NCBI GenBank assembly: GCA_946699065.1
Contig: CAMPDV010002093.1
Coordinates: forward strand, 18,868 to 82,867
Direction: 5' to 3'
Length of the DNA stretch: 64,000 nt
Source: Loxodes magnus
Lineage: Eukaryota; Ciliophora; Karyorelictea; Loxodida; Loxodidae
Position 1 is the first letter of the stretch, and every line of letters begins with the position of its first letter. The notes under the pieces are model-generated. The model was not told the DNA's origin and did no database searches. It worked only from the letters and a program-made list of their open reading frames with translations. Made by a program: the position numbers and the translations under genes. Below, one piece after another: positions 1 through 64,000 of the stretch.

Positions 1-69
1 GGTTCATTTATAAATTATAATTAAACTTTCCTTAATATTATTATTATTTAACTAAATGTAAAATAAATA
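1..69 (+). repeat. Left terminal inverted repeat
   Basis: It begins GGTTCATTTATAAATTATAA and pairs with 6884-6953. The only difference I see is a run of three versus four A near base 25. Confidence 0.9.
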
Positions 70-1948
70 AGCTAAATTATGAAAACACTTAATAATAATC
101 TTAATTAGTAACTTATTTATTAAATTAAATGCGAATCAATAATTCTTGTAGTGGTATTTCGATCATTTAGAATTCCTTCTATTTAGAAAGTAAAATGAAA
201 GTGTATTAGTAATGGAATTTCAGATTTATTTCTAATTTTATGAATTATCTTTGATGCTAGTTTTTAGAATTTTAATTAATTTAGCTTTTTATTGCATTTA
301 CTTAAGAGAAGTTAGAATTATATTTACTAGAGCATCTTAATGTTTATTTTTTAAAAATATTCTATTTAAATCCTTCTCAAACAAAAATAAATTTCTTTAA
401 AAAAATTATTTATTTTATTACATACTCAAAAGGAAAAAATTAGCTAATATAAATTATTTATCTCAAATCAAAAGTAGATAACTAAGGTTAATAAAGATAA
501 AATGGAGAGTGTATTAATAATTCTTGATATATAAGATAGTTTATTTAACTGGCTTAAACATTTGTTAGATACCCGCAATTAAATAATATATTCACATAAC
601 AATTAAATAATTATATTAGCTTATATTAATTATTATAATATGTATTAATATAAACTTAGTTAATAATAGTAATTATCTTTATTTAAATGTAATAATACCT
701 TTAAAATTTTAGAAATAGCTAATTAGTAAATTTATATTTGTTTAAGTAGATAACTTAATGTAATTTAATTATTAATTTATAGCTTTATAAAGGGATATAG
801 ATAAGTATCTTATTTAGTAAACTATTTTAGAAATGTTCTTAAGTTATAATTATTTAGTTTTCATTAAATAAATATAAATAGTTAAGATTATTTTAAGCTT
901 TTTATGTAGTAAACCAATATAAAATTTAAAAGCTATCTAGTTTTTAATTTAGGAATCAAATAAAACTAACTTAGCATTATACTTAAGTTAATAAATAGCT
1001 TGCCTGTCTCAAGTTACATTAAATTTCTTAAAGTAAAAATAGAAAGGAAAATACTCTTATCATTTAAGTTTTAAGTAGCAGAATGAGAAATACTTTTAGC
1101 TAAATATATTAATAGACTATTTTAAAAATGAACTATCTTATAACAATCTAAAAATATAAATATTAACTCTTAATAAAAATTATTTTATTTAACCTGATTC
1201 CTTATAACTAAAAGGAAGAATTCCTTAAATAGAATATGAACATTTGAATTATTTTAATAAAAGAATGTGGGAAATTATTTAACGTATAATTATCTAAAGC
1301 ATAAACATCATAATCTAGATTTATTTTCTTAAAATAAATTTATTTAAACCATCTCTTCTACGCTTTTTATTATTTTCTTCTTATGTTTTAAGTTTTATAT
1401 GCTTTGTATTTATGGTAAATTTCTAAATGTCCTTTTTATCGAATACTCCAACAATAAAAACATGAATAGCTTATATAAATATTAATAAAAAGCTTTAAAT
1501 AGTAGCTAGTACTCCTAATATATATTAATTTTAGTGCTTCAAGGATATTTTTATTTTATCATCGTTAATTTAAGATTCAAGGTAATAAATAATCATAAAT
1601 CTTTCAGAAGAAAAATAAAGGCTGATAGAGTTGCTAAATAAACTTTTGAATTACCTATAAACTTATATTACATTAAATTATTTTTGCATTAGAATTATTT
1701 ATAATTATTTGCTTTAATCCTCTCCTTTATTAACTAATTAAATGTTTATAAGCATTAATATTTAAAATACTTGGTATAAGAATTTCTTTTAATTTTGTAT
1801 AGATTTTAACTGATTTCTCTTGAATTTCTTAATAACTTTAGTTTAAATTTATTTTATAAAGTAATTGTTAAATTGTTTATTTTCATTAATTTTAAATTTA
1901 ATTTAATTTAATTTAAATGCAACTATGATAAATTTCTTTAGATTAAAA

Positions 1949-2494
1949 ATGAAGAACATCCCTAATGTTAGTAAGATAAGTCCAGGTGTAAAAAGTTGTT
2001 TGGAATCGGCTTTCATCATACTACTGGTGATAGCAATAGAGATAATCCTTTACTTTCAAGGATAATATTATAAGCCTTGCTCAGAATTTAAATACAGTTA
2101 TAACTTATGAATACTTTAGAGGGTTCTATAGCTTTAAATCTTATCGTAGTACTTTATTTTCCTCATTTTCAAGTTCCAAGAGTAACAAAAGCTCTAAGAT
2201 AAAAGTAAAGAGAAGATGATCATTATTTTATATCTAATAAGTGTAGTGAGTTTTATAGGAGCTATTATTCTCGTATTTTGTTAGGAATATACCTAATAAG
2301 ATGAAATTTGTGGTGATTGAATTAGAGAGATAAAAGAAAATTCAGAGTAAGTGAAAAGAAATTTCTAGGTTAAACTGTTTGCTATTTGAATTTTAGCTGT
2401 ATTTTTTAATATATGTATGTATGTTAAATTAAAAGAGTCAGAATAGAAGGGCAAAGAGAGTAATGAAGTTTAGACAAGTGAAGAGTTGATTTGA
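1949..2494 (+). CDS. IR-TM family membrane protein, copy 1
   Basis: A 181-aa protein of unknown function, intact when TAA/TAG are Gln and internal TGA is Trp. Four hydrophobic segments are visible: near residues 20-36 (FIILLVIAIEIILYF), ~65-80 (ILSQYFIFLIF), ~95-115 (ILYLISVVSFIGAIILVF) and ~148-165. Conserved marks in all family members are an ESxF motif at the start of the first segment, YFQGxYYKxC after it, and a CxDWIREIKxN loop between segments 3 and 4. The Trp of that loop is TGA here and TGG in the copy at 16191. The TGA at 2492-2494 is at the same place in five paralogues and is taken as the stop. It lies about 1.9 kb inside the left element. There is no resemblance to a known family that I recognise. 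Confidence 0.7.
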
Positions 2495-5427
2495 TTCGAT
2501 TATTTTTAACTTTTATAAGTCTTTTTATTATACAATTTTTATAACTAAATCAGATTCATCTGACTACATATATTTTAAGTCTATTGGAATGAATAAATAA
2601 CAAATTTTATTTTCTTTTGTGAAGATCTGAGTTTATTAATAACTTATTTCTTGCAATATTTTAGGTAAATAAATATAATAATTCTAAGAAAATATTTTAT
2701 TTATTATTAATTTAGAATGATTATACTCTTCATTATACCCTAAATTACCTTTTTTAATTTAAAATAATAAACATTTTTATCAATAAACTTCTATTTTATT
2801 TACTTTCTTAAGTGTTCTAGATAATTTTTACGTTCTTGTTTGAATATTTATTTAAGATTACTCTATTATTGAGTAAAATTTTTATCATTTCTCTATTGCA
2901 ATTTTAGTTTAAGTCATTTGAAAATGAAAATTGCTAAAATAGAGTAATATTTTTCATAATCTTCGTAATTCTCAATTCTAATATCTACTTTGAAACAGTT
3001 TCTTCTCAATTTTTTGTTGTTGAGTCAATATTCTTAGTTAAGAAGTTTAATAGACGATTATCAAATATTGATTTAACAACTAATACTTAGGTTTTCTTTG
3101 TTGTGATTTAAATGTATGATCCTTTAATTTATTTTCAGTGCTTTATGTAAAATTTAGCCTTTATGATGCCTTTTATAGCTCTAAGTTCCTTGATTAAGGA
3201 ATAAATAGTTTAATTATCTTTTTGCTTATTTAATCGATAAAAGAATCTATGCTATTCTATCTAAACTTAACTAGCATTATTTTCATCCTGAACTAAATAG
3301 AAATATTTAAAGCTGTTTGCTATAATAGCGCTCTATTAAGTATTAATAAAAAGTAAGCTTATAAATCTTAATAACTAATATAGGTTTGAACATTATGGTT
3401 GCTTATTAATGCTTATATGCTTTCCTATTTAGTACTAGCAGCTATTTTAAATTAGGATTTAATTTTTAAGATAGTTTTTATTTAAAGTTATATAATAGAC
3501 TTTAAAATTGGTATAAGCAAATTAAACTTAGGCAAACTTTTATATTTAGAGTATTTTAGAAATTACTTCTTCTTAGCCTTTATATTGGTAATGCTTAAAT
3601 CTAGATAGAAAGGTGTTTATTTAGTAATAATTAGTAAATTTGATTAAATAAATCTAAGTAATTATGCCTCTATATTAATATCAAAACAGGGTATTTAGTA
3701 TTTATAGGAGATATGCTTAATTAATTTAGATTTAGTAGGATATATATTTTAGTTAGACATTTTATATCTAAAGAGTATTATAAAGTAATAAATGCTAAAT
3801 ATAAGATATATTTATTCTACCTATTTCTAGATAGTGGAATAAAAGGTTGGTAAAAGGAATTGAAAATGATTATTTAGATTTAAACCTAAACCTAATATTA
3901 AATATAAATAGCTAGAAAGATTTGTTTTAATGATATCTATTTTTAATATCTTTGATTAATTATAAAATACTTTAGCCTGCTTTATTAGAGACTAGGATAA
4001 TATCTATTTCAAACTTTAAAATAGTTAGGCTGATTCTATCTTAGTGCACTATCATAGCTTAATATCTCTAAACTTAAATTTAAAGTCAAAATATTAATTT
4101 TAATTAGAAGCTTGTCTAGCTCAAAATAGCAGTTTGCAATATCTATCACTTTTTACTTTTAGTATAAAAGTATTAATCTTGCTTAATAAGTTTGCTTATC
4201 AAAAGCACTATGCAAAGTATAAAAATAATAAGTAAATTTTAAAGGCTTTTAAGGGTTATTTAATTACTAAGTTAATGCTGTAAGCATATATGATTAAATA
4301 AGTTCATAGAAAGAGTCTCATATTTCCTTAGGAAATCATAACTTTTCTAGAATCATAATTATTCAGTTAAAGTATAAACATTTTCTTCCTCAATGCCACT
4401 GGCTTGCTAAAGGAACTACTTTATCATTTGCTGAAAATGAAAAAAGTCTAAATAAATTCGAAAGTATTAGAAATTTTAAAAAGTAAGTTATGAAATTTTA
4501 TAAAAGGAAATATCTAAATAAATATTATCTTTGACATCTTCTAATTTTGCCTATTTACCTTTATAGCATATGATAGATTTCTTAAGCAACATACTAATAT
4601 AGTTATTTGTCTAAATAATTCTAAATAAAAACATCCTTTTTCTTTATTTTTTAGAATGATGCTACTTAATCTTTAGTCTCTTCTTAACTTTATTAGATAT
4701 CCTTAGTATAGCTTCCTTAACTTGCTATATCTTAGTTATACTTTAGTGCAATGCTCTTAGTTAAATTATATAGATGTAATTATTATCTAGATATACTAAA
4801 AGCTAAGGTGTATTTAGTTATAAGTTGAAATATTTCTAATATAAATGAAATTAACTATATTGGTATAAACTTAATAAGGTATAACTTTAAATATTCGTTT
4901 ATAGTAAATAAAATGCTAAAAGCATATACTTAAGAATAAAGGGCTATAGTTATCTCTATAAAATAAACATCATTTTTAATACTTGCTCATCACCTAAATC
5001 ATTACTAATATACAAAAAACTTAATAATACCAACTAAGAACTATATCCAGGTCAAATAATAGCTAGAAAGTATTTGCAATAATAAAGTAAGTTAAATAGC
5101 TTATAGATATAAATAGTAAAATAGGATTTAATTTAAATTAATCTTCTAAAGTTAACTCTCTTAGGGGAAATAAATAAATTACTTAAAGGTGAAAGAAAAC
5201 TAATTTTCTAAATATAAGCTTTTCGTGTATTTTATCTTAATTTAACCAATTTCTTTAAATTACTTTAACTCAAATCTTCATAAAGAATCTATTCATTCAT
5301 CTGTATAACCTTTATAGCCAATACTTCTTAAAAGTGATATAAAATATACATATATAAAGTAATTAACTAGAATATATAACTTAAATACTTTTATCTAAAA
5401 ATAATAATAAATCTTAAATTAGTCTAG

Positions 5428-5967
5428 TCAGATTATCTAATTACTTATCTCAACTTTACTGTCCTTACCATTATTCTCTTCTGTCTTATTAATTCTTAGA
5501 TACATACAACTGATGCAAGTAAGTACTAAAAATATTAAAATAAATGCTTTAATCTTGAAATTTCTTAATACTTAATCTGGGTTTGACTTTATATCCTCGA
5601 TATATTCTCACATTTTTCGTCTTACTCCTAAGTAAAATCTTATCAAATTATGATTATTATGCCTCCTATAAAGCTTACTATACTTGATATTTGTAAAATT
5701 ATACAAATCTTCTCTTAGTTTCTTTCTTACTACTCGTGTTCCTTTTTGAACTCGAAAAAGAGGAAAGTAAAGCGCAGCAGGAAAACTTAAAACTAGAGGT
5801 TTCTATTAAAGACTTAAGTAATAATTATCCTGAGAAGCATAGCAAGCTTTATAATATTACCCTTGAATCTATAAGAATATTTCTATTGTTGTGACTAGCA
5901 ATATAATGAAAGCTGATTCCATTAAAACCTTTACTCCTGGACTTACTCTATTAGCAATAGAGAGCAT
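5428..5967 (-). pseudogene. IR-TM family membrane protein, copy 2, frame-broken
   Basis: The start resembles the family (VSPGVK, then MESAFIILLV, then IQGQYYKAC). The family frame then shifts by +1 near 5820, where FFEFKKE and SIVSFIGGIIIII become readable, and shifts back near 5605 to give IEDIKSNPDQVLRNF. It ends at the usual TGA (5428-5430). The two shifts compensate, so length stays a multiple of three, but the middle is out of frame. Removal of a 16-nt intron could explain the first shift. I found no convincing GT-AG pair for the second, so it is called a pseudogene. It faces copy 1 across the element. Confidence 0.6.
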
Positions 5968-6130
5968 TTTAATATGAATAAATTTATCATAGTTCTATTT
6001 AAAGTTTAAAGCAATTTAATTAAATAGTGTAAGTAGCTTTTAGTTTAAATGTATAATGTAACTATTTGAGAGCTAATTAAAATTCTCTATAATACTATAA
6101 ACTTTATACAGTTTAGAAAATAATTAAAAA

Positions 6131-6880
6131 AGAAAAGCAAGAAACCAAGCGACTACTGAGGAACTAAAAAAACAAAGACAGAATCGAGAGTCTAGCTCAT
6201 TTTCAGAGGGAAAAGTAATGGTCGGTCTTAATGAATAAGTTAATCTTTGAATTTAAAATAATAAATTACTCTAAAATTAAAAATTGAACAAATGAAAGCA
6301 TAAGATGCAAAATAAGAAGAAATTTTCTTTAATCAAAGAGAAAAAATCTGGAATTTAATGAATTGCTTAGAAGATTAAAATAACGAATTGCTAATTCTTA
6401 AAATTTAACTGATAAAAAACAGTTTAGTAACAGAAAATTAACTTTATGAAATGTCTTAATCCAACTTCAAATAATCACAAAGAATGATTATAGAAGAATA
6501 TCTAAATTAACAACAGCATTTAGAAAAATAAAGTAAAGAACAAATTGATTCAAACCTAAGCAAAAGAATTTAGATGTTAGAAAGAAAGATTTATCCAAAG
6601 AAGAAAGTTAAGAAGTAATATAAAAATTGTTGTTCTGTGAATCTAAATATCACCTACTAAGACATTGCAAAGAATAAAGGCTACTCAAGCACAATGAAGA
6701 GCAAAGAACCTGAAGAAACCTTAATAAGCTTTGAATTACTGAATTCGGAGTTTATAAATAAAAATTACTAATAAGAAACTAAGAGATTCCTTTGTGGTAA
6801 CCATCCGCTTATAAAAAAGGTCGTGGAATACAACCACGAAAAAATGTTGTCCGCTGATACCTGGTTGAAAACCCATACGC
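6131..6880 (+). CDS. bZIP-like / coiled-coil protein in the left element
   Basis: Two frames join if a 17-nt GT-AG stretch at 6190-6206 (GTCTAGCTCATTTTCAG) is removed. The fused protein then has a basic stretch KKQRQNREGKSNGRS, matching the bZIP spacing Asn-x7-Arg-x9-Leu. It is followed by about 90 residues of Gln/Glu/Leu-rich coiled coil and a basic patch PKKKVKKQYK that could be a nuclear localisation signal. Without the splice the frames do not connect. No start codon is visible in the basic-region frame. No in-frame TGA occurs before the right terminal repeat, so both ends are uncertain. If real it would be a nuclear DNA-binding dimer encoded next to IR-TM genes. A plain coiled-coil protein is the alternative. 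Confidence 0.4.
6821..6839 (+). other. Hairpin just inside the right terminal repeat
   Basis: TCGTGG (6821-6826) pairs perfectly with CCACGA (6834-6839) across a 7-nt loop. It sits in a relatively GC-rich patch (6790-6880) that directly adjoins the right terminal inverted repeat. No counterpart is seen inside the left repeat. It could be a subterminal protein-binding site. That role is inference. Confidence 0.4.
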
Positions 6881-6883
6881 AAA

Positions 6884-6953
6884 TATTTATTTTACATTTA
6901 GTTAAATAATAATAATATTAAGGAAAGTTTTAATTATAATTTATAAATGAACC
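6884..6953 (-). repeat. Right terminal inverted repeat
   Basis: Reverse complement of bases 1-69. It ends TTATAAATGAACC, after which non-element sequence (ATTCTACCC) begins. Confidence 0.9.
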
Positions 6954-7332
6954 ATTCTACCCTTACCTAATACTTCTGTTGTACATGTTATCATAAATAG
7001 TTTGGTTTTAGTACAAAAGCTTACTATTAGATTTAATTTTAATCTAAGCATCTTAATAAATGTAGGTATTTTAAATAATTCCTTATATGATTTATTAAGC
7101 ATTTTCCTTATATACTTATATTTATAGATTCTAATTATATAGCTTAATGAGCTAATGAGAGTTCTAACAAAATATAGATAAATAGATTAAATTAATATTT
7201 ATTTAGCATTTGAAGAAAATGGTTGATAATTAAATAAAGTAACTAGGCTTATAAGTTGATAAGATAAAAATAAGCATAGCTAATTATATCTTCATTTTAG
7301 TATAAATTATATTTATTATCTATAAATTAACA

Positions 7333-7404
7333 GCCTCTATGGCTCAGTTGGCAGAGCATTCGCTTAGTAAGCGAAAGGTCCGTGGTTCGAGCCCGCGTGG
7401 AGGC
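7333..7404 (+). tRNA. tRNA-Thr (anticodon AGT)
   Basis: 72 nt. The acceptor arms GCCTCTA and TGGAGGC pair. The anticodon stem TTCGC/GCGAA encloses the loop TTAGTAA with anticodon AGT. The T arm contains GGTTCGAGCCC. A run of T follows directly and serves as a Pol III terminator. An A34 (inosine) Thr tRNA is typical of eukaryotic nuclear genomes. A near-identical gene lies on the other strand at 50825-50896. Confidence 0.97.
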
Positions 7405-10089
7405 TTTTTATTTAATAATAAATAAGATATATTATTAAATATTTAATTAATAGAATTTTAATTAAGAAAATATAATATACAAATAAGAAGATATTTAATA
7501 AATAAACTAATATTCTATTATATTTAGAAAAAGACATAACTTAAATAGATATTAAAGAAATAGAATACTAATATAATAGTTTATTTATTTTATAATATTT
7601 TTAAACTAATTATAAATATTTTCATATTTTTAATACAATTTTAATTAATACTCTTTTAAATAAATATCAACAAATTCTTAGTCTTTCTTTTGAAATGTTT
7701 TAATAATTTCAATCTATTTAAAATATTATTATTCTTAATTTATTTTAATGCTTAAAATAATTAATAAAATAACAATAAAGAGTAAGCTTTAATTCATAGA
7801 TTCTTATTAATTACTTATTTCTACTCTTATCTAAAATTACTATTTACTCTTAGTTATTAGCATTAATTAAGACTTAAAGTAGATTTTTTACCTAAATAAA
7901 AAATGAGATATATTAAAATATCTTAATATTTAATATTTTAAATATACTTTTATATCTATAAAGATTATTATCTATCATAATAGTCATATATCATATAGTT
8001 ATTCATATTCTAAACTATAAGAAATTACTTATTTACATCTTATATTTTTATTTCGTTAGAATGGATTTTTATATAATGGATGGTTTATATATGATTTAAA
8101 AACTTAAACTAAAAATAAAGAAGAAATAATAAAAAGAAATTTAAAGTTATTAACCTAAGTCTTAAACTTCAATCATATAGTGAAAAATAATTCTAAATAT
8201 TTTGGCTGTATAAAATACTTTATTTTAAATAAATTGATTTAATATTTAAAAAAGTAAAATAAAAAGAATTTCTCTAGTAAGTTTATTAATAAGCAATAAG
8301 TATAAAAAAGCAAATGCTAAAAATTATTTTATTTTAATATATTAGTATTAAATAAATTTATTTAATGAAGAAGTTGATAATAAAGTTGTATTTGTAATCA
8401 TTTAATAATAAAATTGTAGATTTAAGTTTTCTTCTTATTTATAAAAATTATTGTTTAGTTTTATTTTTAATATTTGCTAATTTTGCTGTTATTAGCTTTT
8501 TTAAGTTTTTAGAAAATATATTTAAGTTTAGAAATCAATTTTTAAAAATGTAGCTTCTATTTATCTCAAAATTTTATTAAATTTTCATGATTTAGGTATA
8601 AATTTATCTTAAGTATTATTAATCTAGGTAAATATATTTAGAAATTTAATCAAAGTTTTTAATATAGCCCTTCGAAATTCTTTCCCCTTCTATTTTTAGA
8701 TTTTTTTTAAAATAATATGAACTATTATTATTCAGTATATGGCTTGGATTTATTTGAGATAATTATTTATTCTCAATTCTAATATTAAAATTTGATGTAT
8801 TATTAAATCTTATTTATCTGACTCTCTTTATTTTATCACATTTTTTATTATTTTAGAATTATATTTAAGTGTATTGGTAGATTTTCTTAGATATTATATT
8901 ATTTTCCTTTTGGTTGGTTTTTCAAACTTTCTTAATTATTAAATATATTAATAAATCTACTTAGATTTAAGAGGGGAAAAATCTAAAATATTTAATTTAT
9001 AATATTTTTATTAAATTATCAATTTTAAACTTAAAATAATCTAAATATTTATAACTCAAAACTTAATTATTGTCACCTTTTTCTTCATAAAATTGTTATT
9101 CAACGTTTAAATTTAAAATATCTTCAAATAAATTATTAAAATAAAAGATTTAGATAGAATAAGGCATAAAATATAAAATTCCTAAATAGAATTGTAAATT
9201 AATAGATAAACTGAGTGAGAGAAATATAATAAAGAGATTTAATTGCATAATGCTCCACAATATTTAATTATAACAATTTATAAAATTAAATTAAGAGTAT
9301 AAGTCATTTTTTAATATTCAAAGCTTATGATTGAAAAGTAAAACTTTCAATTAGTATTTGATAAAATTAAAAAGATAAAATCAAAATTAACAAAATCCAC
9401 AAAATATAAAATTTATTCTTTCAAAAATTAAAAAAATTAGATAAATACTAAAATTTGTTAAAGTAGCTATAAAAATTTAGTAAGAAATAAAAGCTTAAAA
9501 CATTCAAATAAAAGTAGATATTCAAATAAAATTAGGGATTTATAAATTAGTTTAGAGTTTAAAGAAGTAATAATTTAGATTTGATGGTATTTCTAAAATG
9601 AATATACTTTAATAATAATTAGAAATGAGATTTCATAATTGGTGTAGGTAAGAATAATACTTTAGAGTAATTCTTAAATTAAGATATTAATTAATATATT
9701 TATTATTTGATTGCTAAATTCAGAATTTATATTTCTTAACTTCTATTGACTGCAGTTAAAAATTAAGTAAGTTTTGTAAAGCATTTCCTTATTAATTATA
9801 TCTTATTGACATATAATATAATTTATAAATAATTAAGATTATTATATCTTTTTACCTTGCCTAAATATTAATAAGCTTAAACATTTGCTTTAATATTTAT
9901 AAAAACTAGCCTAAGTTTAAATTTACTCTGCTTATAATAAAATTCTAAGAAATATTAAGAAAAGGATAATTATTAATTTATTAAATAGCTTTTATTATAT
10001 TAAGCTTAACTCTATTCTGGAATATATTTCAGATAAAATAGTAAAACCATTTACATGTATAAAAGCATCTTACTATTTTAAATAATAAA
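7405..10089. other. Gene-poor AT-rich stretch
   Basis: Very AT-rich DNA between the tRNA and the giant palindrome. In the reassigned code it is open but gives only Lys/Asn/Ile/Phe-rich low-complexity translations without motifs. Nothing supportable was seen. Confidence 0.5.
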
Positions 10090-10886
10090 CTAAAATTATT
10101 ATAAAATGTATATAAAAGGTTCTATTCATAAAGTTTATTACTCAATACATTTCTAAAATAAACACATTCTTATATTTTACATTAACACAAGTAGATTCTA
10201 GTTTTTATACTCTATAATAATAGAAAATATTAAGAATTTTTATAGAGTTAAATTATTATTTTCTTAGATTATGTTTATTTTTTATTTTAAATTAAAGATT
10301 AGAAATTTTTTAATTCATTCTAATTCTAGAACTTAAGCATAATGTAAGAAAACTTGGTGATTTTTAATTTCATATTTATTCTAGCATTTATTTCAATTAG
10401 CTCTTATTATTCTAAATTATCTATTAAACTCATTTAATTTTCAAAACAATGATATATCATTAAGGCACTTGCATACTAGTAAAATTAAATACAAATTGCT
10501 TAAAAAACTTATTTAAAAGTATCATAAAATATGCTATATAAATCAAGTTTAGCTTTATTTCAGAAACATAATTAGAACACTAAGAAAAGGAAAAAGATAA
10601 ATCTAGCAATAAAATGTAAAAATTTTACTTTTTTAATTCTATTTTTATTAGCTTTTTTTTATTTAACTTATTTATCCTAAATGATAAGTCATAATTAGCA
10701 ATCAATTATTGAAGATCTTAATCTTAATTTTAATGAAATGTAGTGCTTAGTTTATTTTAATTAAATTTATATCCATCATAACTGTAACAATATGCTTATT
10801 TATTTTAATAATTAACTTTCAACTTACTTTTAAATTCATTTCTGCTTAAAACCAAATCTAACTTGGATCAATTTTTATAATTATTA

Positions 10887-11423
10887 ATGAAAAATTCCCA
10901 ACTGTCATTACAGCCAAAGCATGACTTAAAAATAATATTGGAACCCGCTTTCATCATATTCCTAGTGACACTAATAGAACTAATTATTTACTTTCAAGGT
11001 TAGTATTATAAATCTTGCTAAGATTCTAAGTATGGTAATCGTTTCTAACTCATTAACAGTATTCTATAACTGCAAATCTTGCTTTAGTATTTTATTTTCC
11101 TCATTTTTGAGTTCAATGATAAATAAAAACTATAAGACAAAAGCAAATAGAAGTTCAGCATAATTTTATACCTAACTAGTGTGGTAAGCTTTATAGGAGG
11201 CATTTCATTCATATTATGAACTAATTTTCTATAGGAATAAGAGGATAGCTGCGATGATTTAATTAGAGAAATAAAAATGAACCCGGATTAAGCAAAAAGA
11301 AACTTAATGACTAATGTGCTTGTTATAGGAATTCTATTAATAGTCTACAGCATTTCCATATATTTAAAGGTTAATGGGACGGAATAGAATAGAGAAGAGA
11401 TTAATAAAGCTGAGATGGTCTGA
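10887..11423 (+). CDS. IR-TM family membrane protein, copy 3
   Basis: 178 aa, uninterrupted. The first hydrophobic segment reads AFIIFLVTLIELIIYF and is followed by QGQYYKSC. The third segment reads LYLTSVVSFIGGISFIL. The cytosolic-type loop has a variant CDDLIREIKMNPDQAKRN, in which the usual Trp is Leu. The TGA at 11421-11423 is at the family stop position. The mirror partner in the right arm (30463-30890) is badly decayed, so this copy has been kept while its twin was lost. Function unknown. Confidence 0.65.
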
Positions 11424-12163
11424 TTCAAAAGCTTTAACTTTATTATAGATAATTATAAAAATGATACTAGATCCTCTTATAAGCATTTTCATGAATATAT
11501 AGTAGGAGAATTGCATAAATTATTTTATTTGTTTAAGATTAAATACATTTTTGCTTAGTATATTGCTCTAATTTCTAGTTTCATAAATTTAGGAAATAAG
11601 CAAACTTAGATAAAATTACACTGATAAGCTAATGGTGTGAAATATTAGTTGAAAACTAGTTGAAAACTACTTGAATATTTACTTATTATTTTAAATTTAA
11701 TTACTTTAAAACAAATTTAAGTTCTAAATAGAATATAAATCTAAGGATTATAATAACTTAAGAAATTCTAGATTACCTTTATGGTTATAAAAGTAAAATA
11801 CTTAGGTAAAAATAAATCTTTTTAATAACTTAAATACTTTCAATAGTAAGTTAGTCTCCATTTATTTTTTAGTTTTATAGTTCTAAATAAAGTTTATTAT
11901 TTTTAAATAAAGCTTTTAATTATTTTAACTTATAATAAAGGAACTATACCACAATAAATACTTAGCAATGTAGAAGAGTTATATTATGCAATTTTTAAAG
12001 TTTTCCCTTTAAATATATTAATTGCTTCAAATATATATAATTATAATCTATATAGTAAAAGTCTATGCTTAGTCCATATTAGCATAATCATTATTTAAAA
12101 TAGAAGCTATAAATACAAACCTATTAATTTATTGCCTTATATTAAGAAAATAGTTAGAAATGT

Positions 12164-12709
12164 TTAAATTACTATTAAGTTTTCTCCATTGCTTCTTTGA
12201 TTCTTTATGCTTCCATCTATTCTTCTCATCTTATAAAATAGAATTAAATCCAATGTAATTACAAAAATTGCAATAAGGCTTGCATTTATTCTTAAATTAC
12301 TTATTACTTCATTAGATATTAACCAGGTTTATCTATATCATTATTTGCATTTCTCTTCTTATTTCTAATCTAATTCAGAACCTATTAAGATTACACAAGA
12401 TCCAACAATACCTAACATACTTAAAGTATATAATATGAACTTAGCAATTTCTTTAAATCCTCTTTTAAGCTAATTTTAGTTAAACTGAAGGAAAAGGAAA
12501 AAAAAGTATTTAATAAGAACTAGCAAGGATGTGAGCTATCAGAAGAAATTAGTGTAATAGCCGAATTCGATAAGTAAGCAAGGTTTATATTGATTGGTCT
12601 ACTGATAGAGCATAAATTCCACAACAGTCACAAGCAGAACAAAGAGAATTGATTCAATTAAGTCCCTGAATTTAGAAATAGCACGAGATTGATTTGAAAC
12701 AATTTCCAT
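12164..12709 (-). CDS. IR-TM family membrane protein, divergent subtype, left copy
   Basis: 181 aa if it ends at the TAA at 12164-12166. It is almost the same as the right-arm copy at 29184-29729. It is a distant family member that keeps the motif order: LIESILFVLLVTVVEFMLY, QYKPC, a long Phe-rich second segment, and LYTLSMLGIVGSCVILI. The loop CKQWYRQTW uses TGA for the first Trp. No TGA stop lies near the family end. Either TAA ends this gene or the protein is much longer. Both arms keep the frame open over 540 bases with several substitutions, which suggests it was functional. Confidence 0.6.
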
Positions 12710-15700
12710 TTTATTATAAATTCGGATATATCAAAATAAGAATTTTAGAATCTAAAAATAACAAATTATTTATAAACTAACTGTTTTAAAACATTTTGAT
12801 CATAATAATTTTAGATAATTTATTTAGAAAAGCTATTTAAAAATGATCTCTTATTATAGAATATAAATTCAAAAGCTTAAAAAATAATCATCATTCTTAA
12901 TCGTTGTGAATGACTCAAGTATTTTATATTAATATAGTGAAATTAATTAATATTTATAATTTAATTTCTATAAACAATTAAATCATAAAAATAATCTCTT
13001 TTGCTTATACAATAAATTAAGTATCATTTTAGAATTTCATCTTAACAGAGAAACATGCATAATCTAATCGAAATTTTCTAACAATAATTATTCTTAAACA
13101 ATCTGATTTTAATTTTATCCATCTATTTATATAAATGTTTAGTAAAATATCAAGCTGCTATTTCAAATTTATCTAGATAAGTAAGCAAATAAAACTTATC
13201 ATTATAGCATATTATAAATAAAAAGACTATTTCATTTACATTTTATTATAAATTAAATAAATTAGACTCCTGCTTAAAATAATTTAATACCTTTTGTTTC
13301 TCTTAAATTAAAAATAAATGTAACAATAACTTTAGTAATAATTATTAATATTCTTTATTTAATAAACTATTATGAAAGCTCCTAGTTAAAATATTAGAAT
13401 AAATTATCTAACATTGTCCTAAATAAAAATTCATATTGCTTATTTTCCTCACTTTAGTTTTAAAATATTCTATCTTTCATATTAGTTAAATATAAATTAA
13501 CTATTTTATAGAATTTTTAAGAATTTCTTATTATTTGTATCCAATAAAATAGCTAAAGCTTAATTATCTTAAACTTCAATTTAAACTTATCTAGCTACAT
13601 TATGCTTATATTTATTTCGATCTCTTTAATTAGGAAAATTATTATGTTTAATATAAATTTAATTAAATAGCTTTGCTAAATTGAAATTGCAGTACACTAA
13701 TTTTATAAAATAAGCATCTCAACATAGTTAATTTACAAGTTTGATTAAATAAAGATTTTATGTTTTTTTGACCAGGTCAAACTTTAATTTATTAATAAAT
13801 AAAGCTAGTATGATGCTTTTCTTTTTGACAAATTAAGTGGCAAAGAGAAAAATATATAGAAACATTTTATACGTAGTTACTTAATTTCTATAAAAATGAA
13901 ATTAGTAGATTTATTAGATAAAATCTTAAATTTAGATGGACGAAAAGAACATTTTAAAAAGTAAATAATTTTCTTACATTTCTTAATCTTATTAAAGCTA
14001 TCATTTAAAATATTTTATATTACTCTCATTTTCATTTCTAAAAGCTAAACTTAAAATTATTTAAACTTCATAATCCTTTCTTTAATAAATAATTAAAAAA
14101 AATTATTTAGTGTAAGTCTTAAGTAACTAACGCTAATTTATCAGATTTGTGAAATAAAAGATGTCTATTTAATCTAGTTTATATAAAAACCAGTCAATTA
14201 CTTTTTGAATACTTATTTTTTATTATATGGTAAGATATAAATCCATTTTTATTTTAGTTTTATTATTATTAAAATATTTATTTAATAAAAATTAGAATTA
14301 ATATTTATATTCTTAAACTTTCTTCTTTCAGTCTATTTTTAAGTTACTAATTTAAATTTTAACTAATAATAGACCTTAAATTAAATTTTAAATTAAATAT
14401 AATTATAAGTGAATAGCTATATGATAAGCTATTTTCAATCTCAGTTGCTCTTATTATAAAAAGTTTATTAAGCATTTAGTAAATGATGCTTTGAATTATA
14501 ATAATTTAGATTAGTTTAATTAAATAAAAGCTTATAATTAAATTAATAGTTTGTATTTATATTTAATAAGTTTCTTATTATTTTCAAATATAAATTATTT
14601 AATTTTTACAAAGCTATTATGTTTATACTTGTTTCAATCCTATAAATTAAAAAACCTTTATTAAGAATATCTTCTTTCAAATAAAATAATCCTAAGTATA
14701 TTAATTTTTCTTAAGTTTCTTATTTAATCTTTTTATCTTTTAGAAATAAATTCTAATTTAAAGCTGCAAATTTTCAATTATCTTAATTATGAACGGAATT
14801 TAATTTAGGCTTTAAATTTATTTTTAATATTTTAAGCATTCTAAATTATTAATAGGTAAAAGTATAATATAGGATTGTCTTTTCGCTTTATCTAGCAATA
14901 AGAAAAGACTGATTACCTTTTTTAGCATAAAGTGACAAACTAATTATAGTGAAGCTTATTTTATCTTTCTACTTTATGATTATATAATCTTAATAAATAA
15001 AACAAAAAACTTTCATATAAAAAATTAATAAAATGACTTATATATGGTTTATTTATTTTCAACTTTAGTAAAATAATTTTATTTAAATAAGAGTAGAACT
15101 CACCAGATTCTAAATCTAAATGTAATTTTAATAGTTTATATCAAAAATTTTTTTTTCCTTTTATTACATTTCTAGCATGTTTTAAAGAAATTAAAGCATA
15201 ACTAAATTTTAGGTGATTTATTCTTTGTTAATTTTAATAATAATTACATTTCACAGGATATAAATGAATCTAATTATCCAAAGTAAAGCATTTTAACTAT
15301 ATAAATAATTAAGATTTAGAATAATTTTCTACTCTCCTCATAATTGGATCTAATTTATAAGATTTAAATAAATTTATTTATCATTCTATTTAACTATATT
15401 AGTATTATATGCCCATTTAACTTCATAAATTTCAATTAAAATTTGTAGAAAATTAGTTATAAATATCATGTTTACTCTATTTTAAATCTACATCTTTTTA
15501 TTTTTAAATAGTTTTCATCTGAGAATTTATTTTTTCCTTATCTCACTTTTTCTAAAAATTATTTTTTCTTATATTTTTAGTCTTTAAAACTTTGTGATTT
15601 CATAATTTATCGAATAAAGAGAAAACATTTATTAATCATATATTTTAAATAAAATTCATAACCTTTAAAAAACTCTGAATAAAAATAATCATTAAAAAAC

Positions 15701-16190
15701 TAAGTTATTTACTTTTGCATCTAATACTTTAAATCCTTTAAGTTATTATGAGTTATTGTTCTAAAAATAGAAATAATAATTAGAGTAAATTTCTTTTTAC
15801 TTATTTATTTAACAATCAAGCAAAATAAACTAAATCTTATTACTTTAAGATAAAAATAAACTTAATATATTTACTAAAGCAACTTCTATTTTACCTATAT
15901 TTATACCATATTTAATCATTTTATATCAATACGTAGAAGTATCTATAACTATATTCCTCTATCTTTCATCACTTTTAGTATTTCACTAACTAAAACCTTT
16001 TATGAGTATTAATTTATTGATTCGTTATTTGCATAAGGAGTAATAAAGCTACTTAACTAATAAATTAAATATAGCATATTTCTCTTTATTATTCTTAATA
16101 ACTTTAATTTAAGTCTTTAAATTATAAAATAATTGTTAAATTTATTTCTATTTAAAGGAATTACAACTATGATAATTTCTTAGGTTATAA

Positions 16191-16741
16191 ATGAAAAATA
16201 ATTTAGCTGCTCATAAGATAACTCCAGGTATAAAGAATCTTTTGGAATCGATTTTCATCATAATGTTAGTCACAGTAATAGAACTAATCCTTTACTTCCA
16301 AGGTTTATATTATAAGCCTTACTAAGAGTTTAAGTATAGTTATCATCTTTAGCTTTTAAGCAGAATCCTGTAACTTCAAATTTTATCTTAGTATTTTATA
16401 TTCCTCATTTTCTAGTTCAAAGATAAACTAAGATCTAAGATAAAAGTAATGAGAAGTTGAGTATTATTTTATATCTAATAAGTATAGCGAGTTTTATAGG
16501 AGCTATTGCAGTTATATTCTTATCAGAAATTACCAAAGAATAAGAGGACGAAAAATGTAGTGACTGGATTAGAGAGATAAAAGAAAATTCAGATTAAGCA
16601 GAAAAAAGTTTCATAACTAAAGAGTTTATAATAGGAGTATTATTAATAGTTTGTAACATTTGGATGTTCATAAAAGTGAGTTAAAAAGAATAAGGAATCG
16701 AAGAGAGTAATAAATTAGAGATATAGGAGGAGATTATCTGA
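16191..16741 (+). pseudogene. IR-TM family membrane protein, copy 4, one-base deletion
   Basis: Mirror twin of the intact gene at 23139-23690. Near 16430 the left copy reads CTAAGATC where the twin has CTAAAGATC. This loses one base and shifts the frame for the last two thirds. The rest keeps all family motifs, including CSDWIREIKENSDQAE with Trp written as TGG (16565-16567). That codon is the key evidence that TGA in other copies means Trp. It ends at TGA 16739-16741. It may be a recent inactivation or an assembly error. Confidence 0.7.
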
Positions 16742-18415
16742 TTTAACAATTTTTAACTTTTATAGCCTTTTTAAATAAAGAATTATTATAGCTAAATAAT
16801 TTTATATAAATAAGTTTATCTTAAAATCTAATGAAGATATTAGATAATTATTTGCTTGCTCTTTTTACAAATATAAAGAAATAAATTTATTAATAGCTTA
16901 TTTTTTTTATTTTTAAATTTAATGAATTTATTTTAAGGTAAAATTTGATTTTCTCTCTATTTTTTTAATATTTATACTCTTAGTATATTTTAGTAGAAAT
17001 GAATAACTAATTAATTTCAAAGCCTTAAGTTTATTATGCTTTATAATTCGATTATATTTTTTATGAGTTCTAAATTAGTTCTCGCATGCTTATTTGAGTA
17101 TCCAATATTTAAAAAGATTCTTTTATTATGTAAAATCTTAATTTACGATTCCTCAATTACGAAATACTTTTATTTTGCATTATTTATAAATATATGCCAG
17201 TTTGAATAATTGAAAATTGCTTGTATTTATCTTTCTTAATATTTTTTCTGACTTCTACCTTTTAATAACTCTCAATTAATTTAGATTTTATTGTAAGAGT
17301 CATTTGACTTATTAGCATAGATAGATAGATAATTATCCAATATTTATTTTATTTTCTATTAATATTTTATACTATCTTTAAATAAGATTAAGTTTCATAT
17401 ATCTCTGACTGATTTTAAAATTCATTGCTTTTTATTTAATATTAGTTAGAATTTATCTTTATTCGGATTTTAAAAGTGCTTCGTTTCCTTTATCCTTAGA
17501 AGTAAACAATATCAGTTTCCTTTTTATTAATTTGACTATTAAAAATATCTATATTTTTTTTCTTATTTTCGCTAGCATTTTTTACGTGACCAAATTCTAA
17601 TTATTTGAAGTTGATCTCTATAACTACAATTTTTTAAGTATTGGAGAAAAAAACGTAAGCTATATTATATAAAGGCATATATTCTCTTAAAAATAAATTT
17701 CTTCAGTATTATACTGATTTATTAATACTTGTATTTTCCTTTTTAGTAATATAGTGACTTTAAGAAATAAATTAGGATTAAATTTTAAAGATATTTTTGA
17801 TTTATAGCTATATAATAGATTTTAAATATACTATAAACAAATTAAGTTTTCAATCTTTTTATATAGATAAATATTTTAGAAATTTTTCATCTTCTTGCAT
17901 TTTATAGGTAATGCTAAATTCTATAATAAATTTAAAGATGCTTATATATTAATTTTCCATTCAAATTTAGTTATGAACTTTTAGTAATTAGCACTTATAA
18001 AAAAGTACCTAAAGTAGAATTTGTCAGTATTTATATAGGAGATATATTTTATTATATTTAATTTGAGTAGGAAATATGAAAATTTAATATATTCTTTGAT
18101 TTCTATATTTTTATAATTATTGAATATTAAAAAGTAAATAAATAGAGTAATGATAAAAAAAATATTTAAGGTATATTTATCCCTACCTTCCTTAATTTAA
18201 TTTATACAACTGACTTGAATTCTATTAATGAATTAATAATTAGGTTTAATAGTTCTTTTTAAAGTTAGATTTTAATTAAAATAGTTGAGTAGATGTAAAA
18301 TAGCATACTTGTTTAAATGATTTTATTAGGATTTATCAATTTCTCAAAGAATAATAGTTTTTTAATTTTTGATTAAAGTTCTTTTAATTTAAATTAGTAA
18401 GATCCCATCCTAATT

Positions 18416-18450
18416 AATATATATTAATATATATTAATATATATTAATAG
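18416..18450. repeat. 10-bp tandem repeat
   Basis: About three and a half copies of TATATTAATA in tandem. This is a simple AT minisatellite in the palindrome spacer. Confidence 0.85.
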
Positions 18451-19912
18451 ATTGTAGAATTTGATATCTTTTATATGAATAATGATTTAGCTAGAGATCC
18501 TTTTTAGTGAAATAAAAATATTCTAAAGTTAGATAAGGTTTATATGAGACTTAAACTATTTTAAATCTATTTAAAGATATAATTTCTAAATATTTAAAAG
18601 GAATTATTTGTGATAAATTAATGTGCTATTGAATATATTGAATTGATAGCTAATTAGCCATAAAATTAAAATTAAAGCTGTTTGATATTTTATAACTATC
18701 CTTTTCTATATTTAATTAATTTAGTAATAGTTATTTTAAAATCATTCTGCTTTTTAATTTTATTAAAGTTAAATAAATCTAAGTGAATGCTTATATTTAT
18801 CTTATCTAAATTAAATAAATAATTATTCTAAACATCAAAAGGCTTTACTGTCTATTTAAAATAATATTTTACAAAATTCTATCTCTTTCACACTTAAAGT
18901 TTTAAAGTAATAATAATTAGTTAATAAGTTTGCTTATAAAATAGTTCCAAAGTGTAAAAATCATAAATAATTAAAAATAACTATTTCTAAGATAGATATG
19001 TTTACATAGCTAATATGATATAATTATAAAAATAATATTCAAATCTTTTTAATATCTACCTTTATATATACTTTTATTATAAATAACCTATTTATTATCA
19101 AATCATATAAAATTAGCTTTCCTACCAAATAAAATAATAGAACTTTAATACTAAAATACCTAAAATAGTTGTTCTAATATACGTTTTTAATTTATTTTAG
19201 TGTTAAATATTATTTATTAATTATCTAGAAATAGATATTTGGAAGAATTTGAGACTTAAAAATTAGTGGAAATCTCAAATCTTAGTTCAATCCCACATTG
19301 CCAGATTTTAAATGAAGTTAAATTAGTAAAAGATTTAAATTAATGCTTGCTATGTTTAAAATAATATATGATGGATATTTAAATGGGAAAGATACACAAT
19401 TAAAAAAGTAATATTAGATAGATTTTAAAATATATTATTTATATTTTTATTCTGTCAATTTTTAATTTGATGCTATTCTTATTTAAAAAATTCAACTCTT
19501 TTAAATAATTTTTTTAATATATATGAATAATATTTTTGGTTTTTCCTTTAATCTAAATTTTTAAAAAGAGATTGAATAAATTATTTTATTAAAGAAAAAA
19601 AGGTATCAAATTTAAAAATTATGAAATTTTAAGCTTATTTTATCTTAAAATTTTTCGATGAATTGATTATATAAAATTCGAGAGTGTTTATAAGGACTTT
19701 ATGCCTCATAAGTTTAGCATTTATTCTTTTTAGACGGGAGCTTATTACTGATAGCCTAGGCATGAGGATAAGCAATCCTCAAAGTCAAATGGCTCTTGAT
19801 TTTCATAAAAAGATGCCTTTTATGCAAATTTGTTGCTCAATCATTGGTTTAGGTAGTTTATTTTTGTAAGTTTTCCCCGCGGATCGCAGTACATCTTCCT
19901 TCAAATTAATCA

Positions 19913-20578
19913 TCAGTGTTTATCTTTGTTTTGCTAATAGAACCTGTTCTAATATTCCCTCTACGTCTCTAGAAATCTGGACGATTTCGGTAAAGGTATC
20001 CAGTGCATTTGTTTTTTTGCTTTTACTGGACCTTTCTGGTTAGTTGGAGGATTCTGGAGGGGTGTTATGGTTTGAGCTAAAATAAATCCATTGAAATTTG
20101 TGTAGCTTGAATTGTTTTCATTGCCTGGTCTTATATCATCCACAGTCTTTGTTAAGTTGAAAATTTTCTTGTTTTACTACCAATAGCTCTTCTTTAAAGT
20201 CCCAAGATTTAATCTAAGAGACTGAATCTCATGTTTAAATCTACTCAACAAATGTGAAAATTTTTAAGATTAGATGCAGTAATTAAATGTCACATATTTC
20301 TCCAGTTTAAGCTTCTGTATTTCTAGTTCAGCTCAGTAGCATTAATGCTAGGTCTTTTTCCTGTGACTGCTAAGAGATAAATTGACTAACTGAGGACGTT
20401 TGCTATTGTAGTTTCTTTCTCGGTTTCTCAGCAGTCGGTAGCATGCTTATCGTTGATTTTTGACTCTTTAAGGAATATTAGAATGGTTTCTACTCAAAGC
20501 GGTAGTAACTTGTTCTGCTCTTTCTCAAATCTGCTGTTTCTTTAGAGCTATGCAAAAACATTTTAAGAAGCTTTCCAT
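19913..20578 (-). CDS. bZIP-like protein at the palindrome centre
   Basis: 221 aa in one open frame from ATG (ends 20578) to a tandem TGA TGA (19910-19915). Residues ~55-75 hold a basic stretch CYRLLRNRERNYNSKR with the bZIP spacing Asn-x7-Lys and the usual RLLRNRE core. It is followed by a Leu/Glu/Lys segment (AELEIQKLKLEKY). The C-terminal part is Pro/Asn/Lys-rich and unstructured. The region is clearly less AT-rich than its surroundings. The frame stays open through the TGAs to 19706 with an acidic stretch (YENQEPFDFEDC), so a longer 290-aa product is possible. The likely role, inferred from the motif only, is a nuclear transcription-factor-like protein. The zipper heptads are imperfect. 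The context matches the bZIP-like ORF in the left element, which also sits beside IR-TM genes. Confidence 0.5.
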
Positions 20579-23138
20579 TTTCTAGATATATAACGTTTTG
20601 ATTAAAATATAATAGAAATTAAATCTATTTAGAAGGTTAGATATTTATATAAATTTTATCCAATTTAAAGTTGTATAAATAATAAATCCTTATATATAAT
20701 TCTTTTTTTATTATTTAAATTTTATCACTCAAATTAAAAAAATTCTATTATTACTCAATTAAATCAAAATTTAAGTTTAATAAAGTATAAAGACAGAAAT
20801 TATATATAGAGAATGCTTAAAATACTAGTAAGTTAGTATAAAAACATTTGCAAATAATGATTTATTTAAGATATATTATAATAAACTCTTGAACTTAATC
20901 AATTTTTTATCCAATTTATAATGAAAAAATAATTTAGTGCTTAGAACCTTTCTCTTTTAACCAGATTTTTAAATCAATTAAAAAATCACTTTTTAAGTCC
21001 ATTTTAAGTTATCTTTATTAAGGTAATTTGTCATCTTTTAAAAAATTAATCTTAAAACCTTTTAACTATTAAAATATTTTAAGCTATATAAAATAAAATT
21101 TACATAAGATATATAATTTAGCATAATTATTATTATTAAATAAATTAGATAATATCAAAATATTAACTATTTTTTATTCTTAAGCATTAAAGCAAAAATT
21201 TAATTATTTATATACTATAATTATAGTTGTTTTAAGATATCTAAACTTTAATTTCTTTAATTTGCAGAAATAATAAATTAATAATAGGATGATAAATCTA
21301 TATTTAAGCAAATAGATAATTTTTACTTAATTGGAATAATAAAAATTATTTTGATAGAAATATGAAATAAAAAATAAATACAAATATTTTTTATTTAGGA
21401 CAATAATAAATAGATTTATTTAATCATTTATCTAAATTTTAATTATATATATTAGTTTATCTAAATGATTGCCTAATAAAATTAAAAATATATTATTATA
21501 CTGAATATATATATAAAAATAAAATAAAATAAAAATTTGAAATAACTTTCTTAATTATTATGAAAATTTTGATGAAATAAATAATAAATTAAAGGATTTA
21601 GCAAAATTATATTTGTTAATTTTAAGAAACCTAAATTTATTTATTTTATAGTTAAAATGAAATAATTATTTTTAATTATAATCTACTGTGAAAAATAAAA
21701 TTGTTAATTTTTTTCTAATCTAATTAGGATAAATAATTAGATGGAATATTAATTTTAATAGCATAAAATTCTATAAATGGATAAAAAATTTGTTTAAGTT
21801 ATGAAATTTTCTAATTTTAATTATATCTTTAAAATGTTTTTTTAATTTAATGAAAAATCACAAATGATATCACTCATGATTAAAAACTTTTTTTATAAAT
21901 TTATAATAAAATTTCATTCTAGTCATATTAATGAACTTAGTATAAAAAATTAGTAATTTTATAAGTTTTTAAATTAAAATTTAATATTAACAAATATAAT
22001 AATTTATAGCATTTTTTTAATTTGCCTTTTAAAATAAATTAGGATTTAAAATTTTTAAATAAAATGTTTTTAAAATATTTATTTTTTTAATTTTCTTATT
22101 TTTTTATTTGGAAAAATTATTTATATAAAAGTACATTTAAAAATGAAAATTATATATAATATTATTATATTATTAGCTAAATGACTTTATGTTATGAATC
22201 ACCATATAAGAGATTGCTTTAGGATTTATGCTTTACTAAAAACAAATAAATTATTTTAACTAAAAAATTTGAATTTTTATAATAATTTATTCCATTTACT
22301 CCTTTCGCAGTTGATTCTTTCTGAAACTATTTTTTCAAATCTTACGTTAACTAAAAATTAACTCAAGGGGAATTAAGAAGTTCTATAAATTTATTTTAAT
22401 AACTTAAAGTTCAACATTTTTTGAGAATCTTGAACATTTTAATATTTTCAGAACTTGATAAGAACTAAGAAAAAAATGCAACTAATGATATTGATGTAAT
22501 TAATAATCCTAAAATAGAGCAATAAGTAATTTTAATTAAAAAAGACAAAATAGCTATAGAGATGATCTGATTACACTAAAAAAATAATTAAAGAATTATT
22601 CCAAAAATGATTATTAAAAACAAAATTTAACCTTATAAGCCACATAACTTTAGTTAATTTAAACTATCTTCTTTTTGTCTAACTTTAAAAAAAACATTAA
22701 AATTAATGCATAAAGGAAAAATTCTATAGAAATTTGAAAATTTGTAAAAATATTTATATTTTGAGTAATAATTTCATCTTCTTAAAACTTTAGAAGAATC
22801 TAAAAAATTTTAATTTTAAATTGTCAAAACTAATTCTTTACTTAGACCTAAATTTTTCCTTAATTTTGATAAAATTAAAACAATGAATAAATATAAATTA
22901 AATTTTAGAAAAGAATTATATAAAATTTATGTTTTTTAAAGATTCTTAAATTAAAAAAATTATAAAACTAAAGCAAATTAATGAAAAAAGCCTATATATA
23001 TCTTTAATTATTCAAATTAAATAGATAAAATCTTGTTCAAGTGCTATTATTAAAAAATTATATCAGATTTAATGACTAGAAATTATAATCTAATATTTTT
23101 TCGCCTTACAAGCTTTATTAAAATTAAAAATTTTTGAA

Positions 23139-23690
23139 TCAGATCATCTCCTCCTTTATCTCTATTTTATTACTCTCTTCGACTTCTTATTCTTTTTAAC
23201 TCACTTTTATGAACATCCAAATGTTGCAAACTATTAATAATACTCCTATTATTAACTCTTTAGTTATGAAATTTTTTTCTGCTTTATCTGAATTTTCTTT
23301 TATCTCTCTAATCCAGTCACTACATTTTTCGTCCTCTTATTCTTTGGTAATTTCTGATAAGAATATAACTGCAATTGCTCCTATAAAACTCGCTATACTT
23401 ATTAGATATAAAATAATACTCATCTTCTCATTACTTTTATCTTAGATCTTTAGTTTATCTTTGAACTAGAAAATGAGGAATATAAAATACTGAGATAAAA
23501 TTTGAAGCTACGAGATTCTGCTTAAAAGCTAAAGATGATAGCTGTACTTAGACTCTTAGCAAGGCTTATAATATAAACCTTGGAAGTAAAGGATTAGTTC
23601 TATTACTGTGACTAGCATTATGATGAAAATCGATTCCAAAAGATTCTTTATGCCTGGAGTTATCTTATGAGCAGCTAAATTATTTTTCAT
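23139..23690 (-). CDS. IR-TM family membrane protein, copy 5
   Basis: 183 aa, intact twin of the frameshifted copy at 16191-16741. It reads ESIFIIMLVTVIELILYF, then QGLYYKPC, ISQLQILSQYFIFLIFQF, LYLISIASFIGAIAVIFL and CSDWIREIKENSDKAEKNF. A last hydrophobic stretch (LIIGVLLIVCNIWMFI) leads to a charged Lys/Glu-rich tail and TGA at 23139-23141. Trp in the loop is TGG. The four membrane segments and two conserved Cys suggest an integral membrane protein. Partner and substrate are unknown. Confidence 0.7.
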
Positions 23691-25924
23691 TTATAACCTA
23701 AGAAATTATCATAGTTGTAATTCCTTTAAATAGAAATTAATTTAACAATTGATTTATAATTTAAAGACTTAAATTAAAGTTATTAAGAATAATAAAGAGA
23801 ATAGGCTATATTTAATTTATTAGTTAAGTAGCTTTATTACTCTTTATACAAAAGAATCAATAAATTAATATTCATAAAAGGTTTTAGTTAGTGAAATACT
23901 AGAAGTGATGAAAGATAGAGGAATATAGTTATAGATACTTCTACGCATTGATATAAAATGATTAAATATGGTATAAATATAGGTAAAATAGAAGTTGCTT
24001 TAGTAAATATATTAAGTTTATTTTTATCTTAAAGTAATAAGATTTAGTTTATTTTGCTTGATTGTTAAATAAATAATTATAAAATGAAATTTACTCTAAT
24101 TATTATTTGTATTTTTAGAACAATAACTCATAATAACTTAAAGGATTTAAAGTATTAGATGCAAAAGTAAATAACTTAGTTTTTAATGATTATTTGTATA
24201 TTAATTCAGAGTTTTTAAAAGGTTATGAATTTTATTTAAAATATATGATTAATAAATGTTTTCTCTTTATTCGATAAATTATGAAATCACAAAGTTTTAA
24301 AGACTAAAAATATAAGAAAAAATAATTTTTAGAAAAAGTGAGATAAGGAAAAAATAAATTCTCAGATAAAAACTATTTAAAAATAAAAAAGATTTAGATT
24401 TAAAATAGAGTAAACATGATATTAATAACTAATTTGCTACAAATTTTAATTGAAATTTATGAAGATAAATGGGCATATAATGCTAATATAGTTAAATAGA
24501 ATGATAAATAAATTTATTTAAATCTTATAAATTAAATCCAATTATGAGGAGAGTAGAAGATCATTCTAAATCTTAACTATTTATATAGTTAAAGTACTTT
24601 ACTTTGGATAATTAGATTCATTTATATCCTGTGAAATGTAATTATTATTAAAATTAACAAAGAATAAATCACCTAAAATTTAGTTATGCTTTAATTTCTT
24701 TAAAACATGCTAGAAATGTAATAAAAGGAAGAAAAATATTTTGATATAAACTATTAAAATTACATTTATATTTAGAATCTGGTGAGTTCTACTCTTATTT
24801 AAATAAAATTATTTTACTAAAGTTAAAAATAAATAAACCATATATAAGTCATTTTATTAATTTTTATATAAAAGCTTTTTGCTTTATTCATTAAGATTAT
24901 ATACTCATAATGTAGAAAGATAAAATAAGCTTCACTATAAAAAGTTTGTCATTTTTATGCTAAAAAAGGTAATCAGTCTTTTCTTATTGCTAGATAAAGC
25001 AAAAAGACAATTTCTTTCTTTTACTTTTACCTATTAATAATTTAGAATGCTTAAAATATTAAAAATAAATTTAAAGCCTAAATTAAATTCCGTTCATAAT
25101 TAAGATAATTGAAAATTTGCAGCTTTAAATTAGAATTTATTTCTAAAAGATAAAATAAGAAACTTAAGAAAAATTAATATACTTAGGATAATTTTATTTG
25201 AAAGAAGATATTCTTAATAAAGGCTTTTTAATTTATAGGATTGAAACAAGTATAAACATAATAGTTTTGTATTAATTAGATTTTTTATATTTGAAAATAA
25301 TAAGAAACTTATTAAATATAAATAAAAACTATTAATTTAATTATAAGCTTTTATTTAATTAAACTAATCTAAATTATTATAATTCAAAGCATCATTTACT
25401 AAATGCTTAATAAACTTTTTACAATAAGAGCAACTGAGATTGAAAATAGCTTATCATATAGCTATTCACTTATAATTATATTTAATTTTTAATTTTAATT
25501 TTAATTTAAGGTATAATATTAATTAAAATTTAAATTAGTAACTTAAAAATAGACTGAAAGAAGAAAGTTAAGAATAAAAATATTAATTATCATTTTTATT
25601 AAATAAATAAGCTTTTTTAAATAATAATAAAACTAAAATAAAATTGGATTTATATTCTTACCATATAATAACAAATAAGCATTCAAAAAATAATTGACTG
25701 GTTTTTATATAAACTAGATTAAATAGACATCTTATATTTCATAAATCTATTAAATTAGTTGCTTAAGATTTACACTAAAGAATAATATCTTTATTTTTAA
25801 TTATTTATGAAAGGAAATATTATAAAGCTTATATAATTTTAAATATAGCTTTTAGATATGAAAATGAGAGTAATATAAAATATTTTAAATGATAGCTAAT
25901 AAAATTAAATTATGTAAGAAAATT

Positions 25925-27800
25925 TACTAAATTTAAATAAAATAATAAGCATTAGATAAATTAGAGTTCTATGTTTACAATATATTATAATTAAATAATT
26001 CATTTTCCAAGACTAAATATACTTAATTGGCTCATTCTCCTTAGTAGTTTATATTTAAAGAAATTATGTTTGATTATATTATTTATATCTAATTGGAACC
26101 ATGAAATGATTTATACACTTATCTAATTTTGTCAAAGTTAAATTTATTAAGGATTTGTGAATGAATTAGAGATATAAAATTAATTTAAATCCTATATAAG
26201 CAACTAAGCAATAGTTTGGATAGATTTAAAGGTATTTATTAGTGTATTATAAGAGAATCTTAGATTTAATTTTAAAGAAATAAGTTCTTTAGTTATGAAA
26301 TTAAAGTATATATAAATAGAAAGTTGTAAATTAATGTTTATTTAGTAAATTAATTTAATTATTAAACAACATCTCTTTAAATTTAAGTGAGCAATAGCTA
26401 TTTTAGTCTCTTTATTTGTATATTTGATATCTGTTAAATGATTTGCTTCTTAATTTTCTAGTAGTTTAATAAAATGTAAATAAAATATTTTTATTATTCA
26501 GATTTAAGTATATTTAGTATAAAATTTTAAATCAAAAGTTATTTAAGATATCAATGCTATTTTACACTTTTCACTTATATACCAACTTATATTACTAGTA
26601 GATAAACATAAAAGGATATTAAGTTTAAACTTTTAATTTTTTACAAATAACTTAATCTAATAATAGTTTAAAAAGCTTATAATCTAATAAAGATATAATT
26701 AGTTATAACAAGCATTAAATGCATTCTGATATATACCACTTAAGATTTAAATCTAGAATATTAATAAATCCATTAAAAGAAATATATCCTTAATATTTAA
26801 TTTATTAATATACTTAATCATATTAAGTATCATTATAAAAACTATTTCCATAGTGTAATCATGAATGTGTTTAAAATAAATACTTTATATTTTGTATTAT
26901 CTAACTAGAAAATAAAAAGCTAACTAGCAATAGTTTTAATAAGTATCTTTATTCTTTTGTAAAATCAAATAATAATTAGCTTATATCAAATAACACTTTG
27001 CTATCAGATAAATAAGCCATCTAGTCTATTTGCCTTTAAACTTATTTTGATTTTCTGTTTTATAAAATATTAATACATTTATTGATAATTACTATCTACC
27101 AATAACTCAAGAGTATTTTATTGTAGATTCTCTGAAATCTCAGATATTTTATTAATGAATTGCTGGATTTTAATAAATTTAATAAAACATTAAAATAAAT
27201 TAAGCTACTTTTATTTTAATCCAATATCTAAGTTTGACTTTAGATTAAGCAACAATCCTATTATTTTGAAAAGTATATTACTTAAACTTTTCTAAGTTAA
27301 AGTATTTAAATCTTCTAATTTTATTATATAATTGCATCATGGAGGAATTCATGTAAAAAATAGCTCTCATTCACACTTTGAAATATAAAACAGATAAAAT
27401 TTGTTTTAAACTAAACCTAAGACTAATAACTTGTTCTTCAATTACTTAGGTAGTTTAATTACAGGCTATTAGCCATTAAGTCTAATTTAGACTGAGTTCG
27501 ATTCCCCGCTCTGGAACAACTACAATTTGTACACCAAGTCCATAAGGATATAATGATCATATAATAGTTATGATATAATATACTCTAAATTACTTAAAAT
27601 TATATCAATTTTTTATTTAATTAAGTTCAATTTTATTTTCGAAAGGAAAGAGCCATTATATTTCTTAAGTTTAAGTAAGGATTTAGTAATAAACTAAATA
27701 ATAATCAGCCATTAAGACAAATTCATATATAGAAATTATAAAATTTAATTAAACTTATATCACAACTAGTTATTAGATAAACTTTAGGTTAAAAAATTTA
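25925..27800. mobile_element. Right-arm-specific ~1.9-kb insertion
   Basis: Both arms align up to ~25922 and resume at ~27801 (left arm ~13960). The ~1.88 kb between has no counterpart in the left arm. It is AT-rich, shows no coding signal, and holds a tRNA-like fragment near 27480. The edges are read by eye, and I do not see clear terminal repeats. It could be a transposon, an internal eliminated sequence, or material deleted from the left arm. Confidence 0.6.
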
Positions 27801-29183
27801 TTATTTACTTTTGAAAATTTTCTTTTTGTCCTTCTAAATTAAAGTTTTTATCTAGCAAATCTACTAATTTCACCTTTTATATAAATTAAGAAACTATACA
27901 TACAATGTTTCTATATATTTTTTATCTTCGTCACTTATTTATCAAAAAGAAAAACATCATACTAGCTTTATTTATTAGTAAATTAAAGTTATAATTGGCT
28001 AAGCAATAAAAAACTTATTGCAATCAAGCTTGTTAAAGCAAAAACAATGCTGATTTGCTTATTTTTATAAAATTAGTTTACGCTAATTTAAATAAAATAA
28101 TTTAAATTTAAATAAAATAATTTATAATAAACTTAATACTTTTCCTAATTAAAGAGATTCATATAAATATAACCATTTTATTTATCCATAATGTAGTTAG
28201 ATAAGTTTAAACTTAAAATTTAAGATACTTAAGCTTTACCTGTTTTTATATCTCTATATCATAAATACAATAATAAAATTTTTTAACTTAAAAATTCTAT
28301 CAAATAGCTAATTTCTGGATAAATAGTATGAAAATTAGAATATTTTTAGAAATAAAAATTTAATTAAGGAAAATAAATAAAAAGTATTTTAATTTAGGAT
28401 AATGCTAAATAATTTAGTCTAATGTTTTATCTATGAGCTTTCATAATAGTTTAATAAAAATATAAATAACTATTAATAAAGCTATTATTTTATTTATTTT
28501 AATTTAAGAGAAACAAAGATACTTTTTTCTTTAATACACTTAAACTATTTTGGGTAAACTAAATAGCTAAAAAATTAAATGGAAATGAACAGGTATTAAG
28601 TTATTTTAAGCAAAAGCTTAGTTTATTTAATTTATAGTTAAAATGAGATGAATGACTTTTTATAATTATCCGCTTATTTTAACAACAAAGATCAATTTTA
28701 TCTTTATTTATTTATCTAAATAAATTTACAATAGTTTGCTGTAAGATTTTTTAATTTATATAAAGTGATGGATATAATAAAAGCTATTTTCGTTTAAAAT
28801 TTTAAGGATAATTACCACTAGAAAATTTTGGTTAAATTAAGTTTCTCTGTTAAATTATATTTCTAAAGTGGTACATAATTTATTGTATAGTCAAAATTAA
28901 AGATTCTTATGATTTGAATTGTATATAGAAATTAAATTATAAATATTAATTCATTTCACTATATTAATGAAAAGCACTTGATTCATACAACAAATAAAAA
29001 TTATTATTATTTTTAAACTTTTGAATTTATAAGGATATAATAATAGATTGCTTTAAAATAGCTTTTCTAAATGATTTGTTTAGAGTTATTATGATCAAAA
29101 TATTTTAAACAAGCTATTTTCTAAATAATTTGTTATTTTTAGATTCTAAAATTCTTATTTGATATATGCAAAGTTATAATAAA

Positions 29184-29729
29184 ATGGAAATTGTTTAAAA
29201 TCAATCTCGGGCTATTTCTAAATTCAGGGACTTAATTGAATCAATTCTCTTTGTTCTGCTTGTGACTGTTGTGGAATTTATGCTCTATCAATAAACCAAT
29301 CAGTATAAACCTTGCTCACTTATCGAGTTCAGCTTTTACACTAATTTCTTCTGATAGCTCACATCCTTGCTAGTTCTTATTAAATACTTTTTTTTCCTTT
29401 TCCTTCAGTTTAACTAAAATTAGCTTAAAAGAGGATTTAAAGAAATTGCTAAGTTCTTATTATACACTTTAAGTGTTTTAAGTATTGTTGGATCTTGTGT
29501 AATCTTAATAGGTTCTGAGTTAGATTAGAAATAAGAAGAGAAATGCAAATAATGATATAGATAAACCTGGTTAATATCTAATGAAGTAATAAATAGATTT
29601 AGAATAAATGCAACCCTTATTGCAATTTTTGTAATTACATTGGATTTAATTCTATTCTATAAGATGAGAAGAACGGATGGAAGCGCATAGAATCAAAGAA
29701 GCAATGGAGAAAACTTAATAGTAATTTAA
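29184..29729 (+). CDS. IR-TM family membrane protein, divergent subtype, right copy
   Basis: Mirror copy of 12164-12709, 181 aa to the TAA at 29727-29729. ATG is followed by EIVQNQSRAISKF, then the first membrane segment ILFVLLVTVVEFMLY, QYKPC, a second segment VLIKYFFFLFLQF, a third (LYTLSVLSIVGSCVILIG), the loop CKQWYRQTW and a fourth (LIAIFVITLDLILFY). The length equals that of copy 1 if TAA is the stop. There is no in-frame TGA for at least the next 60 codons. Substitutions relative to the left copy do not break the frame. Confidence 0.6.
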
Positions 29730-30462
29730 ACATTTCTAACTATTTTCTTAATATAAGGCAATAAATTAATAGGTTTATATTTATAGCTTCTATATTAAAT
29801 AATGATTATGCTAATATGGACTAAGCATAGACTTTTACTATATAGATTATAATTATATATATTTGAAGCAATTAATATATTTAAAGGGAAAACTTTAAAA
29901 ATTGCATAATAATACTCTTCTAAATTGCTAAGTATTTATTGTGGTATAGTTCCTTTATTATAAGTTAAACAAATTAAAAGCTTTATTTAAAAATAATAAA
30001 CTTTATTTAGAACTATAAAACTAAAAACTAAATGGAGACTAACTTACTATTGAAAGTATTTAAGTTATTAAAAAGATTTATTTTTACCTAAGTATTTTAC
30101 TTTTATAACCATAAAGATAATCTAGAATTTCTTAAGTTATTATAATCCTTAGATTTATATTCTATTTAGAACTTAAATTTGTTTTATTGTAATTAAATTT
30201 AAAATAATAAGTAAATATCTTAATAATTTTTCACACTATCAGCTTATCAGTGCAAATGATCTAAGTTTGTTTATCTCCTTTATTTATTAAACTTAAACTT
30301 TAAAGCATTATATTAAATAAATATATTTAATCTTTAGTATAAAGAAAAAATATAAAATAATTTATGTAATATTCCCACTTTATATATATGAAAATGTATA
30401 TAAGAGGGTTTAAGATAATTTCTATAATTATCTTAAAAGATATTTAAAAATAAAAGAAGTTG

Positions 30463-30890
30463 AATCGGGTTATCATTGCTTTATTAATCTCTTTTCTATT
30501 TTATTTTATCTCATTAACTTCTAAGAATATGCAAATGAAGAAACAAGCAATAAAACTCTTATAGTAAAACTTTAGCTGTGAATCTTTTTTGTTTAATCTG
30601 TGCTTTCATTATCTTCTCTATGTCAATAAGCATAGTTATCTTCTTACTCTAAGATAATCTCTTACCAAAACACGAAATAATAGCTCTTATAAATTTTACT
30701 AAAATAATTAGATATAGTTATTATGCTAAGAGTTAGAAACTTTTTACTTAGAATCTTAGCAAGATTTATAATATTTATCTTGAAAGTAAAGAGTTAGTGC
30801 TATTAATGTCACGTTTTTTTATGATAAAACAGATTTCAGTTAAGTCCTTAAATCTGATTTTGGCTATAATGACAACAGGGTATTTTTCAT
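30463..30890 (-). pseudogene. IR-TM family membrane protein, copy 6, decayed
   Basis: Mirror relic of copy 3 (10887-11423). The start matches (ATG AAA AAT, then LSLQPKSDL) and DKYYKSCQDSK is recognisable. The first membrane segment has lost its hydrophobic pattern, the middle is shortened, and the family stop TGA has become CGA (ACC CGA TTC). The outer part of the right arm is more diverged in general. Confidence 0.65.
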
Positions 30891-31594
30891 TAATAATTAT
30901 TAAAATTGTACAAACTAGATTTTATCTTAGCATTAAATAGAAATAATTAAAAATTAAGTTTAAAATTAATTATAATTAAGAAATAAATAGCATAATATTT
31001 CAGATATGATGGATATAACTAATTATATTTATAATTTTAAGCTTGAATAAGTAATCTAAATAAAAATGCTAAAATAAAAAAGAAAATTAAAGTTATTTTT
31101 TATATTTTATTACTAAAATTTATCTTTTTTCTTTTCTTAGTTTTTATTAAATTTTAGTATTTCTGAAATAAAACTAAAATGATTCTCATAGCATTAGTTT
31201 GAACTTTTTAATACTTTTAAATAAATTTTTAAGCAATTTATATTTACTTTTTCTTTTATATATTTCTTAGTGATATAATAACAAAAGAGTAAATATGAAA
31301 TTAAAAATCACTAAAATTCTTAATTTTGTTAAAATTCTAAATATTAAAATCTAAATATTAAATTATTTAATTAGATTTAAATTAAAGCATAATTAATAAA
31401 AATTAAATTTTAGCTTCTATAAAAATAATTTATTTTATTTCCTTTGTATTTTTCCATTATAGAGTATAAAAAATAAAATTATAATTTACTTTAATTAATG
31501 TATAAATATAAACTTATTATTTATTTAAGAAATGCATTTAACAATTAAATTTATGAACAGAACCCTTTATTTCAATTTTATTATATATATTATA

Positions 31595-32004
31595 AAATGG
31601 ATGTCAGCCGCGTCAGACAAATTAGTAGGTAATCTGGTGCATTGCATACTGCATTGCGAGTAATCTCGCACTAGATGCCACCACGGGGAAGGGTGGATAA
31701 ACTCCGTTGAGACATGCCTAACTTACCCCGAGGGTTCTCTCTAGCAGTATGAAAGTTTGACTGACGGGCCTTAAGTTAATAACTTAATAATTAATTCTTA
31801 TTTGAACCTTATTCAAGAAGACTGAAGCATTTGAATCAAGATTTAAGAATAATTTTTAATAAGAAGATTCCCCATTTGGAGAAACTGACATCATTCATCG
31901 GACCTCTAGATTTTTAACAAGAAACATGAGAACATTTTCCTTAATATTAAATATTAATATTGAAAGAGTTGCGTGTCAATGAGGTGGCACGCGCTCTATA
32001 ATCA
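31595..32004 (-). repeat. SINE-like repeat A, copy 1
   Basis: About 410 bp, much less AT-rich than its surroundings. It is repeated in inverted orientation at 47612-48033. The shared body includes the block around CAGCCGCGTCAGACAAATTA and ACCCTCGGGG-type sequence. One end carries the 40-nt hairpin cassette (here reverse complement, ~31965-32002). It has no ORF. It may be a Pol III-type retroposon, a MITE or a ncRNA gene. Confidence 0.8.
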
Positions 32005-32213
32005 TTTTTATTTAATTTATTTATTTATCTTATTTTGTTCCTTGATAAAATTAAAATATTATGATTTTTTATATATGAAAATGGTTTAATGTTTTCTCTG
32101 AAGTTTGCTCCATAGTATATCTAAAATAAAAAAATAAAGTTTATTTTTAATAAATTAATAATAATTATCCTTTCCTTAATATTTTTTAGAATTTTATAAA
32201 ATAAATAAATTTT

Positions 32214-32700
32214 ATTATAGAGCGCGTAGCACTCTCGTTGGTGCGCAGCTCTTTAAAAAAAATGTTTAATACTGACAAGAATGTTTGTTACTGATAAAAT
32301 TATCAGATACTGATAAATATTGTTCAATACTGGTATAATTATTCAGTACTGATAAAAATGTTCAATACTGATATAATTTTAGAATACTCGTAATCTTTAA
32401 TACTTGTTGGAGGTCCAAGGACATGGCAGGATTGTGTCTCATTGCATCACCAAAGCAGAGGACGACATGTGTCAATTATGGGTACTTAAATTCCCCACCT
32501 CTGATGAAGCTCGCAATATTATTTCGTTTTCGTTCCAGAATTAAATCCAAATTAAACTAGTGCTGAAGGTCAAACTAGCAGATGTCTCGAAGCCATGCCA
32601 AAGCAGAGGAAGTCATTAAGCCGATTATGGGTACTTAACTTCCCCAGCCTCTGATGAAGATGACCTTGTTGCTCACCTTCGAACAATGAGCAAAGCAATA
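32214..32700 (+). repeat. SINE-like repeat B, copy 1 (longest)
   Basis: It opens with the hairpin cassette (TATAGAGCGCG...GCGCAGCTCTTT, 32216-32254). About five or six degenerate units around AATACTGATAAAA follow. The last part is two related ~75-bp modules (32451-32525, 32597-32690), each folding as GCAGAGG...CCTCTG with an inner TGGG/CCCA pair and ending CTCTGATGAAG. Other copies are at 46766-47062 and 62625-62955. No conserved protein. Confidence 0.85.
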
Positions 32701-32726
32701 TTATATGATATAATAAATTAATAATT

Positions 32727-32915
32727 TTATAGAGTGCTTAGTTTTATCCTTCCTCGGATGGTTAATTATGACGTAAGAAGATAACTCCTAGACCGTTCGG
32801 AAAGCTCGGAAGTGAACTTGGGTGGAGACACCGGGGGAGTCCGAGACCCTGTAAAAGGTAATACAGGGGGTTATGGATCCTTTAAGGGAACACTCCATTA
32901 ACCTTAAAATTTTTA
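32727..32915 (+). repeat. SINE-like repeat C (single copy in window)
   Basis: It starts with a weakened cassette head (TATAGAGTGCTTAG). A GC-richer body with strong local folds follows, for example CCCTGTA...TACAGGG near 32850. It has the same architecture as repeats A and B but a different body. It has no ORF and no recognised RNA family. Confidence 0.55.
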
Positions 32916-32922
32916 ATTTAAT

Positions 32923-32963
32923 TTAATAGAGCGCTTAGTTCCTCAATGGCGCGCAGCTCTTTA
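32923..32963 (+). repeat. Hairpin cassette without a repeat body
   Basis: AATAGAGCGCTTAGTTCC...GGCGCGCAGCTCTTT, the 40-nt cassette seen at the ends of repeats A and B. AGAGC pairs with GCTCT. No repeat body is recognised after it. Confidence 0.6.
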
Positions 32964-33417
32964 ATAAAGATTTTTAGAGTTAATAAAATTCCAAGCTCAA
33001 ATCTTCCATAGTGTTAGTATTCCCTTGCGATTCTTATCTTCTATAGGTTGTGATCAGAATGCTATCATAAGAGACTTTAGTATCTGGCATCTTTCATTAA
33101 ATATTATTTTTAAGTTAAATTTAACTAATAAAAATTTTAAGTTAGAATCAATTATAAAGAATATTAAAATACTTTAGTCTGTTAATAATATTAATTCTTA
33201 TTCTATTCTTAGGTAAATAATTTAAAATTTAAATAAAAAATTCTCACTTTTATCCTCTTTAATTATAATATTTTTTATTGCTTTTAAGAGTTATTTTAAA
33301 AGCTAAAAGAAGATTTTTATTTTTCTTAAAGTGAAATTTATATCATAGTTATTCACTATTTCATTTCATATATTGAGAGTTCTCAATAAATAAACATTTA
33401 ATTTTATTAAAAATTAT

Positions 33418-33458
33418 ATTATAGAGTACGCTGTATCACATGGTGAGCATCTCTTTTT
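33418..33458 (+). repeat. Diverged hairpin cassette
   Basis: TTATAGAGTACGCTG...GAGCATCTCTTTTT, a diverged copy of the same cassette. AGAG pairs with CTCT. It lies next to the 3' end of a decayed retrotransposon ORF. Confidence 0.45.
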
Positions 33459-33484
33459 AGAATTTTAATAAAATTATTTTTCCT

Positions 33485-34843
33485 TCAGTAAATTTGCTCT
33501 AAAAATATTTAGTTCAATACAGCTTTTTTTCTTTCTTTCTTACTTTCTTCCTTATATATATTATACTTTTACTTCTTCTTTTATTTATCCCTAGCTATCT
33601 TTAGTAGATTCTGCTAATATGTTTATAATCCCTTTTCCTCTTATATCTTTTGTATTTTCATCTTGTAGCGCACTAATATCTATCGGTCTTTTTGCTCTAT
33701 AATTTTAGTTTAGGTTTATTATTTTTATTTACTTCTATTTTTCACGTCTTTCTGCTTATTTTCTCTTCTTTCTTAAATTTTTTAAGATTTACTTAGTTTT
33801 TATTAATTTTCTTTATTTTTTAAATACATTATATCTTTATTTAATTGCTTGAATCTTTTCTTTATTCCTTATCATATCAATTTTATCCAATTTTTTTATC
33901 GTTAGATTTGCTTTAAATTATTTCTTTTCTATCTTACTAATTCTCTCATCATTTCATTGTCTCTTCATTTGATGAACGTTCAGTTTTCGTTTGAAGAGAA
34001 ATAGTTTTTTAATTCTTTGAGAGCAAAATATGTTTTATATTGGTTTAAATTTTCCTTTAAAAGCTTTTTCTTAGTTCCCTTCTCAAAACGTTCCCTAATC
34101 TTCTTTCAGTTCTTCTTTGATCATTTTTTCTTCAACTTCTTAAACCATTTTTTCTTCCTGAAACAGTTTTTCTCCTGGTTGATTAAGAACTAATTTAATT
34201 TAATTTTTTGATTCTCTAATTTCTTTAAATTAATTTACTTTTTTTTGGTTGCTTCAACTCTCCTACATTGCTTTTCTGTGTTTCCTTTCTTTTTAAATTG
34301 ACTTCGATTATAATTTTTTGGGTGAATTTGTCTCATTTTCGTTTCATATAGTACAAATTTTTTGCGGGAATTGCTAGCTTCTTCGAAATTCTATAAATCC
34401 GCGTTTATTATGCATCTTCCTGTTAATGTCGCTGTGCTTCGATAAGTATATATGTGTATTAAATCTCCTCTAATATATCCAAATTAAGTTAGAATCTCTT
34501 TAACTTCCTATAAGCTTTAAAATTCATTCAGATTAAATTAAATTAGATAATTATGAATATCATAATATGATGTCGTATCTTTTACCTCTATTTATATTAA
34601 AGCCCTCCTAGTTCTCTATTTATGTACAGTGCTATACTTTTCTTTATCATTAAAAACTGCATATACTATTACATTTGCTTTGATAGAGAACCTGGCCATA
34701 GCCTATCATATTACTGTCATAATCAGTCGCGTAAATTTTTTATCACCCTCTATTCAACTATGTTCTTTCCATCTCTCCCTATATTCTCTAAATAATGATT
34801 TAAATAGATTGCCGCTACCATCTCAGATAAGTATTATAGACAT
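33485..34843 (-). pseudogene. Non-LTR retrotransposon ORF1: RNA-binding domain plus basic coiled coil
   Basis: Read in the ciliate code, the N-terminal half shows RRM-like alternation (KANVIVYAVFNDKEKY, YYDIHNYLIQFNLNEF, then KMRQIHPKNY). The rest is Lys/Glu/Arg-rich coiled coil ending near GIINILAESTKDS and TGA 33485-33487. It is homologous by eye to the ORF at 55028-56120, which has YFDIHNYPVYFIINEY and KMRIQHPVNF and is followed by an endonuclease ORF. This identifies it as LINE ORF1. A frame change occurs at an 8-A run near 34260. The true start may lie farther upstream. The product would bind the element RNA. Confidence 0.6.
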
Positions 34844-35426
34844 TCTCATAAATACTTCTAATTTAATCTTTTGATAAAATTGCTAAAATCTTTTCTCTAT
34901 TGGGATGTTTCCTGATGACTTATGACTAGTCTTTCTTCTAACATTTGAAGTTTTTATTTGCCTTTCTTTTCATATCCTTTTATTACATTCCAGCCTTTAA
35001 TAAGATTAAATAAAAGAATTTAGTGTAGGAAGCTTTAACTTTCTAGGTTAAATCATCCAGTATATGTAGAAGGCCAAATTGGTTCTAGAAAACATGCTAG
35101 CAATATATGTTTGCTTAGCTTGCATAATAAAAAATATAATAATAATAAAATATATGAATACTAAAAGAAAATAAATATTAAATAAAATAATGATAAATCA
35201 TACATTAGTAAGTGCTATATCTCTAGAAGATATTTAAGTAAAATACTTCACTAGATAAGAATAAATAAAGTAAATGTAATATTTAATTATATATACATTT
35301 TTAATTTTTATATAAACTAAATCTTTTATTAATCTTTTAATTAATTAATTTTAACTATAAGGGTTAGGGTCATCTTTAATTAGAGGAAATGTTTCCTCAA
35401 ATTAAAGACAATAAAAGTTTTTATGT

Positions 35427-36300
35427 TCAATACTATCTGTAAATGTCTTCATCTGAATCAATTTCAAACTGAGATAATTCTTCTTTCTCTTCAATAAGCT
35501 CATAGAATTGTTCTTCCATCTTCTTGTAATTTTCTCCACTTTCTCTAAACAAATTCTAAGGTCATTGTTGTCCTTTTAAAGCTATTTATTCTGTTACTAT
35601 TAATTACCAAGATCTTGTTTGATTAGTGTCACACTTGAATCATCTAATATCAGCTTATTTCTGTAAATACCTCCAAAGTAGTTACAATATAACCTCCTCG
35701 ATGTTTCAAATTCTTTACGGTGCTACTCAAGCACTCTTCTTCACTTCGGACATTACCTCCAAAAATGTCCAGCCTTTTGACAACATTAGCAACGTTTTAT
35801 TAAGGACTTTAATTAAAATTTTTATTCTGTTTACACTTTTTCAATTTCCATTTTGTCTGTTTGAGGTTAGTTTTATTTGATTGGTAATCGAATTTCTTTA
35901 ATTTTCTATTGATTTACTTCTAGGTTTTTTACTAATAGTTCAAATTAGGAAGTTAAGGCTTCAATTTAAAACTAAACTTTACTTACCAAGTCTTGATCTT
36001 CCTTTATTCTATCTTACAAAAGAAGCCGAAGATTCAAGTTTTCCACCTTCATGATCTATATTTCGGTATTCATTTTCTCAATTAATGAATAAAGCTAAAT
36101 AATGTCTTGCTCATGGAGTTTCTCAAGTTTTTTCAGTTTGCTAGGAAATTCAGTATTTCCCAATCCTTAACAGGAGTATATTTATCTTTTTTTTAATTCT
36201 TGGTTCTTGTTAGTTAACTGAGACTTTAGATTAATCTTTAATGCTAGAATTTAAGGTTTAAATTCCAGGGTTTTTTTCTATTTTTTTATTTTACTAATCT
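35427..36300 (-). pseudogene. Non-LTR retrotransposon ORF1 with CCHC zinc knuckle
   Basis: About 150 residues of Leu/Lys/Glu coiled coil (LKKLEKLHEQDIIQLYSL onward) are followed by a perfect CX2CX4HX4C knuckle, RCQCCQKAGHFWRQCP (35750-35797). Two Gln in the knuckle are TAA and CAA. A basic linker follows, and then the acidic tail FEIDSDEDIYRQY with TGA at 35427-35429. A frame change lies between the linker and tail (~35600). No ATG is visible at the N-terminal side. The same architecture is at 48355-49399 and, degenerate, at 58861-59690. Its role would be nucleic-acid binding for retrotransposition. A gag-like gene of another element class is the alternative. Confidence 0.6.
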
Positions 36301-36354
36301 GTTAAAATTATTAATCTTTAATTTAATTAGGATTTTAAATTTTTACAACCTGGA

Positions 36355-36560
36355 ATTCAAGCAGGATATGATGAGCAGAATAAATCCTAGAAAGCGACTC
36401 ACGTAGCAAGTCCTACATTGGAGGAAAAGTCAAGAAAGCAGATGAAGTCTGCTTTTCAATATGAGGTGTCAGAATTTAATCCTTCTGGTCAGATAATTAT
36501 GGAGTAGCTCATAAAATTTGTGCTGAACTAGTATCAAGTTTTTTTATATATTAAGTAAAG
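36355..36560 (+). other. Short coding-like fragment
   Basis: An open stretch with unusually mixed composition for this region (QPGIQAGYDEQNKSQK, then SEFNPSGQIIMEQLIKFV). It is less AT-rich than its flanks. No family was recognised. It may be an exon or relic linked to the ORF that follows. Confidence 0.3.
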
Positions 36561-36959
36561 ATTTAGATGATGAGTATGTAATAAAAGTGATAGTTATTTT
36601 ATAGAGATATCTATAATTATTTATTCTTAAGGTATTTGCTTTAGTGTTTTATTGCAATATACTACGAATATTTAATGTTCTACCTTATTAGAAACTATCT
36701 TTAAATCTACATGAATTTAGTAACTTAAAGTTATATCAGGAAATACAATAGAGTTAAAAATATAAGATTAATATATATTTAGAAGAAAAGAGTTAGTAAC
36801 ATCATTCTAAAAGATATAGAAAATAAGCTTAATTGTTAGATAATTTTATTTAAATTGATTTAAACAGTTAACCATATTAATAAGCATCTTAGTAATCTAT
36901 TATTTAACATTATATATAGGTAAATAAGTAAAATTGGAAGAGATTGTAGATAATATTAA

Positions 36960-37795
36960 ATGGAACTATTTCCTTTTATAAAATTCATGCATGAACTTTA
37001 TTTAAAAAGCTTAGTATTAATTTAAATTTCTTAGTGCTTAGCAACTGGTAAAGTAGTTTCTATAACTACTTCAGTGGCTTTGAAGAAGAATGTTGTAAAA
37101 TTTAACTAAATAGTTGAAGAGTCTAGAAGTTGTAATTATTAAGTTAATTATTAGGCTCTTTCTATGTACTAATTAAATCATATATGCTTACAGTAAGATT
37201 AGAAATTATAAGAATTTACGAGTAACTAAGCTTTTGGAGTATATGGAATTGAACAGAAACTTCTTAAGTATTTGGCAGGAATTTTAAATTGTGTTTAAAA
37301 GATTTGGCAGAATATTTTAATAAGTATAAGATCCAAAACTAACTTCAATAAGCAAGAATTTCATTTTTTGTGAAATAGAATCAAGAATAATTAGGTAGCT
37401 GGAGTTCAATTGGACTATAAACGCAAATCTTAAATAGGCTAAAAATTATTACTAAAGACTTTATAAAAGCATAAAATAAAGAAGCATCTTCAAAATAAAG
37501 ATTGGAAGTAGAAGTAACTTTTGTCACATTAGGAGTTTATAATAAATTATCTATTAAAACAGGAAATGAAGAAGAGAAAAGCATATTTTGAGATAATAAT
37601 AGCTTTAGAAAAATGATTGAAACTACTCCAGATGATTCTTGATTAGTCAATTAAGAATATGAAAATACTGATTATTTTAATAATGTCTTGAACTTAAGTT
37701 TATTATCTAGATATTAGGCCTTTTTGTAAGAGACATATTCGAGAAAGTAAAATATAAAAAGGAATTCAAAAGAACTTCTCTTTTTTAATTTTTGA
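36960..37795 (+). pseudogene. Protein-kinase-like ORF, decayed
   Basis: The C-terminal ~180 codons form one frame ending at TGA 37793-37795 (TGNEEEKSIFWDNNSFRKMI, ETTPDDSWLVNQEYENTDYF). Before it, pieces in other frames resemble a kinase lobe: ATGKVVSI, VTKLLEYMELNRN (β4-like), LKDLAEYFNKYKIQNQ (αD-like), and QILNRLKIITKDFIKAQN in the place of the catalytic loop. The β3 Lys and the HRD motif are not intact. It is either a dead kinase or a gene with small introns I cannot place. Family assignment is tentative; the coding nature of 37245-37795 is better supported. Confidence 0.35.
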
Positions 37796-39600
37796 TTATT
37801 CTCACAATTATTTTTATAAATTATGTAAGTAATCTTATGCTTATTTAAATATTATATTACTAAATCTGAGCAAACAACCCATTCTTACAGTTTATATTAA
37901 TTATAAAAACCAAGTTATTTTTCAATGAATCTAGGCTTATAATTTAGAGATTATTATATTATAAACATTTAATTAATATAAAAGCCTCAAATAACAACAA
38001 AAACTATCATAAGTCTTTAATTTTATAATAAAGATATTCATTTATATATTAGCAACTAAAAGTAAGTTTAAATCTTAAATTTAAATAAAGATATATTTAG
38101 AAAAATACTTATAGCTACATAATTTATTATTTATAAACTAAGCTTAAGTAATTTAGGGCTAAAGCTGGCTTTATATATAATTAAATAATTAAATACTAAA
38201 TTTCTATTATTCACTATTAATTAAATCTTTAGATATCTCTTTTTTAGCTAAAAGGGAATAAATATTAATTGCAGTTTAGTAATTTTAGGATTATAGATTT
38301 AAATTAAAATTTAGATTACAAGTAAAAAATAAATGCATATATCCTAAAATAACTTTTAAATAGCATGCATAGAGTAAATTTAATTAATTATGAATAGATT
38401 TTAATTCATAAATAAAGTATTTTAAATAAATTCTATTAAATGTCTAGTTCATATATTTATAAACGAGTTTTATTATATGATCTAGTGACTTTCACTATAT
38501 TTAAAACATTGCTTAGATAAAAAATTACCTAAATATGTAAAATTATTAGTTTTAGTTTTAATTAAATGATAAAAGTATAGACTTATATAATATTTATATT
38601 CTTAACTTATTTATTGGATCTATTCATTATTATTTTTCTATTTATAAGTGTCTTAGTTTTTATAACTATCTAAAGTTTTACAATCCAACACCTATAGTTA
38701 GAAAAAATAACTAAAAATAATATCAAAAAAGCTAAAATGAATATGATAAATGATCTATCTGTATCCTTTTATTTTTCTATAAGCTATTAATAGTATTTTT
38801 AATCTTATTCCTTAGTAAAATCTGCTTAAATTATAAAAAATCTATAAATTCACTATATTTATTAGATCACAACTTCATTGCCTTTACCTTGTAATCTGTA
38901 TTTATAATAGAACTCAACGATAAGGAAAAAGTACTCTAATAAAATAAGTATTTAAATGATTATGTTACATAGTCAGAAACAAAAGTTGTATTAATAGCTA
39001 AAATATAAAGGAAATAATAAAACTTAAAATAGAATTAAGAAATGTATTTATCTAGCTTTAACACTTTAGTATTTTAAACCAAGTATTTAGAATTATTATT
39101 TCAGATTTATTAAATTAAATTAACTAAAAGTTATAACTAAACATACTGAGATTGTTAGTTTGTTATTATAAAATATAAACAGATATCATATTAAAGCTGA
39201 ACTATTATAAGCAGCTAGCCTATATTACTAAGCTAATTATTTTAAAAAGTATAGAAGATAAATAAACCTAATATTTAGATTATCTTTGAATAAAGCTTTA
39301 CCTTATTATACTTCTTAATTAGGGAAATTTATTATAAAATTATAATAATTAACTTTAGTAATTTATTCAAACCTCTTTATATGTCTCACATTTACTAAAG
39401 AACATTAATGTACTATATTATTACGTATAAGCAATAGCTTAGTACAGAACATAGTAGAAAGTCTATAAAGTTATAAAGAAACTAGCAAATACCTTTTCTT
39501 TATTTACTTTGCAATTAATTAGAGATATCTACTTTTTCTAAATTTAGGCTTATTTATTAAGTCAGAGAAATATAAAAACATTGGTATATATTATTAAGCA
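37796..39600. other. AT-rich gap between two coding remnants
   Basis: 1.8 kb of very AT-rich sequence with no coding signal, tRNA or clear repeat. It separates two kinase-like fragments on the same strand. Confidence 0.5.
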
Positions 39601-39619
39601 CAATATACTAAATTATCTA

Positions 39620-40139
39620 AAAAAGCAATGGATTAGCAGGATGAATATATTAATTAATTAATTATAATATAGCATAAGAAGAAAAATACGCTGTTATATT
39701 CGTCAAAAGTAGCATCATTATAAAAGATGCTGATGAAGAAACCTAATTTATGAAAGAATAAAAGAAACATAATTAAAAATTTACTTTAAATAAGAACAAT
39801 TTAATCAGGACTAAAAGAAAAGAAAAATTTTTAATATTAAATTATGCAATTTTAAAAATAACTTTTAGATGAAATTGATTCAGCTGTCAAGTCCAAATTA
39901 TAAATAAGGATGGTGAACTAATAAAATCCTAAACCATCCTTAAGTTCAAGAGAAGACGAATTTATGATTACTGGATGTAAGGCCAGCTTTTGGAATATTT
40001 AACTCCTTTTGACTTTAACTTGTTATCTTTTTAAATCTACTAGGATTAAGATTTTGATATCAGTAGAAGAATTTTTGATTATGCCTTTAATATTTTATCT
40101 CTTGGGGTAATTTATTTAAAAATTGAAATTTAGTAATGA
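39620..40139 (+). pseudogene. Protein-kinase-like ORF, internally shortened
   Basis: One open frame ending at TGA 40137-40139. The start resembles a kinase N-lobe: SNGLAGWIYQ in place of the Gly loop, EEKYAVIFV in place of the β3 strand (Lys replaced by Ile), DEETQFMKEQKKHN (αC-like) and RKEKFLILNYAILKI (β4-β5-like). It then runs into VQIINKDGELIKSQT and IFDYAFNILSLGVIYLKI, which resembles the DxWSLGVI segment of the C-lobe. The catalytic loop and a proper DFG are missing, so the domain is too short. A second frame across 39844-40000 (SSREDEFMITGCKASFWNI) also looks coding. A decayed kinase is the best reading, not a firm one. Confidence 0.35.
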
Positions 40140-40833
40140 AATTTACAAATTATATTAATTTCTAACTTAAAAAACTGAACAAATATAAAAATCACTAGAT
40201 AATTTTCATTATTGCAAGATTAAACTACTAATTGAAAGTTACCTCTTGTCTTTTTGCTTATTTAAAAGTAAAATTTTAAAATATTTTAAAATCCTTAATA
40301 AGCTTCACAAATGATATAATCTTTTTAATTAATATATGCAATTATTATATTAAATTATGCAGATTTTCGTAATATAGAGATTAATAATAACTTCTTGATT
40401 TATATGAATATAAAGAGCTTTAAATAAAATTCTATATGAATTCTATTAATTAGTGCTTTATCTAATTAATATCTTATGCTTTTTTTCTTCTTAATAAGTA
40501 TGTTTAAGATATACCAACTTCACTAGAATATAATAATTCAGTTATTAAAAGCCTTCTCTTGTCTATTCTATATTTTCATATAAATTTTATTTAATTTAAC
40601 TTTCTTTTCTTTTTGATCTATCTACACTTTAAGTAATAATACCTAATTAAATACTTTGAAGAGATTATTTTCACCATGAAGATCCTTAATTCTGATAATA
40701 GTGAAATCTTATATAATTATTATAGAAAATATTATTTTAGGATATGATCTCCTTATTGTTTTTCAATAGAGATAGAATAAATGAAAGAAATATTTAATTT
40801 GCTATTTTTAAAGTTCATTAGAAGCTAAATCTC

Positions 40834-41975
40834 TCATTCTTTTTTTAGATCTTCTTTGGTTTCTTTCTACTTTTATTTTCTCTTCACTTGCTCACTAATC
40901 ACTGAAGTTATGTATATACCACTTAAAATTGCTACTCCTCCTAGAATTGCAAGTAGGCCGGGGAATGGTTCCATGCCAGCTATTCATACAATAATTGGAG
41001 ATAGTATAGGTGTTATCAGTAACGAAGTTGTTACTACAAGCGAGTCAAACCAATCTAATGTTTTAACTACTGAAAAACTAGGTGGACCTGTAATTAATCC
41101 CATTGCAAAACTGTACCAAAGCCACTTGTCAGTAAAACATCCAAAAACAGCTACATCTTCACCAAACAATGTACAACCCTCAAAAATAAGTGAGTGAGAT
41201 GTGAAAAATATAAAATTTAGAAAGCTTCTCATTCATACCATCGATCAAAATGGATATTTTATTTCTCTTAGATACTAGTTATTAAGATAGAAAACTCCTG
41301 CAAAAAAGAACTGAAAAAGGCAACTAAATCTCCATAAAGTAACTTTTGTAAAAAAGGAATGTTTTGAGTATCATGTTCTGATCTTGTAGTTTCTTAAATA
41401 GCTATAAAGCATCCTAATATAGCTAATAGACTCCCAGCTACTTCATACATTATCACTTTTTTCCCTGTGCACAAGTATCACAGAATAATAAATATAGGTG
41501 TAATACATGCGATAAGGTTTGTATTAGCTACAGTTGTATAGCCAAGACTGAATGAAAACGAACCCAAACGTAAGCTATTAAAAACCGACGTCGAAACTAC
41601 AAATATTAAGCTTTTCTTGTTCATCAACTTTATTTTATCACTTGCATTTAGATTAGCAATTTCATAAATAAAGAAAGGAGTTAAGATCAATGTAATAAAA
41701 ATTTATCTTCAATTAGTTTTGTTAATGGAAGGAAGTCCTTGAAAATAATCGACAAAAAGAGAAAAAGTACTTCCAAAGAATATGGTATAAATCAGAACAA
41801 CTCAGGAATACCAGTAAACTTATTTAACATTCTATTTATTCGTTTGCATATCCTTTTTATCTAAATCTCTTTAGTCGTTCAATTTTTCAACTTTAGTGTT
41901 TTGAGTACTTTACTCCCCTTAATTTTTTCCTATTTATATCTCTTAATGCAGGTTGTACTCAATCTTACTATCCAT
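40834..41975 (-). CDS. EamA/SLC35-type drug-metabolite transporter
   Basis: A multi-pass membrane transporter of the DMT superfamily, about 375 aa. ATG (ends 41975) starts a 45-residue hydrophilic tail, and the first membrane helix follows. Typical DMT landmarks are LGYTTVANTNLIACITPIFI (helix 4 region), GDLVAFF at the start of the second half, and WIAGMEPFPGLLAILGG with VAILSGIYITSVI at the end, as in SLC35F-like proteins. TGA encodes Trp at several helix positions, and a Lys/Glu tail ends at TGA 40834-40836. The frame shifts near 41305 at GTTCTTTTTTGCAG. Either one T is missing from a T run (giving SSFFAGVFYL, best by homology) or this is a 14-nt intron. Substrate unknown, possibly a nucleotide sugar or metabolite. 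It is the best cellular gene here besides the phosphatase. Confidence 0.8.
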
Positions 41976-42478
41976 TTATTTAATAATTGATGTAAAATAC
42001 AACTTGAAATAATCTATTCTAAAGGAATTTATTATATATTGGATTTAATTAATATAAAGTTTCAACTAGTAAATTTTATGAAAGTCTTGCTTATCTATAA
42101 ATTTATTGTTCTTTTATCCTAATTTATCATTAAGCAAAATTTATACTATTGATTATTTATAATGATATATCTCTTAAACCTTTGAATACATTCTTATTTG
42201 TTTAATTTCTTGTTTATTTCTAATTTATTTTCCTTTGCTAAACTTATTAAATAAGATTTTCTATTTACATCATGCTCTATATATTTAACCTTTATTACTT
42301 TCTTATCTAAGAGAATAATTAGCTAAGCTTCATTTAATTTTATTCTTTTAATATAAACCAAAAGTTTAGAAACATTTTAAAGTGGTATAAAGCAAGAAGA
42401 TTAGTTATAAGAGAAATTTTCCTTTTAGAATAGTGAAATTATCAAATTATTAAATCCTTTTAATTTTTCCTTCATATA

Positions 42479-43547
42479 ATGCAAAAAAATAAGCATATAA
42501 CTAAAAATAACGAAGCCGAAAAAGACTTAGCTCTTATTGCTTAATTCTTGATTAGTTGAATACATCAAACTAATATACTTTAATTTTATAAATTAAAAGT
42601 ACATATCACTAAAGCTATTTCGATTCTATCTAAGTATGAAGCTATATCTTCGTATATCTTACAACCACTTTGTAGAATTTTTGTTTTACCTAAAGGTGAT
42701 ATTACGTCTAAGACTAATTAACAGGGCTTTAAGAATGATAAATGAAATAACTATTCTTATAGATTAATATCAAGAATGGATTTTGAATTTTCTTAATCAA
42801 GGTTTTAGGAGTCTTTTTTATTTTTTAAGCTGTTTTCCATTTTTCCACTTGGAAACAATGAAGTTCATATACTTTTAACTTTATATTAAAATAAATCAGC
42901 TAAGAGAATCCAGACTGAGATATAGCGTTTTTAATCTCAAAATGTAGTTAGCACAATTTGGTATATCATAGACATTTAAGCAAAAGCCTCCAATTATACT
43001 ATAACAAAGCTTAAACAGAACGCAATTTAAAATAATTTAGCAAATACATAAATAAAATATTAATCAGAAGTTCTTATAGGAATTATTCTAAAGAAATTAA
43101 CTTATGTCTACGGAGACAAATATATCATTTAAAAAAGAATAATTAAAGTACTTTCCCTTAGGTAATTTATATGAAATTTAATAAATACCTTATCTAAGAG
43201 ATTATTTCTATTTATAAGCTGAAAGTATACTATATAATTTTTAAATTTAACTTAGTTTACTTCTTATTCCAAACTAATTCAATACAGTTAAGATTTTGAT
43301 GAATAAAAGCACATATTCAGTTGCTTTTACTTTAGTGATAATTTTAAGGAATTTATGAGTTATAAAATGATTACAGGAAACAATTAATAAACCTTAATTT
43401 TAAAAGACTAAAGTTACATTAGCCAAAACTTCACTATAATTAAATTCCTAAAATTAACAGTTTATCAAAATATTTCAGAAGGAGTTTCTTAATGCGCTTA
43501 GAGATTTAAAAATTTAAAAAGCAAAATTAAATAAATTCCTTAGGTGA
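42479..43547 (+). CDS. Hypothetical protein, ~349 aa
   Basis: A single frame is open from ATG 42479 for over 320 codons, with mixed, non-repetitive composition (for example MDFEFSQSRFQESFLFFKLF and SEVLIGIILKKLTYVYGDKY). Near the end a 19-nt GT-AG stretch at 43460-43478 (GTTTATCAAAATATTTCAG), if removed, gives KEFLNALRDLKIQKAKLNKF and TGA at 43545-43547. A third frame continues with an acidic tail (QQDDYDYDFDI) to TGA 43618-43620, so the 3' end is uncertain. It has no signal peptide, membrane segment or motif that I recognise. Confidence 0.5.
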
Positions 43548-43734
43548 AGAAGAGTTTAATGAAAAAAATGTAATTGGAAATATATAGCAAGATGATTATG
43601 ATTATGATTTTGATATTTGATAAGCATAAATTTTTAGTTTTAGCTTCATTTTTGTGATTACTTCCAAGTAGCTATGCAATTATGTACAATATTACTAAAT
43701 ATTAAAACTTTTATAATTTATTACTATTATTATT

Positions 43735-44548
43735 AAAAGTACATTAAAGAATACTCCTCCTGAGCGATACCAGTTTTCTTTCTCTAATATTGGGTTTAAA
43801 TAATTTCCTCTTGTAAATTTAACTCTACAGGTTAAAGAACATTTTATTATAATACTACGATCTTTCTTGGCCTGAGCTATTATTTTCTTCGTTCTTTATC
43901 ATAATTCAGTACATTTCTTCACAGTAAGCTTTTTATCTTTTTTAAAACTTTGTATAAGCAATATAAGCGCTTGCCACTTCTTCAAGTGTAATATTTTTCT
44001 TTATCTTTAAATTTTATTATTTTTTTGGGAAGAGTTTGGAAAGACAAGAAAGATGGATCTTCCCCTATTTCCATTGCCACTGCAAGAAATACATTTGTCT
44101 GTTAAAATGTCGAGAGTTCGAGCTTCTATTTACTATTGCATTGACTAAGATTCATATCTTTATTATTCCGAAAACTAGTCAGTTTTTTTTAAGTAATGTC
44201 ATAATGACTGTACATTCCTTAGTAAGATCCCTGAATAAACATGATAAGCGACGTATTTTTTCACCTTAAGGTGTGAACTTCCACCTTTAGTTCATCTAAC
44301 ACAATTACAAGCGAGGTACTGTTTGAGTAATACTCAAACTTTGTCTTTTCATTTATAGATTTAGTTTCTTAAGTTTTCTTTAGTTGAGGAAGTCTCTTCC
44401 TCATATAAAACTGCCAATAATATTTAAAGAGCGTTTTCCATTCTCTTCTTAGGATAGGCAGTGGTTTTTTCAAATTTCTATTGTCTCTTACGCTACTTTT
44501 TTCTTCTTGTTTAGAAAGAGAAGAATTTTTTCTTCAATCTTGACATTT
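43735..44548 (-). pseudogene. Broken hypothetical ORF (possibly cyclin-like)
   Basis: ATG at 44548 opens a basic N-terminus. Good coding composition jumps between frames: LFRDLTKECTVIMTLLKK, then VFLAVAMEIGEDPSFLSF with KKIIKFKDKEK, then ITLEEVASAYIAYTKFQK with AYCEEMYWIMIKNEENNS, then PVELNLQEEIIQTQYQRK. The jumps fall at A runs (for example 8 A near 44195). The order of the hydrophobic helices recalls a PHO80-type cyclin box, but no diagnostic motif is certain. It is either decayed or hit by homopolymer errors. It is convergent with the ORF at 42479. Confidence 0.35.
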
Positions 44549-45104
44549 TTTAACTAGCTTAATTAAGAACCCAGTAAAAAGATTATAAAGTATAAAGATA
44601 CTCGCTTGCTTGCAATAAATGCTTTTCTTTTTCTTTCTTGAATTATAACTCTTAGTAGTATCTTATTTTAATTTTGGCTTATTTATTAAATTAAAGAAAT
44701 CAAATAAGCATATCATTATTACTAACTGAAAGGCTAAGGAAGTCTTAAGTCTTATATACTTAAGAAACTAACAAGGGCTTATATGAATTAAACATAAAAA
44801 TGTTAGTTAGTTTATACTTATTAAGAATTTAATTTGAAAGAGAAGAGAAAAAGCATAAAGCTATTATAAAATAAATAAGTATATTAATAGAATAAATAAG
44901 TTAAGACTTAAGTTAATAGCTAGAATAAGGAAACTTTAGTAATCAAATTTTTAGTTTGAAATCAGATTAAAGAGATTCAGAAAAATACTGTAGAGAATTC
45001 TGAATAGATTTTATTCTTTTGCATGGAAATTATCTTATAAAATTAATAAAATAGAATCTTTATAAGTACAATCTTGGACTTAGAATTAAAAACGATCTAT
45101 AGGA

Positions 45105-46510
45105 ATAAATTCTTAGTTTAGAAACTTTAGCTTTTTAAAAGGTCTATTAAAATGAGCTTAATGTTAAAAAATTAGAAGAGAAGCAATTCTTTTATTCACT
45201 GCATAAATAGAAATTTATTGACGGTATTAGTATCATCAAAATTCCTTTAATAATTGATAAAAGAATTCCAAGAATTTCAAATCTCAAAAAACTTTACGAA
45301 CTTGATAATATAGAAACTGGAGCATTATAAGAATTATTTAGTTAATATAGTTAATATAGTTATTTTAGAGAAATAAGGGAAGACGGAAATTAGCACTACA
45401 GAGCAGTTGGATTTGCATTTTAAGAGCTTTTCTGCAAACCGATAAATAGTATTAAAGATTTATAAATCTTGATAATAATGCTAAAGAGGAAAATAATTAC
45501 TTTAATTACAAGGAAAAATATGAAAATTTAAGAATTAGATAAGTTAATATTTTAGATTGGATTGTATAATTTCGTGCGTAAAATATGTCTTATGAAAGAA
45601 TAATCTCTTACTAATTAAAAAAATTAAAAGAAAATGAAGACATTTTAGACAATTCAGTTTATTGGAAATTAAGGGAATTGATGAAAATTTCTTGTGATAT
45701 AATGAAAAAAAATACTGAGAAAATTCTGAAAAAAAGAGCTAAAAATTAAGTTATAAGCAAACATGTTTAAAATATTTAAATTATCACATAATGTAGATGA
45801 ATATAATCTTTAGCTTTAGTTTTAGGTATTGAAATTAAAATAAAGCTAGTGTTCTCTTATAAATTTTCTAAACAATATATAGGAACAGGTAAATTAGCTT
45901 ATCTGTATTTTCTTAAATAAGAAAAAGAAAAAGTTTTGTATTCAGTATTAAAGCTTTCAAGATATTAAAGACTAGATTTCAGTTTGAAAGGAAATAGCAG
46001 AATCTAATAAAGTGAAGCAAAATCCTATTTAGAAATAAAAAGCACTATCACAATATCTCTTAGAAATATAAAATCTATTACTATGCTTGAATTACTGAAA
46101 TAAATAAGAGAAAAGTTAATTTATTACGCTCTAATAAAATCTTTATTTTTAGCAAGAGTTATTTTAAGAATTATGTTTAGAAATAGATTCAGATTGGTAA
46201 AATGAAAATAGAAAACTAATAACTAGACTTTGATTTAGAGTATCTTTAATAAAACTGTGGTTAAGTACTTACTAATGTAAGATATAGAAATTTTATATAT
46301 ACTAGAAATTTTATTGCAAGTATTTAAAAAAATTTCCAAAATTTCGTTTAAAGAAAGAATCTTAAAAATTGAGCAATATCTCATAAAATGCAAAAAATGT
46401 TTTTAAAATACTTAAAAGAAATAAGAGATTATTAAATTTGATTAGAAATGCAAAGTATGCTTAAACATAAAGAAACAGAGACTAATTGCGCTAGTTGGAA
46501 TAAAACTTGG
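45105..46510 (+). pseudogene. Otubain-like (OTU/C65) protein with lost catalytic residues
   Basis: REDGNQHYRAVGFAFQELF (45376-45430) matches the otubain catalytic motif DGNCFYRAFGF. The nucleophile Cys position is TAG (45391-45393), that is Gln. After a one-base frame change near 45450, WIVQFRAQNMSYERII and IQSLALVLGIEIKIKLVF follow the order of the otubain fold. KLAYLYFLKQEKEKVLYSVL stands where active enzymes have the His (PGHYDILY type). A C-terminal extension holds CKKC (46389-46400) and CKVC (46449-46460), a possible zinc site. An active otubain cuts ubiquitin chains. With both Cys and His gone this would be a pseudoenzyme or a pseudogene. The start is uncertain and no near TGA stop is seen. 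Confidence 0.5.
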
Positions 46511-46765
46511 GATTAATTTAATTTAGATTAAAGTTCAATAAGGATTAGCTTTAATAAAAATTAAAGACTAAACTTTCAAATATTAAGTTAAATTTAAATT
46601 AATATAGATAATTTCTTATCAATTTGCTTAGTTTTTAAAGATAATATTTTAAGCGTAGTTTACTTAATTTATTAGCTATACTCCAACTGAAATAGTGAAC
46701 TAATAAAGATTAATTTTTCTTCTTCGTATTTTCTTTTATATAAATAAATAAATAATAAACAAATT

Positions 46766-47062
46766 TGATTATAGAGCGCGTAGCACTCTCGTTGGTGCGC
46801 AGCTCTTTAAAAAAAATGTTTCATACTGACAAGAGTGTTTTTTACTGATAAAATTATCAGATACTGATAAACCTTGTTCAATACTGGTATAATTATTCAG
46901 TACTGATAAAAATGTTCAATACTGATATAATTTTAGAATATTCGTAATCTTTAATACTTGCTGGAGGTCCAAGGACATGGCAGGATTGTGTCTCATTGCA
47001 TCACCAAAGCAGAGGACGACATGTGTCAATTATGGGTACTTAAATTCCCCACCTCTGATGAA
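46766..47062 (+). repeat. SINE-like repeat B, copy 2 (3' truncated)
   Basis: Nearly identical to 32214-32510: hairpin cassette, AATACTGATAAAA-type units, and the first GCAGAGG/CCTCTG module. It stops abruptly after CTCTGATGAA, so the second module is absent. Confidence 0.85.
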
Positions 47063-47611
47063 TTATAATAATATCCATTAGATCTCCATTTAAATTATTA
47101 ATTAAAATATTAAAGAAGGTATAAATATTAATATCATTAATATAAAATATCCTTCGTATATAATCGTCAGTATTGCGAATATTTCTTCAAATTTTCTTTA
47201 AAAATTTAAACTAGCTTATACTGAAATAATTATTTCAATTTCGGAAACTCCCAGCATTTAATCTTTATTTTCTTATAAATAGTAGCTTTTAAATACTCAA
47301 TGCTATTTTTCCAGATTTATAATTAAACTTTATTCTCTTTTATAGTTTTTGCTTAGTTTCATTAAACCTATTAATAATGATTCTTCAGATAAATTTTTTT
47401 GTTTCTTAATCTGAAAATTTATATAAAAAGTATCTTATATTTCATGTTTAATGATTTTCCCTTGCAAATTATAATAAAATTAATTTTTCTTATTTCTTCT
47501 TTGTTCTTAGTTAAAGCATGCCTCAATTATAACTTCTTAATATATATGAATTTTATCTTTATATTACTAAGTTATTCACTCTATAGTAAACTCTTTTTCT
47601 TATAAATAAAA
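47063..47611. other. AT-rich spacer between repeats B and A
   Basis: No gene or repeat seen. A hydrophobic open stretch at 47399-47605 is the usual product of T-rich sequence and has no motif. Confidence 0.5.
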
Positions 47612-48033
47612 ATGATTATAGAGCACGTAGCACCTCATTGACACGCAGCTCTTTCAATATTAATATTTAATATTAAGGAAAATGTTCTCATGTTTCTTGT
47701 TAAAATTCTAGAGATCCGATGAGTGATAAGTCATGTCAGCTTTTCCAAATGGGGAATCTTCTTATTAAAATTTATTCTTAAATCTTGAGTCAAATGCTTC
47801 CGTCTTCTTGAATAAGGTCCAAATAAGAATTAGTTATTAAGTCGGTAATTAGAAAGCCCGTCAGTCAAACTTTCATGCTGCTAGAGAAGAACCCTCGGGG
47901 TAAGTTAGATATATCTCAACGGAGCTTATCCACCCTTTCCCATGGTGGCATCTAGTGCGAGATTACTCGCAATGCAGTATGCAATGCACCAGATTACCTA
48001 CTAATTTGTCTGACGCGGCTGACATCCATTTTA
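47612..48033 (+). repeat. SINE-like repeat A, copy 2 (inverted relative to copy 1)
   Basis: Reverse complement of 31595-32004 with scattered substitutions. The hairpin cassette (TATAGAGCACGTAGCACC...) is at the left end, and the body runs to ACGCGGCTGACATCCATTTT. Confidence 0.85.
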
Positions 48034-48354
48034 TATTATTATATAAATAAAATTTTAAGTTTAGAAAGATTATGCTTTATATCTCCTAAATCAAAATTGT
48101 TGAAGAGATTTAATTTTATAAAGAACTAATTAGAACTAATTTTAAACATTTTTGTTAGTTAATAAAAAATAAATATAAGAAATACCAAATATAGAAATCT
48201 AAAGTTTCTTAGTCTTAAATTACCTTTCAACACTAAAATTTAAAAGATTTGCATGCATTATCACTAAATAAAGGAAAATATAATTAACAATCCTAATAAA
48301 CCATTTTAATCATATAGAGTGATTATGAATTTACTGTTTATTATTAATCATTAA

Positions 48355-49399
48355 TCATTAAATCATTAAAATAAATGTTCGCCTTCTGGCTTAATTTAAG
48401 TTTTAAATGTATAATATCTCCTTTCCTGCATATTCGTTCCTTGCATTGTTCCTTTTCCTTGACTTCTCTCTTTTGAATAATCTGAGTTAAGAATTTTTTT
48501 TCAAATTTTCCCATTTCCCGATGGGAAGAAATCCGTCGCTCGCTACTTCAGTTGCTATTAGTTAACATTTCTCAGATATTATTCTTAATTATTTATATTG
48601 GGGACATTTCCTCCATAAATGTCAAGTGCTGTTGCAAATATAGCATCTTTTTTTGCTCTCGGAAATGTCTTTTCTTGTTTCTCTATTTCCATTGGAGTTC
48701 CTTATGAAGGCTTCTACAGGTTTTCCTCTATTAATTTGAGTCTAGAATCTAATTTTACTCAATTTTTCTCATCTTGCTCTTGCATTACTCATCTATCATT
48801 CTCTAAACTTGTCATTTGCTCATAAATTCCAACTATAGCTCTTCGGTCTACCATATGGACTTCGTCATCATCTTCATGGTTTATCAGATTCTGACTTGTT
48901 GTAAACATCTCTTCCTTCTGGGAATTTAATTCCTCTTCGAGTTTTTTTATGTTTCTAATAAGTTGATGAATCAGCTGTTTCATCTACTCAGAGTTCATTT
49001 GTTCTATTTCGGTATTTTCTAAATAAAAGATAATAGGATCTATATTGAATTATCGTACTTTACCTTCTTCGTTTATTTTTTATTTTTTCGTTATTATTTT
49101 TATTGATTCAGTTGAGGGGTCTCTTTTTTCAGTTTTCAATGGAGGCGTTGAGAGCTGTGCTAACTTTTCTATTCTAAATTTTTATCTCATTTCTTATTTG
49201 TCTTTTGATGGAAGGGATCCGCTTTATTTTAATTTGTAGGAGTTAGTATTTTTTATAAGTTCTTCTAATCTATTAGATAGTTCTAGTAATTTTTATTAAG
49301 AATAGCGTTAAGTTGAAGAATACGTGATGAGAATATGTGCTTCTAGTTTTCTCTCCTGTTCTGAGGAGGTGGTAAAAAACTCTTCTTGAAGCCAACCAT
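48355..49399 (-). pseudogene. Non-LTR retrotransposon ORF1 with CCHC knuckle, copy A
   Basis: ATG (ends 49399) starts MVGFKKSFLPPPQNRR in a folded 5' leader. A coiled-coil region (MKQLIHQLIRNIKKLEEELN, DDDEVHMVDRRAIVGIYEQM) leads to a CX2CX4HX4C knuckle, RCYICNSTWHLWRKCPQ (48602-48647), whose first Trp is TGA. A basic tail follows and a TGA lies at 48355-48357. At least two frame changes separate these parts. The 5' end resembles that of the LINE at 54905, and the domain order equals 35427-36300. No reverse transcriptase follows; the sequence runs into repeat A. Truncated element. Confidence 0.6.
49339..49399 (-). other. Folded 5' end of retrotransposon copy A
   Basis: On the minus strand three nested stems can form: GCTTC/GAAGC, AGTTTT/AAAACT and CTCCT/AGGAG. 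They overlap the first codons of the ORF. The matching segment at 54913-54975 is about three-quarters identical and keeps much of the fold. Confidence 0.45.
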
Positions 49400-49579
49400 T
49401 TTATATTATATATTTATTATTATTAATACTTAAATTTCCTTTAGTATATTGCCTTTAAGTTCCCTAGGGAAATAGTTTTAAATTAATTCTTCATACTTCA
49501 AACCAATTATCATAACTTTAACTCATTCATTTATAATTGAAATTTATTACTTATCATTGTAGCTAAGCCTGACTTAAGA

Positions 49580-49920
49580 GGTAAGTAGTTATTTTCTATT
49601 ATTATAGTAGTGGTTGTGGAAGAATTAATCCTTTGCTTTTAGTGATAATATATTTATAAAGCTTGCTAAGATTATTATTGCTACTATTATTTTAACTATT
49701 AAAAAATATTAGATTTATTATTATTATGCAATTCTTTGCTTTCCTCATTCTTGAGTTTAATGAGAAATAAAAACTCCAAGATAAAAGTTTGAGAAGATAA
49801 GTATTATTCTATATCTTATAATATGAAGATCTCTAAAGGAGCTAATATATTCATACTAGCATCAGTTATTTAAATAAAATGAAAGCTACAGAAAGGCATT
49901 AGAGAAATAAATAAAAATAC
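49580..49920 (+). pseudogene. IR-TM family relic, copy 9
   Basis: VVVEELILCF, then QYIYKACQD, then FFAFLILEFNEKQKLQD follow the family order but lie in broken frames. The ESxF motif, most of the third membrane segment and the C-terminal loop are eroded. It shows that the family also occurs outside the two large inverted-repeat elements. Confidence 0.55.
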
Positions 49921-50520
49921 AAAAAACCCCAACAAATATCAAGCAAATATAATTAATATAACGCAAAATAAACTAAATCTAATCAAAATAGTTTAGGGTA
50001 GCTTTGAATTTGAAAACTGAATCGTTCACTTAAGGTGGATTAAAGAAACATAACAAATACTTGAACTAAAGAATTTATAAAAAACAATTTTGGAAAAAAT
50101 AAAACAATATATCAAAACAAAATTATCCTTTTTCATAAAACAATAAGAAAAAATCAAAGAACAGGTTCAAATGAGCATATCTGAGTATATAAAGAACTTG
50201 TTAAAATAAAAAATAAAAGGTAGAAAAAAGAAAAGAAAATAAATTTGATACTAAGGTGGAATATATCCTAAGAAAGGTTAAATAAATGCACAGATAAAAT
50301 TGAAAGAATAGGATAGATAGATAAACAAACAAAGAATCCAACAAATGGCAATCATTTACATTTGCTCTAGAACGATCTATTAGAAGAAATCGATCCATGT
50401 CTTTCTAATTAATAGATATTAGACATACCGGAAGAGTAAATAGAAATAGCTCAAGAGAATCAAGAGACCAAGTAAAGCTAGAAACATTTCTAGACTATTA
50501 CTAATAGTCTAAATTTGATT
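49921..50520 (+). pseudogene. Coiled-coil ORF fragment
   Basis: FENWIVHLRWIKETQQILEL and SISEYIKNLLKQKIKGRKKK lead to a basic patch. Then, one base out of frame, LLEEIDPCLSNQQILDIPEE and AQENQETKQS follow. Composition is coding-like and highly charged. It may be part of a retrotransposon ORF1 or of the adjacent relic. No family recognised. Confidence 0.35.
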
Positions 50521-50824
50521 TCTTTTATTAATTGTGATAAACATAACAAGGGTGGCCCCACGTTAATTTAATTAATTTATTATCTTATTTAATCTTTCAA
50601 AGCTATTAAGCAAACTATGTTATTTTTTTTAATTTAATTTAATTTAATTATCTTATTTAATCTAAAAGGCAAAATATTAAATTAATATAACTATTATATT
50701 TACTTATTAAATTATTATTATATAAACTTTATATTATTGTTTATTATAAATTTTCAATACACAGTTTATTAAAATCTAAAATTTATTTAGCATATCTATT
50801 TCTATATTTAATTATTAATAAAAA

Positions 50825-50896
50825 GCCTCCACGCGGGTTTGAACCACGGACCTTTCGCTTACTAAGCGAATGCTCTGCCAACTGAGCCATAGAGGC
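50825..50896 (-). tRNA. tRNA-Thr (anticodon AGT)
   Basis: Same gene as 7333-7404 on the opposite strand, differing in the T arm (GGTTCAAACCC here). The acceptor stem, anticodon loop TTAGTAA and downstream T run are intact. Confidence 0.97.
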
Positions 50897-50899
50897 TGC

Positions 50900-51950
50900 T
50901 TAATGTATATATTATAAATGTTATTTATACTTATTAAAGATATAAATTTTAATAATATAATTTTTATCTATCAAGCAGTTAATAGATGCCATTCTTAATG
51001 ATTTTTCAATAGCCATCTAGATAATATTTATGAGTATTAGATACTGTATCTTATTCCATATTATATTGCTTTTTTTCATTATTAATTTAATTTTTTATTG
51101 TTTAATTTTAATAATTATCTTGATCATTCTTTATTAACTGAAATATATAAGAAGATGCCAATAATTTTAAAAGTTAAGCAAGTTTGAATCATATTTTTCT
51201 TCATTATAAATTATTCAATAAAAGAATAGATTTTAATAGCTGCATTTATTAAGAAAGGAATAGTTTTTTGATCTGTAAAATTTAATTTTTAAAGACATGA
51301 GTTTTTAAAAGGAAAGGTAGTTATTATTCGCTTTAAACAAGTAAATCAAAAAATTAATTATTTAAATGCTAAAAAAGAAGAACTTTGTAATTTAAATCTC
51401 AATTCATAAAGTTTGCTATGTAAGAAAATAAAGAGAAATTTTAGATTAGTTATTGAAATTTATTATTTTTATGTATGCTTCATAAAAAATGTAGTGTGAT
51501 TTCAAGCCTTTAAAAATATATATGATTTCATTAAAATATAACTAAAGATAAAATCAGCATTACTTAGTAATTTTTGAATTGTAATCAGAATCAAATTTTT
51601 TATTTTTTTTCGTAGATTTAGCTTTTATAGCATAAGAGTTAGCAATAATAATATAAATAAATGTAAATAAATAGATATTTTTAGCTAGAAATAGAAAATA
51701 TTATATAACTTTAACTTTGAAATGTAAACATTTTATAATTTTGTCAATTATCTAACTTAAATGCTTAAATTTTCATGTTTAGTCATAAGTTACTAAAAAT
51801 ACTAAAATAAATTGCTATTCTTTAGTCTTATTCAAAACTATATTCACTTCTTTTTTAGATTTTATAGCTCTATTTATAATTAATTATATAGTAATAAAAG
51901 TAAAGATATCATATTAAGAATTATTAGATCTATTTAAATTCAAATAAATC
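50900..51950. other. AT-rich intergenic stretch
   Basis: Between two tRNA genes. No coding or repeat signal seen. Confidence 0.5.
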
Positions 51951-51957
51951 AAATAAG

Positions 51958-52031
51958 AGGACAAGTAGCTCAGTAGTAGAGCATTGGACTGCAGATCCAG
52001 AGGTCGTGGGTTCGACTCCCACCTTGTCCTT
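51958..52031 (+). tRNA. tRNA-Cys (anticodon GCA)
   Basis: The acceptor AGGACAA pairs with TTGTCCT. The anticodon stem TTGGA/TCCAG encloses CTGCAGA with anticodon GCA. The T arm is GGGTTCGACTCCC, and a T run follows. It would read UGU/UGC. Confidence 0.95.
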
Positions 52032-52362
52032 TTTTAATTATTGAATTAAATTTATATTGATAAGTTGAAATAAAAATTTCAGTATTAGATGAATGAAAAA
52101 GCTTTTCAATCTGTTTTTAATATAAATTAAAAATATAATTTAAAAAATTAGTGTTTAAGCTATAATTAAAGTCTGCTAGAAAGCTAAATTAAATCTTAAA
52201 GAGATTGAAGGTTTCATTTATAAAATTTAAATTAAAGCTGATTGAGATGTTTAGACTTAGTAAGTTATTAATAAAAATAATTTTGGATAATTTATTAAGT
52301 TTAAACTGAAAGATTATTAAATAGTGTAAAGCTGATTTATTTAAAAAATTGTTTATAATAAA

Positions 52363-53149
52363 ATGTATGTGTATTTCATGAGACATGCATAATCGATAAA
52401 TAATTCACTTTAAGATTAAAACTATGAAGAATATAAATCTTCGCGATCTCCAGATTCTGGTATTTCTGAACTGGGTGTTAAATAAGTAAGATTTTATTCA
52501 GGCTAATTTGACAGGTTAGTGAATTTAAGAACATTTTGCTGAATACAAAATTTAGAAATTATATACGTCTGCGTTTTTAAGAAGTTTAGAAACTACCTAA
52601 GTTATAAATTCCTTTCTCAATTTAGAAGTCGAAATTTGGACAGATTTGCATGAAGTCTATGGAATATTTAAAGATGATAAAGCTTTTCCTGGATTAACAA
52701 GATCATAAATCTAGAAATAATTTCCAAGTTATAAGTTTAATGAAGAAGAAATAGATGAAAATGGATGATATAAAAAGGACAGAAAAGAAACAGTAGAGGA
52801 ATCAATAGAGAGAGCAATTTAAATATGAAACAATTTGTGAAAATTATAAAAATAAGGAAGCTATTAATCAATAGGAGTTGTTACACATAAATCTTTTTTA
52901 GATAAATTATTTGGAGCTTTATTTAATCGTCCAAATTGTACTAGTCCAAAATTTACTCTATCTAACTGTGGAATAAGCGAAGTTTTACTAAAGTTAGATC
53001 AAAATATAACTTTATCCTACATTGACGATACAAAGCATCTTTATTTAAATTAGTGCGAGTCCCAAAAATTAATTTCAACCTCTTTAGCAAAATAATAATT
53101 TATGTTGAAATTAAAAGAAAATGAAGAAACCATTCTGGAAAACACTTGA
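52363..53149 (+). CDS. Histidine phosphatase superfamily (phosphoglycerate-mutase-like) protein with a 16-nt intron
   Basis: 256 aa after removing the intron at 52486-52501 (GTAAGATTTTATTCAG). MYVYFMRHAQS carries the RHxxS phosphohistidine motif (Gln = TAA at 52390-52392). ELGVKQ joins ANLTGQWIQEHF across the splice, as expected for the family (ELGxxQA). LYTSAFLRSLETTQ is the YTSxxxRxxET motif with the second Arg. ETVEESIERAIQIW and IGVVTHKSFLD hold the later helix and the second-His region, and SNCGISEVLLKL follows. The end is TGA 53147-53149. The family includes phosphoglycerate mutases, fructose-2,6-bisphosphatases and SixA/GpmB-like phosphatases. Substrate cannot be told. It is the cleanest cellular gene in the window. 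Confidence 0.9.
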
Positions 53150-53689
53150 AATTATAACTTAAAATATTGTTCATTAATATTAAAAAGTTTATAATATAAA
53201 GCTTTAATAAATATTTATCAATTCTTTTTAATTTATTAGGAAATAATAATAATAATAACATTAATCCAACAATAAAAGAGGATTGAGATCCATTTAAATT
53301 AAACTTTAAACTAATAAATTGTTTATTCAATCATGCAAGTGGTTGAATAACAGGTTGTTAGTGAATAAATTCTATTTGAGAAAGTTAGATTCATCGTTTG
53401 ATAACATTAGCAATATTGCTACCAAGTCTCAACAATAATTTGATTTAATTTCAATCGCTTAAGGGATATAAATAATAATGATAATAAGGTATTATTTTCA
53501 AAAATTTTTCTGCAATTATCTTAAATAAAAAATTATGCAATTTTTTCATATTTTTGTAAAAAGATAAAGATCTAAATAATTATAAGAATAACAAAATGAT
53601 TTTATAAACTAAATAAATTTTTAAACTTGGTGATTAGTAAATTTTTAATAAGATTTAATCTTACAAAGTTATTATTTTGGCCAATTGTA

Positions 53690-53900
53690 CCTTTTGATCT
53701 ATCTCGCGAGGTAACTTATCTATTTAATTATTCCGAAAAGATAGTTTTCTGATATTTATGATTGGAGTCTAATCTCTCACAATATTGGCGTGAGATTGCA
53801 ATGTCGAAGGTAGCTTGACACTGCCTAAGTATTGGGCTAAGAAGATCAAACCTTAAGCAAAGCTTCTCGTGAGGATATTGTGGTTTGTACTTACTAATTT
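53690..53900 (+). ncRNA. Possible structured RNA (unknown class, strand uncertain)
   Basis: An island of normal base composition in AT-rich DNA. TTTGATCT near 53695 can pair with AGATCAAA near 53842. Local hairpins include CTCAC...GTGAG (~53775-53795), GCC...GGGC and AAGC...GCTT. No ORF with sense runs through it. I compared it from memory with U1-U6, SRP, RNase P, U3 and telomerase RNA and found no match. A repeat body is the alternative. Confidence 0.35.
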
Positions 53901-53904
53901 TTGG

Positions 53905-54900
53905 AAATCCAAAATTATGAGTTTTTAAGCAGATTTAAAATTTTCTTAATTAAAAATTCAATTTAGTAGGATAAATATTATAATAAAAATAATATAAATT
54001 AAAATAAATTAAAAGAGAAAACATTTTTTAGTAAATGAGAAAGTTTTTTTTATTTTTGATATAGCAAAAATTATATTTTTATATTATAAATTTTAATTTA
54101 ATATTTCTCGTAATAATGTTATTATCAAATATAAAATATAATTACTTCTTATAAATTAAATTTATTACTTAAAAAACATTTATTTATTTTAAATTTTATT
54201 TTAATTTTTTAAGTAATTGTCTCCTTTTAATTAAATATATTTATAAAATATTATTAGTAAAATTAATATTGCTATTATTTTTTAATTTTTACTTAAATAG
54301 ATTAAATTAAAATTACATATTGATTTAAATAATTTTATTTTTGATTATAGTTTTATCTATTTTTTTAATTTAATTCTTTATTTTTACTTTTTTATCTAAA
54401 ATAATTTAAATTTCGACAATATTTAAAAAATTGTTTTTGATATATTTATTTTTACTCTTAAATTTATTTCAATTTTTTTTAAAGTAAATTATTTTTAATT
54501 GGGATGCTTCTTTTTTGTATTTTATAAAATTATGTTTACTTTTATATTTCATTTTCTTCTAGTAATTTAAGATTAATTTGTATTTTTAGTGCTTTTCATA
54601 CTATTGAAATAACTATTTTATAATTAATAAATTTTACTCTTTTCGATTCCCTTTTTTTCGCACTTTTTAAAGATTTTTTTAGATTATAAAAATTAATTAT
54701 TATTTACACTAATTTATTTAAATTAATTTTATATCTCTTTTAACTCAATTTTTTTAATATACTTTTACTATTAAGATTAATTTTTTATGTCTTCTTATTC
54801 TTTATTTCATATCTATAATAAATTTTTTTAATCTTTATTATTACTTTATTTTAGGTACAATTTGTAAAAAATAGTTTAATTTTTAATATTTTAAATAGTT
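53905..54900. other. Extremely AT-rich stretch
   Basis: Long T- and A-rich sequence without gene, repeat or RNA signal. Confidence 0.5.
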
Positions 54901-54904
54901 ATAT

Positions 54905-54975
54905 ATTAAAAAATGCTTAGCTTCAAGAAGCGCTTTTATACCACCTTCTCAAAGTTAGGAGAGAAAATCTGAAAC
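54905..54975 (+). other. 5' end of LINE copy B
   Basis: AAAATGCTTAGCTTCAAGAAG and what follows aligns with the 5' end of copy A at 49399 (minus strand). It keeps the CTTCT/AGGAG stem and part of the outer stems. It marks the 5' boundary of the element. Confidence 0.5.
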
Positions 54976-55027
54976 ACTTTCTTCTGCCCCATCATTGCTT
55001 TAATTAGCCCAATCTTCTTTATTAAGA

Positions 55028-56120
55028 ATGGAAACCAGACTCATAACACAAGCATTCAGATTACACAGAACCAAATTCACTGATCGAATAAACATGATAT
55101 AATAATACTCTCAACGGGAAAAAGATATCAATATATCTATGATTGGACAGACTTTACTAAAAGAAGAGCATAAATAAGAAAGGAATGAAGTGATAAAAAA
55201 AGTTACAGCTTAAGCAATAATTTAACAAAAGAATGAACAACTTATTTCAGCCAACGTCCCTGAAAACTAAATAGAAGAGTCTATTAAAATGCCTATGACG
55301 ATCTATCAGATATGGTGGTCACATTTTATTTTAATTACTATCTGAAAAATACTGATTTAGTATAGAAAAAGATATAGACTAAGAAGTGATACAAGTGTTT
55401 AGGAGTCAAATATGGAGCGAGTACGGACAATCAGTGACCAAATTCATTGTCAAATAAAACGGAATAGTATATTTGATCTTCAACAATGAAGAAAGATACT
55501 AGCAGTTAGCTTAATTCAGGGAATTAACATTCAAATGCGTTAAAATTTCTGACTAAGCAAGAAGCTAATTAGAATACTTTGACATTCATAACTACCCAGT
55601 TTACTTCATAATAAACGAATATTCAAACACGAAGAAAGTAATGGAGAAATGAGACAATATGGAAAATATAGAGGAGAGATATGCATACATACCCCAACAC
55701 TACAATGCTAACAGGTAGCAGTGTAGTGTACTTAGATTTAAAGGATATAGACGAAGTAAAGATGATATCAGAAATATGGACCTGAACGTAAGCAAAATGA
55801 GAATACAGCACCCAGTAAATTTTATCTACTGGCTATATAAATTGAAAGAACACACAGACCAGCAACGAAGAAGGGTGGAAACAGCAAAAAGGAAAAAAAT
55901 ACATACAAGAGAATTAGAGATGGTTGAAGGAGAAGTTAAATTAACAATAAACCAACCAGAATTAAAAAAAAATCAAGCAAATAAGAGGATAATCGAAGAA
56001 GGAGAATAAATGATTATAGAGGAAGCAAGGGAAGAAGAGAAAGAAATAAAACGAGGAAAATAGAAAAATAATTAAAACAACTAAACAATTAAATAATAAT
56101 TAATCATTTATGCAAAATGA
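55028..56120 (+). pseudogene. LINE ORF1 (copy B): coiled coil plus RRM-like domains
   Basis: ATG 55028 opens METRLITQAFRLHRTKFTD, then the coiled-coil segment LLKEEHKQERNEVIKKVTAQ. After a one-base frame change near 55345, an RNA-binding region reads EVIQVFRSQIWSEYG, VTKFIVKQNGIVYLIFNNEE and YFDIHNYPVYFIINEY, then CSVLRFKGYRRSKDD and KMRIQHPVNFIYWLY. A basic Lys/Arg/Glu tail ends at TGA 56118-56120. It is homologous to 33485-34843. An endonuclease ORF follows 650 bp downstream on the same strand, which gives the ORF1-ORF2 order of a non-LTR retrotransposon. Confidence 0.65.
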
Positions 56121-56770
56121 ATAAATAAAAATTATTTTTAATCAAAATGGAATTGGACATATGTAAGGCAGAGGAATAGATAAATGTTCAAAGAACTAAA
56201 TAAAATAGAAAGCAATCAACTTAATAATAAGATATAATATAAAAAAAATTAGAGAAAAGGATAGGATAGGATAAGTGATGATAAAAACACTAAACCTTAA
56301 CAGAAGAAATAGGAAAAAAACAAAACAGCTAAATGTAGTATGTAAGGAAAAGCGTAAATTAAGAAAAATAACAAAAAAAATAGAGCAAGCTCAAGAAGAA
56401 AAAGAATAAAATGCAAGATAAAAGTGAGAAGCAAGAAGCAAACTGAAACAAACTTTAATTAAAATTTACTATGCTAAGAAACCAAAAAACAAAAATGAAC
56501 AATGAACAATGAACAATTACCCAACAAAAATTAATAGGAAAAGCGAAAGAAGAAGAATAGAATAGAATAGAATAGATAAGAAGAAGGAAAAGATAGATAA
56601 TAAGTGGAAAAGATAAAAAAGGGGAAAGAACTAATAATGAAAAGAATATGAAAACAGAGAATGACAAATAAGATAAAAGAAAGATGAAGTAGGAAGATGA
56701 ATAAAAAGAAGAAAGGGATGAAGAGGTAGTAGAGGAGATGGGTGAAAAAGAAGAATAAGAATAAGTCAAA
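56121..56770 (+). repeat. Purine-rich low-complexity spacer of LINE copy B
   Basis: A/G-rich sequence with short tandem stretches such as GAATA units near 56560 and AACAATG units near 56495. Serine/phenylalanine-rich open stretches on the minus strand here are artefacts of this composition. Confidence 0.5.
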
Positions 56771-56774
56771 AAAT

Positions 56775-57333
56775 AGGGACAGCAAATGTTAGGGAAGTTA
56801 GAAGTGCAAAAGAGGCACTAGCCAAATTCATGACTCAAAAAAGTATCCACATAATGGCAATATAAGAGATTTAGATTGAAGACTAAAAGATATGTATAAT
56901 ATAGCAGGATATAAAAACTTAATAAATATGGGGTCGAAAAAAGGGAAAGGAGTAGCATTCTATATTAGAAACGACATATGTAAGGAGATTAGAGAAATAT
57001 AGAATGAAGTCAACCAAATGACGCTTTTTGGAGAAGCGAGAGCGATGGCCAATAAATAATGAAAAAACTGACAGTAATAAATATATATGCGCCTGTGGCA
57101 AATGAAAACAAATAATATGAACCATTCTATAGCTTTATGAATGAATTTAAACTATAAGCATTAGAAAAAGGACTTAATGTAATGATCATAGGAGATTGAA
57201 ATGGGCACATAGAGAAATGATTACCAAAGAAAACAAACGCAGCTGGAAAGAGAATGCTACAGCTCATGGAACAGAATAATTTAATATGCCAATTACCTAT
57301 GAAAAAAAGTTGAGATTTAGATAATACACACAT
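56775..57333 (+). pseudogene. LINE ORF2 (copy B): apurinic-like endonuclease domain, truncated
   Basis: ANVREVRSAKEALAKFM and IHIMAIQEI carry the N-terminal Asn and catalytic Glu motifs of AP-type endonucleases. MYNIAGYKNLINMGSKKGKG and VAFYIRNDI follow, then LTVINIYAPVANENKQ, VMIIGDWNGHI (the GDxN motif, Trp = TGA) and GKRMLQLMEQNNLICQLPMK. Two one-base frame changes occur (near 56885 and 57060, the latter at an A run). The domain stops at 57333, where sequence of an opposite-strand LINE begins. The endonuclease would nick target DNA for target-primed reverse transcription. Confidence 0.75.
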
Positions 57334-58660
57334 TTAAAGATATGCTCGAAAGTTTCATACTCTCCACACGAACATTAGGGATTATCAATGGGGTAATGAC
57401 GATCTTAAAGATCCTTACGGAAATTATTTGTTTAGGTTCTAAGTCTATATATACTGATAATTTCTCGTCTATACTATTTGTTTAATTTCGTATAAGTAAT
57501 TTGTGGAAATTGTTAAAGATTACCAAATTATTCAGTATATACTTTAGCTGTTTTCATTCTCATAAATTTTTTAGTAGTTACTTTGTAGAAATATTGCTGT
57601 ATTTTTTCTCTTATATGTTTAGTAAAAGTTTTAAGATTGGTATTATTCTATTAATTCTGCAGATTGATATTATAAAGGTCTGATAATTGCTACACTTAAT
57701 CGTAGTATTGAAATCCTTTTTTCCATATATTAATGAAAAGAGTTCCTATTGATGATCTTGGAAAATCAGTACTTTCTTATTTAATTTTATGGTAGAATCC
57801 GAAGAATTCTATAGCCATAATGTGCTTAAAGGGTAATCAATTCAGGATTATATAACATGATTCATTAAATGTTGAAGTTGCTACTTAAAAAGCTTTTCTT
57901 GAAATTAATCTCATGCTTGATTCTATTCTGTTCAGAACTCCAGTTACTCCTTTTTGAATACTTCAATGGTACTAAGTCTCCTCCATATTCTGCTTTAGGT
58001 AATGTAAATGTCTACATAAAGTTTTAAAATGTCAAGGAGTTACATTCTTATATCTCATCAGTTAAAAAACAGCTTTATTCATTGCAGCTATATATTTGAA
58101 TGCAACTTCTTTGCAATGGGGATTTAAGTTCTTCTTCTGATGTAGAATAACTCCTAAATATGTTACTTGCTCTTTTTAATCAATTGGTTAATTTCCTAAT
58201 CATAAATTTTAAATTTATTACTTCTGGTTCTTCTTTAGAAATTAGATGCATTCAGATTTGGTAACATTGATCTTTAAATGTGTTCATGCAAAAACTTTAT
58301 TTGTTTCATTTATTAAATTCTACATCTACTTTGCAGATTTGGAAAGAAGAATAAGATCATCTGTCCATCCTCTACAAAAGAAGCTAATACTTGAATCCTG
58401 GGATTTAAATCCCAATTAGGTACTTTTACTTTCCAAATATCTAACTACTATGTCATAACACAACAATGCTAAAACTGGTCCATACATAACTCCATTGTTG
58501 TATTATAAAGTTCTAGTGCTCTTTCCATTAATGATAAATGAAAAATTTAGGTTTTTATAAAACGATTCTAAGGCCATTATTATCCCAAGTGGTAGTTTAA
58601 CTCTCTTAAGTAAGAATCTGGATTTAAAGTTCTTAGATGTTAAGACTAAAATTGAATAGA
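57310..58660 (-). pseudogene. LINE ORF2 (copy C): reverse transcriptase and C-terminal zinc finger, 5' truncated
   Basis: One unbroken frame of about 430 codons. It starts inside the palm (KLPLGIIMALESFYKNL), then NNGVMYGPVLALLCYDI (GVxxGPxLxP-like) and GWTDDLILLSKS, the catalytic box with the usual (Y/F)ADD changed to WTDD. Thumb-like sequence TYLGVILHQKKNLNPHCKE comes next. It ends with the LINE CCHC finger CSCGEYETFEHIFKC (57335-57395). The fingers domain, endonuclease and ORF1 are missing. It abuts copy B tail to tail. The intact frame suggests a fairly recent insertion. Confidence 0.75.
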
Positions 58661-58860
58661 TTTAGAAATATAAAAGTATAAAAATAAGTTACGAGATGCT
58701 TAGCTTTAATTTTATCTACCTATAAATGAAGGATTTGATAAAGTAACAACCACTTTAAATGTTAATAACTTTAACATTCTAGTTTCTTACTTGAACTGAT
58801 AGCTTTTATAATCTTACAATAAATAATAAAAGTTATAAAGATCTATTAAATTAAATATAA

Positions 58861-59690
58861 ATGCCACCTAAGAAATAATAGACCTCTATTAACGAATACT
58901 TGAAAAAATAAGAATAACCTAATTTAATTGAAGAATAGCCTTAATAAGATAAAGATTAATAATCTAAGGAATCCTTTGCATAATCAGTTCAGCAAAGGAT
59001 ATCAAATATCAAATATGACTTGAAAAAGCAAAGATAAAAAATAGAAAATTTAGAAAACTTACTAGAAAAATTAATGGAATAATTAAACCTATAATTCCCA
59101 TCCATAGATGAATCATTAAATAAAATCTAATCGTAAATAGTAATTAAATTGGAATAAATTGATAAATAATTTAACGAAGTCCCTCAAATGTTCCAATTTC
59201 ATTTTTCTTAAATTGAATATCAAATAAAGCAACTTTAAGAAAAACAAGAATAATAACAAGTAATAATTTAAAAATTTTAAGATTAATAAGATTAATAATC
59301 AAATATCCTAATGGAAATCGAATCGTAATTCTAATAATAAGAAATAAATAAGATCAATTATTATCGCAAAAAGATTCGGTGCTATTTATGCTAGAAAAAT
59401 CATTGCTGGAAAAAACAAGAAATTGAAAAAATTAACAAGTAATAAATATTAGACTAACTTTTCAGAATATGACCAACAAGAACAGGATAAGTATACAGAA
59501 AGAAATTCTACAACTCAAGAAACAACGAGTTTTATAAAAATGGAAGAAGAAACTATAACGATAATTAGTGGACGAGGGAGAAACAAACATGGCGGACTAA
59601 TGTAGTCCTACGCAGTCCTTTAGTTCAGGAAAGAGCAGGAACAAAAACAAGTGAACCCTGGAGCTCTTTTCTAAGACTATAAACTTAATT
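58861..59690 (+). pseudogene. Gln-rich coiled-coil ORF with degenerate zinc knuckle
   Basis: ATG 58861 starts MPPKKQQTSINEYLKK, which contains a QxxIxxYL pattern like a PCNA-interacting box. A coiled coil of ~150 residues follows, with dense TAA/TAG Gln codons (LKKQRQKIENLENLLEKL onward). Then RCYLCQKNHCWKK appears, a CCHC knuckle one residue short of CX2CX4HX4C, and a basic Arg/Asn tail. The layout equals the ORF1s at 35427 and 48355. No clear stop is seen. It is divergent from the reverse transcriptase fragment upstream. Confidence 0.5.
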
Positions 59691-60983
59691 TTATCCTTTT
59701 ATCCTTTTTTTAAGACTATTTATTTAATACTTAGCTATTTATTACTTTGCTAGTGAAATTAAGTTTATTTCATCTTTAGTCAAAATGTTTATTATATCAA
59801 GTTACTTTTAAACTAATTGGCTTTTTATTTAATTTTATCTTAAAATAAGCTTAAAATACAGATGATAGAAATAATTTAAAAGAAAATAAATATTAAATAT
59901 AATTATAATTTATAATAGTTATATATCTCACTATAGATATAAAATAACTAGAATAAACATTATTTATTAAGGAATAAAATTAAATTAACTTAGCATTATA
60001 CTTAAGTTAATAATAACTTGCTTGTCTCAAGTTACATTAAATTTCTTAAAGTAAAAATAGAAAGGAAAATACTTTTATAATTTAAGTTTTAAGTAGCAAA
60101 ATGAGAAATACTTTTAACTAAATTAATTTAATAGACTCTTTTAAAAATGAACTATCTAATAACAATCTAAAAATACAAATATTAACTCTTAATAAAAATT
60201 ATTTTATTTAAGCTTATTCCTTATAACTAGAAGGAATAATTTCTTAAATAGAATATGAACATTTTAATTATTTTAATAAAAGAATGTGGGAAATTATTTA
60301 ACGTATAATTATCTAAAGCATAAGCATCATAATCTAGAATTATTTTCTTAAAATACATTTCTTTAGATCATCTCTTCTACGCTTTTTTATTACTTTCTTC
60401 TTATATTTTAAGTTTTATATGTTTTGTATTTATGGTTAAATTCTAAATATCCTTTTTATCGAATAATCCAACAATAAAAGCATGAATAGTTTATATAGAT
60501 ATTAATGTAAAAACTTTAAATAGAAGCTAGTACTCCTAGTATATTTCATTTTTAGTGCTTCAAGGATATTTGTCTTTTATTTATCTTCGTTTGTTCAATA
60601 TTCAAGGTAATAAATAATCCTAAATCTTTCACTTCAGAAGAAATATAAATGTTGATAGAGTTGCTAAATAAACTTTGATATTAGCTATAAACTTATATTA
60701 CATTAAATTATTTTACTATAGAAGTACTTATAATTATTTGTTTTAATCCTTTTTAGTTATTAACTAATTAAATGTTTATAAGCATTAATATTTAAAATAC
60801 TTGGTATAAGAATTTCTTTATATTAATTTATTATAGATTTAACTTATTTCTCTTGATTATTCTTAATAACTTTAGTTTAAATTTATTTATAAAGTAATTG
60901 CTTAATTGATTGTTTCCATTAATTTTAAATTTAAGTTTAAGTTTTAATTTAAATGCAACTATAATAAATTTCTTTAGTTAAAA

Positions 60984-61529
60984 ATGAAGAACATCCCTTA
61001 TGTTAGTAAGATAAGTCCAGGTATAAAAAGTTGTTTGGAATCGGCTTTCATCATACTACTGGTGATAGCAATAGAGATAATCCTTTACTTTCAAGGATAA
61101 TTTTATAAGCCTTGCTCAGAATCTAAATACAGCTATCACTTATAAATACTTTGGAGGGTTCTATAGCTTTAAATCTTATCGTAGTACTTTATTTTCCTCA
61201 TTTTCGAGTTCCAAGAGTAACAAAAACTCTAAGATAAAAGTAAAGAGAAGATGAGCATTATTTTATATCTAATAAGTGTAGTGAGTTTTATAGGAGCTAT
61301 TATTCTCGTATTTTGTTCGGAATATACCTAATAAGATGAAATTTGTGGTGATTGAATTAGAGAAATAAAAGAAAATTCATAATAAGCGAAAAGAAATTTC
61401 TAGGCTAAACTGTTTGCTATTGGAGCTTTATCTATAGCTTTTAATATATGCTTGTAAGCTAAATTAAATAAGTCAGAATAGAAGAGTAAAGAGAGTAATG
61501 AAGTTTAGATAAGTGAAGAGTTGATTTGA
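60984..61529 (+). CDS. IR-TM family membrane protein, copy 8
   Basis: 181 aa, same length and frame as copy 1 (1949-2494), with the same stop (TGA 61527-61529). Indels are common in flanking DNA but absent inside the gene, which points to past selection on the protein. TGA (Trp) in LWIL of copy 1 is TAA (Gln) here, and a nearby TAG (Gln) of copy 1 is TGG (Trp) here. All four membrane segments and the CGDWIREIKEN loop are kept. Confidence 0.7.
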
Positions 61530-62624
61530 TTCGATTATTTTTAACTTTTATAAGTCTTTTTATTATAAAATTTTTATAACTAAATCAGATTTATCTGACT
61601 ACATATATTTTAAGTTTATTAGAATGAATAAATAGCAAATTTTATTTTCCTTTGCGAAGATCTGAGTTTATTAATAACTTATTTCTTGCAAATTTTTAGG
61701 TAAATAAATATAATAATTCTAAGAAAATATCTTAATTATTATTAATTTAGAATGATTATACCCTTCATTGTACCTTAAATTACCTTTTTAACTTAAAATA
61801 ATAAAAATGTTTATCAATAACTTTCTATTTTATTTACTCTCTTTAGTGTTCTAGATAATTTTTTACGTTCTTGTTTGAATATTTATTTAAGATTAATCTA
61901 TTATTGAGTAAAATTTTTATTATTTCTCTATTGCGATTTTATTTTACGTCATTTGAAAATGCAAATTGCTAAAAAGAGTAATATTTTTCATACTCTTCAT
62001 AATCCTCAATTCTAATATCTACTTTAAAATAGTTTCTTTCCCAATTTTTTTTGTTGAGTATAGTCTTAATTAAGAAGATTAATAGATGATTATCAAATAT
62101 TGATTTAACAACTAATACTTAGATTTTCTTTGTTGTGATTTAAATGTATGATCCTTTAATTTATTTTCAGTATTTTATGTAAAATTTAGCATTTATGATG
62201 CCTTCTTTTATATAGCTCTAAGTTCCTTGATTCAGAAATAAATAATTTAATTATCTTTTTGCTTATTTAATCGATAAAAGAATCTATGCTATTCTATCTA
62301 AACTTAACTAGCATTATTTTTATCCTGAACTAAATAGAAATATTTAAAGCTGTTTGCTATAATAGCGCTCTATTAAGTATTAATAAAAAGTAAGCTTATA
62401 AATCTTAATAACTAATATAGGTTTGAACATTATGGTTGCTTATTAATGCTTATATGCTTTCCTATTTAGTACTAGCAGCTACTTTAAATTAGGATTTAAT
62501 TTTTAAGATAGTTTTCATTTAAAGTCATGTGATAGACTTTAAAATTGGTATAAGCAAATTAAACTTAGGCAAACTTTTATATTTAGAGTATTTTAGAATT
62601 ACTTCTTCTTGGCCTTTATATTGG

Positions 62625-62955
62625 TTCAATACTGATATAATTTTAGAATACTCGTAATCTTTAATACTTGCTGGAGGTCCAAGGACATGGCAGGATTGTG
62701 TCTCATTGCATCACCAAAGCAGAGGACGACATGTGTCAATTATGGGTACTTAAATTCCCCATCTCTAATGAAGCTCGCAATATTATTTCTTTTTCATTCC
62801 AGAATTAAAACTAAACTAAGCCAGTGTCGAAGGTCAAACCAAAGCAGAGGAAGACATAAAATCGATTATGGGTACTTAACTTCCCCAACCTCTGATGAAG
62901 ATGGCCTTGTTGTTCACCTTCGAACAACTATGGCGGTTTTAAAAAATATTTAATA
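62625..62955 (+). repeat. SINE-like repeat B, copy 3 (5' truncated)
   Basis: It begins inside the AATACTGAT units and holds both GCAGAGG/CCTCTG modules and the CACCTTCGAACAA end. It lacks the hairpin cassette. It replaces part of the copied element. An 88-codon open stretch (62687-62953) is incidental, because the other copies do not keep it. Confidence 0.85.
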
Positions 62956-64000
62956 ATAAAATACTTTAGCCTGCTTTATTAGAGACTAGGTTAATATCTA
63001 TTTCAAACTTTAAAATAGTTAGACTGATTCTATCTTAGTGCACTATCATAGCTTAATATCTCTAAACTTAAATTTAAAGTCAAAATATTAATTTTAATTA
63101 GAAGCTTGTCTGGCTCAAAATAGCAGTTTGCAATATCTATAACTTTTTACTTTTAGTATAAAAGTATTAATCTTGCTTAATAAGTTTGCTTATCAAAAGC
63201 ACTATGCAAAGTATAAAAATAATAAGAAAATTTTAAAGGCTTTTAAGGGTTATTTAATTACTAAGTTAATGCTGTCAGCATATATGATTAAATAAGTTCA
63301 TAGAAATAGTCTCATATTTCCTTAGGAAATCATAACTTTTCTAGAATCATAATTATTCAGTTAAAGTATAAACGTTTTCTTCCTCAATGCTACTGGCTTG
63401 CTAAAGAAACTACTTTATCATTTGCTGAAAATGAAAAAAGTCTAAATAAATTCGAAAGCATTAGAAATTTTAAAAAGTCAGTTATGAAATTTTATAAAAG
63501 GAAATATCTAAATAAATATTATCTTTGACATCTTCTAATTTTGCCTATTTACCTTTATAGCATATGATAGATTTCTTAAGCAACATACTAATATAGTTAT
63601 TTGTCTAAATAATTCTAAATGAAAACATCCTTTTTCTTTATTTTTTAGAATGATGCTACTTAATCTTTAGTCTCTTCTTAACTTTATTAGATATCCTTAG
63701 TATAGCTTCCTTAACTTGCTATATCTTAGTTATACTTTAGTGCAATGCTCTTAGTTAAATTATATAGATGTAATTATTATCTAGATATACTAAAAGCTAA
63801 GGTGTATTTAGTTATAAGTTGAAATATTTCTAATATAAATGAAATTAACTATATTGGTATAAACTTAATAAGGTATAACTTTAAATATTCGTTTATAGTA
63901 AATAAAATGCTAAAAGCATATACTTAAGAATAAAGGGCTATAGTTATCTCTATAAAATAAACATCATTTTTAATACTTGCTCATCATCTAAATAATTACT

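Follow-up and report, generated by a model that had tools for sequence, protein, structure and literature searches.

The stretch of DNA analysed here, called the window, comprises 64,000 nucleotides of Loxodes magnus (contig C2093, positions 18868-82867), and its right edge is the end of the contig. The original prediction counted in it ten copies or relics of one small four-segment membrane protein family, and all ten were located. Five paralogs, which we denote A to E, are found in the window and in the arrays described below. From the left, B lies at 1949-2491 on the plus strand (181 codons, with TGA read as tryptophan at 0-based codon indices 53, 123 and 146), E at about 5463-5961 on the minus strand, frameshifted here, C at 10887-11420 on the plus strand (178 codons, TGA as tryptophan at index 110), and D at 12170-12709 on the minus strand (180 codons read, TGA as tryptophan at indices 56 and 123). 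The left A gene (16190-16738, plus) has a frame broken by a one-base difference; its right counterpart A', listed as P0001 (23142-23690, minus), is open over 183 codons. Further to the right are D' (29184-29723, plus) and a relic of C, C' (about 30730-31277, minus), both in the right arm of the palindrome described below, then a distant relic of the family (about 49404-49939, plus) and a second B copy, B2 (60984-61526, plus), 59 kb from the first.

When the assembly was searched with P0001, 150 matches were scored out of 198 first-look candidates; the 128 of these that are listed are spread over 21 contigs, of which 17 have strong matches and 4 a single weak match each. Apart from the copies of A to E, a sixth paralog, which we call F, matches strongly at a single place, on contig C255; its own search added short weak matches on six further contigs (C163, C1216, C1225, C2491, C6617 and C7221).

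In an alignment of 30 members, E19, E31, C44, C123 and ten further positions are invariant. Hydropathy profiles show four segments for A, B, C, D and F; in E the second stays below the threshold. The family is an orphan one, with four predicted transmembrane (TM) segments and two invariant cysteines; the products are presumably integral membrane proteins that, by the predicted topology, have two loops on the same side with one invariant cysteine apiece. The CCG motif is a feature of tetraspanins. Tetraspanins such as CD9 are alike in having four predicted TM segments and cysteines in two loops, but here there is one invariant cysteine per loop, the CCG motif was not seen, and the only PDB profile match, CD9 itself (6k4j), has an E value of 0.09, which is not significant and does not place the family in that superfamily. 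Pfam returns weak hits to membrane families that differ among the 30 members: UNC-93 in 13 (best 5.9e-6), Pox_A14 in 16 (best 1.6e-5) and Frag1 in 5 (best 1.6e-4), and for the first member of the set no family reached its cut-off. We read such scattered weak hits as membrane composition. Among viral contigs, 122 pattern stretches yielded no confirmed relative.

The four-TM frames need the karyorelict code, with TGA readable as tryptophan. ATG-started open reading frames of at least 150 codons number 0 under the standard code and 117 when TAA and TAG are read as glutamine. According to the main-text parts of PMC11441545, TGA is the sole stop codon of Loxodes, yet it encodes tryptophan when far upstream of the poly-A tail. 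In an alignment of 56 family sequences TGA occurs in seven columns, and at three of them other members have TGG. At column 57, B has TGG in 14 of 17 sequences, and D has TGA in four and TGG in three. Column 111 holds TGA in C (7/7) and E (3/3) and TGG in F, while at column 126 TGG is found in 20 of 21 A sequences and TGA in all 17 of B, all 7 of D and 4 of 7 of C. At columns 8, 38, 54 and 149 TGA stands opposite non-tryptophan codons; these may be plain substitutions. At least 34 codons separate the in-frame TGA from the gene end in types B, C, E and F, and coding UGAs in Loxodes are reported at a similar distance from the end (PMC11441545, main-text parts). Since TGA shares columns with TGG and lies far from the gene end, the TGA conserved in B at column 126 is no sign of decay. 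Among five RNA polymerase matches, one (on contig C45) also has an in-frame TGA.

Once the code is taken into account, the term relic suits only a part of the copies. Some frames are disrupted, as the original prediction held, but in several cases the appearance of decay may come from an in-frame TGA that can encode tryptophan or from a difference in run length. Type A is open in 25 of the 33 copies among the P0001 matches listed; two of the eight broken ones have a counterpart on another contig from which they differ by one-base changes in run length and by no substitution, and these two are probably assembly errors. Type B is open in 21 of 23 (locus L052, one of the open ones, is without TGA at the usual place), the copies on C3373 and C3939 being frameshifted. 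C reads open in 7 of 8, with L083 frameshifted, and D reads open through all four segments in 8 of 8, no nearby in-frame TGA terminating it. Three of the six E copies read open (L075-L077) and three are frameshifted.

The long inverted repeat that had been proposed is confirmed. Its left inner arm (13967-16764, plus) is 93.9% identical to the right inner arm (23116-25924, minus), and less similar outer parts, at 68-84%, reach about 10453 on the left and about 31277 on the right; a block that holds D (11663-12735 and 29158-30230) is 96% alike. The arms fade outward from 94% to 68% with no sharp terminus. Between them lies a spacer (16765-23115), in which the sequence behind A differs from that behind A'. 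We disagree with the proposal, as we understand it, of a second kind of inverted-repeat DNA: B and E are merely paralogs in opposite orientation, at 58-68% identity.

The same genes recur in a fixed order, B+ E- C+ D- A+. It extends over about 20 kb and is present whole or in part on 17 of the 7,843 contigs, among the matches listed; C255 departs from it in that E and F precede B. Five contigs (C2093, C255, C2357, C663 and C1024) each carry a pair of A genes that point towards each other with a spacer in between, and there the C-D-A part faces its inverted copy. The two A loci at the end of C663 recur without a single substitution at the start of C2357. These contigs are hence taken to overlap, which gives the complete order B E C D A, then A D C E B. 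Contigs break inside these repeats, and the true gene order and copy number are uncertain for that reason; the same sets of ends recur, as expected of assembly breaks. A subtelomeric position was considered and dropped, no telomere-like repeat being present in 150 bases from each of 20 contig ends.

The homology extends well beyond the genes. C640:15001-20885 matches window 58139-64000 at 97.7%, C640:19835-29164 matches 3956-13295 at 97.0%, and C640:37348-40657 matches 15407-18733 at 94.7%, C640 having, relative to the window, an extra stretch of 6.1 kb that lies 780 bp before A. Window 39187-44184 is 99.0% identical to C2357 and 40933-42931 is 99.15% identical to C663, the C2357 and C663 stretches being mutually inverted, and within the window 941-3589 matches 59960-62625 in direct orientation at 92.3%. 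A search with 1.1 kb from window position 42000 scored 40 matches of 265 candidates; among those scored, five are full-length at 99-100% (C2093, C663 twice, C2357 and C255), and the remainder, at 71-74%, cover the second half only, which is a dispersed repeat. In the contigs tested, larger segments around the genes recur at 92-99%, both direct and inverted. Coding genes in spaced inverted duplications and several near-identical segment copies, both present here, are what one finds in an ampliconic palindromic family.

The best explanation, in our opinion, is an ampliconic multigene locus, in which an old cluster of five genes was inverted beside A and amplified as segmental duplications; we put the probability of this at about 0.72. 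Old tandem duplications would have given the five paralogs, a single inverted duplication with its breakpoint just behind A would have created the palindrome, and the enlarged unit would then have spread by unequal recombination between repeats. Recent copies close to neutrality would be expected if the amplification raises dosage or is merely tolerated.

One may ask instead whether the unit is a large transposable element of the Maverick/Tlr type or another, non-autonomous or unrecognised, with the TM genes as cargo between long terminal inverted repeats. The Tlr and Maverick elements of Tetrahymena do show long inverted repeats in a ciliate genome. The likeness holds in so far as the inverted-repeat DNA here is multi-copy, and the unit also includes a 16.5-kb stretch (31574-48054) flanked by inverted repeats of about 450 bp at 91%. 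Against this, strong matches are confined, among those listed, to 17 contigs; gene order and big neighbouring segments are common to the copies where tested, in place of unrelated insertion sites; the fading arms offer no sharp ends; and no Pfam domain, be it of a transposase or an integrase, appeared in the scanned frames. At E of 0.01 or less no Pfam family was found in any frame of either strand of 1-10 kb, 17-27 kb and 31.5-50 kb, and at 0.05 or less none either in 54-60 kb (minus frames) or in 49.8-54.3 kb (a single plus frame); the scan had one positive control, an intact RNA polymerase locus, and degenerate genes could escape it. The original prediction's remark that no transposase was seen is consistent with this, with the same reservation for degenerate remains. 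A transposable element is, on balance, improbable. The idea of a selfish cassette is not supported either, given that one gene order is kept, that larger segments are homologous where tested, and that no mobility domain was found in the frames scanned. A conserved membrane-protein family tied to inverted-repeat DNA is supported.

Nor do the ORFs described as bZIP-like, one for each kind of inverted repeat, define such an element: the three candidates belong to families dispersed elsewhere, matched no bZIP domain and are not specific to the unit. The relic in the spacer (19600-20600, minus) comes from a dispersed family; of its 24 matches in the genome, ten lie in the arrays (88-100%, window included) and 14 elsewhere (66-74%). 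Its relative L044 has in one frame a C-x2-C-x4-H-x4-C stretch, which we take to be a zinc-knuckle pattern. P0007 (6292-6990, plus) is a coiled-coil-like ORF, dispersed, with 7,828 first-look candidates, and P0002 (58861-59469) is another dispersed ORF, with 2,752; 150 were scored for each. Pfam finds no bZIP domain in either P0002 or P0007, nor in any frame read from 1-10 kb and 17-27 kb. We considered P0002 as ORF1 of a LINE, but the 3 kb that follow one of its copies returned no match, and hence we claim it just as a dispersed high-copy ORF. The main-text parts of PMC11441545 describe this genome as repeat-rich, with abundant LINE-related sequence.

It could also be argued that the copies form a reservoir for a hypervariable surface or recognition function, mating-type-like perhaps, in which copies would exchange sequence and be expressed alternatively. 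Many open and near-identical membrane genes are present, and A genes are 96-97% alike between unrelated flanks, both of which suit such a reading. Across 23 loci, identity is about 97% within A and the 300 bp that precede it; between flanks that belong to different classes it is about 50%, the background level, and these flanks are unrelated. Downstream similarity stops within 50 bp of the A stop in four of the five pairs compared, the fifth sharing one downstream class. A single inversion with its breakpoint behind A, copied with the unit, accounts for this edge. We reject cassette switching at A, as the three shared flank edges fit one inversion (behind A), one insertion (780 bp before it) and one rearrangement (300 bp before it). 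Flipping of the spacer between palindromes was likewise rejected, the swapped-looking sides being explained by the overlapping C663 and C2357 contigs of one palindrome. Between groups, differences at third positions (0.029-0.047) are about as frequent as differences overall (0.028-0.044), with no diversifying signal. A reservoir of this kind seems to us quite unlikely. The claim that frames are kept while flanks gather indels survives in part: there are 0 gap events in A against 4-13 per full 183-bp flank bin, but the 23 loci were selected for an open A, and many flanks are not homologous at all past about 300 bp upstream of A or just behind its stop.

Also conjectural is a palindromic amplicon that expands itself, its copies perhaps forming a pool on which self-recognition at the cell surface draws, or one that might gain from its own copy number. 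From the sequence we hold this to be improbable; if true, it would be a natural case for how an array is handled where no germline editing can remove copies.

Selection was estimated with the GY+F3X4 model, the controls being those alignments read one or two bases out of frame. Between paralogs, each type being represented by a single sequence, omega comes to 0.39 for the set A, B, C (shifted 1.45 and 0.98) and to 0.46 when E and F join it (shifted 1.25 and 1.09); for six types it is 0.41. Within A it is 0.74 (shifted 0.62 and 0.72; 21 unique of 25) and within B 0.86 (shifted 0.59 and 0.67; 17 unique of 21), that is, no lower in recent copies of A and B than in shifted frames; C and D, for which there are no shifted controls, give 0.78 and 0.60 (7 copies each). 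For A, the Nei-Gojobori method gives 0.51 (shifted 0.52 and 0.73; reverse frames 0.59-0.93). Since omega between paralogs is low relative to shifted frames and omega within types is near them, we conclude that constraint is long-term and that recent copies are close to neutral. Values near 1 in all copies had been named as evidence against the prediction; they are nearly reached among recent copies (0.60-0.86) and not between paralogs (0.39-0.46). A mostly decaying pseudogene array, hitch-hiking in repeats and now without function, would agree with these within-type values and with the frameshifted half of the E copies read, but with most A (among the matches listed) and B copies open, two of the broken A copies probably assembly errors, and in-frame TGAs placed as in coding sequence (PMC11441545, main-text parts), we judge it very improbable.

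As for the nuclear origin of the locus, the assembly totals 705,730,643 bases in 7,843 contigs, and the published L. magnus assemblies, which use translation table 27, are of 706 Mbp for the macronucleus (MAC) and 848 Mbp for the micronucleus (MIC) (PMC11441545, main-text parts). By total bases and code we infer that the assembly holding the window is the MAC one. Its RPL3 protein is as distant from the Tetrahymena one (4v8p) as from that of many other eukaryotes, or more so. Canonical germline-limited IESs were not found in L. magnus, and extensive DNA elimination is reported as absent, according to the same parts of that paper. The genes are thus present in an assembly whose size fits the MAC and not the MIC, which speaks against their being germline-limited, as had been suggested. 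The main-text parts of PMC11441545, supplements aside, hold no mention that we found of an amplicon or palindrome of TM genes, and no earlier description of the gene family with its palindromes was seen in the open-licence papers found, again without supplements.

Loci of this kind, multigene clusters with palindromes that are amplified as segments, are already known. Ampliconic families in mammalian Y palindromes are alike in having multi-copy genes, large spaced inverted duplications and segmental amplification; their genes are unrelated to the four-TM family. In Y palindromes, conversion between the arms keeps them homogeneous, at over 99.9% identity (PMC3723533), whereas the inner arms here are at about 94% and partners are not mutually closest. 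Indeed, palindrome partners are mutual nearest in none of seven distinct palindromes (eight pairs, one entered twice via the overlap), and hence conversion between arms is not supported; in one palindrome, the left arm's nearest non-duplicate is its partner. Such conversion is typical of Y palindromes, but it is not required for a locus of this kind.

The presence of TGA and TGG in common columns is an alignment-based display of the ambiguous karyorelict code. It also carries a warning, because TGA taken as a fixed stop in gene finding, together with one-base assembly indels, makes open genes look like relics. If the locus is the ampliconic multigene cluster that we favour, it represents a large gene amplicon, palindromic in structure, in a ciliate with a reportedly unedited genome (PMC11441545, main-text parts), and an orphan membrane family under long-term constraint.

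The 218,345-bp contig C640 (loci L112, L113 and L122) ends as it begins: the terminal 400 bases at its two ends are reverse complements of each other, identical at 400 of 400 positions, and the clusters of four-TM genes that it carries are likewise arranged as mirror images. The region at 106.5-112 kb, examined for self-complementarity, is not self-complementary. C640 would be either a very large inverted repeat or a fold-back of the assembly.

Contig ends recur elsewhere too. In the 150 bases printed for each end, the starts of C163, C1216, C2491 and C6617 are identical; a further set with a sequence in common consists of the ends of C526 and C1279 and the start of C591. Within a set, the common ends look as if the assembly had broken at one and the same repeat.

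Inside the unit, the amplified segment that carries the gene cluster, lies a 16.5-kb stretch (window 31574-48054) that has inverted copies of a roughly 450-bp repeat, 91% alike, on its two sides and contains an internal direct repeat of 330 bp; a Pfam scan of its frames returned zero domains. A basic stretch of 43 residues is common to the ORFs P0004 (34124-34699, minus strand) and P0005 (55659-56117, plus strand), with 44% identity and E about 1e-5. The coiled-coil-like ORF P0003 (35744-36418, minus strand) has C-x2-C-x4-H-x4-C at its C-terminal end and, by eye, resembles gag or ORF1.

The window further holds two tRNA-Thr(AGT) genes (7332-7406, plus strand; 50823-50897, minus strand), whose regions, in opposite orientation, are 79% alike across about 270 bp, and one tRNA-Cys(GCA) gene (51958-52031, plus strand). 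By eye, the start of the window's own contig (L114, C2093:1-400) resembles the N-terminal portion of a ubiquitin-activating enzyme (E1), which would be an ordinary gene about 19 kb upstream of the window.
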